A program made the position numbers and the translations under genes. This document shows, one piece after another, positions 1 to 46,376 of a DNA stretch of 46,376 nt. The notes under the pieces were generated by a model, which had not been told where the DNA came from, ran no database searches, and saw nothing but the letters and a program-made list of their open reading frames with translations. The number at the start of each line of letters is the position of its first letter. The stretch's first letter is position 1. The stretch is taken from contig MNVR01000004.1 of the NCBI GenBank assembly GCA_001873995.1, positions 1-46,376 on the forward strand. Reading direction: 5' to 3'. The stretch comes from Candidatus Phelpsiimicrobium noxiivivens (lineage in GTDB: Bacteria; Omnitrophota; Gorgyraeia; Velamenicoccales; Velamenicoccaceae).

Positions 1-3000
1 AACCTTATAGAAAAAATAATAAATATAAGAAAACCTAAATTGATCCAGTGCCCTTTTTTAACAGATGCCGCGGCTTTTATTGGATTTATAAAAAAGACAA
101 ACCTCCCGGTGTTTGTGGCCGTGAGGGGCTTTGATCTTTACAAAGGAAATAACTCAAACTTAGTGCGCGAACTATTGCCGTATGTCTCTAAATTTATTGC
201 GAAATCAAGGTCTATTTCAAACACCCTTGTTTCACTTGGATGCCCGCCTGAAAAAATTGAGGTCATACACAGCGGCGTTGACCTGACTGAACTGGCATTT
301 AAGCCAAGGGCCTTGGATAAAAAAAAGCTTAAGATATTATCATGCGGGAGATTCGTTGAAAAAAAAGGATTTGAGGCGACTTTATTATTTTTTAAAAAGT
401 TTCTGATCCAATACCCCAGGGCTACTTTAACTTTAATTGGGGAGGGCCCGCTTGAGCTAAAAATACGCCGCTTAGTAAATAGATATCACCTTGGAAAAAG
501 CATCAACATCAAAAGTGTTCTTCCGCACCGTTTATATATCAACGAGCTATACAAACACGATATTTTTGTTTTACCATCGCAGATCGCTAAAGATGGGGAT
601 AGGGAGGGGATACCCAATGTTTTAAAAGAAGCCATGGCTTCGGGCATGCCTGTCATATCTACAAACCATTCGGGCATCCCGGAACTGATCCAAGATCGAA
701 TAAACGGACATTTGGTGAACGAGGGTGATTATTCTGCCATTGCCGCCATAGCCGATAGCCTGATAAAAGACAGCTGCAAAACAGGTGAACTCTGCTGGCG
801 CGCCAGGTTCACGATCGAAAAGTATTTTGATCTGGCTGATACAGCAGGCCAATTGGAGTCCCAATATGACAGAATATTGATGCCTGATTTTGCCCGCTCA
901 ATAAGAGATATGATAGACGGCAAAAAACCCTTAAAATTCCGCGCTGACCTCCACCTGACCGCTGGATGCAACAATAAATGCATTATGTGTGACAATTGGA
1001 AGAACCCTGTCGCAGCCCCGATGGCAAAGAAAGAGGTATTAAAACTGCTCAAAGACCTCAAATCCTTTGGGGTAAATTACATAAGGTTCCATGGCCAAGA
1101 ACCATTGTTGAGGAAAGATATTTTTTCAATAATGGAGATTGCAAAAAAATTAGGGTTCTTTATTGGGATCAAAACTAATGCCTTGCTTATTGATAAAATA
1201 AATATTCGCAGGCTCTGCGCTTTAATTGACAATTTATACCTATCATTGGACTCCCATGATAAGGCTGTGCATAATTATTTAAGGGGGAATACAGCGTCAT
1301 TTGATAAAAATATCGGCCTGGTAAAGGAGATCAAAGCCAAATACCCGGATATAAAGGTCTTTTTAAACTCTGTGGTTACCGGAAAAAACTTAATAGATCT
1401 TGATCGCATGCTTGATCTAGCAAAAGAGCTTGATGTTGACCGCGTCAGTTTCGTTCATTTAAACAGGAATAATAAAGATGATCTTTCTAATGTTGCATTA
1501 AAACACAGTCAAATGGAACATTTCTATCTGAATGTTTACCCAAAAATACTTTTAAAAAGCATCAAATACAATATCCCGGTCCAGGTAGATCCCATCCTGC
1601 CAAGGCTGGCAGCACTTGAGAATAAAGAGCAGCTAGCAAGCCTTCTAGGCCAAAAGCGCAATTTTGCTTCTGAAATAAAGAAGTTTGCAGCTGGTTCTTA
1701 CGGAGAAGATTTTTACAAGGAAAACATTTGTTACGGCGTATTTGATCATGTCACTATAGATTGGGAAGGCAATGTTTATCCATGCTGCGCAATGCCAAGG
1801 AAAAAAGAAACTGCCATTGGCAACATAAGGCGAGACCCATTCTTAACTATTTGGGAAAGCGAGCGCTATGTTAATTATAGAGCAAATATCCTGGAAGGCA
1901 GATGTGCCTATAAAAATAACTGCTCAAGGAACTTTAAAGAAACGGCCATAGCAAATGATTGCCTTCGGCGCCCAAATGACCGGGCAAACGGCATCTTCAC
2001 CCATTACACCAACCAATTTATACCTGGGCATATTAAACAAGCCGAAAAATTCAAACGCATTTTGGCATACTCATTTCTTTATTCAAAATTCTACAAAAAT
2101 AAATTGCTTCACCTTCCTGGCATACTTAATGACCAGAAGAATAAGATCGATTTCTTTGTTGGCAAAAATGAGCTAAAGCACAGTTTTAGTTCTGGAGAAA
2201 ATACCCCAAACTATTTTAATGAAGATTACTGTGTTTATAGGACGTCTACGTGCGGAGAGAATGCTTTTCTTTATGCGCGGCCTCATAGATCCGAACCTTT
2301 TGACAGGATGGCTGTATCGTTTCTGGCCACAGGAAAATGGAAATACTGCCAGCCCTGGATCAAGCTGACATCAGAGAACTGTATTGAGGCATCATACCCT
2401 GTATGGGGCAAAGTATCAGATGAAAAATACAAAAATATTGATGTTTTGGTAATACCTGCCTATGAAGATTTCCTCAAAGTTGGATCCGATGAAATAAAAC
2501 GGATCTACCACATGATCCTGGATTCAAAGGCAAACTTTATTCACGCCAACCCAACATATTTAAAACTGCTGCTTTATAGATTTTCTTTAGATGGTATCTT
2601 TTTGCCGAAAGGAAGATTTTCCGTTCATTCAACCTACGAGAATTTTCTACCATCAACTATCAACTTCATCAGAAGGTATCTTTCGTGCGAATGTTTCGAC
2701 CAATATGGTTGTTCCGAGGTAGGCCCGATCAGTTTTACCTGCTCAAAAGGTAACCGCCATATTTTCAGCGATTCTGTCAAGGTAGATGTTGAACGCGCAG
2801 ATAGCCTTAAAAGAAAAGATGCAGGCCGCGTCATCATTACCAGCCTTGAAAATACTGTCATGCCGATCGTCAGGTATTTTAACGGCGATTATGCTTTGCG
2901 CCTTAATAAGGCCAGATGTAATTGCGGTTTGAAAACCCCTATTATGGGACAGATCCTAGGCAGAGAATCAGAGATCATCGAACATCGCGGCAATGCTATT

Positions 3001-3255
3001 TTTCCCTTGGATATTGATAATGCTTTTATAAAAGAACCTAATTTGCTTCTTTACCAGGCAATTTACGGTGATGCAGGGCTGCGTGTTAAATATATCCCGG
3101 CCATCAGGAATAGACATATCGATATTATCGCCATAAAGAAGAGTTTGATAAATATTTTTAAAGACGATAAATTGCCCGTTGATTTTGAAGTAACGGGCGC
3201 TATACTACCGTCTCACAGAGGTAAATTTAAAACCGTTGTTATAAATAAACCATGA
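1..3255 (+). CDS. Glycosyltransferase (GT4) - radical SAM/SPASM - PaaK-like adenylate ligase fusion, 5' partial
   Basis: The reading frame is open to base 1, so the true start lies outside the window; the first possible in-window start is TTG at 40 and residue numbers count from there. Residues about 1-285 resemble a GT4 glycosyltransferase C-terminal half: HSGVD, SCGRFVEKKGF, and an EGIPNVLKEAMASG donor-site motif. Residues about 300-620 form a radical SAM domain with C310, C314 and C317 (CNNKCIMC), a GQEP variant of the GGEP SAM-binding motif, and a C-terminal Cys-rich SPASM-like segment (VYPCCAMP). Residues about 650-1070 resemble phenylacetate-CoA ligase/CapK adenylate-forming enzymes: a TSTCGEN loop near 735, YGCSEVGP near 889, and an RYFNGD/CNCG/GR series. 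It is the first visible gene of a coupled operon, with an ATGA overlap to the next gene. Domain families are seen. The product, presumably a sugar- or acyl-modified glycoconjugate intermediate, is inference. Confidence 0.85.
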   Translation, partial: NLIEKIINIRKPKLIQCPFLTDAAAFIGFIKKTNLPVFVAVRGFDLYKGNNSNLVRELLPYVSKFIAKSRSISNTLVSLGCPPEKIEVIHSGVDLTELAFKPRALDKKKLKILSCGRFVEKKGFEATLLFFKKFLIQYPRATLTLIGEGPLELKIRRLVNRYHLGKSINIKSVLPHRLYINELYKHDIFVLPSQIAKDGDREGIPNVLKEAMASGMPVISTNHSGIPELIQDRINGHLVNEGDYSAIAAIADSLIKDSCKTGELCWRARFTIEKYFDLADTAGQLESQYDRILMPDFARSIRDMIDGKKPLKFRADLHLTAGCNNKCIMCDNWKNPVAAPMAKKEVLKLLKDLKSFGVNYIRFHGQEPLLRKDIFSIMEIAKKLGFFIGIKTNALLIDKINIRRLCALIDNLYLSLDSHDKAVHNYLRGNTASFDKNIGLVKEIKAKYPDIKVFLNSVVTGKNLIDLDRMLDLAKELDVDRVSFVHLNRNNKDDLSNVALKHSQMEHFYLNVYPKILLKSIKYNIPVQVDPILPRLAALENKEQLASLLGQKRNFASEIKKFAAGSYGEDFYKENICYGVFDHVTIDWEGNVYPCCAMPRKKETAIGNIRRDPFLTIWESERYVNYRANILEGRCAYKNNCSRNFKETAIANDCLRRPNDRANGIFTHYTNQFIPGHIKQAEKFKRILAYSFLYSKFYKNKLLHLPGILNDQKNKIDFFVGKNELKHSFSSGENTPNYFNEDYCVYRTSTCGENAFLYARPHRSEPFDRMAVSFLATGKWKYCQPWIKLTSENCIEASYPVWGKVSDEKYKNIDVLVIPAYEDFLKVGSDEIKRIYHMILDSKANFIHANPTYLKLLLYRFSLDGIFLPKGRFSVHSTYENFLPSTINFIRRYLSCECFDQYGCSEVGPISFTCSKGNRHIFSDSVKVDVERADSLKRKDAGRVIITSLENTVMPIVRYFNGDYALRLNKARCNCGLKTPIMGQILGRESEIIEHRGNAIFPLDIDNAFIKEPNLLLYQAIYGDAGLRVKYIPAIRNRHIDIIAIKKSLINIFKDDKLPVDFEVTGAILPSHRGKFKTVVINKP

Positions 3256-5219
3256 TGAACAGAATATTGTTTTATTACCATCATTTCGGAGGGTTAGGCC
3301 ACGGCATGAGGGTCTATTCTCTTTGCAAAGCCATAAAGTCAATTGACCCAAGGGCTACGATACTTGTCATAAATAGCGGCTTGCCTCAGCCGGAACTTGA
3401 AATAAAAAAATACGCCAGTGTCATCGATCTTCCTGACTTAAGCACTAAAAACTCTTTTTTCGCCAGAAAAGCTTTGCTGGAACACGTCGCCGCATCATAT
3501 AAACCGGATGCGGCAGTATTTGAACATTTCCCATTTGGAAGGCAGCTTCTAGCCCCTGAGATCATACCTTTTATCGGGCTTTTAAAACAGAACGGCGCGC
3601 GCATATATTCTTCTGCCAGGGATATCATCGCCCAAGACGTTGACTTAAAAATACTCTTAAGGCAGGCCGGTCTATTTAGCGCCATCTTTATACATGCTGA
3701 TACAAATAGCGATTTCCTTACTTCGTTCAAACAACCAATTAAATTACTTAATAAGATAGTCTTTACCGGCAGGGTATGCTGCCTGATGAAAAATGAGCTA
3801 AAAACAAAGAATATATTACGAAAAAGCATAGGCATAGGAAAGAGGCGCCTCATTCTTATTAATAATGGAGGGGGTAGGGACGGATTTGATATGCTTAAAA
3901 ATGTCATTGCCGCGAAACCCATGCTAACCGATGACATCCTTTACTTAATAGCCGCAGGGCCTTCTATCGCAGACGATAACTATAAGTATTTGAAAAAGAT
4001 AGCACAACAGGAAAAAAACATAATACTGAGAAAATTCGTACACGATTTTACTGATCATGTCAATGCCGCAGATCTTTATATAACGATGGGCGGGTATAAT
4101 TCTATCAACAACATCCTGTTGACCGGGACCAGTTCTATTGTCTTTCCCAGAAGAACAGATAAAGAGCAGGTATTGAGGGCTGCCAAATATAGGGCTCTTT
4201 TCCAAATAGCAGACTCCGACTCTAAAGCGAAATACCTGGCTGATAAGATCCGATCAGGCTTAAGATCAAAACAAAGGTCTTTATTTCATAAGCAATATTT
4301 TTTTGACGGCGCCAAAAAAACTGCCGCTTTTCTGAATAGCGCCTTATCAATAAATACCCTAAAGATCCGTCTTCATACTTATTGCAATGCGGATTGCGGC
4401 ATGTGCAGTTGGAAAGAGAAAATAGAAAGGCTACCTTACAAAAATGTACTAAAAATACTGGATCAGGCGTCATTACTCGGCATAAAAAATATAAACTTCA
4501 CTGGAGGCGAGCCATCCATTTACCCGGAAATAATACAGGCCTTAAAATATGCTAAGGATAAGGGATTCTACGTCTCTATTTCAAGCAACGGCATCTGGCC
4601 TAAGCGTATACGCGGAACAATAGCTAATACTATAGACTCCGCTGACTTATCCATAGACGCCGGCAACAAAGAAGACAATGACCTGATCCGCGGAAAGAGC
4701 GGATATTTTAAGTCCGCGCTTAGGACTTTAGCCTACCTCTTGGAAAAGAATAAACCTGTCCATGTTAATGTTACGGTGAGGCCGGACAATGCAGGGTCTT
4801 TAAGCTCAATTATCGACATGTTGCCTCGACGAGTCAGCAGTGTATCCTTCACGTTAGTTGACAATACCTTAAAAAAAGACCCAAGGTTACTTTTTAGCCA
4901 TGAAAAGCTTCTTGAATACTTTTTTAAAGAGGTGCCTCTTATCATGAAACGTGCAGCCGATAAGGGTATACGCGTATCGTTTGGCCCTTCAAAAAAACCG
5001 CGAAAAAACGGTAAGTGCCCCAGGCAAAAGGATGTCTTAAGGATCAATTCTGACGGCGCGATAAGCTTTTGTTGTTTTTTGGACGATAGCGCAAAAGACA
5101 TAGGTAATATCATGAAAGAAGGCCTGATAGACATTATTACTTCTGACAAGTTCCTTGATCTTAGAAAAAATCAGATACCAGGCAAAGGCATTTGTAAAAA
5201 TTGCAAGGGATCATCATGA
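3252..5219 (+). CDS. COG4671/MurG-like glycosyltransferase fused to a radical SAM/SPASM domain
   Basis: ATG at 3252 overlaps the previous stop as ATGA; a second ATG at 3255 is possible. Residues about 1-355 look like a GT-B glycosyltransferase of the MurG/COG4671 type: an N-terminal GGLGHGMRV loop, a NNGGGRD segment, and a MGGYNS motif where UDP-sugar enzymes bind the donor. This half is related to the free-standing protein at 7956-9188, which has SLGHTMRV and MAGYNTS at matching places. Residues about 370-655 are a radical SAM domain with C378, C382 and C385 (CNADCGMC), an FTGGEPS motif, and a Cys-rich tail (FCCFLDD ... CKNCKG) resembling SPASM. The fusion suggests that glycosyl transfer and radical chemistry act on the same intermediate. 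The substrate is unknown. Confidence 0.85.
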   Translation: MMNRILFYYHHFGGLGHGMRVYSLCKAIKSIDPRATILVINSGLPQPELEIKKYASVIDLPDLSTKNSFFARKALLEHVAASYKPDAAVFEHFPFGRQLLAPEIIPFIGLLKQNGARIYSSARDIIAQDVDLKILLRQAGLFSAIFIHADTNSDFLTSFKQPIKLLNKIVFTGRVCCLMKNELKTKNILRKSIGIGKRRLILINNGGGRDGFDMLKNVIAAKPMLTDDILYLIAAGPSIADDNYKYLKKIAQQEKNIILRKFVHDFTDHVNAADLYITMGGYNSINNILLTGTSSIVFPRRTDKEQVLRAAKYRALFQIADSDSKAKYLADKIRSGLRSKQRSLFHKQYFFDGAKKTAAFLNSALSINTLKIRLHTYCNADCGMCSWKEKIERLPYKNVLKILDQASLLGIKNINFTGGEPSIYPEIIQALKYAKDKGFYVSISSNGIWPKRIRGTIANTIDSADLSIDAGNKEDNDLIRGKSGYFKSALRTLAYLLEKNKPVHVNVTVRPDNAGSLSSIIDMLPRRVSSVSFTLVDNTLKKDPRLLFSHEKLLEYFFKEVPLIMKRAADKGIRVSFGPSKKPRKNGKCPRQKDVLRINSDGAISFCCFLDDSAKDIGNIMKEGLIDIITSDKFLDLRKNQIPGKGICKNCKGSS

Positions 5220-7024
5220 ACACCATTAAGTCTCTCAATTGGATAATAACTAATAGATGTAATAGCCGCTGCTTACACTGCGCCATTTGGAAAGAAAAAA
5301 AACTTAACGAAATTTCTTTAAACGATGCCAGGTGCATCCTGTCTGACCCATTGATAAACAAAAGTTATTTTGCTAAGCATGGCCTGGATATCGCATTAGG
5401 AGGAGGAGAGACATTTCTTCATCCGGATCTACCAAAAATAATACGAGAGATCAAAAAAACTTATCCTGGTGCCCTGAAAACCATCTCAACTAACGGCCTC
5501 TTAACAGATGAGATCTGTGATTTTGTCAAAAATAACTTAAACGAAAATATTAAGCTCAATATAAGTATAGACGGTCTAAAAGATATACACGATAGGATAA
5601 GAGGTATAAAAGGAGGATTTGACGCAACCCTAAAGACGATCGTCAAGGTCCGCGCTATCAGCCTGCGCCAGAAGATAGAGATCAAACTGACGATCCTGCC
5701 TGAAAATCATGGCCAGATCACAAAAGTTTTCGCGCTGGCGGAAAGATTGAAATGTAATTTTTCTTTCAAACCCGCGGAAAACATGAGGCAATATACAAAT
5801 AAAGGCCGCGACCTCGATATAAATTTTGATCCGAGCCAGTTATGTTCTATCAGAAACCAGGCCTTTATTATTTCAGATTCTATGAGAAATAAGTCTGAGT
5901 ATAAGAAAGCTGAGTTTTTTAAAGATATACCTTTTTATCTTTTTTCAAGATCAAGGGCTACCTTTTGCTCAGTGCTAAAAGAACATCTAACAGTGATGCC
6001 TGACGGCCTGGTCTTTGATTGCATAAAAGGCCTGCCGCTCGGCAATATTCATTCTGCTGACCTTAAGCGCCTTGTCCATAATTCAATAACGCCTGCAGAT
6101 TGCGACTCTTGCATGCTGATGTGCGGAGCGTTTAAAGGCTACGAAGAACATCTTAATACATCCAAAACAGCTAATATTGAGATCACGAACCGATGCAATT
6201 TATCCTGCAGCATGTGCACACAGAAAGAGCTTAGGTCAAACGATCACAGTGACCTGACGCTTGAACAATTTGTTTGCCTTATACAAACGTATAAGGATAT
6301 TGGCCATGTCTCTTTCGTAGGAGGAGAGTCGTTCCTGAATAAAGACTTCTTTGGCATGATGGAATACCTTGATGGAAAGAAAATAACTTATGAGTTGACC
6401 ACCAATGGGACCATTATTACAGATAGCACGATACATCGCTTAAAAAGAATGGCTGGATTGAAAAATATCTCTTTTTCTCTTGATGGCATGGAAAAATACC
6501 ATGACAAAGAAAGAGGAAAAGGCGTTTACTCAAAATGCTTGATGAACCTTAAAAAATGCGCTTCAAGTTTCGCTGTCAGCGTTTCTTCAATAGTTAAAAG
6601 CGACAACATTGAAGAATTGGCTAAATTAACTGTCACTCTTAAAAAGATACGCCTTCAAAGGCATAAACTTATCTTAGGCATAGATATTAGCGGCCGCCAA
6701 AAATATTCATCCCTCGTCAAAATTCCGACATTAATGATACAGGGCCCGGTTTTAAAAAACTACTTAAAAGATATTGATCTTTTTATTGACCTCTATATCA
6801 GGCTTTCTAAACTGCATGGCAACGCTGTGGATATTAAAACAGAACCATTGATGCACGATAACAGAGCTGAATGCAAACAACTAAAACAATACCGTTTTGA
6901 CCCTTCCGGGAAACGTATTTTCTGCGAATTTATCCGTAACGACGTAAGCGATAAAACGATCCCGGTTTCATATCTGAAAAGGGCTGCTTTAGCTATTTGC
7001 GAAAGATGCTGTAAACGCCAATGA
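5216..7024 (+). CDS. Tandem double radical SAM protein
   Basis: I chose ATG 5216, which forms an ATGA overlap with the upstream stop and has an AAGGGA Shine-Dalgarno-like motif at 5205-5210. An upstream in-frame TTG at 5201 is less likely. The protein is 602 aa with two complete CX3CX2C motifs: C15/C19/C22 (CNSRCLHC) and C327/C331/C334 (CNLSCSMC). Each is followed by a GGE motif (GGGETF, GGESF) and an SxDG strand (SIDGL, SLDGM), so both halves look like intact radical SAM barrels. Domain 1 ends in a PDG...C...C segment (VMPDGLVFDC, CDSCMLMC) resembling an auxiliary-cluster site. Domain 1 is similar to the single-domain protein at 10079-11017, including an FKxxENxxxYT stretch, so they are probable paralogues. 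Whether both halves are active cannot be seen. One may be a peptide or sugar epimerase/dehydrogenase-type module. Confidence 0.85.
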   Translation: MNTIKSLNWIITNRCNSRCLHCAIWKEKKLNEISLNDARCILSDPLINKSYFAKHGLDIALGGGETFLHPDLPKIIREIKKTYPGALKTISTNGLLTDEICDFVKNNLNENIKLNISIDGLKDIHDRIRGIKGGFDATLKTIVKVRAISLRQKIEIKLTILPENHGQITKVFALAERLKCNFSFKPAENMRQYTNKGRDLDINFDPSQLCSIRNQAFIISDSMRNKSEYKKAEFFKDIPFYLFSRSRATFCSVLKEHLTVMPDGLVFDCIKGLPLGNIHSADLKRLVHNSITPADCDSCMLMCGAFKGYEEHLNTSKTANIEITNRCNLSCSMCTQKELRSNDHSDLTLEQFVCLIQTYKDIGHVSFVGGESFLNKDFFGMMEYLDGKKITYELTTNGTIITDSTIHRLKRMAGLKNISFSLDGMEKYHDKERGKGVYSKCLMNLKKCASSFAVSVSSIVKSDNIEELAKLTVTLKKIRLQRHKLILGIDISGRQKYSSLVKIPTLMIQGPVLKNYLKDIDLFIDLYIRLSKLHGNAVDIKTEPLMHDNRAECKQLKQYRFDPSGKRIFCEFIRNDVSDKTIPVSYLKRAALAICERCCKRQ

Positions 7025-7959
7025 TGAACTTAAACAACAAACAACGACTTAGCTTAGGCATACTTCCGCGGTCTATTAGCCTAAAAATATCGCTGGATAT
7101 AGGATGTAACGCAAAATGCGTGATGTGCGACGACCACTACTACAAAAAAAACAACTTTAATTATAGGGAACTTGACAGGTTGATCGGCTTTCTTGACGCA
7201 ACGATGATCAAGAAGATAGACCTGATCGGAGGGGAACCACTGGTTGACAAGGATAATTTGTTGAAGATCATAAAAAAGATCAGAAAGAAAGGCATCGATA
7301 CGACTTTTACGACCAATGGTGTATTATTGAATAAAAAGACGCTGGATAAAATGACCTCATATGGCATAAATGAGATCACGATCTCACTGGACGCGGCCGG
7401 CAAAAAACATGATATGCTCAGAGGAATTCCAGGACTATTTAATAAGATCAACTCTATCGCTGATCATTGCAATCAAAACCACCGCAACTTTAAGATCAAT
7501 TTAAATACTATAATTATGAAAAATAATATTGATTCGATCCCGCGCCTTGTGCTATGGGCGCAAAAAATGAACATTAATTCTATCTCTTTATTACGGCTTG
7601 TCCGATATAATAATGCGTATGAATCTTTGCGTGTGAACAATCGCGATATCATAGGATTACTATTTAAGCTTATCAAGCTCAGGTCTTGTTTTATCTTCAA
7701 AAAACCTTTAGCAATGAAAAATGACGGCATAAAAGGCTGCTCATACCTTACGCATAGGCTAATCGTCAACGATAAGGGACAGGTCACCCCTTGCTGGAAA
7801 AAAGAAGATCGCGGTTTTTTTATTGATAGGCCATTAAAAAAACTTTACTTAGATAAAAACTTCAGGAATTACTTGCTTGATAAGATAAATAATTGCGGTG
7901 ACAATTGCCCTAACTGTTTGATCGTTTCACTTATAAGGCCTTTAAATTACGTTAAATGA
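7021..7959 (+). CDS. Radical SAM protein with Cys-rich C-terminus
   Basis: A 312-aa protein starting at ATG 7021 (ATGA overlap; ATG 7024 is an alternative). It has C29/C33/C36 (CNAKCVMC), a LIGGEPL motif, an FTTNG strand and SLDAA, the usual landmarks of a radical SAM barrel. The C-terminus has GQVTPCW and a terminal CGDNCPNC, consistent with a SPASM- or twitch-like auxiliary Fe-S site. It is the size of single-domain SPASM enzymes that modify peptides or sugars. It lies between a double radical SAM gene and a glycosyltransferase, overlapping both by 4 bp, so it is almost certainly co-translated with them. Substrate unknown. Confidence 0.85.
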   Translation: MMNLNNKQRLSLGILPRSISLKISLDIGCNAKCVMCDDHYYKKNNFNYRELDRLIGFLDATMIKKIDLIGGEPLVDKDNLLKIIKKIRKKGIDTTFTTNGVLLNKKTLDKMTSYGINEITISLDAAGKKHDMLRGIPGLFNKINSIADHCNQNHRNFKINLNTIIMKNNIDSIPRLVLWAQKMNINSISLLRLVRYNNAYESLRVNNRDIIGLLFKLIKLRSCFIFKKPLAMKNDGIKGCSYLTHRLIVNDKGQVTPCWKKEDRGFFIDRPLKKLYLDKNFRNYLLDKINNCGDNCPNCLIVSLIRPLNYVK

Positions 7960-9188
7960 ATAAGAAAAAGATCGTCATATATTTCACTCATAAAGAAAGC
8001 CTTGGCCACACGATGCGCGTGCTGACCATTATAAAGGCATTGAAGGCAAAGTTCGGAAATAACGCGGATATTACTATTTTTCACGCGGGTAAACAACAGG
8101 ATTTTTTTACGCCACCCGAAAACACAACCTGGATCGACCTTCCTTATCCATACCACAGCAAATTAGACTTTAAAAGAAGCCGCCAATTTTCTTTTACAAC
8201 CCCTATATACGCTAAACTTAGAAGCGAACTTATGCTTAAAAGGTTAAAAAAGATCAAGCCCGATATCTTCATGACCGAATTTTTTCCGTTCGGCAGGGAA
8301 GAATGCCGTTTTGAGTTATTGCCTATCTTGGGCTATTTAACGCGTAGCGGAACAAAGATCTACGCTAGCATCGGCTATCCCTACATCGTCCGGACGAATA
8401 TCAATATTCTACTGAGTCATTGTGATTATTATGAAAAATTCTTTATACATACCCCTGAGCGCCTTGAATATGAATTTCTGTCTAAAGACATTACGAGCCC
8501 GGTCTATAAAGCTATGCATGAAAGGACGTTTAAGCATATAGATGAAAAGATACGATACACCGGATACATCATGCCCTTTAATTCATCATCCATTAAAGAC
8601 CCTCAAACGATCAGAGACTCATTTAAAACGCAAGGCAGAAAATTGGTAGTCGTCACCCGGGGAGGCGGGCCCCGCTGTCCAAGGGTCGTAGTAGGTTCCA
8701 TCCTGTCAGCAAAATTCTTGCCTAAAGACAAGTTTGTTTTTATCATTGCCGCCGGCCCATCAACATCTGACAGGGAGATGTCCTTATTCAAAAAACTGCA
8801 GCGGTCAATAAAAAACAATAAAATATATATCTTCAAATATCTACCTGACTTGCCTAGCTACTTGAATGCCTGCGATGTATCTGTAGGTATGGCAGGCTAC
8901 AACACTTCGGTCCCGCTGTTATATTTCAGGAAACCCTCTATTTTTATACCTGCAAAAGAAGACCCGGAGACGGCCCTGGGATATTGTTCCGAGCAGATCA
9001 GCCGCGCTAAGTTAATGAATAAATATTTGGGGAGTTTTATCCTTGATTACCATGAATTCGAGCCCCAAGGCCTTGCAAAAAAAATATTACAGACCCTAAA
9101 CAATAGTCTGACACCTTTTGCGTCGCGTATTAAGAACGGATGGTTTAACGGCGCGGATAACACAGCTGACCTCATCATGCATGAATAA
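7956..9188 (+). CDS. COG4671/MurG-like GT-B glycosyltransferase
   Basis: A 410-aa protein starting at ATG 7956 (ATGA overlap). It has the N-terminal SLGHTMRV loop after a hydrophobic beta strand (KIVIYFTH), the TRGGGPR turn at the start of the second Rossmann lobe, and MAGYNTS near residue 310. These are typical of GT-B enzymes of the MurG/COG4671 group that transfer a sugar from a nucleotide donor. It shares architecture with the N-terminal half of 3252-5219, so the locus has a fused and a free version of the same transferase. No membrane helix is evident, so it is probably cytosolic or peripheral at the inner membrane. Acceptor and donor are unknown. Confidence 0.8.
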   Translation: MNKKKIVIYFTHKESLGHTMRVLTIIKALKAKFGNNADITIFHAGKQQDFFTPPENTTWIDLPYPYHSKLDFKRSRQFSFTTPIYAKLRSELMLKRLKKIKPDIFMTEFFPFGREECRFELLPILGYLTRSGTKIYASIGYPYIVRTNINILLSHCDYYEKFFIHTPERLEYEFLSKDITSPVYKAMHERTFKHIDEKIRYTGYIMPFNSSSIKDPQTIRDSFKTQGRKLVVVTRGGGPRCPRVVVGSILSAKFLPKDKFVFIIAAGPSTSDREMSLFKKLQRSIKNNKIYIFKYLPDLPSYLNACDVSVGMAGYNTSVPLLYFRKPSIFIPAKEDPETALGYCSEQISRAKLMNKYLGSFILDYHEFEPQGLAKKILQTLNNSLTPFASRIKNGWFNGADNTADLIMHE

Positions 9189-10092
9189 TAACCTGACTAT
9201 AGATATAATGATAGAGCCGACAAACCGCTGCAATTTCAGGTGCCCGACATGCTTTTCACATCAGGACGATAGGCCTAAAACAGATCTTAAATTTGGTGTT
9301 TTCAAAAAATTTATCGATATTAACAAGCATTACATTGGAAGTTTAAGCCTTTTTAATTACGGCGAGCCATTGCTTAACAAAGATATCTTCAGGATGATCG
9401 CCTACGCAAAAGAAAATGGCATATCATACACAAAGGTCGCGACAAATGGTTTTTTTCTTACCCAAAAAGCATCCAAGATGCTTTTGCTCTCCGGCCTAGA
9501 CCATTTAAGCGTTTCATTAGATGGGGCAAGCGAGGATACATATAAAGTGTTCAGAAAAGGAGGATGTTTTCACCGCGTCCTTTCAAATATAAGATCATGC
9601 GTTTATCAAAAAAAAGAACTTATGAGCAAAATGAAGATCGAGGCCCAATTCATAATTATGAAACATAATGAATCTGAACTTAAGCACGCCGTAAAACTAT
9701 CAAAAAGATTGGGCGTAGATATCATAAGGCTTAAGACATTATTGGTCAAAAAAAAGGCCTGGGCAAAATTCCTTCCTGTGTCAGAAAAATATAGCAGATA
9801 TTCAAAAAAACCCCATTTTTTAGGCTGCAGAAAACCATTATCGGAATTAGTCATCAATTCTGACGGAACGGTCCTACCTTGTTGCTATATTGTCGGGCTT
9901 AGGCCAATAAAGAAATATTCACTGGGAAATATACGCAAATCGAGCCTGGTTGACATACTAAAAACAAAAAAGTATTCTGGTTTTGTAAGACAATGCGCTC
10001 TTTATAAAGATGCCATTTCCTGTTGCAGGGATTGCCAAGAGGGTAATTCTAAACTAGACCACAAGATCATAAAATTCAATGCAAGGCCATAA
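9181..10092 (+). CDS. Radical SAM/SPASM protein
   Basis: ATG 9181 gives a 303-aa protein whose first residues lead directly into the radical SAM core. A TTG at 9118 in the same frame lies deep in the previous gene and is not favoured. The start overlaps the previous stop by 8 bp. C17/C21/C24 (CNFRCPTC), a YGEPLL variant of GGEP, ATNG and SLDGA mark the barrel. The C-terminus carries INSDGTVLPCCY, then C...CC..C (CALYKDAISCCRDC), a good SPASM signature for auxiliary 4Fe-4S clusters. SPASM proteins with YGEP are often sugar- or peptide-modifying enzymes. The context next to a glycosyltransferase makes a carbohydrate substrate plausible but unproven. Confidence 0.85.
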   Translation: MNNNLTIDIMIEPTNRCNFRCPTCFSHQDDRPKTDLKFGVFKKFIDINKHYIGSLSLFNYGEPLLNKDIFRMIAYAKENGISYTKVATNGFFLTQKASKMLLLSGLDHLSVSLDGASEDTYKVFRKGGCFHRVLSNIRSCVYQKKELMSKMKIEAQFIIMKHNESELKHAVKLSKRLGVDIIRLKTLLVKKKAWAKFLPVSEKYSRYSKKPHFLGCRKPLSELVINSDGTVLPCCYIVGLRPIKKYSLGNIRKSSLVDILKTKKYSGFVRQCALYKDAISCCRDCQEGNSKLDHKIIKFNARP

Positions 10093-11017
10093 GATCACAA
10101 AAATAAATATCGCGGTTACGAACAGGTGCAACCTTAAATGTAGGCATTGCGGCATCTGGCGCCAAAGATCCAAGATGGAGATGCCCACTGATCTTTTAAA
10201 ACGGATCCTAGGATCAAATGCCCTTGCTGCTTTTCCGGATATCACATTAACAGGAGGCGAACCTTTTCTTCACCCCAAATTAGCTAAGATATCAGAAATT
10301 ATATTAACTAAGAAAAAAAACTCCCTTAAAACTATTGTTACGAACGGTGTCCTTATAGATGATATCTGCGGCTTCCTAACGGAATTTTCAAGCCGCCTTG
10401 TTGACGGATTTAGCCTTCATATAAGTTTTGACGGCTTAAGCTGCAACCAGGAACAAAGAGGGATCTCTAATAGCCTTATGTTAAAGAACTTAGCCATTAT
10501 AAAACACTCATTCCCGAAACTTGAGATCGTCCTTAAATTCACTGTATCTATACTAAACTACCACGACATTATGCCTACATACCGCTTCGCTTGCTCAAAA
10601 GGCTTTAAGATAAAGTTCAAACTTATAGAAAACTGCCAGAGTTACACGAAAGGATCAAAATTTATAAAAAAAGAGTTCTGCGCTGCGGAAAAAAAATCTA
10701 TAGTCACAAGTCTTCAATGGGTCTTAAAACAAGAACACCGCAAACATCCTGAAAACGCCATGTTCATAACAAGGCAGATATATTCTCTGTTAGGCGAAAA
10801 AGATAGCCTTTCCTGCAAGACACCTTTTGAGCGTATTTTTGTTTTACCTGATGGGTCTGTTTATTCCTGCCTTTATAGTAAAAAGATAGGGAGCCTAAAA
10901 AATACAACATTAGATAAGATCTGGCTATCGAAGAGCGCTAAGGATATAAGGCAGGAAGTTATCAGCGAAGGATGTTGTGGTTGCACAGGATATCACGGCT
11001 TTGCGCCTGCTTATTGA
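10079..11017 (+). CDS. Radical SAM protein, paralogue of the N-terminal half of 5216-7024
   Basis: A 312-aa protein starting at ATG 10079, overlapping the upstream gene by 14 bp. C17/C21/C24 (CNLKCRHC), LTGGEPFLHP, VTNG and SFDGL define the radical SAM domain. The C-terminal part has LPDGSVYSCLY and CCGC, a short auxiliary-cluster-like site. It resembles domain 1 of the double radical SAM protein two genes upstream in motif order, spacing and the FKLIENCQSYTK stretch, which points to a local duplication. It is the last gene of the plus-strand run, and its final 56 bp overlap the 3' end of a convergent gene. Confidence 0.85.
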   Translation: MQGHKITKINIAVTNRCNLKCRHCGIWRQRSKMEMPTDLLKRILGSNALAAFPDITLTGGEPFLHPKLAKISEIILTKKKNSLKTIVTNGVLIDDICGFLTEFSSRLVDGFSLHISFDGLSCNQEQRGISNSLMLKNLAIIKHSFPKLEIVLKFTVSILNYHDIMPTYRFACSKGFKIKFKLIENCQSYTKGSKFIKKEFCAAEKKSIVTSLQWVLKQEHRKHPENAMFITRQIYSLLGEKDSLSCKTPFERIFVLPDGSVYSCLYSKKIGSLKNTTLDKIWLSKSAKDIRQEVISEGCCGCTGYHGFAPAY

Positions 11018-12863
11018 AGCTATGCTGATACCAACTAGCAAGGTTCAATATTAACCAAGTCTTCATACCTACCCGATAGTGATCACTTTTTTTAATAGTT
11101 TTTATCAGGGCCATCAAATATTCCCTAGGTATACCCATATCCTCAGCTATCATGAACTTTCTTGAAACAAAATGCATATTTCGAACATACCACTCATTAA
11201 AAGGCGGCGAAAAACCACGTTTTGTCATTTTAAGGACAAAATCTGGCAACTTTCGTTCAAATGCAGACCGTAATATCGACTTCCTGCACTTTCCCTTGAT
11301 AAGGTATCTTGAAGGTATTTTCAAGCCAAAATTCACAACTCGTCTATCTAAATATGGCAAACAGGCCTTGGCCTTCCAGATCGCGGCCGGATAAAGTATA
11401 TGATCTATCCTATTCCTAACCAAAAAATTAAGGTCAAAAATGATCGTATCTTTCAATCTGTCACAGCCTTTAGGTTTCGACATAGCCTGCCTGGCAGGCA
11501 GTTTGAGGTCTATCTTCGGGAAATTATGGCTAAAATACATATTTAGATCATCGACGCTAAGAAAAAACTCGCTATTCTCATGAGGCCCTAACCCGCCCAG
11601 AAGGCAATCAGCTCCATCCCCGGTAAAAATGGATCTTGCGTATTCTTTCATTTTAAACGTTAGAAAATAATTTGTTAAAAGGCCGTTATCGCCTATTGGC
11701 TGAGGTATATTATGCTCATAAAAACTATCAAGCGCCAAAAGCAGGGTAGGAGGTAAAAAAATATTATGGTGGACCGTTGAATAATATTTGGCGAGTCTTT
11801 CACAAACACCTATGTGACCGGAATCATGCCTAAAAGAAGCTGTAAATGTATGGATCTTGCTGCCGCAAACTTCCCGCAATAAATGAAGGACAGCCGCAGA
11901 ATCAATACCTCCTGATAAAAATAAACCTATTGGCTCATTTTTAGGCGCTAAGGCCCCTACAGACCTCTTTAATTCATGATAGAACTCATCGGCTATTATC
12001 TTTTCAGGCTTTTGGAAAAGCCCTATTTTTTTGAAAGGGCCAGGACAGTGGCTCTGGAAGGTATCCGGATTAAGCCTTCCTGGTGAAATAGAAAACGGTT
12101 TTGGGACAAATTGATATCCTAGAAAATAAAGGACACCTGACCTACATAGTTTATTCTTTTTGAGTTGTTTTCGAGCTAAAAGATCCAGGCTGACGATCCT
12201 AACGCCATTTTGCCGTTTCAATAGTGTGATCAAAGACCTTAATTTTCTAAAATCCCACCGCTTAAAATGCCTGTGGTGAAGCTCTATACCGATATAGCGA
12301 TCTTGGGAAAGAAGTATCTGCCTCATCATTAAGCTTAGATCCTCAGAATACCAATTGCCTTGAGGCCCTTTTTTATTGAAGAACAGCTCGGTAAAAATAT
12401 ATTCGATGCCGGAGAGCGGCATAATGGCATATTTCAGGTCAATACTGACGGACTTAAACTTAGCAGCTTTTAAAGCTTTAGCGGTATTCTCATCAAAACT
12501 ATTCCAAGGCGGCACAAAAACACAAGGAACGACGCCAAGCTCGTCTTTGATGATATTCTTACCCATGGATATGTCGGAAAACTGTTCCTGAAAAGTGCGT
12601 GAATAACCGAACTCATGATAAGGGGCATGCGAACAATGGGCCCGGTGCGCCCATCCATGCTGGGCTATGCTAAGCCTTTTACCTGCTTTCGCGGCAATTT
12701 CCCTCACGCGTTGCTTGAATGGCCCTGTCATAAGAGACGGGACTACGGAAAGGGCAAGAGGGGCATCTAATTCTTCAAATAGATCCAATAACCTTGAAAA
12801 TCTACGATTAAGACCAAAAACATCATCATCCCTGAAGAAAATAAACTTAGTATTTTTTCTCAT
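10962..12863 (-). CDS. Polysaccharide deacetylase-like domain fused to an asparagine synthetase (AsnB) synthetase domain
   Basis: A 633-aa protein. Residues about 5-235 resemble NodB-type polysaccharide deacetylases: FRDDDV in place of the usual DDG metal site, and HGWAHRAH. Then comes the linker typical of AsnB just after its glutaminase (GYQFVPKPFSI), followed by the ATP-pyrophosphatase domain with LSGGIDSA (S317-S322) and GDGADCLLGG. The N-terminal glutaminase of normal AsnB is absent and replaced by the deacetylase-like domain. The amide-forming half would therefore need free ammonia, an amine substrate, or another function such as amide bond formation between two metabolites. It is the last gene of the minus-strand operon and overlaps the gene before it by 17 bp. 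Domain calls are firm; the reaction is inference. Confidence 0.85.
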   Translation of the reverse strand: MRKNTKFIFFRDDDVFGLNRRFSRLLDLFEELDAPLALSVVPSLMTGPFKQRVREIAAKAGKRLSIAQHGWAHRAHCSHAPYHEFGYSRTFQEQFSDISMGKNIIKDELGVVPCVFVPPWNSFDENTAKALKAAKFKSVSIDLKYAIMPLSGIEYIFTELFFNKKGPQGNWYSEDLSLMMRQILLSQDRYIGIELHHRHFKRWDFRKLRSLITLLKRQNGVRIVSLDLLARKQLKKNKLCRSGVLYFLGYQFVPKPFSISPGRLNPDTFQSHCPGPFKKIGLFQKPEKIIADEFYHELKRSVGALAPKNEPIGLFLSGGIDSAAVLHLLREVCGSKIHTFTASFRHDSGHIGVCERLAKYYSTVHHNIFLPPTLLLALDSFYEHNIPQPIGDNGLLTNYFLTFKMKEYARSIFTGDGADCLLGGLGPHENSEFFLSVDDLNMYFSHNFPKIDLKLPARQAMSKPKGCDRLKDTIIFDLNFLVRNRIDHILYPAAIWKAKACLPYLDRRVVNFGLKIPSRYLIKGKCRKSILRSAFERKLPDFVLKMTKRGFSPPFNEWYVRNMHFVSRKFMIAEDMGIPREYLMALIKTIKKSDHYRVGMKTWLILNLASWYQHSFNKQAQSRDILCNHNILR

Positions 12864-13719
12864 ATGTTAAAATATAATTATCTTTATCAGTAAAACCCCT
12901 CTTAAAACGATAAATAGGGTCGTATGGCTCATGACCGGTGCCGAGGACCAATTTTTGCATACCATCCTTTTTTAGGTCGAACATAAGCTGATATATCATC
13001 AAATGTTTAGCAAATTTTTCATAGCCGGCCTTACTCATACCGCCATAAGCAAGAAAAGCCGATTTATTATTTTTCAATAACATTGAAACAGCTACCGTAG
13101 CACCATTATCTTTGACGATCACAAAGGTCATGTCATCCTTAAGGCAGAGATAGAACCTGCGAAAATGATCAATATCAGTATTTTTGCCTGTTTTTTTCAT
13201 AATAAGCCTTGAATAAAACTCTAAAAAGATCTTTAAGTAAGCGCCTTTGGCTGAATATTGCACTGTAAGGCCAGACTGTGCTGCCTTTTTTATGCAAGTC
13301 AAATGGCCGTGCGAAATACCTTTTTTTATTGTCCTGGGGCCCTGTTCCAGGTCAATATAAACGAACGGCTCTTTTTTTACCATTTTTCCCGCGGCATAAA
13401 CAGGCATGAACGGATGTACTCTTATGATAACACGGCGTAAGCTGCTGCTTTTGCAGAGTTCTTTTAATTGGCCATTGATGGCCTCTTGCGCGCCAGGGTA
13501 TTGCCGATCGGTCAATATTCCGCCATAACGGAAGCTATGTATCGCTCCATCTTGAGACAAAAAAGGGAATATGCCAACACCCTCATCAGGAAGGCTTATC
13601 AAAAAAAGACTTGAACCCGGAAATACCCCGGCAAAACGCTGCGAAAAGAAAAGATCAGCATTTTTTACCTTGTGTAAAATATTTTCCCAATGAGCGTTTT
13701 TACAAAAAAGTATGGTCAT
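12847..13719 (-). CDS. FemAB/GNAT-fold acyl- or aminoacyltransferase-like protein
   Basis: A 290-aa protein, ATG at 13719. It reads as a two-lobed GNAT/FemAB-like protein: an N-terminal lobe ending around YIDLEQGP, then an FYSRLIMKKTGK helix, a strand pair MTFVIVKDNGATVA / SAFLAYGGM, and a C-terminal FKRGFTDKDN segment seen in PF13480-type acetyltransferases. Such proteins transfer acyl or aminoacyl groups to cell-envelope precursors or metabolites. No catalytic residue is conserved well enough to name a substrate. It overlaps the radical SAM gene upstream by 4 bp and the deacetylase-AsnB gene downstream by 17 bp, so it is co-translated with both. The family call is moderately sure, the function is not. 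Confidence 0.7.
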   Translation of the reverse strand: MTILFCKNAHWENILHKVKNADLFFSQRFAGVFPGSSLFLISLPDEGVGIFPFLSQDGAIHSFRYGGILTDRQYPGAQEAINGQLKELCKSSSLRRVIIRVHPFMPVYAAGKMVKKEPFVYIDLEQGPRTIKKGISHGHLTCIKKAAQSGLTVQYSAKGAYLKIFLEFYSRLIMKKTGKNTDIDHFRRFYLCLKDDMTFVIVKDNGATVAVSMLLKNNKSAFLAYGGMSKAGYEKFAKHLMIYQLMFDLKKDGMQKLVLGTGHEPYDPIYRFKRGFTDKDNYILTYEKKY

Positions 13720-14771
13720 TTCAGAAAATAAGTCCTGTAAGTCTCATGGAGCATAAAATTATAAATATTAAGGTAATTATATACACATTCCATATCAAGA
13801 AGATCCTTTGCTTTAAAATCAAAAAATGCGCATATCTTTTTGCAAGTGATGTTAGGAAATCTATGCCTGCATTCTATATTTGATGTATCGCATATGTGAA
13901 GATGCTCCAATTTTTCCATCTTATCCAGGTCTATTTTTTTATATATGTTGCCTAAATAAAACCGTTTTCTTAGATCTTCATTGCAGAGGTGGCTTGCAAG
14001 CGTGCATGCATACGCGTCTCCATTGGGAGAAAAAACTATTTCGTGCCCCAGGCCGCAACAATCGCTTTCTATTTTGTCCCACCAACCCATCTTGATATAC
14101 TCGCGGTATTTATCAATAGGGTTTATGGATATTTTTTGGCCCGAGGCAAGGCAAGTTGAATAAATTCTAATGATCTTTTTAAAACTTTTATAGAAATCTT
14201 CCGCATCCTCTTTATGCCATGGAAACCCGACCACAGGCTCAAGCGTAAGCCTGGTGAAGCCATTATGTATAAGCCGTTCTATTTCACATGCAAGGCCATT
14301 AGCTTTTCCAGGGTAAACCGACATTTTGATAAGAGGCGTTCCAAACATACTTTTGTATGCGGAAATATTGGACAATACCCTCTTAAAGGCATTAACATTG
14401 GCAAACCGATGGCTATTGGCGGCGTAAGAATATCCGTCCAGGCTGAACGCAAGCCTCATTCCGGATGACCTGAGAAAATCGAGTATACCCTCATCCAACA
14501 AAATACCGTTGGTCGGTATTTCTTTCAGGCGTATTTTCTTTTCAATAGATAGGAGCGCGGATAATTCAACCAGCAAGGAAAGAGAAAGAAGCGGCTCACC
14601 CCCAACCAGGTTTAAAAGCGGGCCGTCTACTTTTTTAAAATATGGAAGAAGCCATTTCCATATTCGCTTCAAGGTTGACGATGACATCATGCAAGGGTCT
14701 TGTTTGACAAAACAATAACGGCAATGAAGGTTACACTTATAAGATAGGTATAGAAGAGCGCTTTTAAGCAT
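13716..14771 (-). CDS. anSME-like radical SAM/SPASM protein
   Basis: A 351-aa protein, ATG at 14771. The motif is almost at the N-terminus, C13/C17/C20 (CNLHCRYC), followed by LVGGEPLL, PTNG and SLDGY. The C-terminal half has FSPNGDAYACT and later cysteines (HICD, CRHRFPNITC, CKKIC) that could form SPASM auxiliary clusters. The layout resembles anaerobic sulfatase-maturating enzymes and related peptide-modifying SPASM proteins, but no sulfatase is visible in the window. It overlaps its upstream neighbour by 8 bp and its downstream neighbour by 4 bp. Peptide or amino-sugar modification are both possible. Confidence 0.85.
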   Translation of the reverse strand: MLKSALLYLSYKCNLHCRYCFVKQDPCMMSSSTLKRIWKWLLPYFKKVDGPLLNLVGGEPLLSLSLLVELSALLSIEKKIRLKEIPTNGILLDEGILDFLRSSGMRLAFSLDGYSYAANSHRFANVNAFKRVLSNISAYKSMFGTPLIKMSVYPGKANGLACEIERLIHNGFTRLTLEPVVGFPWHKEDAEDFYKSFKKIIRIYSTCLASGQKISINPIDKYREYIKMGWWDKIESDCCGLGHEIVFSPNGDAYACTLASHLCNEDLRKRFYLGNIYKKIDLDKMEKLEHLHICDTSNIECRHRFPNITCKKICAFFDFKAKDLLDMECVYNYLNIYNFMLHETYRTYFLK

Positions 14772-17499
14772 GACGCACCAAGTTAGAGAAATAAATACGC
14801 GGGTCTTGATCTATCAAGCCAAGCGATTTAACTTTCAGTTTCAATATATTACTGATATATTCCTGCTGACTCTTCTTAAGCTGCCATGGAAGGCCGTTCT
14901 TTTCTGAAAAAGGCATACCATCAGTTGATCCTGAATCAAGGGTATGGTCTATGGAAATACCGAATTTACCGGGATACGCGTAGATTGGGCTATTACGCCT
15001 TAGCTTAAACTGATAAACATTGACGCAACTTATATTCTTGCGGTTATTTGTTATAAAATCTATGGCCAGATCAAGGTCTTTTGAGCATTCATAAGGAAAA
15101 CCAACAATAACAGATATCTGATTATCTATGCCGTGCCTGTTGGCAGCGAATAAGATCTTTGCTATTTCCTGCGTATTTAAGCCCTTATCAATGGCTCTCT
15201 GCTTGTAAGGATCAAGAGTTTCGATCCCCCATCTGATGTGCCGGCAACCGGCATAAGCCATTTTTTTAAGGAGCGCTTCGGAAACATCTTTCGCGATCAT
15301 ATAACAAGACCATGAGAGTCTTGGCTTAATACCTGCCATTATATCAAGCAACGCGCCTAACCGGCCATTATCCATGTTTAAAGCGTCGTCATGAAAATAG
15401 ACGTTTGGCTCAATCGCTAGCTTTGCCAGTGCCCTGAGATCCTTAGAAACAAGAAAAATATCCTTAAACCACAGAGCCTTTCCTGACAGCGAAGAACAGT
15501 AAAAACAATTATGCTTACATCCGCAACTAGTCTCATAATCAAATAAAACAGGAGGGGTAAGGCCATGCTTAGCGAGGAAATCGATATGCATGGAATAATC
15601 CATCAAACCAGGGGCAGCAGGGACAGTAGCCTTTTTTTCTAAGAGTTCTAATATTGTTTCAGGGGCGTCTGTTCTTAGGACTTTATCAATAAAAGCATAC
15701 TTCCTGGATATCTCTTTTGAGTAAAAATTGCAATGAGGCCCCCAAAAAATTATCTTTGAAGAAGGGTGTGCCTTTTTAAGATACCTTGCCAAAGCCAGGG
15801 CAGTCCGAAGGTTCCTGTCCCACCATGAGATGTAAAAAAAATAAAAACTGCTCTTTTTGACTAATGGTGCCATTAATTCAACAAGTATACGCTCCTTACC
15901 CTCCGGTGTCCGGAACGGATGACGTAAAAAATAGCCTTGTATTTTGGCATGTTCACCAAACAAAAGTAAAAAATTAAGATATTCTATACCAGCGATATTT
16001 CTGGCCTTCAATAAAGAGATAGCTTTAAAAATCGACAGAAGAGACCTTCCATCGTCATCAACAGTGCCGCCGCCTGGAAAAGAATCCTGCGGCGAAATGA
16101 TAAAAGCCGCTCTGTGAGGAGCTGTTAACACTTCAATGATATCTTCTGAAGGAATGTTTAACTTTTTTAGGATAGAGGCATATTGCTCTGCTTTTTTCTT
16201 ATCTGATTCAATAGCTGGTCTGCCACATAGCAACGCTTCTAAATAAGCAAGGCTAAAATGGCCCAATTCCCCCCATACGCATTCTTTAACAGAATCAATA
16301 TAAGGATGCATGCGGGCCAAAAATTTATTAGTCTTATCAATGTCTGCCTTAGCTTCTTGTTTGAGCCCGGACAAAAGCGTGACATAATTATAAATACCCA
16401 GTTCATGGGCATTTTTAATAGCATCTATTATGGAATCCAAAGTAGTCTTTTTACTGATGAGCTTGAGCATTTTAGGTGAGGCATATTCAACACCCCACCT
16501 TAACTGCCTGCACCCGCCGGCCTTCATGCTTATTAAAAGGCGTTTTGAAATATTCGGTATTGCCAAAGCGCTCCAGTTGATCTTGGGGACTCTTGCGCGC
16601 AATGCCGGGCATAGCCGGTTCAAATATGCCTCGTCCGAATTAATGGCCGCGTCCATGAAATGAAAATAGTTAGTTTTATATTTTTTCGACAAAAAAGCCA
16701 GATCATCAGTTACTTTGCCGATATCTTTATGCGCGAGCTTACCCTTATGGATGTAATAGCAGAAAAAACATTTATTCGCGCATCCTCTGCTTATTTCATA
16801 TGGAAGCACGACTTTACCCGAAGATGAATAACGCCTAAGGTCAAAAAGACCGAAATAAGGCCGTGGCATCTTATTCAGGCCCAGAACGCGGCGCTCATCG
16901 GTATATGTGAGGCCTTTATCGGCCCTGAAGATAACGCCTTTTACTGGGCTATTATCGCGCCCCCTGCCTAAATAATCCAAAAGGGAGAACTCGTTGCCAT
17001 CCTCAAGGAACGCATCTACAAAAGAGAAGACAGCCATTAACTTTCTGGCATGTTTTTTAGGACAATTACCGAAAAAAACGATCTTTGCGCAAGGTTGAGA
17101 CACTTTCAGGGCCTTAGCCAAACACAGTGAAACTATCAAGTACTGGAGAGAAAATTGTTCAAGCACAGATATGGAAAAAATAAAAAAATCAGCCTTTGGA
17201 GAACCTGCATTTACTATGACATTCTTTGTAAAGGCATTAAGGGCATGGTCCGGACATTTCAATAAATGATCAAAACACCTGGAGAATTGGTTGAGAAGGA
17301 ATAGACCAGAAGCCCAATTTGAAGATGCCGCGCTTGCGTTAATAACATCTACCCTCTGATCGATCAAGCCTAAACGGTATCTTCCTGTTTGCCTTATGAG
17401 AGCTGCAAGATTGGCAACATCCAATGCCGGAGATTTGATCATTCCGGGGCCCATAGGAGAGGGTGGCAGCCAAATTATAATATGGGGGCTTTTAGGCAT
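14764..17499 (-). CDS. Tandem duplicated B12-binding-like/Elp3-type radical SAM protein
   Basis: A 911-aa protein made of two similar halves. Each half has a Rossmann-like front part with FFGNCPKKHA or FWGPHCNFYS (the position of a cobalamin-binding or degenerate B12 domain), followed by a radical SAM core: C240/C244/C247 (CANKCFFC) and C661/C665/C668 (CKHNCFYC). Each core continues with the Elp3-type GCRxxRWGxE motif (GCRQLRWGVE, GCRHIRWGIE). I cannot find the DxHxxG cobalamin motif in either half, so corrinoid binding is uncertain. B12-type radical SAM enzymes methylate or rearrange unactivated carbons. The duplication is internal and the two halves have diverged clearly, so it is not recent. 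It overlaps both operon neighbours by 8 bp. Confidence 0.85.
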   Translation of the reverse strand: MPKSPHIIIWLPPSPMGPGMIKSPALDVANLAALIRQTGRYRLGLIDQRVDVINASAASSNWASGLFLLNQFSRCFDHLLKCPDHALNAFTKNVIVNAGSPKADFFIFSISVLEQFSLQYLIVSLCLAKALKVSQPCAKIVFFGNCPKKHARKLMAVFSFVDAFLEDGNEFSLLDYLGRGRDNSPVKGVIFRADKGLTYTDERRVLGLNKMPRPYFGLFDLRRYSSSGKVVLPYEISRGCANKCFFCYYIHKGKLAHKDIGKVTDDLAFLSKKYKTNYFHFMDAAINSDEAYLNRLCPALRARVPKINWSALAIPNISKRLLISMKAGGCRQLRWGVEYASPKMLKLISKKTTLDSIIDAIKNAHELGIYNYVTLLSGLKQEAKADIDKTNKFLARMHPYIDSVKECVWGELGHFSLAYLEALLCGRPAIESDKKKAEQYASILKKLNIPSEDIIEVLTAPHRAAFIISPQDSFPGGGTVDDDGRSLLSIFKAISLLKARNIAGIEYLNFLLLFGEHAKIQGYFLRHPFRTPEGKERILVELMAPLVKKSSFYFFYISWWDRNLRTALALARYLKKAHPSSKIIFWGPHCNFYSKEISRKYAFIDKVLRTDAPETILELLEKKATVPAAPGLMDYSMHIDFLAKHGLTPPVLFDYETSCGCKHNCFYCSSLSGKALWFKDIFLVSKDLRALAKLAIEPNVYFHDDALNMDNGRLGALLDIMAGIKPRLSWSCYMIAKDVSEALLKKMAYAGCRHIRWGIETLDPYKQRAIDKGLNTQEIAKILFAANRHGIDNQISVIVGFPYECSKDLDLAIDFITNNRKNISCVNVYQFKLRRNSPIYAYPGKFGISIDHTLDSGSTDGMPFSEKNGLPWQLKKSQQEYISNILKLKVKSLGLIDQDPRIYFSNLVRHA

Positions 17500-18595
17500 G
17501 TAAAGACACGAATTTTCTTAGAGTACAGCAGATTCTGTCGATTTCTTCACCAGAAAGGAATAAGGGGATAGGCAAAGCCAGGGCTGCCTCAGAAACCTCA
17601 TCCGTTACAGGAAGCCTGGCTGCGGGGTTTACAAAACCGCGAAAATAAGGCATCTTATGAAGAGGTGATCTATACCTGGATTTAGCAATTATGCCTTTTT
17701 TTCGCAAAAAAACTTCCAATCGAACGCGATCTTTGGTTAGAATAACAAAATCCCTATACACATTTTTAGCATTTTTTTCAGACTTTTGGACATTAAAAAA
17801 AGCGCTAATCTTCTTTTTATAGAGAGAGGCTAAATATACCATCTTTTCATTGATCTCACCTAAAAATGGCAATTTTGCGTTGAGAAAAGCTGCCTCAAAA
17901 AGGCCCATGCGGCAAGGCGTCCTGTGAGAAAGAGGGCCAGCAGGGTCATTACTTACTTTTATTAAACCAAGGATTGCCTTGTAAAGAAGTTTATTATTGA
18001 CCGTGATCAGGCCGGCATTCCCAAAGCAGCCAAAATTTTTATTTGTGTAACAACTGAAACATCCCACGCCAAAATTCCCAACTTTTATACCGTCATATTC
18101 GGCCCCGTGGGCATGGCTGGCGTCTTCAATAACAGGCAACCTGTGTTTTCGCGATATCTCCATGATATCTTTCATGGCACATGGATTTCCATGAATATGG
18201 ACAGCGATAATGGCCCTGGTCTTACTTGTGATATTCTTTCGGATAGATCCGGGCGAAATGGTCCAGGTATCCTTATCAATATCTGCGAAAACCGGTATAG
18301 CGTTAAGATTCATGACAGAAAGGCCGGTGGCAATATATGTATAAGACGGAAGGATGACCTCGTCGCCTTTTTTTACCCCTAAGGCGTTAAGCGACAATTC
18401 AAGGGCCGTTGTGCCAGAATTAACAGCTATAGCATATTCGGAAAAATTGAATTTTGCGAAACGGGCCTCAAAGCCATTCAAGAACCTTTCCTGGTCATCA
18501 TCATTGCTCAATCCAAAGACTTCCCGGAATTGTTTTATGGCCACAGGCAAAAGGAACTTATTTTCACGGCTGTAATCTTCGAAGGGTATATCCAT
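17492..18595 (-). CDS. DegT/DnrJ/EryC1-family PLP aminotransferase
   Basis: A 367-aa PLP enzyme of the sugar aminotransferase family, starting at ATG 18595. It shows the phosphate-binding NSGTTAL, the EVILPSYTY strand, the EDASHAHGAEY aspartate/histidine motif near residue 158, and the Schiff-base lysine K186 in YTNKNFGCFGNAG. Family members convert a nucleotide-linked keto sugar to an amino sugar using glutamate or glutamine; some act as dehydratases or epimerases. It is the strongest hint that the locus handles amino sugars. It lies 1 nt after the A24 peptidase-like gene and overlaps the tandem radical SAM gene by 8 bp. Confidence 0.92.
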   Translation of the reverse strand: MDIPFEDYSRENKFLLPVAIKQFREVFGLSNDDDQERFLNGFEARFAKFNFSEYAIAVNSGTTALELSLNALGVKKGDEVILPSYTYIATGLSVMNLNAIPVFADIDKDTWTISPGSIRKNITSKTRAIIAVHIHGNPCAMKDIMEISRKHRLPVIEDASHAHGAEYDGIKVGNFGVGCFSCYTNKNFGCFGNAGLITVNNKLLYKAILGLIKVSNDPAGPLSHRTPCRMGLFEAAFLNAKLPFLGEINEKMVYLASLYKKKISAFFNVQKSEKNAKNVYRDFVILTKDRVRLEVFLRKKGIIAKSRYRSPLHKMPYFRGFVNPAARLPVTDEVSEAALALPIPLFLSGEEIDRICCTLRKFVSLHA

Positions 18596-18596
18596 A

Positions 18597-19526
18597 CTAC
18601 CTCATAATAGTTGAAAAAAATTGAATTGCTATTTTTACAAGATCTGTATTGGCCACAAGAGTGCCGACCATCATAAAAGGAGCGAACGGTATTATTTCGC
18701 CCGTTTCAGAAACCTTAGGGATGCCATGGGATCTACTTTTTAACAACTCAGACTGGGTCAATATATTCAAAAAATAAAAAAAGAGGGTGAATTTCAAAAT
18801 ACGTAAAAAATATGCCAAAAAAGAACTAATATGGAAAATATTGGACTGAAAAATGACCCTTGCTACGATACCGATCGCGACAGCCGACAGGATAATATGC
18901 CTTTTTTCTTGAAACCGGTCCATGAAACGTTCTACGGTGCCATAAAATATAAAAAGGATGATTATTTTAGCGTATACATCATACTTGAATTTTAATATAT
19001 CCATAAAGGGCCAGATAAGCCAGGGAGTGACAAAAGAAATGTGCATCCTTTCCGTAAGAAAAATTTTAAATATCTTGTTCATATGGAGGCCTTTTAACAA
19101 GGCTGACTTATCTTTATAGTAAAAAAACCGCAATATCGTGACTATCAGGATAGCTAGCATGCTTAACAGGAAGATCGACAGAAAAATCGGCATGCAGGGA
19201 AAAGGGAAAATAGCAATATAACGGTCGACCGGCATTAAAAACGCGTATGTCGCAAAAAGCTTGCCATCTCCTGCGCCCCAGAGATTTGCCCAATAAAAAG
19301 CAAAACCTGTCGCGGACGCGAACAATATGTTCGCTGCAAAAAGATATGGGCCTATTATAAGCCCTTTGCCAAGGAACATCTGTAACGCGTAAACACAGAT
19401 ACCTGCCAGAATAGCGAAAAAAAGATACCTGTTCATTATGAGATGCGATCTCACGTCTGAAAAAGTAGTCAAGACCCCCAACAAAACAATGATCGGGTAA
19501 AAATAGTAGATTTCTGCGATCTGCAT
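18597..19526 (-). CDS. A24 prepilin-peptidase-like (GxGD) membrane protein
   Basis: I start at ATG 19526 (309 aa). A TTG at 19553 would add nine residues but lies inside the promoter. The protein has about seven to eight hydrophobic segments. It carries the two aspartates of GxGD aspartyl peptidases in the right order: D24 in TFSDVRSHLIMN and D87 in LWGAGDGK, both at cytosolic ends of helices. The prepilin peptidase N-terminal methylase Cys domain is absent, as in TadV/CpaA- or archaeal FlaK-type enzymes. It is the first gene of the minus-strand operon and sits 1 nt before the aminotransferase. No pilin-like substrate gene is visible. Protease activity is plausible; the role in this locus is unknown. 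Confidence 0.75.
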   Translation of the reverse strand: MQIAEIYYFYPIIVLLGVLTTFSDVRSHLIMNRYLFFAILAGICVYALQMFLGKGLIIGPYLFAANILFASATGFAFYWANLWGAGDGKLFATYAFLMPVDRYIAIFPFPCMPIFLSIFLLSMLAILIVTILRFFYYKDKSALLKGLHMNKIFKIFLTERMHISFVTPWLIWPFMDILKFKYDVYAKIIILFIFYGTVERFMDRFQEKRHIILSAVAIGIVARVIFQSNIFHISSFLAYFLRILKFTLFFYFLNILTQSELLKSRSHGIPKVSETGEIIPFAPFMMVGTLVANTDLVKIAIQFFSTIMR

Positions 19527-19532
19527 AGTCTT

Positions 19533-19560
19533 ATTATATTTGTGATACGACAATTAGCAA
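19533..19560 (-). promoter_or_regulatory. Sigma70-type promoter for the minus-strand operon, leaderless-type
   Basis: On the minus strand a TTGCTA -35 (19560-19555) and a perfect TATAAT -10 (19538-19533) are 16 nt apart. Only 6 nt separate the -10 box from ATG 19526, so transcription would begin at about the A of the start codon. No Shine-Dalgarno precedes the ATG. Confidence 0.7.
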
Positions 19561-19587
19561 GAAAAATTCACGGCGAAACTCCATTCC

Positions 19588-19615
19588 TTGAAATATTCGC
19601 TTATGGGTATATAAT
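19588..19615 (+). promoter_or_regulatory. Sigma70-type promoter for the U32-rSAM operon, near-leaderless
   Basis: TTGAAA (19588-19593) and TATAAT (19610-19615) are 16 nt apart. The ATG of the downstream gene is at 19628, leaving an expected 5' leader of roughly 5 nt and no Shine-Dalgarno. It is divergent from the promoter at 19533-19560; the two -35 boxes are 27 nt apart, so shared regulation is possible. Confidence 0.75.
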
Positions 19616-19627
19616 ATCCCTACTAAA

Positions 19628-20455
19628 ATGAGAATAGTTTGCCCTCTGCCAAGCGATTACAATGTGACACAACTTCTAGACCTGGGAGTAAGAGATTATT
19701 ACTTTGGTTACATCCCGGCCTTTTGGAGCAAAAACCATTCTTTGATAAATTCGATAAACAGGAGATGCACGCCTGAGTCGCAATCTTGCGAAAAACGCGT
19801 AAAAAGCTTCTTAAAGAATAGCGGCAATAAAGGCCTTAACCTATACGCAACTTTTAACGCGCCCTTATATACAACAGAGCAGATCACAAAAATACTTTCA
19901 GCGCTTGACGGCCTGTTAAAGATCGGACTTAGAGGGGCCATCGCGACTGACCTAGGCCTTATCATAACTGCCAGAGATTATTTTCCTAAACTAGAGATAC
20001 ATGCCAGCTGCGGAACAGTATGCCTGAACTCAGGAACTATGTATTTCCTATCAAAATTAGGCGTACAGCGCATAATACTATCCCGTTCTCTTGCGCTTAA
20101 AGAGATCAGGGAGTTATGCGCCGATGCTCGCGGCATGGAGCTTGAGATCATCCATCAGGATGCGCCCGGCTATTGCATAAATATTGACGGCTTATGCACG
20201 CACCACCATACAAATGTCAGGCCCTGCGACGAGCAGAAGCTTTTTGCCAAAGGAATGCCTATGACTATCCCAGTGGCATCGTATTCAAAGCTCTACTGGC
20301 TATACAAATACGGCGTCAGTCATATAAAATTACTGGAAAGAGGCATGACGTCCGCCCAATTATTAAAAAAACACAAATTTTTAATAACACTTATAAATAA
20401 CCTAGAGGCGCTAAAACCAAAATCGTTAAACGCATGGAAAAAGTCGTTTTACTGA
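19628..20455 (+). CDS. Peptidase U32 family protein, UbiU-like
   Basis: A 275-aa protein with the U32 layout: a beta-strand start with LPSDYNVTQLLDLGVRDYYFG, then EIHASCGTVCLNSGTMYFL and GVQRIILSRSL, followed by the Fe-S site. There C-x6-C (GYCINIDGLC) matches the U32 C-x6-C signature, and a third Cys follows nine residues later (VRPC). A fourth Cys at the usual distance is not present. U32 pairs such as UbiU-UbiV insert oxygen without O2, and others act on rRNA (RlhA) or tRNA (TrhP). The next gene is the UbiV-like partner, overlapping by 22 bp. The link to the radical SAM locus suggests O2-independent hydroxylation of its product (inference). Confidence 0.8.
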   Translation: MRIVCPLPSDYNVTQLLDLGVRDYYFGYIPAFWSKNHSLINSINRRCTPESQSCEKRVKSFLKNSGNKGLNLYATFNAPLYTTEQITKILSALDGLLKIGLRGAIATDLGLIITARDYFPKLEIHASCGTVCLNSGTMYFLSKLGVQRIILSRSLALKEIRELCADARGMELEIIHQDAPGYCINIDGLCTHHHTNVRPCDEQKLFAKGMPMTIPVASYSKLYWLYKYGVSHIKLLERGMTSAQLLKKHKFLITLINNLEALKPKSLNAWKKSFY

Positions 20456-21231
20456 ACAACTGGAAGCACATCAAAGATAAGTTGTCCGGAATGGGCCGCA
20501 TTTACTTTGGCAGCGAATTCTGCGACTATATTCTCCCTTCGCCAAAAGACGTTGATAGGCTCATTAAAATGAGAAAAGATACAAACATCGCTTTTAGCAT
20601 TGTCACGCCATATCTGAACCAACGCAGGCTTACGCAACTCACAAAGCTTTTAATTTTTATCAATGTGCATACACCTGAAATTGAGGTCATCGTAAATGAC
20701 TGGGGAGTGCTTCATATGCTATATACGCGTTTTCCACGATTGCAAGCCGTTCTTGGGCGAGTATTGAGCCGCCAGAAACGCGGCCCCTTCGTCAAGGTAC
20801 GTTCTGAGTTCGTTCAGATAGAAAAATTGGGCCTTAAAAAAACGGACCAAATATACTTGAAGTCTTCTATCCTCCAAAATGATCATATTGTCAGACTGGC
20901 TAAAGAATATAAGATCAAACGAATAGGGCTTGATAATACCCGACAAGGAATTATTTTTGAAAATAAAGGATTTTCAATAGATCTTTATTATCCTTATATC
21001 TATATCACTACGTCAAATTATTGCATGACCGAAATGATAGAAAGAAAAAGGGAACTTTTTGTAAAAACTGACGCTTGTCGGCGCTTTTGCTTCAATTCGG
21101 GCCTTAATAAGATCAAAATAGGAGAGGAGTGGGTATATCTTTTTGGGAACACCCAATTTTACCCAAACGATACCACTTCTATGCGCGGTATTCCCAAATA
21201 TGTAAACCGTCTGATAAAAGTCTCTTTTTAA
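20434..21231 (+). CDS. Peptidase U32 family protein, UbiV-like
   Basis: A 265-aa protein, ATG 20434 inside the end of the previous gene. Its IYFGSEFC start (C30), VTPYLNQRRL segment, EVIVNDWGVL and LQAVLGRVLSRQK motifs, and a late C-x17-C-x3-C (including CRRFC), match the four-Cys pattern known for UbiV-type U32 proteins, which ligate a 4Fe-4S cluster. The UbiU/UbiV pair works as a heterodimer, and the 22 bp overlap here fits stoichiometric co-translation. No other ubiquinone gene is visible, so a quinone role is not supported. Hydroxylation of a product of the neighbouring genes is more in keeping with the context. Confidence 0.8.
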   Translation: MEKVVLLNNWKHIKDKLSGMGRIYFGSEFCDYILPSPKDVDRLIKMRKDTNIAFSIVTPYLNQRRLTQLTKLLIFINVHTPEIEVIVNDWGVLHMLYTRFPRLQAVLGRVLSRQKRGPFVKVRSEFVQIEKLGLKKTDQIYLKSSILQNDHIVRLAKEYKIKRIGLDNTRQGIIFENKGFSIDLYYPYIYITTSNYCMTEMIERKRELFVKTDACRRFCFNSGLNKIKIGEEWVYLFGNTQFYPNDTTSMRGIPKYVNRLIKVSF

Positions 21232-21235
21232 TAAA

Positions 21236-22171
21236 ATGGCCAACTTTAAACAAACGACCTATTGCCCTAACCTCTGGAAAGAAGCCTACATAGATGACAA
21301 AGGGGACGTTTACGGCTGCTGCGTAAAAAAACCACATGTATTGGGGAATATATACAAAGAAAAGCTGGAAGATATCTGGAACAACAAAACCTTATATTTA
21401 TTCCGAAAAAAGTCCCTTGCCGGACAATTGTCATGTTTTAGCAGGTGTACCCTTACCAGGAGCAAAACAGAACATCCGTATAACTCGCCGACCGCGCCTT
21501 TCAGCAGTTTAGAAAATCTAAGCATCCGCTTCGGACAAGCCTGTCAGCTTCAATGCATAATGTGCTCTCTGGACCACAAGGACAAAGGATCTCTGGACCT
21601 CAAAAAGATCCTTCCTAATCTTGACCTGACGCATATCAAACTTATCTGTATGCAGGGAGGAGAACCTCTTTTGATCAAGGCGGCAAAAGATTTTTTTGAT
21701 CATGCCTATTCTCTTGAAAAAAAAGTTTCATTTCTTACGAACGGGCTATTGATCAATGATGAATGGGCTAAAAAAATATCCATCTGTTCCCCTTTTGTGT
21801 ATTTTTCAATTAACGCAGCGACAAAAAAAACGCACGAGTTAATAAATAAAGGATCAAAATGGGAAGTCGTCCTAAAGAACATACAAAGAGTCAGGAGCGC
21901 TAGAAAAAAATACTATTCCAAGATCAGGATATTCGGCCACATAACCATTGTGATAGAAAACCTGCCGGAGATCCCGCTTTTTATAGAAAAATTCAAACGA
22001 TTAGGTTTTGATATGATCAACTTCGGATTTGATTCATCAGTGCCGTTATACCTTGCATCGCATCTTAAAGAGATGTTATATTTAAGGATAAAGATCCGCA
22101 AAGCTTTAGAAGACTCCTGCGATTGCGACAAGATTGACCTGCATCAGTTAAGCATTCTGGGCCTTGCTTAA
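21236..22171 (+). CDS. Radical SAM protein with N-terminal (permuted) SPASM-like segment
   Basis: A 311-aa protein starting 4 nt after the U32 stop. Residues about 1-75 read like the end of a usual SPASM protein: [20 protein letters not shown], then [15 protein letters not shown] and FRKKSL...CFSRC. The radical SAM core comes after it, with C103/C107/C110 (CQLQCIMC), [12 protein letters not shown] and the SINAA strand. In ordinary SPASM enzymes this segment follows the barrel, so the order is reversed. It could instead be a fused remnant of another SPASM protein. It ends the U32 operon. No terminator is obvious before the pgk promoter. Confidence 0.85.
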
Positions 22172-22178
22172 TTCGCTA

Positions 22179-22206
22179 TTTACAAACATATAAGTTTTGT
22201 TATAAT
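22179..22206 (+). promoter_or_regulatory. Sigma70-type promoter for pgk
   Basis: TTTACA (22179-22184) and TATAAT (22201-22206) are separated by 16 nt. The leader to ATG 22240 is about 26 nt and contains AGGAG at 22231-22235. This is a conventional leadered promoter, in contrast to the divergent pair at 19533-19615. Confidence 0.7.
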
Positions 22207-22239
22207 AAGGCAATATTTTTGAATAAACAAAGGAGCACA

Positions 22240-23427
22240 ATGGAAAAGAAAAGCATAAAAGACATACCTATAAAAGACAAAAAAGTGATCATGCGCGTGG
22301 ATTTTAACGTTCCCCAGGACAAAAAAACAGGGGTTATTACAGACGACACGCGCATAAAAGCGGCCCTGCCTACCATAGAATATATACTAAAAAACGACCC
22401 TAAGAAACTCATTCTTATGACCCATCTGGGAAGACCAGACGGACAAGTCAAGGGAGAGCTTAGGCTTGACCCAGTGGCTAATAGGCTCTCTGAGCTCCTT
22501 AAAACACCCGTAAAAAAACTTAATGACTGCGTAGGCGCAGAAGTGGCCAAGGCTATTGATGGAGCAAAAGAAAAGGTCATTTTGCTTGAAAATCTTAGAT
22601 TCCACCCCGAAGAAGAGCAAAATGATGCCAATTTTGCGAAACAGTTAGCTTCGCTTGCTGATATTTACGTCAATGATGCCTTTGGAACAGCGCACAGGGC
22701 GCATGCCTCCACAGAAGGAATCGCGCACGACCTGCCTGCAGTAGCCGGTTTTCTATTGGATAAAGAAATAGAATATCTTGGAAAAGCCATAGATACCCCG
22801 GATAAACCTTTTGCAGTAATTTTAGGCGGCTCAAAAGTCTCGGATAAAATAGGTGTAATTGAGAACCTTCTAAAAAAAGCGGATTCTCTCATAATCGGCG
22901 GCGGTATGGCTTATACTTTCTTAAAGGCGCAAGGCGCTAGCATAGGCAATTCAAAACTGGAAAAAGATAAGATAGGCCTGGCAAAAGAAACGCTTGAAAA
23001 AGCAAAACAAATGAAAGTCTCGTTTGTTCTGCCTATTGACCATCTGATCGTAGACAATATTGACGCGCCAACAAAAATAGAGACAACAAAAGACCAAAAT
23101 ATACCAGATGGTATGATAGCGGTTGATATAGGCCCAAAAACTATAGAGCTTTTCAAAAACTCCTTAAAAGACGCGAAGACTATATGCTGGAACGGCCCAT
23201 TAGGTATTTTTGAAAATGATAAATACGCTAAAGGGACAAAAGAGATCGCAGTTTTTATCACTACCCTTAAGGCCAAAACCATAATCGGCGGTGGAGATAC
23301 AGCAAGCGCCATTGCCAAATTCGGCTTAGAGAAAAAGATGACTCATATATCAACAGGCGGCGGCGCATCTTTGGAATTTATGGAAGGCAAGGTATTGCCG
23401 GGAATAGCGGCGTTAAACGATAAGTAG
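22240..23427 (+). CDS. pgk: Phosphoglycerate kinase
   Basis: A 395-aa enzyme of normal length. ATG 22240 is preceded by AGGAG at 22231-22235; an in-frame TTG at 22219 lies upstream of that site and is rejected. It converts 1,3-bisphosphoglycerate and ADP to 3-phosphoglycerate and ATP in the cytosol. Visible motifs are [26 protein letters not shown], the [12 protein letters not shown] substrate loop, [19 protein letters not shown] and the GGGDTASA nucleotide loop. It heads pgk-tpiA-secG, a common bacterial order. The stop codon overlaps the first unit of a repeat array belonging to the inserted S23-type gene. Confidence 0.98.
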
Positions 23428-23467
23428 TTCTTTAGTTCACGAGTTCGCGAGTTCGCGAGTTATTGAG
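23426..23467. repeat. Left array of 8-nt degenerate repeats flanking the S23-type gene
   Basis: Five units of period 8 with consensus AGTTCRCG: AGTTCTTT, AGTTCACG, AGTTCGCG, AGTTCGCG, AGTTATTG. The first unit shares its AG with the pgk stop codon, and the array runs to 6 nt before the S23-type ATG. An inverted, more diverged counterpart follows the gene (23830-23868). Confidence 0.85.
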
Positions 23468-23473
23468 AACAAC

Positions 23474-23854
23474 ATGAAAATAGAAAAATTTGAAGATTTA
23501 ATCGCTTGGCAAGAAGCAAGAAAATTAGTAAATCTTGTTTATGGCCTAACAGATCAAAATAGTTTTAAAAACTTTGGTTTAGCAAATCAAATACAAAGAG
23601 CTGCTGTATCTTGTATGGCAAACATAAGCGAAGGTTTTGGCAGATATTCATTTAAGGATAGCAAACAATTTTTTACAATAGCAAGAGGCTCTGTCGCGGA
23701 AGTGCAAAGTCACATCTATGTTATTTTAGACCGGCAAATGATATCAAAAGATAAATTTCAGTTAATTTACGATCAAAGTATAAAAACTAATAAACTAATT
23801 AATGGCCTTATTAAAAATATAAAACTTCAACTAACCCAAAAACCCAAGAACTAA
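23474..23854 (+). CDS. Four-helix-bundle protein, S23/IVP (23S rRNA intervening-sequence) family
   Basis: A 126-aa protein starting at ATG 23474, of the family's usual length. Typical features are the N-terminal FEDLIAWQEARKLV helix, the SCMANISEGFGRYS segment after NQIQRAA, the FFTIARGSVAEVQSH helix and a basic tail. Family members were first noted inside 23S rRNA intervening sequences and also occur scattered through many genomes. Their function is not known; a related fold (Avd) serves in diversity-generating retroelements as a nucleic-acid-binding accessory. Here it stands alone between pgk and tpiA with repeat arrays on both sides, and its last codons lie within the right array. No reverse transcriptase is present nearby. 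Confidence 0.9.
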   Translation: MKIEKFEDLIAWQEARKLVNLVYGLTDQNSFKNFGLANQIQRAAVSCMANISEGFGRYSFKDSKQFFTIARGSVAEVQSHIYVILDRQMISKDKFQLIYDQSIKTNKLINGLIKNIKLQLTQKPKN

Positions 23855-23868
23855 TAACCCAAGAACCA
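23830..23868. repeat. Right, inverted array of 8-nt degenerate repeats flanking the S23-type gene
   Basis: On the minus strand this reads GGTTCTTG, GGTTATT, AGTTCTTG, GGTTTTTG, GGTTAG, the same RGTTNNTG-like unit as the left array but in opposite orientation. It covers the end of the S23-type coding sequence and the whole gap to tpiA, whose ATG at 23872 therefore lacks any Shine-Dalgarno. Confidence 0.75.
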
Positions 23869-23871
23869 TCC

Positions 23872-24636
23872 ATGCGAAGAAAAGTCATAGCAGGCAACTG
23901 GAAGATGAACAAGACCACTTCAGAGGCCATTGAATTGACTAACGGCCTTATGAGGGAACTTTATAAAATTGAAGACGTGGAGATCATTGTTTGCCCTCCG
24001 TTTACCGCCTTAGAGGAAGCCTCAGAAGTCGTCTACGAATCAAACATAAAGTTGGGCGCGCAAAATATGCATTGGGAAACAAATGGCGCATTTACGGGTG
24101 AGGTGTCGCCAGCCATGTTAAAAGAATTAGGTTGCCAATTTGTCATTCTGGGCCACTCCGAAAGACGCCAATATTTTCATGAGACAAACGAGAACGTAAA
24201 CAAAAAGTCTATAGCGGCGCTCAAGAACGGCCTGACACCTATAGTCTGTGTAGGAGAAAGATTAGAAGAAAGAGAGGCCAATAAGGCCTTTCAAGTAATA
24301 CAGAACCATGTTGAAGGCAGCTTATCAGGCATATCAAGCGAAGATATCAAAAAAGTAATTATCGCTTACGAACCGGTCTGGGCAATAGGTACTGGCAAGA
24401 CAGCCAGCCCAGCTCAGGCGCAGGAAGTGCACCAATTTATCAGGGAACTGCTTAAGAAAAAATATGGCGCAGAGATTTCAGAAGAGATCATTATTCTTTA
24501 CGGCGGCAGCGTAAAACCCAACAACACCAAAGAGCTCGTCACTCAAAATGACATTGATGGCGCCCTTGTCGGTGGCGCCAGCCTTGAGATAAAAAGCTTT
24601 GCTGAAATAGTAAACGCGGCATCAAATAAAGAATAA
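23872..24636 (+). CDS. tpiA: Triosephosphate isomerase
   Basis: A 254-aa TIM-barrel enzyme of standard length that interconverts dihydroxyacetone phosphate and glyceraldehyde 3-phosphate. Catalytic landmarks are AGNWKMN (Lys), ILGHSERR (His), the AYEPVWAIGTGKTA glutamate and flexible loop, and phosphate-binding ILYGGSVKP and GALVGGASL. ATG 23872 is the natural start by alignment of the N-terminus. The 17 nt before it are repeat sequence without a Shine-Dalgarno, so translation may depend on coupling or on weak initiation. It follows pgk with the S23-type gene between. Confidence 0.98.
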   Translation: MRRKVIAGNWKMNKTTSEAIELTNGLMRELYKIEDVEIIVCPPFTALEEASEVVYESNIKLGAQNMHWETNGAFTGEVSPAMLKELGCQFVILGHSERRQYFHETNENVNKKSIAALKNGLTPIVCVGERLEEREANKAFQVIQNHVEGSLSGISSEDIKKVIIAYEPVWAIGTGKTASPAQAQEVHQFIRELLKKKYGAEISEEIIILYGGSVKPNNTKELVTQNDIDGALVGGASLEIKSFAEIVNAASNKE

Positions 24637-24641
24637 GCATT

Positions 24642-24702
24642 ACCCCACTTACCTAAACGCTTAAAAGATCTCTTGCGATATTTCTTAAGCAGGCGCGGGG
24701 GT
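24642..24702 (+). other. Possible structured leader or attenuator between tpiA and secG
   Basis: In the 118-nt gap, ACCCC (24642-24646) can pair with GGGGT (24698-24702), enclosing a second hairpin GCTTAA (24659-24664)/TTAAGC (24685-24690) with further weak inner pairing. A short T-rich stretch (TAATTTT) follows the outer stem. It could attenuate transcription or stabilise the 3' end of tpiA mRNA. No known riboswitch or tRNA could be recognised. Confidence 0.35.
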
Positions 24703-24754
24703 TAATTTTGCAAAGAATAAGCCTAAATAATACAAAATTAAGGAGCATAATTAA

Positions 24755-25147
24755 ATGTTTACATTAATCATTATTGTCCACGTTCTCGCTTGTTGCCTTT
24801 TGATCCTTATAGTCCTCGTTCAGCAAGGCAAGGGGGGCGGGCTTATAGACTCTTTCTCATCGGCAGAATCTATATTCGGAACAAAAACTAACACATTTTT
24901 AGTAAAAGCTACATCTTTCTTATCAGTCGTATTTTTCATCACTTGTTTAAGCCTTGCCTTCCTGTCTATCCAAAGAAATAAGTCGCTTACAGAAACATCT
25001 GATATGAAAAAACAGGTCCCACTTGCTCAGGCAGGCGCCAAACCAACTCAAGCACCGGTGCCGACTAATACGACAGCGACAACGGCCTTACCTCCAGCGA
25101 ACACGCCTGTGGCTGCGCAAAATACTACGACACAGATTGAAAAATAA
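24755..25147 (+). CDS. secG: SecG preprotein translocase subunit with a Thr/Ala/Pro-rich tail
   Basis: A 130-aa inner-membrane protein with GGAG at 24743-24746 before ATG 24755. It has two transmembrane helices (about residues 2-22 and 49-70). Between them is the SecG signature VLVQQGKGGGL...SSAESIFG, which contacts SecYE. Residues about 90-130 are a low-complexity Thr, Ala, Pro and Gln tail, making the protein longer than many SecG homologues. It completes the pgk-tpiA-secG block and is followed by a strong terminator. Confidence 0.93.
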   Translation: MFTLIIIVHVLACCLLILIVLVQQGKGGGLIDSFSSAESIFGTKTNTFLVKATSFLSVVFFITCLSLAFLSIQRNKSLTETSDMKKQVPLAQAGAKPTQAPVPTNTTATTALPPANTPVAAQNTTTQIEK

Positions 25148-25180
25148 AACTGCAGGACAGACTCAAAAAAAAGATCTTAA

Positions 25181-25211
25181 AGGCCACTTGTCATATAAGT
25201 GGCCTTTTTTT
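25181..25211 (+). terminator. Rho-independent terminator after secG
   Basis: A perfect 9-bp stem, AGGCCACTT (25181-25189) with AAGTGGCCT (25197-25205), a 7-nt loop and a run of seven T at 25205-25211. An A-rich stretch precedes it, so it may also act weakly in the reverse direction. Confidence 0.95.
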
Positions 25212-25222
25212 CGGAGAATTTC

Positions 25223-26914
25223 ATGCTTAGGATGATAGGCCATTACTCTTATGGTAAAAGCGATGACAAAATGGCCAAAAGGTTAAAAAGTAATTTTCTG
25301 ACAAAAAGCCCAAATGAACATTTTTCTCCGTATGTAAAATTTTTATCGTATGAACAAGACGGCCTTTTTTTGGGCTACCAAATGATGGCAAACAACTCCT
25401 CTGAAAATTATTATCATATTGATAGAAAACTCCATAATGCCTGCTTTATTACGGGGAATATCTTTACGTCAGAAACTAATATCGCCGAATACATAATGGC
25501 ACAACAAAAAAAACATGGCTTGGATTTTGTTAGGAATCTTAGAGGCGAATTCAATATCCTTTTGGTTAAAAAAGGCCGCATTTATTTAATAAATGACAGG
25601 CTTGGGCTTTCACCCATGTATATATATAAAATGGGCAAGGCTGTTTTGTTCTGCAATACAGCCGAATATCTTATACATAGCAATAAAGCCAACACAATAG
25701 ATCGTACATCCATCGCTGAATTCCTAGCTTATGGATTTGTGCCGGAAGGAAGGACTTTTATCCTTGATCTGGCAAATCAGGAACCCGGATCAATAGTAGA
25801 AGCTTCAAAAAAAGGTTTTAGATCAAAAAAATATCATACTTTTAATAGGCTTACAAATAATTCACTGGGCCATTCAAAAAAATTAGAGCTAGTAAAAAAC
25901 AAGTTTAATGAAGCAGTGCGCGTAAGGGCTCAGGAAGAGAGATGTTATTCAAGCCTCTCAGGAGGCTGGGATACGCGTTTTATCCTTGCCAATCTGCTAG
26001 AACTAAAGAAAAATCTCTATGCCTTTACCGCAAAAACAAAAGAAGAAGACATCAGGATTTCTTCGATGGTCACCCGAGCGTTAGGTATAAAACATATTCT
26101 GCGTCCTCCCAGGCCTTTTTCAAGCCCAGAGATGATAGAAGAGCGCCTTAGATTCAAATTGCTGAAAACTGCCGTTCCGGGCAATAAAAAAAGCCGTAAT
26201 ACAGGCCTAGACAGACAATTGCTGACAACGCCTCGTTTTGAGGGAATATTCGGAACAGAGTTATTAGGTTCAATACCCGAGATATTTTTGAATAGGGTCG
26301 ACTTAAAATTTGACGATATTTTCTGCCGTATTTTTGAGCATGATTTCCTGGATATGTTACGCCGCGGTAAAAGAAGGAAACCCTGGACAAATAACGCAAA
26401 AAAAAAGCGCTGCGATTTTATGCCTTACATATTCTTGACACAGGTAGGCCGCTCATATTTGAACATATGCTATGCTACAAACTGGGAACGACCGACGCGT
26501 TTTTTCCACTATTTAGCTTTAATTCCATTCGCCGATTCAGACTTTGTCACTTCTTTAAGCTTGTTAAAATATCCCCAAGATTTTAATTATAAAACATACC
26601 AGGAGATCTATAAAAAATATTTTCCTGGATTTCTTACATTCCCCTGGACATATGCGCAATATCGCAGCGAGAACAACCTCATAAAAACAAAGACAGCTAC
26701 AAATAAACAAGGCGTTGAGGCGAAAGACAGGCAGCGTTATTTAGATCTGATGAAAACGAATAATAAGTTCCGGGCTTTTCTAAAAAATAACCGGATCATC
26801 AAAAAAGATGCCAGAATTATTCTCTCTCGCCTCAAAGAATTGTATTTTCTTTACGAATGGTTCGAGGCCCATAAGGGCATTCTGGCTAAAGATAACTTTG
26901 AGATCTATGGATAA
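25223..26914 (+). CDS. Asparagine-synthetase-like protein lacking the glutaminase cysteine
   Basis: ATG 25223 follows GGAG at 25213-25216, giving 563 aa. An upstream GTG at 25199 lies inside the terminator and is rejected. Residues about 1-190 have the class II amidotransferase fold seen in AsnB (RGEFNILLVKKGRIYLINDRLG region), but the sequence begins MLRM. The nucleophilic Cys2 is missing, so no glutamine hydrolysis is expected. Residues about 235-400 form the ATP-pyrophosphatase domain with SLSGGWDTR (S246 onward). The SGGWD(S/T)R variant occurs in AsnB-like proteins of surface-polysaccharide and natural-product clusters. It overlaps the next membrane protein gene by 8 bp. It may adenylate and amidate or cyclise an unknown carboxylate. 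Confidence 0.8.
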   Translation: MLRMIGHYSYGKSDDKMAKRLKSNFLTKSPNEHFSPYVKFLSYEQDGLFLGYQMMANNSSENYYHIDRKLHNACFITGNIFTSETNIAEYIMAQQKKHGLDFVRNLRGEFNILLVKKGRIYLINDRLGLSPMYIYKMGKAVLFCNTAEYLIHSNKANTIDRTSIAEFLAYGFVPEGRTFILDLANQEPGSIVEASKKGFRSKKYHTFNRLTNNSLGHSKKLELVKNKFNEAVRVRAQEERCYSSLSGGWDTRFILANLLELKKNLYAFTAKTKEEDIRISSMVTRALGIKHILRPPRPFSSPEMIEERLRFKLLKTAVPGNKKSRNTGLDRQLLTTPRFEGIFGTELLGSIPEIFLNRVDLKFDDIFCRIFEHDFLDMLRRGKRRKPWTNNAKKKRCDFMPYIFLTQVGRSYLNICYATNWERPTRFFHYLALIPFADSDFVTSLSLLKYPQDFNYKTYQEIYKKYFPGFLTFPWTYAQYRSENNLIKTKTATNKQGVEAKDRQRYLDLMKTNNKFRAFLKNNRIIKKDARIILSRLKELYFLYEWFEAHKGILAKDNFEIYG

Positions 26915-29111
26915 ATTAAAACTAAAGATAGATTTTGTTTTAAACCGGCTGCTTATCATATTCTTTTTTGCCATCCTCATCGTTTACGCCTCAAGGGAGA
27001 TCGCGGACCTTGACCTTTGGCTACACCTCAAAACAGGCGAATGGATCATCGCGCACAAGGCTGTGCCGCTTAATGACATATTTTCTTTTACCCTAGGGGG
27101 CAAGCCATGGATCAACCACGAGTGGCTTTTTCAAACAATAGCGTATTCATTTTATCATCTCGGCCAGGCTGATGGACTTATATTTATGCAGAATATAGTC
27201 ATCGTAGCCACTTTCTTGATCCTATTTTTGATAGGCATCAAGAATGAGAACCATATATACGTTTTTGTCGTACTTTATCTGACACTTTTGACGCTTGCAT
27301 ATCGCTTCACTATCCGGCCGGACATCTTCAGTTTGTTCTTTTTAACGCTTTACCTGTTCATCATAAAAAGATCCATAGAAAAAACGTCTCGCTCTATCTG
27401 GATCTTGCCAGTTTTACAAGTCTTATGGGTCAACATGCATGGGTTCTCTTTTACAGGCCCGCTGCTTATCTTAATATTGCTTGTATCCGAGACCCTTAAA
27501 GGCTTAGTCAAACTTCCTTTCTTCTGGAACAAAAGTAATTGCATTGATCATAAGCAGATGACCAACTTTTTGCTTGTGTTCGTTTTAATGATCCTGGCAT
27601 CTTTTATTAATCCATGGGGGATAAACGGGGCTGCTTATCCGCTTTCAGTGCTAGGACAGATATCAGGAGAAGGCAAAATATTTTTCAAATATATCCAGGA
27701 ACTTGTCAAACCTATTACTCTCAAAAACGCGCTTGACGTCAACTATTTCACTTTCTATAAAGCATTTATTCTTGTTTCACTTTTCACGTTTAGGATCAAC
27801 TTTAAAAATATAAACATTTACGATCTTCTTGTGTGGTTGTGTTTCTTGTTATTTTCATTCATCGCTGTGCGTAACGTGGCCTACTTCGGGATAGTTGCCG
27901 CTTATGTCACATTTACCAACCTGGAACTCGCGATAAAAAACAAAAAAGAATTCCCGCTGAAATTCCGTTCAGGACGTTTCAAAAATATAGCGCTGTATGT
28001 ATCCGTGGCTTTTCTATTTATTTATCCGGCAAAAGAAGCAAGGCAATACATTGAGAGCGCGAACTATAATTTCAACACCTATGAACTAAAATCTACGCTT
28101 TGGGGCATATCGGAACAACGCTATCCGCAAAAAGCCGTTCAATTCCTTTTAGATAATGACTTTCCGGAACGGATGTTCAACGACTTTAATTCAGGCGCTT
28201 ATCTAATAGGTAAAGCTTACCCAAAAAGACACGTTTTCATAGACGGCAGGACAGAGCTCTACGGCCCTGATTTTTTTAAGGCTTACGTGGCGGCTGGCGA
28301 AGGTAAAAAAAGAACACTTGAAACTATGCTGGCAGAATACCACATACAAGGATTCTTTTTAACCAACTCAGCAGACCGGCTGCATTTAGGGCTGTTAAGA
28401 TACATCCATCAAAATCCCGTATGGAGGGCAGTTTATTTTGATGAGAACGCGATAATATTCCTGAAAGATAACGCGCAGAACAGGCGCGTCATAGAAAGAT
28501 TTGGGATAGACCTAAAAAGATGGAATCCTCCAAAACCAAGATTTTTGAAAATAGGCATTTCCTATAGATACCCATATCCTAATGTGCAAAGAGCAAGACT
28601 GCTGCATATGCTTGAATGTTACGGTTCTGCTGCTAAAGAAGCGAAAATAGCGCTTGAGATCATGCCTAGCTGCGCTGAAGCTCTTAAATATATGGCTGAC
28701 AATTATTTTTATCAAAAAAATTACTCTGAGGCTTTCAAATACGCCAGAAACTGCCTTATTTACACACCAGGTGATATAGAAATGCGCAATCGCTTAGCTA
28801 TGATATACCACCAGCTAAAAGATGACGAAAAAGCTATAAAAGTAGTTGACGCTATAATAGAAATGCAAAAAAAATCTCCTGAAGCACTTTATACAAAAGC
28901 CTGGATACTCAAGGCTATAGACCCAAAAAAAGCCAAAGTACTTCTAAACAGCGCGATAAAACTATTAGATAAAGAACCCAGATATCATGATCTATTAGGT
29001 GACATATGGGCAGATGAAGGCAACAAACTAAAAGCTAAGGAAGAATGGAAGGCAGCTCTTGAATACGATAGTTCAAATAAGCTCCTCATGAAGAAACTCA
29101 ATACAAATTAG
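26907..29111 (+). CDS. Polytopic GT-C-like membrane protein with C-terminal TPR repeats
   Basis: ATG 26907 lies within the end of the previous gene (8 bp overlap), giving 734 aa; longer starts run back into that gene. After one helix the protein has DLDLWLHLKTGEW, then DIFSFTLGGKPWINHEWL, the acidic first-loop pattern of GT-C-like membrane glycosyltransferases that use polyprenyl-linked donors. About ten membrane helices follow to residue 390. A soluble part contains FNDFNSGAYLIG and FIDGRTELYG, and the last 160 residues form about four TPR units (EALKYMADNYFYQKNYSEA and similar). The TPRs may bind partner proteins in the periplasm. Coupling to the AsnB-like gene suggests a shared envelope-glycan role. 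Sugar transfer is inferred, not shown. Confidence 0.7.
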   Translation: MDKLKLKIDFVLNRLLIIFFFAILIVYASREIADLDLWLHLKTGEWIIAHKAVPLNDIFSFTLGGKPWINHEWLFQTIAYSFYHLGQADGLIFMQNIVIVATFLILFLIGIKNENHIYVFVVLYLTLLTLAYRFTIRPDIFSLFFLTLYLFIIKRSIEKTSRSIWILPVLQVLWVNMHGFSFTGPLLILILLVSETLKGLVKLPFFWNKSNCIDHKQMTNFLLVFVLMILASFINPWGINGAAYPLSVLGQISGEGKIFFKYIQELVKPITLKNALDVNYFTFYKAFILVSLFTFRINFKNINIYDLLVWLCFLLFSFIAVRNVAYFGIVAAYVTFTNLELAIKNKKEFPLKFRSGRFKNIALYVSVAFLFIYPAKEARQYIESANYNFNTYELKSTLWGISEQRYPQKAVQFLLDNDFPERMFNDFNSGAYLIGKAYPKRHVFIDGRTELYGPDFFKAYVAAGEGKKRTLETMLAEYHIQGFFLTNSADRLHLGLLRYIHQNPVWRAVYFDENAIIFLKDNAQNRRVIERFGIDLKRWNPPKPRFLKIGISYRYPYPNVQRARLLHMLECYGSAAKEAKIALEIMPSCAEALKYMADNYFYQKNYSEAFKYARNCLIYTPGDIEMRNRLAMIYHQLKDDEKAIKVVDAIIEMQKKSPEALYTKAWILKAIDPKKAKVLLNSAIKLLDKEPRYHDLLGDIWADEGNKLKAKEEWKAALEYDSSNKLLMKKLNTN

Positions 29112-29140
29112 CTTAGTTGGCATAAAAACGCAACTTTCTC

Positions 29141-29168
29141 TTGTTTTTAACGCTGCTTTTCGTATAAT
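29141..29168 (+). promoter_or_regulatory. Sigma70-type promoter for the MarC-glgC operon, leaderless-type
   Basis: TTGTTT (29141-29146) and TATAAT (29163-29168) are 16 nt apart. ATG 29177 begins only 8 nt after the -10 box, so the predicted leader is 0-2 nt. No Shine-Dalgarno is present. Confidence 0.7.
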
Positions 29169-29176
29169 ATAACTCT

Positions 29177-29782
29177 ATGTTGTTCGGAATATTAAAACCC
29201 TATATAGTAACATTTATACCCATCTTTCTCGCGGTGGATATTATCGGCACTGTGCCGCTCTATCTGGGCCTGACAGAAAATCTGAACGAAAAACAAAGAA
29301 ATAAGGTTTTAACAGACTCTTGTATCATCGCGACCGTATTGGCAGTGCTATTCCTGTTCTTAGGCAAGTTCATCTTACAAGGATTAGGCATAACCATAGA
29401 CGATTTTAAGGTCGCGGGCGGCGTTCTGCTCTTCATTTTATCGGTCTATCTGCTTATGCCCGGCAAATCAAAAGAATTCGTATCAGAGTCACTATATGAA
29501 GACATCGGCATTTTCCCTCTGGCAACTCCTCTAATAACAGGGCCGGCTGTTTTAGTGACCGCGATGATGCTATTAAATTCCTTTGGCTTATTCATCACGC
29601 TGACATCACTTATCCTGAATATGGCATTGGCGTGGATCGTACTAAAATATTCACACCTTCTTATTAAGGTCATAGGCAATTCCGGGGTCAAGGCTTTGTC
29701 AAAAATAAGCTATATTTTCCTTGCGGCTATCGGAGCTATGATCTTACGCGAGGGTATAGCCGGTATAATCTTTACTTTTTAA
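29177..29782 (+). CDS. MarC (UPF0056) family integral membrane protein
   Basis: A 201-aa protein with about six membrane helices and the family motifs: FLAVDIIGTVPLYLGLT near the N-terminus, GGVLLFILSVYLL, and FPLATPLITGPAVLVTAM, the conserved polar helix break. Despite the historic name, MarC proteins are not established multidrug exporters, and their transported substrate is unknown. It is the first gene after a leaderless-type promoter and lies 4 nt before glgC. Confidence 0.92.
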   Translation: MLFGILKPYIVTFIPIFLAVDIIGTVPLYLGLTENLNEKQRNKVLTDSCIIATVLAVLFLFLGKFILQGLGITIDDFKVAGGVLLFILSVYLLMPGKSKEFVSESLYEDIGIFPLATPLITGPAVLVTAMMLLNSFGLFITLTSLILNMALAWIVLKYSHLLIKVIGNSGVKALSKISYIFLAAIGAMILREGIAGIIFTF

Positions 29783-29786
29783 CATC

Positions 29787-31010
29787 ATGGGACAAAAAGT
29801 CGTCACATTTATATTAGCAGGAGGGAAAGGCGAGAGGCTCCACCCGCTGACAAAAGACAGGGCTAAACCCGCGGTCCCTTTTGGCGGCATCTACAGGATC
29901 ATAGACATAACGCTCTCCAATTGCGTCAATTCAGGCTTAAGGAAGATCCACACGCTCATCCAATACAAATCCATATCGCTTCAGCGGCATATCCGACTTG
30001 GCTGGAATTTGTTCAATTCTGAACTGGGAGAATATATTGACGTTATTCCAGCTCAGCAGCGCGTAGGCTCCAACTGGTATCAGGGGACAGCGGACGCCAT
30101 TTTCCAGAATATTTACACCATAGAACAGGAGAAACCTGATGAGGTGCTTATCCTGGCAGGAGACCATATTTACAAAATGAACTACTACGCTATGATAGAT
30201 TTTCATAGGCAGAACAACGCGGACATGACCGTAGCTGTCGTTGAGCTGGAGAAAGATCTTTCCAAGGGCCTTGGCGTCATACAAACCGACGGTACAAAAA
30301 AAGTCTTAGGCTTTCAGGAAAAACCAGCAGAACCAAAGACTATCCCTGATAAATTGGATATGATATACGGTTCTATGGGTATATACCTATTCAATCGCGC
30401 CGCTCTGGAAGAAGAATTGATAGAAGACTCAGGAAAAAACACTTCTCACGATTTCGGAAAAGATATCATCCCGCAAATGCTCAAAAAGAAAAAGAGGGTA
30501 TTCGCCTATAATTTTAAGGATGAGAATAAAAAAGAGGCCCTCTATTGGAGAGATATTGGGACACTTGACGCTTATTATAACGCTAACATGGACTTAGTCC
30601 AGGTAACGCCTGTATTTAACCTCTATGACAAAGATTGGCCTATCCGCACATACCAGGATCAATTCCCTCCTGCTAAGACCGTCTTCGCTGGAGACGAAAA
30701 CCCAGAGCGCATAGGCCTCGTGCTTGACTCGCTTATATGCGGAGGCTGTATAGTCAGCGGAGGAAGGATACAGCGTTCCATACTTTCGCCTAACGTCCGT
30801 GTCAACAGTTTTACCGAGATATACGACTCCCTTCTTATGGAAGGGGTCCAGGTAGGCCGGCATGCCAAGATAAGAAAGGCCATAATTGACAAAGACATAA
30901 ATATCCCTCCAGGGACTGTCATAGGCTATAACATAAAAGACGATAAAAAAAGATTCACCATTTCGGAAAACGGGGTCGTTGTAGTTGCAAAAGGCACGGA
31001 GATCAAATGA
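29787..31010 (+). CDS. glgC: Glucose-1-phosphate adenylyltransferase
   Basis: A 407-aa enzyme that makes ADP-glucose from glucose 1-phosphate and ATP, the committed step of glycogen synthesis. It has the nucleotide loop LAGGKGERLHPLT, the activator and sugar sites KPAVPFGGIYRIID, the GTADAIFQN segment, LAGDHIYKMNY, and a C-terminal left-handed beta helix (GCIVSGGRIQRSILSP and onward). The length is close to bacterial GlgC (about 400-430 aa). No Shine-Dalgarno is visible at the ATG. It overlaps the next gene by 4 bp (ATGA). No glycogen synthase gene is in this window. Confidence 0.97.
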   Translation: MGQKVVTFILAGGKGERLHPLTKDRAKPAVPFGGIYRIIDITLSNCVNSGLRKIHTLIQYKSISLQRHIRLGWNLFNSELGEYIDVIPAQQRVGSNWYQGTADAIFQNIYTIEQEKPDEVLILAGDHIYKMNYYAMIDFHRQNNADMTVAVVELEKDLSKGLGVIQTDGTKKVLGFQEKPAEPKTIPDKLDMIYGSMGIYLFNRAALEEELIEDSGKNTSHDFGKDIIPQMLKKKKRVFAYNFKDENKKEALYWRDIGTLDAYYNANMDLVQVTPVFNLYDKDWPIRTYQDQFPPAKTVFAGDENPERIGLVLDSLICGGCIVSGGRIQRSILSPNVRVNSFTEIYDSLLMEGVQVGRHAKIRKAIIDKDINIPPGTVIGYNIKDDKKRFTISENGVVVVAKGTEIK

Positions 31011-31462
31011 TCAGGAAAGCGCGGATAAAAGACGCGAAAAATATACAAGAGCTTATTAACTTTTTCGCGTCGCAAGACCTCATGATGCCGCGTTCCTTAA
31101 ATGAGATATATGAGAACATAAGAGACTTTTGGGTAAGCATAGATGATAATAATAAGATAGTAGGCTGTGTGGCGCTCCATATAGTGGGATGGGAAAACTT
31201 AGCCGAGATAAAATCACTCGCTGTTGAAAGAAAAAAACAGCGTAAGGGCCTGGGCATAGAGCTCGTCAGCGCCTGTCTTAAAGAAGCAAAAGAATTAAAG
31301 ATAGGCCGCGTCTTCGCTTTATCTTATCATCCTAAATTTTTTAAAAGGTCAGGATTCAAGGTAATAGCTAAATCCAAACTGCCTCATAAAATATGGGCAG
31401 AGTGCTGCAACTGCCCCAAGTTCCCGAATTGCGGAGAGAACGCGTTGATAAGGAGGATATAA
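31007..31462 (+). CDS. GNAT N-acetyltransferase, ArgA-like (amino-acid N-acetyltransferase)
   Basis: A 151-aa GNAT protein starting at ATG 31007 (ATGA overlap with glgC). The acetyl-CoA pyrophosphate loop is RKKQRKGLGIELV, preceded by LAEIKSLAV, with LSYHPKFFKRSGF as the C-terminal GNAT motif. The Cys-rich ending (ECCNCPKFPNCGE) is characteristic of short ArgA/N-acetylglutamate-synthase-like proteins. These acetylate the amino group of glutamate, the first step of arginine biosynthesis. Other arginine genes are not in the window, so a different amine substrate is possible. Confidence 0.85.
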   Translation: MIRKARIKDAKNIQELINFFASQDLMMPRSLNEIYENIRDFWVSIDDNNKIVGCVALHIVGWENLAEIKSLAVERKKQRKGLGIELVSACLKEAKELKIGRVFALSYHPKFFKRSGFKVIAKSKLPHKIWAECCNCPKFPNCGENALIRRI

Positions 31463-31466
31463 CAAT

Positions 31467-32621
31467 ATGATGGATTACCAATTAAATGAACAACAGATAA
31501 TGATACGGGACTTATGCCGTCAGATCGCGCAGGAAAAAATAGCGCCATTAGCCGCTGAATACGATAAAACAGAGGAATTCCCTTGGCCTATAGTCAAAGC
31601 TCTTGCCCAGGCTGATATCTTCGGAGTTTCTATACCTGAAGAATACGGAGGTTTAGGCGGTGGTGTATTAGAGACTTGCATCGCCACAGAAGAGCTGTCA
31701 AAGGCCTGCGGAGGTATCACGCTTTGCTTTGCCGCGTCATATCTTGGCCTTGACCCGATACTTTTATTCGGCAACGAAGAACAAAAAAAGAAGTATCTTC
31801 CGGACTTAGCCGCTGGCAAAAAATTGGCGGCGTTCGCCATAACAGAGCCAGCCGCTGGGTCTGACGCAAGCGGTATCCAGACAACGGCAAAAAAGAAAGG
31901 GGAACATTACGTCTTAAATGGCACAAAACACTTCATAACTAATGGCGGCGAAGCGGATACCTACGTAGTAATCGCCATGTCTGACAAGACTAAAGGAGCG
32001 AGAGGCGCTACCGCCTTCATCCTGGAAAAAGGCATGAAGGGTTTTACTTTCGGAAAAAAAGAAGACAAGCTTGGCATACGCGCTTCTTCAACACGCGAAC
32101 TTATCTTCACGGATTGCGAATGCCCTAAAGAAAATATTTTGAGTAAAGAAGGGATGGGATTCATCATTACGATGAAGACTTTTGACGTATCACGCCCTGG
32201 AGTCGCGTCTCAGGCGCTCGGCATTGCCGCAGGCGCCCTTGAAGCGGCCACGAAATATTCCCGCGAAAGGATCCAGTTTGGCAAACCCATATCAAGCTTC
32301 CAGGGCATCCAGTGGATGCTGGCGGATATGGCGACCGAAGTAGAAGCAGCCAGGGCCCTTATTTACGCCACAGCCCGCATGATAGACGCCGGAGTAAAAA
32401 GCGTCTCCAAAGAATCCGCTATGGCAAAACTTTTTGCTTCAGACACCGCCATGAAGGTCACAACCGACGCAGTACAGATATTCGGCGGTTATGGTTATAT
32501 GAAAGAGTACCCTGCTGAAAAGCGCATGCGAGACGCGAAAATAACACAGATATACGAAGGCACAAACCAGATCCAACGCAATATTATAGCTCTTCAACTT
32601 ATAAAAGAGATGGCTAAATAG
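31467..32621 (+). CDS. Acyl-CoA dehydrogenase (short-chain/Bcd-like)
   Basis: A 384-aa FAD enzyme starting at ATG 31467, 10 nt after a strong AAGGAGG (31450-31456); ATG 31470 is an alternative. The length is standard. The FAD and substrate motifs AITEPAAGSDASG, YVLNGTKHFITNGGEAD and AVQIFGGYGYMKEYPAEKRMRDAKI are present, and IYEGTNQIQ carries the catalytic glutamate of short-chain acyl-CoA dehydrogenases. It is followed at once by etfB and a ferredoxin-fused etfA, the arrangement of electron-bifurcating butyryl- or caffeyl-CoA type complexes. It may therefore act as a reductase (enoyl-CoA + 2 NADH) rather than an oxidative dehydrogenase. Confidence 0.95.
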   Translation: MMDYQLNEQQIMIRDLCRQIAQEKIAPLAAEYDKTEEFPWPIVKALAQADIFGVSIPEEYGGLGGGVLETCIATEELSKACGGITLCFAASYLGLDPILLFGNEEQKKKYLPDLAAGKKLAAFAITEPAAGSDASGIQTTAKKKGEHYVLNGTKHFITNGGEADTYVVIAMSDKTKGARGATAFILEKGMKGFTFGKKEDKLGIRASSTRELIFTDCECPKENILSKEGMGFIITMKTFDVSRPGVASQALGIAAGALEAATKYSRERIQFGKPISSFQGIQWMLADMATEVEAARALIYATARMIDAGVKSVSKESAMAKLFASDTAMKVTTDAVQIFGGYGYMKEYPAEKRMRDAKITQIYEGTNQIQRNIIALQLIKEMAK

Positions 32622-32658
32622 AACCAGTTTATAGCCAATAGAAAAATATAAAAACCAA

Positions 32659-33444
32659 ATGAATAATATCCTTGTTTGCATAAAACAGGTGCCTGACACA
32701 TCAGATGTAAAAATAAACCCTGAAACCAATACCTTGATCCGGGAAGGTGTCAAATCTATTATTAATCCGTTTGATATGTACGCGATTGAAGAGGCAATAC
32801 GCCTAAAAGAAAAATTCGGTGTAAAAGCGGTTGCATTGACTATGGGCCCTCCTCAGGCAGAAGCTGCTTTAAAAGAAGCTATTTCCATGGGTATAGATGA
32901 GGCGTATCTTGTTTCAGACCGCGCTTTTGCCGGCTCAGATACTTTAGCGACAAGCTATACTATAGCCAAAGCTATAAAAAAGATCGGAGAATTTTCAGTC
33001 ATTTTTTGCGGCAAACAGGCCTCTGACGGGGACACGGCGCAGGTAGGGCCAGGAATATCAACTCACTTAGATATCCCACAAGTCACGAATGTAAAAAAAA
33101 TAGAAGAAATAAATACTACCACGGCTCGGGTAGAACGAATGACAGAGGAAGGTTTTGAAATCCTTGAAATACCACTGCCTTGCTTATTTACCGTGGTAAA
33201 AGAGATCAACGAACCGCGCCTGCCATCTTTAAAAGGCATCATGCGCTCAAAAAACGCGAAGATACAACTTTTAAACGCGGCGAAATTGGATATTGAAGAA
33301 GACCGGCTTGGATTAAAAGGTTCTCCTACGTTGGTCTCCAAGATATTTTCGCCCCAACGCCGAAAAAGCGGAGAGATCTTTACTTGCGCGGCAGAAGAGG
33401 CAGTTGAAAAACTGGTCAATGCCCTAAAAAACTATATCCATTAG
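32659..33444 (+). CDS. etfB: Electron transfer flavoprotein beta subunit
   Basis: A 261-aa EtfB with the typical start ILVCIKQVPDT and the NPFDMYAIEEAIRLKEK helix. The CGKQASDGDTAQVGPG and LPCLFTVVKEINEPRLPSLKGIMRSK motifs are the nucleotide-binding and partner-loop signatures. It binds FAD or AMP at the interface with EtfA. There is no Shine-Dalgarno; a TATAAA at 32647-32652 lies 6 nt before the ATG but without a convincing -35. It sits between the acyl-CoA dehydrogenase and etfA genes. Confidence 0.96.
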   Translation: MNNILVCIKQVPDTSDVKINPETNTLIREGVKSIINPFDMYAIEEAIRLKEKFGVKAVALTMGPPQAEAALKEAISMGIDEAYLVSDRAFAGSDTLATSYTIAKAIKKIGEFSVIFCGKQASDGDTAQVGPGISTHLDIPQVTNVKKIEEINTTTARVERMTEEGFEILEIPLPCLFTVVKEINEPRLPSLKGIMRSKNAKIQLLNAAKLDIEEDRLGLKGSPTLVSKIFSPQRRKSGEIFTCAAEEAVEKLVNALKNYIH

Positions 33445-33459
33445 CACAGAAAGTGCAGA

Positions 33460-33485
33460 CCGGCGCAATTCATTATAAGCGCCGG
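33460..33485 (+). other. Hairpin between etfB and etfA
   Basis: A perfect 7-bp G+C-rich stem CCGGCGC (33460-33466) / GCGCCGG (33479-33485) with a 12-nt A+T loop. No T-run follows, so it is not a standard terminator. It may set the relative stability of etfB and etfA mRNA. Confidence 0.6.
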
Positions 33486-33502
33486 GCCTAGCCAGAAACA
33501 CA

Positions 33503-34702
33503 ATGAATAATAACTTGAATATCAGCAAAGAAAAATGCGTAGGTTGCACACTCTGCGTAAAGGTATGCCCATTTGGCGCCCTTTCCATGCATGAAAAAAA
33601 AGCTATAGTCAATTTAGAGCTTTGCACGCTATGCGGCGCGTGCGTTGAAGCCTGCAAATTTAATGCCATTGCACTTAAAAGAGAGAGGTCCGGCGTAGTT
33701 GACACCGAAGCCAAAGGCGTCTGGGTATTTTGCGAACAAAAACGCGGAGTTGTCCAATCAGTCAGCTATGAACTTTTAGGGAAAGGGCGCGAACTCGCCA
33801 ACAAACTTAAAAGCCCGCTATGCGCGGTACTTTTAGGCCACGAAATAGAAGACAAAGCTCAGGAGCTCATCCATCGTCAGGCAGATATTGTTTACGTTGT
33901 TGACCATCCTAACTTAAAGAATTTCTTAGACGACCCATATACTAACTGCCTGGTACGCCTCATAAAAAAATATAAGCCTGAGATAGTGCTTTGCGGAGCT
34001 ACATCTATCGGCCGTTCCTTAATATCAAGGGTCGCCGTCAAAATACATACTGGCCTCACGGCAGATTGCACCGGCTTAGATATTGACGAGCACAAGAAAA
34101 ATCTTCTGCAGACCAGGCCGGCTTTCGGAGGCAACATCATGGCGACCATACTCACGCCAAACCACAGGCCACAGATGGCCACAGTAAGGCACAAGGTCTT
34201 TAAAGAAGCCACCATCAAGCCCGATCATAAAGGAAAGGTCATAAAAGAAAACTTTGATGCGGATGTCTACGTATCCAGGACAAAAGTCTTAGACGTCATT
34301 GAAGAGGTCACATCCACCGTCAACATCGCTGAGGCCGATATCATCGTTTCAGGCGGCCGCGGCATGAAAGGCCCTGAGAATTTTAAGCTATTGCAAGACC
34401 TGGCTAATGTCCTGAACGCGGCTATCGGTTCATCGCGCGCCGCCGTAGACAGCGGATGGATGCCTTATTCACATCAGGTCGGCCAGACAGGTAAGACCGT
34501 CTGCCCTAAAATCTACATCGCCTGCGGCATCTCAGGCCAGATCCAGCATTTAGTAGGCATGCAATCATCAGATACCATTATCGCTATAAACAGCGACCCG
34601 CACGCGCCTATTTTTACGGTAGCTACTTATGGCATTGTCGGAGATCTTTTTGAAATAGTCCCGCTTCTGACGAAAAAATTCAAGGAAGCGCTGAATAGAT
34701 AG
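33503..34702 (+). CDS. etfA: Electron transfer flavoprotein alpha subunit with N-terminal 2[4Fe-4S] ferredoxin domain
   Basis: A 399-aa fusion. Residues about 1-60 contain two CxxCxxCxxxC cluster motifs (CVGCTLCVKVCP and CTLCGACVEACK), a ferredoxin domain. The rest is EtfA: GATSIGRSLISRVA, ADCTGLDI, TRPAFGGNIMA, and the FAD motif GGRGM, SRAAVDSGW, QVGQTGKTVCP, ACGISGQIQHLVGM, IAINSDPHAPIF. EtfA proteins with an extra ferredoxin domain are known from flavin-based electron-bifurcating complexes such as caffeyl-CoA reductase. They split NADH electrons between an enoyl-CoA and ferredoxin. A bifurcating role here is inferred from this fusion and the adjacent acyl-CoA dehydrogenase. Confidence 0.95.
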   Translation: MNNNLNISKEKCVGCTLCVKVCPFGALSMHEKKAIVNLELCTLCGACVEACKFNAIALKRERSGVVDTEAKGVWVFCEQKRGVVQSVSYELLGKGRELANKLKSPLCAVLLGHEIEDKAQELIHRQADIVYVVDHPNLKNFLDDPYTNCLVRLIKKYKPEIVLCGATSIGRSLISRVAVKIHTGLTADCTGLDIDEHKKNLLQTRPAFGGNIMATILTPNHRPQMATVRHKVFKEATIKPDHKGKVIKENFDADVYVSRTKVLDVIEEVTSTVNIAEADIIVSGGRGMKGPENFKLLQDLANVLNAAIGSSRAAVDSGWMPYSHQVGQTGKTVCPKIYIACGISGQIQHLVGMQSSDTIIAINSDPHAPIFTVATYGIVGDLFEIVPLLTKKFKEALNR

Positions 34703-34721
34703 GTAATCCCACTTCGCGGGT

Positions 34722-34761
34722 TTTCGCTGTATGCGCCTTTGGCGCATATATAGGTGCTCAA
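34722..34761. repeat. 40-nt structured intergenic repeat, copy 1 (upstream of smc)
   Basis: It contains a perfect 8-bp hairpin TATGCGCC/GGCGCATA with a TTT loop (34730-34748), preceded by TTTCGCT and followed by TAGGTGCTCAA. It matches copy 2 (39301-39340) at 34 of 40 positions by eye. The copy ends 1 nt before the smc ATG and supplies its AGGTG ribosome-binding motif. Confidence 0.8.
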
Positions 34762-34762
34762 A

Positions 34763-37700
34763 ATGTACTTCAAAAAACTGGAAATAATAGGGTTTAAGTC
34801 CTTCGCTCAAAAAACAACGCTCCACTTTGAGCCGGGCATAACAGCCATAGTAGGCCCGAATGGCTGTGGAAAATCAAATATTTTTGATTCGATTCGCTGG
34901 TGCTTAGGCGAACAATCCATCAAATCACTGCGCGGTTCACAATCAATAGACGTTATCTTTAACGGCACAGAGGCCGTGCCCGCGCAAGATATGGCTGAAG
35001 TCTCTTTAAGCATCTCCAACGAAGCCAAGATCCTGCCCATTGACTACGATGAAGTCACTATAACCCGCAGGCTATTCAGGTCAGGCGAGAGTGAATACCT
35101 TATAAACAACAACATTGTGCGCCTAAGAGACATAAACGAACTACTTATGGGCACAGGCATCGGAGCTGAATCCTATTCATTGGTAGAGCAAGGCAAGATA
35201 GACCTCGTCATAAGCTCAAAACCTGAGGACAGGCGGCTCGTATTTGACGAGGCTACAGGTGTCAGCAAATATAAGGCCAAGAAAAAAGAGGCTATGAAAA
35301 AACTGGAAGAGACTGATGCCAACTTACTGCGAGTCAACGATATCATCACCGAAGTAAAAAGGCAGATCGGCTCAATTGAACGCCAGGCCAGCAAGGCGCG
35401 GCGCTATAAAGAGGTATTTGATAAACTTAAAGAGTCCGAACTTAAATATTCTTCTCTGGAATTAAAAACTTTAAAAACAGAATTGGCCATGCTTGCCGAG
35501 ATCTCTAAAAAATCCTATGAAGATGAGCAGGCGCTTAACAACCAGCTTCAGGACCTTGACCGCAAGCTTATCAATAAACAAAAGGAAGTGCAGGAATTAG
35601 ACGCGAAGATCCTTGAGCTAAAGGATGAGATCTTAGCCCTGGAAAATGCCAATATCCGCGATAACCAGCACATATCTTTAAATCAAGATAGGATCGTTGA
35701 CTTGAACAAACACGCAGAGATACTGACCCAGAATAAAGAACAACTAAAACTAAGGATAGCGGCGCACGAAAAAAGTATTTCCGAAATATCAAAACAGCTA
35801 TTTTCACTGCATGACGTTTATTTAAAAAAAGAAGACAGCCTAAAAGACAGAGAGGTATCGCTTGCAAAACTGATGCAGGAAATAGACGCGGCAATAAATG
35901 ATAATAAGTCGCTAAAGGCCAGGGATTTTGAACTCAACATCAAAGATACCCAGGTAAATAATGAGCTTAATGAAAATTCGTCAAGCATGCATACCCTTTT
36001 ATCGCGCCAAAGAAGGATTGAAACGGAAAAACTAAAAACAGGCGAAGAAAACGCGCAGCTTTTAAAAAATATTGACGGCGTAAACGGAGACATAGCGCAT
36101 GAAAAAGATAAGATCTCATCTATAACGCAGGAATTAAACACTTCCAATACTCAGAAGACTGAGCTTGAGAATAACTTAAAAGCGTTAGAAGAACAATTAA
36201 GAAAACTGGAAAACGAGAAGTTAAGCCTTCGTTCACAGTGCGAGTTCTTAAAAGAACTAAAAGTAAAATATGACGGCATGCCTGAGGCCAAGAACGGGAT
36301 AATAGAGATAGCCGAGATGCCACAAGAAAAGATCAGCGGCATCATCGCCCACGCGCGCGACATCACATACAACGAAAACGCGAAGGCCTATCGCATCACC
36401 TGCGAATTGAAATTTATTAACTTTGACCTGGAAAGTATAGAAACTAGAATAGGCTCTATAGCTCAAGAAATAGAAAGCTTTGTTCGTCAGATGTCAGAAA
36501 AAGAAAAAGAACTGATGAATAGCCTGGGCCAGATACAAAATATTGAAGAAGGGCTTCAGCAGGAAAAATTTAATTTAACCAATAAAGAAGCAGCCGCGTC
36601 AAACCTTTCCGATAACGCTAAAAAGATCCAGGATGAATTAAGCGTCCTGGAGCTGGAGCTGACTGATGTGACAGGGCAGTTGGGTAGCGCGAAACAGAAA
36701 GATGAAACTCTTAAAAACAATTTAAGTTCCATAAAATCCGAGATCGCCTCTATTGAAGAGCGGATAAACCATAACACCGCCAAAATAAACGAAAATAACT
36801 CTTCCCGCGAGAAGATAGTCGTTGAAATAGCGCAGCTTCAGACAGAGCTTGCAAATCAAAAACTAAAAGAGGATGACCTGCAGGCTAACCTGGATTTCTT
36901 TAAAAACGCCCTGGCACAAGACACGGCCGCCCTCAACACCAACGACGGAGAAATAACGTTGTCCTTGCAAAAAGCGCAAGAGTTAAATATAGAGATCTCA
37001 GATCTTGAAGCGCAGATCCAAAAACAGGAGGAGGATATAGACTTAAAGACAAAAGAACACAGCCGTTTAAATCAGATAAGAATAGAAGAGGTTAATTCCC
37101 TTGATTACAGCCAAAAACAGGTCATTGACCTGGAAGAAAAATTAGATAAAGCCAAAGAAGAAAATCATCATCTCCAGATGCAAGAACAAGAACTAAATTT
37201 TAAACTTACCAATATAAAGAACAGGATCCTGCAGGCCTACACCGTTGACTTAGACGAGGCGCCGATATCCGACGAGACGCTTGGATCGGTCAACACGGAA
37301 GTGCTTGCCCAAGAGATAGCCGCGCTCAAAGAAAAGGCAGGATCTTTCGGCACCGTGAACTTAGTCGCCATTGAAGAATTGGAAGAATTAAAGAATAGGC
37401 ATGACTTCCTGACACAACAGCAAAATGACCTGTTTTTGGCTAAAGAATCGCTAAGGAACGCGATACTAAAGATCAACAGGACCACGCGCAAGATGTTCTT
37501 AGAGACTTTTCAGATAGTCGCCGATGAGTTCAAAAATTATTTTAAACTCCTTTTCGGCGGCGGAGAAGCAAAGCTCTATTTATTAGACGAGGAAGACGTG
37601 CTTGAGTCAGGTATTGAGATTATATGCAGGCCTCCAGGTAAAAAACTACAGAACATAACACTGCTATCAGGAGGAGAAAAGGCCCTTTCCGCTATAGCGC

Positions 37701-38017
37701 TTATATTCGCTATATTCAAAACAAAACCTTCTCCTTTCTGCGTACTTGATGAAATAGACGCTCCGCTGGATGAATCAAACATTGATAGATACAGCCGGAT
37801 GCTCTCAGATTTTTCAAAAACATCCCAATTTATCACAATCACTCACAACAAAAAAACAATGTCACGCGCCAATGTCATGTATGGAATAACGATGGAACAC
37901 TCAGGCATGTCTAAAATAGTCTCCGTAAAACTGAACGAAAACAACCACATCACCCCATCGCCCCAGAACACAGAAAAAGACCCTGCCTCAAAAGAAGAGC
38001 CTTCTTTAGAATCATAG
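34763..38017 (+). CDS. smc: Chromosome segregation SMC-family ATPase with short non-canonical hinge
   Basis: ATG 34763 follows AGGTG at 34752-34756; an in-frame GTG at 34754 is possible but overlaps that site. The product is 1084 aa, shorter than typical bacterial SMC (about 1170-1190). It has the N-terminal Walker A GPNGCGKSNIFDSIRW, C-terminal signature LLSGGEKALSAIALIF and Walker B CVLDEIDAPLDE, the head domain of an ABC ATPase that closes on DNA. Long Lys/Glu/Leu-rich coiled coils run over residues about 165-500 and 560-940. The central hinge region is only about 60-80 residues and does not show the usual glycine-rich SMC hinge motifs. SMC complexes compact and segregate chromosomes; scpA and scpB are not in the window. 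Confidence 0.95.
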   Translation: MYFKKLEIIGFKSFAQKTTLHFEPGITAIVGPNGCGKSNIFDSIRWCLGEQSIKSLRGSQSIDVIFNGTEAVPAQDMAEVSLSISNEAKILPIDYDEVTITRRLFRSGESEYLINNNIVRLRDINELLMGTGIGAESYSLVEQGKIDLVISSKPEDRRLVFDEATGVSKYKAKKKEAMKKLEETDANLLRVNDIITEVKRQIGSIERQASKARRYKEVFDKLKESELKYSSLELKTLKTELAMLAEISKKSYEDEQALNNQLQDLDRKLINKQKEVQELDAKILELKDEILALENANIRDNQHISLNQDRIVDLNKHAEILTQNKEQLKLRIAAHEKSISEISKQLFSLHDVYLKKEDSLKDREVSLAKLMQEIDAAINDNKSLKARDFELNIKDTQVNNELNENSSSMHTLLSRQRRIETEKLKTGEENAQLLKNIDGVNGDIAHEKDKISSITQELNTSNTQKTELENNLKALEEQLRKLENEKLSLRSQCEFLKELKVKYDGMPEAKNGIIEIAEMPQEKISGIIAHARDITYNENAKAYRITCELKFINFDLESIETRIGSIAQEIESFVRQMSEKEKELMNSLGQIQNIEEGLQQEKFNLTNKEAAASNLSDNAKKIQDELSVLELELTDVTGQLGSAKQKDETLKNNLSSIKSEIASIEERINHNTAKINENNSSREKIVVEIAQLQTELANQKLKEDDLQANLDFFKNALAQDTAALNTNDGEITLSLQKAQELNIEISDLEAQIQKQEEDIDLKTKEHSRLNQIRIEEVNSLDYSQKQVIDLEEKLDKAKEENHHLQMQEQELNFKLTNIKNRILQAYTVDLDEAPISDETLGSVNTEVLAQEIAALKEKAGSFGTVNLVAIEELEELKNRHDFLTQQQNDLFLAKESLRNAILKINRTTRKMFLETFQIVADEFKNYFKLLFGGGEAKLYLLDEEDVLESGIEIICRPPGKKLQNITLLSGGEKALSAIALIFAIFKTKPSPFCVLDEIDAPLDESNIDRYSRMLSDFSKTSQFITITHNKKTMSRANVMYGITMEHSGMSKIVSVKLNENNHITPSPQNTEKDPASKEEPSLES

Positions 38018-38037
38018 GATCACTTAAATTGGATCTT

Positions 38038-39237
38038 TTAAACCTTAGGAAGGGCGATCGTGACTTTATTCCTGCCTGAGCGCTTAGCTTCATAGAGGGC
38101 TTCGTCAGCAGCTTGTATCAATTCAGACTTAGTGCGTCCGTCATCTGGAAATGATGCTACGCCCAAGCTCACCGTGATCTTTTGGGATGGTTGGCCGGGT
38201 TCGTTAACTTCGTTCACGAAATTATGGTTGGCGACGTTAGAGCGGATGCGCTCCGCGATAACAACGACATCTTTCTTAGAAGATTCCGGCAGAATGATCG
38301 CGAATTCTTCTCCGCCATAACGGCATACGTAGTCGATCTTCCTGGAAGACTCCACTATAACTTTTGATATCTTTGACAAAATATCATCGCCTTTCTGATG
38401 GCCCCAGGTATCGTTGTAATCTTTAAAATGATCTATATCAAGCATGATGATGCTTAGATAAAAGCCTTGTTCTTTGGCAATTTTCAGTTTATCGTCAAAA
38501 GATATCTGAAAATAACCGTGATTCCATAGATCGGTTAAAGCGTCTTTATGGGCGCGAACCAAAGTGCGTTCGTAAAGCTGAGAATTCTCAATAGCCATTC
38601 CGGCCTGGTTGGCGAACATCATGAGCACGCGTATATCATCCTTTGTTATAGAACGCTTCGTGAATAAGTTATCAGCCACGATCATTCCTATAGTCCTATC
38701 CCTTGCCTTAAGCGGCACCACCACAAACTCATCTAAAGAAAAAATTGAGAGGATAGGGTCTTTTGGAAACTGGCTGAAATTTTCTTTCCTTATGTGCAAA
38801 GGCATGCCATCGTTGAATGCCTTAGCAAGAATACCACCTTCATTTTCTTTGACTGAAACCCTTAGATTTCTAACCAGATTAAAGAATCTTGAGTTTTTCA
38901 AAGTGTTACTTGAATGAGCATAGGAATTGACCAGATCATCCAGATTCATTTTGCTTTCATCGATCAACCCCCAGATACGTTTAGCCTCTTCGCCATTATC
39001 AGGCCCGATGCCTATCTTGCCTTCAAGCAATTTACCTGAAGGGTCTAAAAGCACTAGCATGGCCCTGTTAAAACCAAGGCCCGAATGAGAGGTTGCTCCC
39101 GTCATAATAATAAAAAGTATCTCATCGGGCTCAAGAGTCTTATGCATGGAATTAGAGATCTCAAAAAGCGTTGAGAGCTCTTGCCTGGCCTTTAAGAGTT
39201 GCCCTAAAATGTTCTCCTGATCATTAGAAATTCCCAT
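38038..39237 (-). CDS. GAF-GGDEF diguanylate cyclase
   Basis: I choose ATG 39237 (399 aa); starts further upstream lie in the promoter. The N-terminus (about 15-225) looks like a GAF-type sensor domain (HKTLEPDEILFIIMTG, FNRAMLVLL, VVPLKARDRTIGMIVADN), and a short helix leads into the cyclase. The GGDEF domain (about 235-395) has LTDLWNHGYF, MLDIDHFKDYND, and the active-site variant GGEEF. An RKID exactly five residues before GGEEF matches the RxxD product-inhibition site. It should make c-di-GMP from two GTP and be feedback inhibited. There is no membrane helix, so it is cytosolic. Convergent with smc, 20 nt apart. The promoter places it in the leaderless-type class. Confidence 0.95.
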   Translation of the reverse strand: MGISNDQENILGQLLKARQELSTLFEISNSMHKTLEPDEILFIIMTGATSHSGLGFNRAMLVLLDPSGKLLEGKIGIGPDNGEEAKRIWGLIDESKMNLDDLVNSYAHSSNTLKNSRFFNLVRNLRVSVKENEGGILAKAFNDGMPLHIRKENFSQFPKDPILSIFSLDEFVVVPLKARDRTIGMIVADNLFTKRSITKDDIRVLMMFANQAGMAIENSQLYERTLVRAHKDALTDLWNHGYFQISFDDKLKIAKEQGFYLSIIMLDIDHFKDYNDTWGHQKGDDILSKISKVIVESSRKIDYVCRYGGEEFAIILPESSKKDVVVIAERIRSNVANHNFVNEVNEPGQPSQKITVSLGVASFPDDGRTKSELIQAADEALYEAKRSGRNKVTIALPKV

Positions 39238-39244
39238 AAAAGTT

Positions 39245-39273
39245 AATTTAACATATACAAACATCAAAGTCAA
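39245..39273 (-). promoter_or_regulatory. Promoter for the GGDEF gene, leaderless-type
   Basis: On the minus strand TTGACT (39273-39268) and TAAATT (39250-39245) are 17 nt apart, and ATG 39237 begins 7 nt after the -10. The -10 is only a 4 of 6 match to consensus. A run of eight G (39274-39281 on the plus strand) borders the -35 box. Confidence 0.5.
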
Positions 39274-39300
39274 GGGGGGGGAGCTCCGCCTGCGGCATGA

Positions 39301-39340
39301 TTTCGCTATATGCGCCTTTAGCGCTTATTTGGGCGCTCAA
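39301..39340. repeat. 40-nt structured intergenic repeat, copy 2 (upstream of the CvpA-like gene)
   Basis: Matches copy 1 (34722-34761) at 34 of 40 positions and keeps the TATGCGCCTTT core and the GCTCAA end. The second half of its hairpin is altered (TAGCGCTT), so the stem is shorter (GCGC/GCGC). It ends 1 nt before the -35 box of the next promoter, and a short CCGC/GCGG hairpin (39286-39295) precedes it. Confidence 0.75.
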
Positions 39341-39341
39341 C

Positions 39342-39370
39342 TTGACTTAACCATAGGCATATGTTATACT
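39342..39370 (+). promoter_or_regulatory. Sigma70-type promoter for the CvpA-NIF3-dnaG-rpoD operon
   Basis: TTGACT (39342-39347) and TATACT (39365-39370) are 17 nt apart. The expected leader to ATG 39403 is about 25 nt and contains AAGGG at 39395-39399. It is divergent from the GGDEF promoter. It probably drives the dense run of genes through rpoD. Confidence 0.75.
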
Positions 39371-39402
39371 TTCAAAAATTTGAGTTTATAAAATAAGGGC
39401 CT

Positions 39403-39969
39403 ATGCTATCAAAATATATTGTTGGGATTAACTGGGTTGATTTCCTTATCATAGGCCTCATAGCGCGCATGTGCTACATAGGCGTAAAAACTGGGGCCGC
39501 CATAGAGCTCTTTAAGCTATTCAGCCTATGGTTATCTATCGTCATCTCGTTCCACGTTTATACAACTCCACTCTCAGACATCTTGAACGCGAAACTTCCT
39601 GCGCTACCTCTTGACGCGGGAGATGTATTTGTTTTTTGCGCCCTTTTAGCCGTCATAACACTGGTCATCAGGATCATACGCGAATCTTTCTTTCTATTGG
39701 TAAAAATAGAAACCCACAATACCTTAGACAGGTGGGGCGGATTTATGATAGGCATGCTGCGCGGGCTATGGATATCAAGTATCGCTCTTTTTATCATGAC
39801 GATATCCACCGTCGGATATCTTGAAGCAAGCGCCAAAACTTCACTCTTCGGAAATAAGCTCCTCAACATGGCGCCAACCGTTTACAAAGGAAGTTACGAA
39901 GGCCTCATTTCAAAGTTCTTGGCAAACTCCAAAATAAACGAAGAAGTATTTAAGGCTGTTGACCGATGA
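39403..39969 (+). CDS. CvpA-family membrane protein
   Basis: A 188-aa protein with four membrane helices and the CvpA pattern: N-terminal WVDFLIIGLIARMCYIGVKTGA, a central helix ending LVIRII, and RWGGFMIGMLRGLW in the third helix region. CvpA homologues are widely conserved inner-membrane proteins, first found through colicin V production. Their molecular role is not settled. It begins the operon leading to dnaG and rpoD and overlaps the next gene by 4 bp (ATGA). Confidence 0.85.
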   Translation: MLSKYIVGINWVDFLIIGLIARMCYIGVKTGAAIELFKLFSLWLSIVISFHVYTTPLSDILNAKLPALPLDAGDVFVFCALLAVITLVIRIIRESFFLLVKIETHNTLDRWGGFMIGMLRGLWISSIALFIMTISTVGYLEASAKTSLFGNKLLNMAPTVYKGSYEGLISKFLANSKINEEVFKAVDR

Positions 39970-40925
39970 AACTAAAAAAGATCTATGAAGAAATTATCCG
40001 TGAAGGCATAGCCGCTGACCCACGCGACAAAAGGCTTATCCAGGAATACCTGCAAAAACAAAAAGAACGCTATCAGGCGCTTTCTTCTCAGGAAAAAATA
40101 AATTTTGATAAGGAAACACTGTCCAATCCTTACGCCGATAGCCGCCTTTTAAATGGTGATCCGGGAATAGATATCAAAACTGCCATCGTAGGCATTGACA
40201 TAGACTCATCTGAACTCCTTTTTATCAACGCACGCAACAATGAAAATAAAAAACAGAAGATAGACCTTGCTATATCTCATCATCCTCAAGGCATAGCCTA
40301 CGCCTCTTTTCACGATGTCATGGACATGCAAGCTGATATCTTCCACAATATGGGAGTACCTATCAATATCGCCGAAGGCCTCGTAGACGAACGCAAAAAA
40401 GAAGTTGAAAGAAGAATACACGCTTCTAACCACCATCGCGTCACAGACATGGCGAAACTTTTGAACATACCTTTTATGTGCGCGCACACGCCTGCTGACA
40501 ACCACGTGGTATCTTTTCTGAATAAGACATTTGAGGCAAAAAAACCTCAAAGGCTGGAAGATATAATGAATATCCTGGATTCTTTTGAAGAATACAAGAT
40601 CTCAAAACGCGAACATGTATCGCCTAACATCTTATTTGGAAAGCCCTCGGACCGGGCAGGTAAGCTCTTTGTTGATATGACAGGTGGGACAGAGGGCCCT
40701 AAAGATATCGTAGACAACCTTCTCCAGGCCGGCGTAGGCACTCTCGTAGGCATGCATCTTAGCGAAGAACACTACAAGAAATTTCAGGGTAAACACATAA
40801 ACGTTATCATCGCCGGCCACATCGCCTCAGACAACCTGGGCTTAAACCTGCTTTTAGACAAAATAGAAAAAACCGCAAAGATCAAGATCCTTTCCTTTTC
40901 AGGTTTCAGAAGAATTAAGAGATAA
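39966..40925 (+). CDS. NIF3-like metal-binding protein
   Basis: A 319-aa cytosolic protein starting at ATG 39966. A central LAISHHPQG resembles the SHHP metal-site motif of the NIF3/DUF34 family. HMLS-type residues (GMHLSEEHYKK) and IIAGHIASDNLGLN near the C-terminus resemble the second metal-binding strand. NIF3-family proteins are conserved, often dinuclear metal proteins whose biochemical function is disputed. The N-terminal 80 residues (helical, charged) are not part of the usual family core. It couples to dnaG by a 1-nt overlap. Confidence 0.65.
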   Translation: MKLKKIYEEIIREGIAADPRDKRLIQEYLQKQKERYQALSSQEKINFDKETLSNPYADSRLLNGDPGIDIKTAIVGIDIDSSELLFINARNNENKKQKIDLAISHHPQGIAYASFHDVMDMQADIFHNMGVPINIAEGLVDERKKEVERRIHASNHHRVTDMAKLLNIPFMCAHTPADNHVVSFLNKTFEAKKPQRLEDIMNILDSFEEYKISKREHVSPNILFGKPSDRAGKLFVDMTGGTEGPKDIVDNLLQAGVGTLVGMHLSEEHYKKFQGKHINVIIAGHIASDNLGLNLLLDKIEKTAKIKILSFSGFRRIKR

Positions 40926-42751
40926 TGCCTAAACTTTTTTCAGAAAACGTTATCAATGAGGTCATTGACCGCAGTAATATCGTAGAGTTGATATCCTCAT
41001 ATATACCGCTTAAGCGCGCGGGCAGAAATTATAAATCCCCATGCCCGTTCCATCCTGAGAAAACACCCTCATTTATAGTAAGCGCCGATAAACAGATATT
41101 CCACTGTTTTGGCTGCGGGGTGGGAGGCAACGCGCTTTCGTTCGTCATGCAATACGAAAAAGTAAATTTCAGGGAGGCGCTTGAGATATTAGCTCAAAGA
41201 AGCGGCATCACCCTGCCGGAACCAGACAAGAATGACTTCCAAAGATCCAGAGAAGATATAGCTAAAAACTTATACGCTTTATACGAAACAACTTCGGTAT
41301 TTTTCCACACTAATCTTATGAATTCAACCGAAGCCCAGTCAACCCGGATGTATCTGCAAAAAAGAGGGATATCTAAAGAAACAGCGGCAAAGTTCAGGTT
41401 AGGATACTCTATGCAAGGGTGGGACGCGCTCATAAAACACCTTAAATCTAAGGATGTCTCCTTATCTCTGATAGAGAGATCAGGCCTTGTAGTCGCCAAA
41501 GAAGACTCCGGCTACTACGACCGTTTCAGGAACAGAATAATGTTCCCAATAATTGACATAAAAGATAGGGCCATCGGATTCGGCGCGCGAGTATTACCCG
41601 GCCAGGACAAAGCCGAAGGTGATAACTCGCAGCCTAAATATATTAATTCTCCTGAAACTCCCATTTATTCCAAGAGTAAGAACCTTTATGGCCTGATACA
41701 GGCAAAAGAAGAAATACGCAAAAAAGACCAGGCCATCGTAGTGGAAGGTTACTTAGACATGATATTGCCTTTTGAAACGGGAATAAATAATGTAGTCGCT
41801 TCGCTGGGAACAGCCCTTACAATAGAACAGATACACCTGATCAAACGCTACACAAACCATGTTGTCATGCTATACGACGCTGACCTGGCAGGCCAACTGG
41901 CGACCATGCGCGCTCTTGAACTGCTTATAAAAGAAGACATGGATGTGCGCGTAGCTGCCCTGCCAAAAGGCCATGATCCCGACACCTACGCGCGCCAATT
42001 CGGAAAAGAGAAGTTCCTGGATATGATAGAAAAAGCAAAACCCATTTTTGATTATAAACTCAGCTATCTTCTGTCAAAATATGACCCGCGGACAACCATA
42101 GGCAAAGACAAAATAGTCCGCGAGATACTGCCAGCTATAAAAAAATTCCAAAACCACACTCTGCGAACGGAATACGTAAGAATAACTGCGGATAAGCTAA
42201 AAGTTGACGAAAAAGCGCTCTTAGAGGACTTAAAAAACACCAAAGAAAATGATTACGAAAATGAAAAAACAGAAAGTTCAGCTCTGGAACACTATAAACT
42301 CACCGAGATACCTATAACCGAAAGGATGCTCGTCAAACTTATGCTTGATGAAATACATCTCGTGGACCAATTGCGCACGCAGATAGAGCCGTCTGACTTT
42401 GTTGAAGAAAAATTACGCAAAATAGTCCAATTCATCTTTGACTTCTTTTCGCAGGGCCGCGACTGCAAACCAAATATCCTTATGAACTATCTTGACGACG
42501 AAGAAGCCATAAATATCATTTCTGAACTCGCGGCCTTAGACATCCATGACTGCCCAGACAAGGAAAAGCTTATCACGGACTGCGTCAAAAGGCTCAAAAG
42601 GGATAAACACACCTATCGCTGTAAACAATTGCACAAAGAGATACAAACCGCTCAGTCCAACGGCAATGGCGAAATTTTAAACAAACTTATCCTGGAATAT
42701 AATACTCTTATAAAACAAAGGAGCCAGCTCAATGGAAAAATCTGTAATTAA
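40925..42751 (+). CDS. dnaG: DNA primase
   Basis: A 608-aa primase of usual length that synthesises RNA primers for replication. The N-terminal CHC2 zinc finger is intact ([11 protein letters not shown] ... [11 protein letters not shown]). The RNA polymerase core has [13 protein letters not shown] and GARVLPGQ, and the TOPRIM domain shows [16 protein letters not shown] and the metal-binding MLYDADLAG. The C-terminal helicase-interacting region is present (about 460-608). Its last 20 bp overlap the rpoD start. This resembles the macromolecular-synthesis operon (rpsU-dnaG-rpoD), without rpsU here. Confidence 0.97.
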
Positions 42752-44288
42752 AAAAAGCCTGGATAAACTTATCGCTCTGGGCAAGAAAAAAGGCTACCTG
42801 ACATATGACGAAGTTAACGACGTGCTTCCGGAAGACATCGTCTCAAGCGACGATATTGACGAGATCTTTGAGATGCTTAATGCCGAAGAGATCCAGATAG
42901 TTGATAACGCGCTGACCGAGGATAAGCTGGAAGACTCATCTAAAGCCGAAGAACCGAAAGACTTAGATGAGGTCGAAGACAGGCTCCTGCCTTTAGATGA
43001 CCCTGTCAAGATGTACTTAAAACAAATGGGCAGGATATCGCTTCTTTCGCGCGAAGAAGAACTAAAACTAGCAAAAAAAATAGAAGAGACCGAAAATAAC
43101 TTCCGGCAGCTAGTCTTATCATCAAGATTCGTAAAGAAAGAGATTTGCGCCCTTATCAAAAAAGTTCTTACTAACGAAATACATATAGAGAGCATTGTCA
43201 AAGAGGATATCGCTATACGCCGCGAAAAGACGCTGAAAAAATTCGCCAGAATACTAAAGAGGCTTGCTACAATAAAAAATGATCCTGTCATTTCATCCTA
43301 TTTGTCCGAGCTAAACCTTGCTACCCCTGCCATGGAAGATATCTTCCATAATATGAGCTCCCTGATAAGGCAATTTGACAATTGCGAACGGGAAACAAGA
43401 AGAATAAGAGAAAGAAAAACAAAGGGCGATATCAGGGCCTTAAACAAAAAAAAGAGAAAGATACTGCGCGCCCTTGGCATGCCTTTGTTAAAATTCAAAA
43501 AACAGCTCAAGCTGATCAGGATACGCCACACAAGGTTCCAAAGGGCGAAAAAAACACTTGTAGAAGCGAATTTGAGGCTTGTGGTAAGTATTGCCAAACG
43601 CTACACCAATCGCGGCCTGTCTTTTTTAGACCTTATACAAGAAGGAAACATCGGCCTTATGCGGGCGGTTGAGAAGTTTGAATACCAAAGAGGTTATAAA
43701 TTTTCCACTTATGCCACGTGGTGGATACGACAGGCCATTACGCGCTCTATCGCGGATCAGGCCAGGACCATCCGCATACCCGTGCATATGACGGAAACTA
43801 TCAATAAGATAATCAGGATATCCAGGATATTCGTGCAAGAATACGGCAGAGAGCCATCGCCTGAGGAGATCGCCAGGTCCATGCGCCTGCCGCAGGAAAA
43901 AATAAAAAATATCCTTAAAATAGCCCAGGAACCCATATCTCTCCAAACCCCCATAGGTGATGAAGGTGACACGCATTTCGGAGACTTTATTGAAGATAAA
44001 AAAGCGATCTCGCCTGCCAACGCTACGGTCCACGTTATGCTAAAAGACGAGATGAACTCAGCGCTATCCACGCTGACAGAAAGAGAAAAAAAGATACTTA
44101 TATTAAGGTTCGGTATATCCGACGGCGCGGCAAAGACCTTGGAAGAAGTCGGTAATGTCTTTAAGGTCACCAGGGAACGCGTGCGGCAAATAGAGGCTAA
44201 GGCCCTGCGAAAGTTAAGGCATCCCACGCGCTCAAGGAAGCTAAGGACTTTCCTTGACATGACATTAGCCCACGAAAGAGATTATTAA
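42732..44288 (+). CDS. rpoD: RNA polymerase primary sigma factor (sigma70)
   Basis: A 518-aa sigma70 starting at ATG 42732. AAAGGAG (42717-42723), located inside dnaG, lies 8 nt before the start. Domain order: short region 1.1, region 1.2 ([12 protein letters not shown]), a non-conserved region, region 2 ([23 protein letters not shown], then [18 protein letters not shown] for the -10 element), region 3 ([11 protein letters not shown]), and region 4 with the [20 protein letters not shown] helix-turn-helix for the -35 element. It matches the TATAAT/TTGACA-like promoters seen across this window. Overlap with dnaG suggests coupled expression. Confidence 0.98.
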
Positions 44289-44294
44289 TACTTC

Positions 44295-45035
44295 ATGAAG
44301 CGATACTGGAGGATACTTTTCGCATGTATCCTATTAGGACTTTCTGGCCTGCTTTATCTCTTGCACTTTATCATATTCAAAGATGCTCACCATATATTTA
44401 TCTACCTGCTTGGTGATATAGCGTTCGTCCCCATCAGTGTGCTTATGGTTACATTAGTCTTAGAGCATATACTTGAAATAAAACAAAAAGACGCGCTGAT
44501 GCATAAGCTAAACATGGTGCTTGGTACTTTTTTCAGCGAAGTAGGCAATCCTCTGATAAAACACCTTGCCGCCTTGTTGGAAGATAATCCAGGCCTTCGC
44601 GAAAAACTCATGATAAAGAAAGAATGGGGGCCTAATGATTTTGCCCAGACAAAAAGATCATTGACGCGCTTTTCCTATAATATCCAATGTAAAAAAATAG
44701 CTCTTGTAAGCCTCTGCGCATTTTTGGCTGAAAAAAGGCCTTTTCTTCTAGGCCTCCTTGAAAATCAGAACCTCTTGGAACACGATAAAATAACAGACAT
44801 GCTATGGGCCATATTTCATCTGGCAGATGAACTCATGGCGCGGCGTAATTTGCTCAATTTAACTGAACCTGACATAGAACACCTTTCTTCAGACATCAAG
44901 CGCTCTTATGTTCAGCTAACCCTGCTATGGCTAAACTACATGCAGCACTTAAAGAATGACTATCCTTATCTTTTTTCCCTTGCGCTGCGGACGAACCCTT
45001 TTGATCCTTCTGCCTTAGCTGAGATCGCCGCATGA
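44295..45035 (+). CDS. Hypothetical membrane protein with two N-terminal helices
   Basis: A 246-aa protein I do not recognise. It starts 6 nt after rpoD without a Shine-Dalgarno. Two hydrophobic helices (about residues 8-27 and 33-59) are followed by a soluble, mostly helical cytosolic region rich in Leu, Lys and Asp (LIKHLAALLEDNPGLREKL, LLENQNLLEHDKITDMLW). It has no motif for catalysis. Its stop overlaps the start of the 53-aa protein by ATGA, so they are likely partners. It may be an envelope or signalling adaptor of the local lineage. Confidence 0.75.
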   Translation: MKRYWRILFACILLGLSGLLYLLHFIIFKDAHHIFIYLLGDIAFVPISVLMVTLVLEHILEIKQKDALMHKLNMVLGTFFSEVGNPLIKHLAALLEDNPGLREKLMIKKEWGPNDFAQTKRSLTRFSYNIQCKKIALVSLCAFLAEKRPFLLGLLENQNLLEHDKITDMLWAIFHLADELMARRNLLNLTEPDIEHLSSDIKRSYVQLTLLWLNYMQHLKNDYPYLFSLALRTNPFDPSALAEIAA

Positions 45036-45193
45036 GCGCGCCTATCTGGATATTTTTTAGCGATATCCTGATCGTCATCACGGTCTGGGCCTTTATTCTG
45101 GAATTCAACGGAGGGTTCAACAGGGAAGAGGACCTTGAAAAGATAGCCCACGAAATAATCTTGAACCGATCTAAGCCGCCGCTTCCACGCTAG
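45032..45193 (+). CDS. 53-aa single-pass membrane microprotein
   Basis: A short ORF starting at ATG 45032, which overlaps the previous stop as ATGA, and ending at TAG 45191-45193. It encodes one strongly hydrophobic helix (IWIFFSDILIVITVWAFIL) followed by an acidic then basic tail (REEDLEKIAHEIILNRSKPP). Codon use and coupling look like a real gene, though it is short enough to be missed by length-filtered prediction. It may form a complex with the 246-aa membrane protein before it. No homologous family is recognised. Confidence 0.7.
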   Translation: MSAPIWIFFSDILIVITVWAFILEFNGGFNREEDLEKIAHEIILNRSKPPLPR

Positions 45194-45266
45194 AACCAAT
45201 ACCATTCGCGAAAAAACTAAAATATCAATTGATTTATACTCTGGAAAAGGAGAAAATAAAGCCAAG

Positions 45267-46157
45267 ATGCCTATTGACGCGAATACGGATATAGATCTGG
45301 GCTCACTTCTTGTTGAAAAGAAGATGATCTCTCAGGAAGGCCTGCACAAAGCTATTGAACAACAGAAAATAAAAGGCGGATATTTAAGCCAACATCTTAT
45401 AGAGCTAAAACTCATCAAAGATTTTGACCTCACCAACACCCTCACCTGCCAATACGGTTTTTGTTACTTGCCGCTTAAATCTTACAATATAACCGAAGAT
45501 GCCCTGCGCCTTATGCCTTTCAATATAGCCTGTGACTATTGCGTCATACCTATAGAAAAAAATGACAAACTCCTGACCGTCGTCATGGCGGATCCGCTCA
45601 ATAAAGGCGTTCTTGAGATCTTACGGCAGGTCACGCGCTGCGAGATCGTAGTTTTTATCAGCACGCGCCTTGAGATCAAGGAAATGATAGAAAAATATTA
45701 TGAAAAACCATTTAGAACTTTTCAGTTAGACCGTTTTCAAAATGATCCCATCTTAAGAGACAACCTGACGATCAGGCGCATTTCTAACGGCCTTTACGTA
45801 GGCCCGAACCGCCGCAAGTACAGGCGGTTATATTTAGAACTTGTAGGAGAATATTATTTTTATCCCAACATTATCAAGACTAAAGTCGTCAACCTGAGCA
45901 TGAACGGCGTCCTATTTGAATCAAACAAGGCCATCCCTAAAGGTTTTCAAATGGCCATGAACATCCACATAGATCAATCCAAATTCGTCACAGCGGTCAT
46001 CGAAGTGTGCCGAAGCGAAGCAAAATATATCATAGACAACTCCATGATAAACAGCGAAGACCATGTCTATTACGAAATTGGGACATTTTTTGATTTTCTA
46101 TCTGACGAAAACCAGGACACGCTGGCAGAATTCCTAAAGGCCAGGTTAGATTCCTAA
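45267..46157 (+). CDS. MshEN-PilZ c-di-GMP-binding protein
   Basis: A 296-aa cytosolic protein. Residues about 10-140 form a MshEN/GspE N-terminal-type domain (LGSLLVEKKMISQEGL, LSQHLIELKLIKD, YLPLKSYNI), which in some family members binds c-di-GMP. Residues about 185-290 form a PilZ domain with the RxxxR signature (NRRKYRR) and the NLSMNG (D/NxSxxG) motif that together bind c-di-GMP. It lacks the ATPase of GspE, so it looks like a stand-alone sensor. AAGGAG (45247-45252) is 14 nt from the ATG, a loose fit. A TATACT at 45235-45240 could be a -10, but I see no good -35. Confidence 0.85.
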   Translation: MPIDANTDIDLGSLLVEKKMISQEGLHKAIEQQKIKGGYLSQHLIELKLIKDFDLTNTLTCQYGFCYLPLKSYNITEDALRLMPFNIACDYCVIPIEKNDKLLTVVMADPLNKGVLEILRQVTRCEIVVFISTRLEIKEMIEKYYEKPFRTFQLDRFQNDPILRDNLTIRRISNGLYVGPNRRKYRRLYLELVGEYYFYPNIIKTKVVNLSMNGVLFESNKAIPKGFQMAMNIHIDQSKFVTAVIEVCRSEAKYIIDNSMINSEDHVYYEIGTFFDFLSDENQDTLAEFLKARLDS

Positions 46158-46194
46158 AAATATCCACTCCGTTGCGCCCTCCCTTAATAAAATC

Positions 46195-46223
46195 TTGATT
46201 TTACGATAAGTTCTATATATAAT
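46195..46223 (+). promoter_or_regulatory. Sigma70-type promoter for the tRNA gene
   Basis: TTGATT (46195-46200) and TATAAT (46218-46223) are 17 nt apart, about 48 nt before the tRNA 5' end. No gene other than the tRNA follows in the window. Confidence 0.65.
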
Positions 46224-46271
46224 AATTGTCTGGTGTTATATAAATTTTAAGGCCCATTTTGTGTCAATTTA

Positions 46272-46310
46272 GGGCCCATAGCTCAGTCGGTCAGAGCAGG
46301 TGACTCATAA
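46272..46310 (+). tRNA. tRNA-Met(CAT) 5' half only, interrupted at the anticodon loop
   Basis: The 5' half of an elongator-type tRNA-Met is clear. It has acceptor strand GGGCCCA (46272-46278), D arm GCTC-AGTCGGTCA-GAGC (46281-46297), 5' anticodon stem GGTGA (46299-46303) and loop CTCATAA (46304-46310). The expected TCACC-like 3' stem, variable loop, T arm and acceptor 3' strand are not found in the remaining 66 bases, which are A+T rich. Possible reasons are an intron (group I introns are known in bacterial tRNA anticodon loops), an integrated element, or an assembly artefact. Confidence 0.8.
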
Positions 46311-46376
46311 ACCTATCAAGTCATTTTACACAACTTCTTTATTTTCTATATATTAGCTAATTCATCGACGACAAAG

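Follow-up and report, generated by a model that had tools for sequence, protein, structure and literature searches.

A radical-SAM-rich Omnitrophota locus whose gene set adjoins His-Xaa-Ser peptide cassettes in relatives and includes a candidate A24-type protease

The described systems closest to the locus include the His-Xaa-Ser (Hxs) systems (HxsA/B/C/D; TIGR03976-TIGR03978, and NF038309 for HxsA3), which are named by NCBI models; no experimental account of an Hxs product was found in the open-licence papers searched. Known A24 prepilin peptidases include PilD, TadV and FlaK, and U32 pairs of the UbiU/UbiV type carry four Fe-S cysteines in each partner. The XrtA/PEP-CTERM exopolysaccharide loci share with the present locus a combination of FemAB-like, AsnB-like and GT4 genes (matches below cut-off), whereas the present locus is dominated by radical SAM (rSAM) genes and its interval holds no exosortase or polymerase by Pfam. 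The window analyzed here is the whole stretch of 46,376 nucleotides, which is the entire contig C21 of a Candidatus Phelpsiimicrobium noxiivivens assembly; the host is uncultured and belongs to a little-known group, and its named relatives are Omnitrophota.

Positions 1-22171 of the window encode 11 Radical_SAM (PF04055) domains in nine proteins, each above the curated Pfam cut-off (P0001, P0002, P0004, P0006, P0007, P0010 and P0016, with two domains each in P0003 and P0011). The whole genome has 40 such domains, all above cut-off, and 11 of them lie on this contig; chance would place 0.57 in 22,171 of 1,559,666 bases (P = 8e-12 for at least 11), confirming the rSAM super-locus of eleven motifs in nine genes described from the bare sequence in the original prediction. 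The CX3CX2C string occurs 12 times in the nine proteins because a second copy in P0004 (residue 292) falls outside its rSAM domain. A regular expression picks up a glycine-rich motif of the SAM type after the cluster motif in all nine domains outside P0011 and in neither of the two P0011 domains. None of the nine proteins matches an NCBIfam model above its curated cut-off among the best 25 matches listed per protein. Pfam also supports the expected glycosyltransferase, AsnB, FemAB-like, DegT and U32 neighbors, of which the FemAB-like match of P0009 is weak (Pfam 26.7 bits; TIGR03019 30.5 bits, under that model's cut-off), and the presence of several fusions such as P0001, P0002 and P0008 (Table 1). 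The two halves of P0011 correspond to separate genes in the G147 relative. The claim that almost all genes overlap by 4-22 bp applies to 11 of 15 junctions by ORF coordinates, but in one convergent pair the overlap is 56 bp, and the remaining three junctions are gaps of 1, 4 and 74 bp. The genes form three strand blocks (+, -, +) and not a single operon. The left edge of the window is a contig end that cuts the locus, as anticipated, leaving P0001 about 93 residues shorter than its homologue P0025 (47% over 1083 aa).

Table 1. Genes of the locus, with positions in the window, assignment and basis (RBH, reciprocal best hit)
Gene	Position	Strand	Assignment	Basis
P0001	1..3255	+	GT4 glycosyltransferase - rSAM/SPASM - PaaK-type adenylating fusion; N-terminus cut by contig edge	Pfam
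P0002	3252..5219	+	GT28-type glycosyltransferase - rSAM/SPASM fusion	Pfam; RBH in G021, G147
P0003	5216..7024	+	two rSAM domains, one protein	Pfam; RBH in G021, G147, G148
P0004	7021..7959	+	rSAM protein	Pfam; no RBH in three loci
P0005	7956..9188	+	GT28-type glycosyltransferase	Pfam; no RBH in three loci
P0006	9181..10092	+	rSAM/SPASM	Pfam; RBH G021 54%, G147 53%, G148 30%
P0007	10079..11017	+	rSAM/SPASM	Pfam; RBH in G021, G147, G148
P0008	10962..12863	-	polysaccharide deacetylase (DUF2334) - AsnB fusion	Pfam; RBH in G021, G147, G148
P0009	12847..13719	-	FemAB/GNAT-like acyltransferase	Pfam Acetyltransf_6; RBH in G021, G147
P0010	13716..14771	-	rSAM; top scores PapB/SCIFF peptide maturases, below cut-off	RBH in G021, G147
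P0011	14764..17499	-	two B12-type rSAM domains, one protein	RBH
P0012	17492..18595	-	DegT/DnrJ/EryC1 aminotransferase	Pfam; RBH 48% in G021 and G147
P0013	18597..19553	-	A24-type (prepilin-peptidase-like) membrane protein, Hxs-linked subfamily	motifs; co-occurrence
P0014	19628..20455	+	U32 peptidase-like (TrhP/UbiU-like), short version	Pfam
P0015	20434..21231	+	second U32-like protein, four conserved Cys	homologues beside U32a in G147, G148, G145
P0016	21236..22171	+	rSAM with N-terminal SPASM domain	Pfam; no RBH in three loci
P0017	25199..26914	+	GATase_7/AsnB-like, outside 1-22171, same gene set	Pfam; RBH 35% in G021, G147

A large part of the gene set recurs on three further Omnitrophota contigs. 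Reciprocal best hits of the 16 genes at positions 1-22171 number 11 in G021, 13 in G147 and 9 in G148, with reciprocity assessed against 18 window proteins only; the G148 count covers 40 of the 64 kb of its contig and omits P0010, whose best match there is HxsB. The expectation that the enzymes belong together is supported by this recurrence: the homologues are not scattered singly but come back as a set, and the cluster residues are not lost. P0004, P0005 and P0016 are the genes without a reciprocal best hit in these three loci, and homologues of P0005 occur within the HxsB loci of G007 (35%) and G107 (33%). The counterparts of P0017 in G021 and G147 sit inside the cluster. G147 also contains a second array, 26 kb long with 13 rSAM-like ORFs, and the stretch read there shows no HxsB match.

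In the relatives, the recurring gene set adjoins an Hxs RiPP cassette made up of HxsB, an HxsD-like protein and a small precursor rich in His and Ser. In one genome, G148, the genes HxsD-HxsB-HxsA-255 aa-rSAMx2-GT28/GT4/rSAM-PaaK-rSAM-U32a-U32b follow one another on a single strand, gaps do not exceed 109 bp, and precursor, HxsB and enzyme block form an operon-like series. HxsB scores above the TIGR03978 cut-off of 370 bits in G021 (379), G148 (372), G149 (456) and G245 (384). The HxsB of the window genome (C23:3-1295, minus strand) reaches 356 bits and is truncated by the contig end at model position 423 of 466; as it lies at the broken end of a contig other than the window, we infer the Hxs linkage in this genome. 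The ends of C21 and C23 share no 15-mer within 400 bp, and rSAM ORFs are few near HxsB on C23 (0.61 per 10 kb). HxsD-like proteins score 40.4 and 45.6 bits against a cut-off of 50. The Omnitrophota cassettes resemble described Hxs systems in HxsB, the HxsD-like proteins and the H-x-S-rich precursors of relatives, and differ in having no HxsC above cut-off in any of 17 genomes, in an additional A24 subfamily and in their many rSAM and glycosyltransferase genes. HxsB is present in 33 of 374 genomes of a phylum-wide draw, and only three genomes were seen to have the complete GT4-rSAM-PaaK fusion, so most window enzymes are not required for Hxs in general. The product guessed earlier, a glycoconjugate or amino-sugar/peptidyl metabolite, is not supported: the context points to an Hxs RiPP, and the ribosomal peptide and the A24-like protease had been missed.

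P0013 bears A24-protease motifs, with a PF01478 score of 22.8 bits that is under the cut-off of 26.5, and its homologues in G021, G014 and G006 exceed that cut-off (28.4-32 bits). D33, N41, G95, D96 and K98 are invariant in 12 subfamily sequences, both aspartates (D33, D96) being in the expected D...IxN and GxGDxK context, and the first glycine of GxGD varies. The subfamily shares the invariant D...N and G-D-x-K of A24 prepilin peptidases and differs from them in its linkage to HxsB and in its long C-terminal half, which bears the motif I-P-F-A-P. It is also set apart by the lack of a PDB match: the subfamily profile A3 finds no PDB chain at E<=1, a structural search using a P0013 model of mean pLDDT 75 gives no match at E<=0.001, and the best 50 of its 55 matches include no A24 protease, of which the library may hold none. 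G021, G014 and G006 each carry this protein plus a canonical A24 protein, both above the Pfam cut-off; the HxsB-negative genomes G003 and G005 have a single A24 each. Among 147 relatives the subfamily occurs in 14, exactly the 14 with HxsB, 10 of which had contributed rows to the A24 profile. In the phylum draw it is present in 32 of 33 HxsB genomes versus 4 of 341 others (Fisher 9e-41), and in 22 of 23 versus 4 of 341 when the seed genomes are left out (Fisher 3e-30), both values being uncorrected for phylogeny. The two genes share a contig in 25 of 32 genomes, 1.8-31.8 kb apart, and are on different contigs in the other seven; in G107 both are more than 3 kb from the nearest contig end, so they look unlinked there. 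This strong phylogenetic profile makes P0013 and its subfamily the best clue to the pathway and a candidate protease dedicated to one Hxs branch.

The substrate of such a protease would be the Hxs precursor, of which 40 were read in relatives and none was found in the window or on C23. Two precursors scanned against HxsA3 give 39-40 bits (E 2e-10 and 5e-10; cut-off 65). The precursor leader appears prepilin-like, in contrast to the plain signal peptide seen by eye in three plasmid cassettes. Glycine occupies the proposed -1 position in 39 of 40 precursors, including all 11 of those found by His content. An acidic residue is present at +5 in 25 of 40 overall and in 25 of 27 of the D-[DE]-x-G-[FYNL] group; the A24 protein is nevertheless found in most genomes of the 15 precursors without it. 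No Pfam pilin domain was detected in any of 10 precursors. As the hydrophobic stretch, read by eye, often ends in A-x-A, signal peptidase I is an alternative cutter.

At its C-terminus, P0001 carries an adenylating domain of the PaaK type, as shown by profile (4r1l, E=1e-32), fold (Foldseek match 4rvn, 9.5e-16) and motifs, the catalytic-type motifs being invariant in five sequences. In these features it is like the PaaK-type AMP ligases (phenylacetate-CoA ligase, ClxA, NatL2), but it is joined to GT4 and rSAM/SPASM domains. A P0001-type rSAM with PaaK, fused or adjacent, was found in five genomes (G000, G021, G147, G148 and G149), all of which carry HxsB. This association, like the operon-like series in G148, speaks against the view that the GT/rSAM/AsnB/PaaK block builds a surface glycan or lipid-linked oligosaccharide of its own and neighbors Hxs only because both serve the envelope, with sugars that never reach the HXS peptide. 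Pfam likewise finds no flippase, polymerase or initiating phosphoglycosyltransferase in the 16 proteins of positions 1-22171. That view draws on the occurrence of GT4, deacetylase, FemAB-like and AsnB families in XrtA-type polysaccharide loci (below-cut-off matches to TIGR03019, TIGR03108 and TIGR03088), on three DegT-family genes on the 59.7 kb HxsB contig of the window genome, and on the lack of a full-length PaaK profile match in the majority of HxsB genomes drawn across the phylum; it is rather unlikely overall.

An anaerobic small-molecule natural product, aminoglycoside- or nucleoside-like and assembled by glycosyltransferases, DegT, B12-rSAM methylases and PaaK/AsnB amide formation with no ribosomal peptide, is considerably less probable. 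The PaaK domain does match acyl- or amide-forming ligases such as ClxA, AjiA1 and NatL2, and P0011 matches B12-type rSAM methyltransferase models below cut-off, but in relatives the gene set is linked to HxsB/HxsA and to the A24 subfamily, and Pfam shows no family for efflux or resistance in the interval. That rSAM genes merely duplicate and accumulate as arrays with no common product, as the second G147 array might suggest, is very improbable given the 9-13 of 16 genes recurring in each of three other contigs.

The U32-like genes had been read as an O2-independent hydroxylase-like pair. P0015, which has no Pfam match, keeps Cys 30, 197, 215 and 219, but P0014 lacks several cysteines that three homologues conserve, so the reading has support for one half only. 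P0014 matches U32 (Pfam) and the TrhP and UbiU models; the resemblance to UbiU/UbiV and TrhP consists of these matches and the four cysteines of P0015, and the differences are the missing cysteines and NCBIfam scores far below cut-offs.

On balance, the favored interpretation is that the locus encodes most of an enlarged Hxs peptide-maturation pathway of Omnitrophota in which the A24 enzyme trims the leader. The pathway would begin with a small HxsA precursor of about 76-143 residues, in which an N-terminal leader of the form DE-x-G-F-V-S-K-E-x-I-L is joined to a hydrophobic segment and a tail rich in His, Ser, Thr and Asn. HxsB (rSAM/SPASM) and HxsD proteins would modify the tail, and the window rSAM, glycosyltransferase, DegT, deacetylase, AsnB, PaaK, FemAB-like and U32-like enzymes would synthesize unusual sugars, acyl or amide groups and attach them, or would work on the tail itself. 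P0013 would then act like a prepilin peptidase and cut the exported precursor after the conserved leader glycine; the resulting peptide would be membrane-anchored or pilin-like. The recurring gene set, its Hxs linkage in relatives and the pairing of HxsB with the A24 subfamily are computational observations, whereas the modification and cleavage steps, the cut site and the enzyme substrates are proposals. A bolder and rather doubtful extension is a "prepilin RiPP": a short His/Ser peptide with the leader of a pilin would undergo radical modification and glycosylation in the cytoplasm, catalyzed by as many as 20 or so rSAM and glycosyltransferase enzymes, and after cleavage by an A24-type protease of its own would be displayed or polymerized as a decorated, possibly metal-binding surface fiber. 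If true, this would connect the making of RiPPs with the route by which type IV pilins are exported and processed.

The locus carries an unusual number of rSAM genes, including the GT4-rSAM-adenylating fusion, a single chain that may bring together sugar transfer, radical chemistry and the formation of amides or esters. Phylogenetic profiling provides a candidate protease together with a defined precursor site, which opens an orphan RiPP family to functional testing. The association of an rSAM and glycosyltransferase block with Hxs peptides and a protease of their own suggests a new way to build and trim a heavily decorated secreted peptide.

The rSAM (radical SAM) density described in the original prediction is confirmed by Pfam, which places 11 Radical_SAM domains in nine genes at positions 1-22171, against a genome total of 40 and an expectation of 0.57 for such a length. 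The window comprises the whole of C21, a 46,376-base contig from a 91% complete genome of 1.56 Mb in 39 contigs. The genes of this interval had also been described as almost all overlapping by 4-22 bp; ORF coordinates show such overlaps at 11 of the 15 junctions, but the genes are divided among three strand blocks. Placement of the rSAM proteins in established families failed, as none of the listed NCBIfam matches reaches its curated cut-off, and the identification of any one of them as a known named enzyme is therefore rejected. P0001 is a GT4 - rSAM/SPASM - PaaK fusion, based on three results for its C-terminal adenylating domain: a five-homologue profile matches the phenylacetate-CoA ligase 4r1l (E=1e-32), the predicted model matches 4rvn (Foldseek 9.5e-16), and the Y-G-C-S-E, G-D, G-R and G-K motifs are invariant across the five sequences. 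The model of the PaaK domain has low quality over the N-terminal half (mean pLDDT 58), and the identification leans more on the profile match. A phage origin is rejected, as a scan of viral contigs returned four loci whose matches all fall within residues 14-254, the glycosyltransferase part (E 4e-13 to 4e-11). The U32-like protein P0014 is a shortened or degenerate copy, with 275 aa compared to 311-336 in three homologues and without several cysteines that these homologues conserve.

A near-full-length homologue of P0001 outside the window occurs only in G021 among 147 relatives of mixed completeness, the window's own genome (G000) included; 26 of the 147 give some match, and all but the near-full-length ones are partial. 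A scan of named genomes recovers the G021 contig (PCWA01000089, Omnitrophica CG11) together with MHHG01000029 (Omnitrophica, G147), JADFXX010000012 (Omnitrophota, G148), where an adjacent gene of its own encodes the PaaK domain, and one short contig from G149, a genome labelled Aenigmatarchaeota that has a distinct ORF for the GT4 part. In a phylum draw of 384 genomes, the PaaK profile is matched over 436 of 436 positions at about 700 bits in three, namely G000, G021 and G245, the last taken as the same genome as G147 from its equal contig number and coordinates. The proposal that the enzymes act in one pathway is strengthened by reciprocal best hits for 11 of the 16 genes in G021 (P0001-3 and P0006-13), 13 in G147 (the same with P0014 and P0015) and nine in G148 (P0001, P0003, P0006, P0007, P0008, P0011, P0013, P0014 and P0015), where P0010 is omitted because its best hit is the Hxs rSAM protein HxsB. 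The AsnB-like P0017 is an additional reciprocal best hit in G021 and G147. The three long contigs contain no reciprocal best hit for P0004, P0005 or P0016. The original prediction also proposed looking for the same gene order elsewhere; order and strand vary among genomes, and it is therefore the set rather than the exact order that is conserved.

Coordinates of features in the window and in related loci
Feature	Location	Position	Description
P0014	window	19628-20455	U32a
P0017	window	25199-26914	GATase_7/AsnB-like; outside 1-22171 but belongs to the gene set
126 aa protein	window	23474-23854	between putative pgk and tpiA genes; by eye resembles a four-helix protein of the 23S-rRNA-intervening type
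P0021 family	L032	14157-15017	secreted-looking, Cys-rich
P0021 family	G147:C29	10582-11376	secreted-looking, Cys-rich
Motif protein	L081	1963-2538 (-)	YPxPxGIYxxM/L-like motif near N-terminus
Motif proteins	L032	7324-7947 and 7954-8535	YPxPxGIYxxM/L-like motif near N-terminus
Second rSAM array	G147:C5 (L063/L064)	80001-106163	13 rSAM-like ORFs in 26 kb, two DegT relatives

In all three long contigs a His-Xaa-Ser (Hxs) cassette lies near the set. The G021 protein is HxsB by NCBIfam (379 bits, cut-off 370), the HxsD-like proteins reach 40-46 bits against a cut-off of 50, and two precursors match HxsA3 under the cut-off with E-values of 2e-10 and 5e-10. In G148 HxsD and HxsB are followed on one strand, with no gap above 109 bp, by the precursor, a gene for a 255 aa protein, rSAMx2, a GT28/GT4/rSAM gene, PaaK, an rSAM gene and both U32-like genes. 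G149 likewise has HxsB above the cut-off, and its contig C81 (L152) reads by eye as A24-like, HxsD, HxsD2, HxsB, precursor and GT28-like; besides this compact operon the genome, which is in short contigs, carries several relatives of the cluster (L057-L061), a finding that may reflect transfer or misbinning. The P0021 family, which is without a Pfam or NCBIfam match, recurs in 10 HxsB stretches and in the A24-side contig of G004, and could represent a partner or a second substrate. Proteins with the YPxPxGIYxxM/L-like motif sit upstream of HxsD/HxsB in G000 and G021.

Most HxsB loci of the phylum have many rSAM-like ORFs, counted as ORFs that contain CX3CX2C and encode 230 aa or more. Fourteen HxsB stretches from 13 genomes contain 1.4-4.5 such ORFs per 10 kb, with few (0.61) near HxsB at the end of the window genome's contig C23, and 37 HxsB stretches, C23 not included, have a median of 2.2 (range 0-4.9), which falls to 1.5 when HxsB itself is not counted; the ratio to background is rough, as the background value, 0.26 per 10 kb, comes from Pfam. 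Seven stretches around A24-type genes without HxsB show 0-4.0 per 10 kb. Window-gene relatives (GT28, DegT, deacetylase, PaaK, U32a/b) occur in several HxsB loci, and among the loci read a FemAB-like gene is seen in G000, G021, G147 and G149. A further rSAM protein, P0028, recurs in HxsB loci and lies directly beside the A24 gene in several contigs. The second dense rSAM array of G147 has no HxsB match in the stretch read.

The membrane protein P0013 resembles A24 (prepilin peptidase-like) membrane proteases by motif and by a sub-threshold Pfam score, and D33, N41, G95, D96 and K98 (first-row numbering) are kept in twelve A24-like proteins from Hxs loci. A profile of these twelve has matches in 14 of the 147 genomes, the same 14 that encode HxsB; ten of these are themselves represented in the profile, the remaining four being G002, G004, G099 and G107. 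Across phylum draws of 374 genomes, presumed to be the same genomes because size and settings agree, HxsB occurs in 33, the A24 subfamily in 36 and both in 32 (Fisher's exact P 9e-41, or 3e-30 with seed genomes removed, values that ignore shared ancestry). G356 has HxsB without the A24 subfamily, and G227, G263, G269 and G399 show the reverse. The pair shares a contig in 25 of the 32 genomes, 1.8-31.8 kb apart, and is on different contigs in G000, G004, G107, G220, G323, G330 and G345. Presence varies even within family f1, with both genes found in G000, G002, G004, G006 and G007 and absent from G001, G003 and G005. G021, G014 and G006 encode a canonical A24 protein in addition to the HxsB-linked one, both above the Pfam cut-off, the HxsB-negative G003 and G005 have a single A24, and the search in G000 reported the canonical one only. 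A predicted model of P0013, of fair quality (mean pLDDT 75), was compared with the PDB by Foldseek; of the 55 matches at E≤10 none reaches E≤0.001, and the best 50 of them include no A24 protease. The A24 profile found nothing in the PDB by sequence at E≤1. The A24 label therefore depends on motifs and on how homologues score in Pfam. The negative fold search slightly lowers confidence in a peptide-modifying pathway with A24 leader trimming and in the prepilin-type reading, and slightly raises that in two rivals, a separate surface glycan and a small-molecule product.

Small ORFs picked solely by H-x-S/T content, with one further row (L078) dropped as spurious, have a leader with a conserved Gly in 11 of 11 accepted precursors and, in seven of these, an acidic residue (Asp or Glu) at +5 from the Gly. 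Among all 40 precursors, including those of G099, G277 and G149 that were missed by the regular expression and added by eye, the Gly is present in 39 and the acidic residue in 25, a conservation that is partly built in because later leaders were found by a regular expression or profile built on earlier precursors. The acidic residue is found in 25 of the 27 members of a D-[DE]-x-G-[FYNL] group, the exceptions being G376 and G356, the latter the sole HxsB genome of the draw without the A24 subfamily. A rule equating A24 presence with an acidic +5 position seemed to hold in the first loci and is rejected as general, since A24 genes also occur in G008, G047, G145 and G087, whose precursors carry Lys there. 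In the second group, where E-E-G-K is the commonest form, Lys predominates at +5, though A24 is found in most of these genomes. The precursor is not a Pfam pilin, with no pilin family found in 10 of 10 precursors. As its hydrophobic segment often ends in A-x-A, signal peptidase I could cleave the precursor in place of an A24 enzyme.

In the window genome, HxsB lies at the extreme end of C23 with its C-terminus cut and is preceded by HxsD-like genes. Neither C21 nor C23 yielded a precursor, which would lie past the contig break. The orientation of the two contigs is compatible with adjacency, which is not proof, and joining them is rejected, as the 400 bp at the two ends share no 15-, 20- or 25-mer. 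In three genomes (G000:C21/C23, G004:C3/C5, G007:C57/C135) the assembly is interrupted at the Hxs locus or close to it, perhaps due to repeated precursor or rSAM sequence.

Among published sources, one mentions HxsB and HxsC, citing Haft and Basu, with no product given in those passages (PMC9062424), one on Omnitrophota discusses Tad and type IV pili, with no occurrence of "radical SAM" (PMC10066038), and two report Omnitrophota gene clusters in general terms (PMC9902471, PMC11123730). Among the open-licence papers listed for prepilin peptidase with radical SAM, and for Omnitrophota with radical SAM, with RiPP, or with glycosyltransferase and pili, no title deals with the link described here. 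Three plasmid Hxs cassettes from Pseudomonadota and Cyanobacteriota keep HxsC, have N-termini that by eye are ordinary and signal-peptide-like, and have no annotated A24 within 5 kb in an incomplete gene table; in a Calothrix cassette no HxsA was recognised in two translated ORFs. The window's relatives resemble the Hxs system in having HxsB above the cut-off and differ from it in that HxsC does not exceed the cut-off in any of the 17 genomes searched. HxsD-like proteins and precursors match the HxsD and HxsA models below the cut-offs, and on this combination the locus is regarded as a variant Hxs pathway. The most far-reaching reading, in which a RiPP is processed by the prepilin route, is tentative and rather unlikely. 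Taken together, the data make it somewhat probable that the locus works like an Hxs RiPP pathway, enlarged by further peptide-modifying enzymes and with leader trimming by the A24 enzyme.
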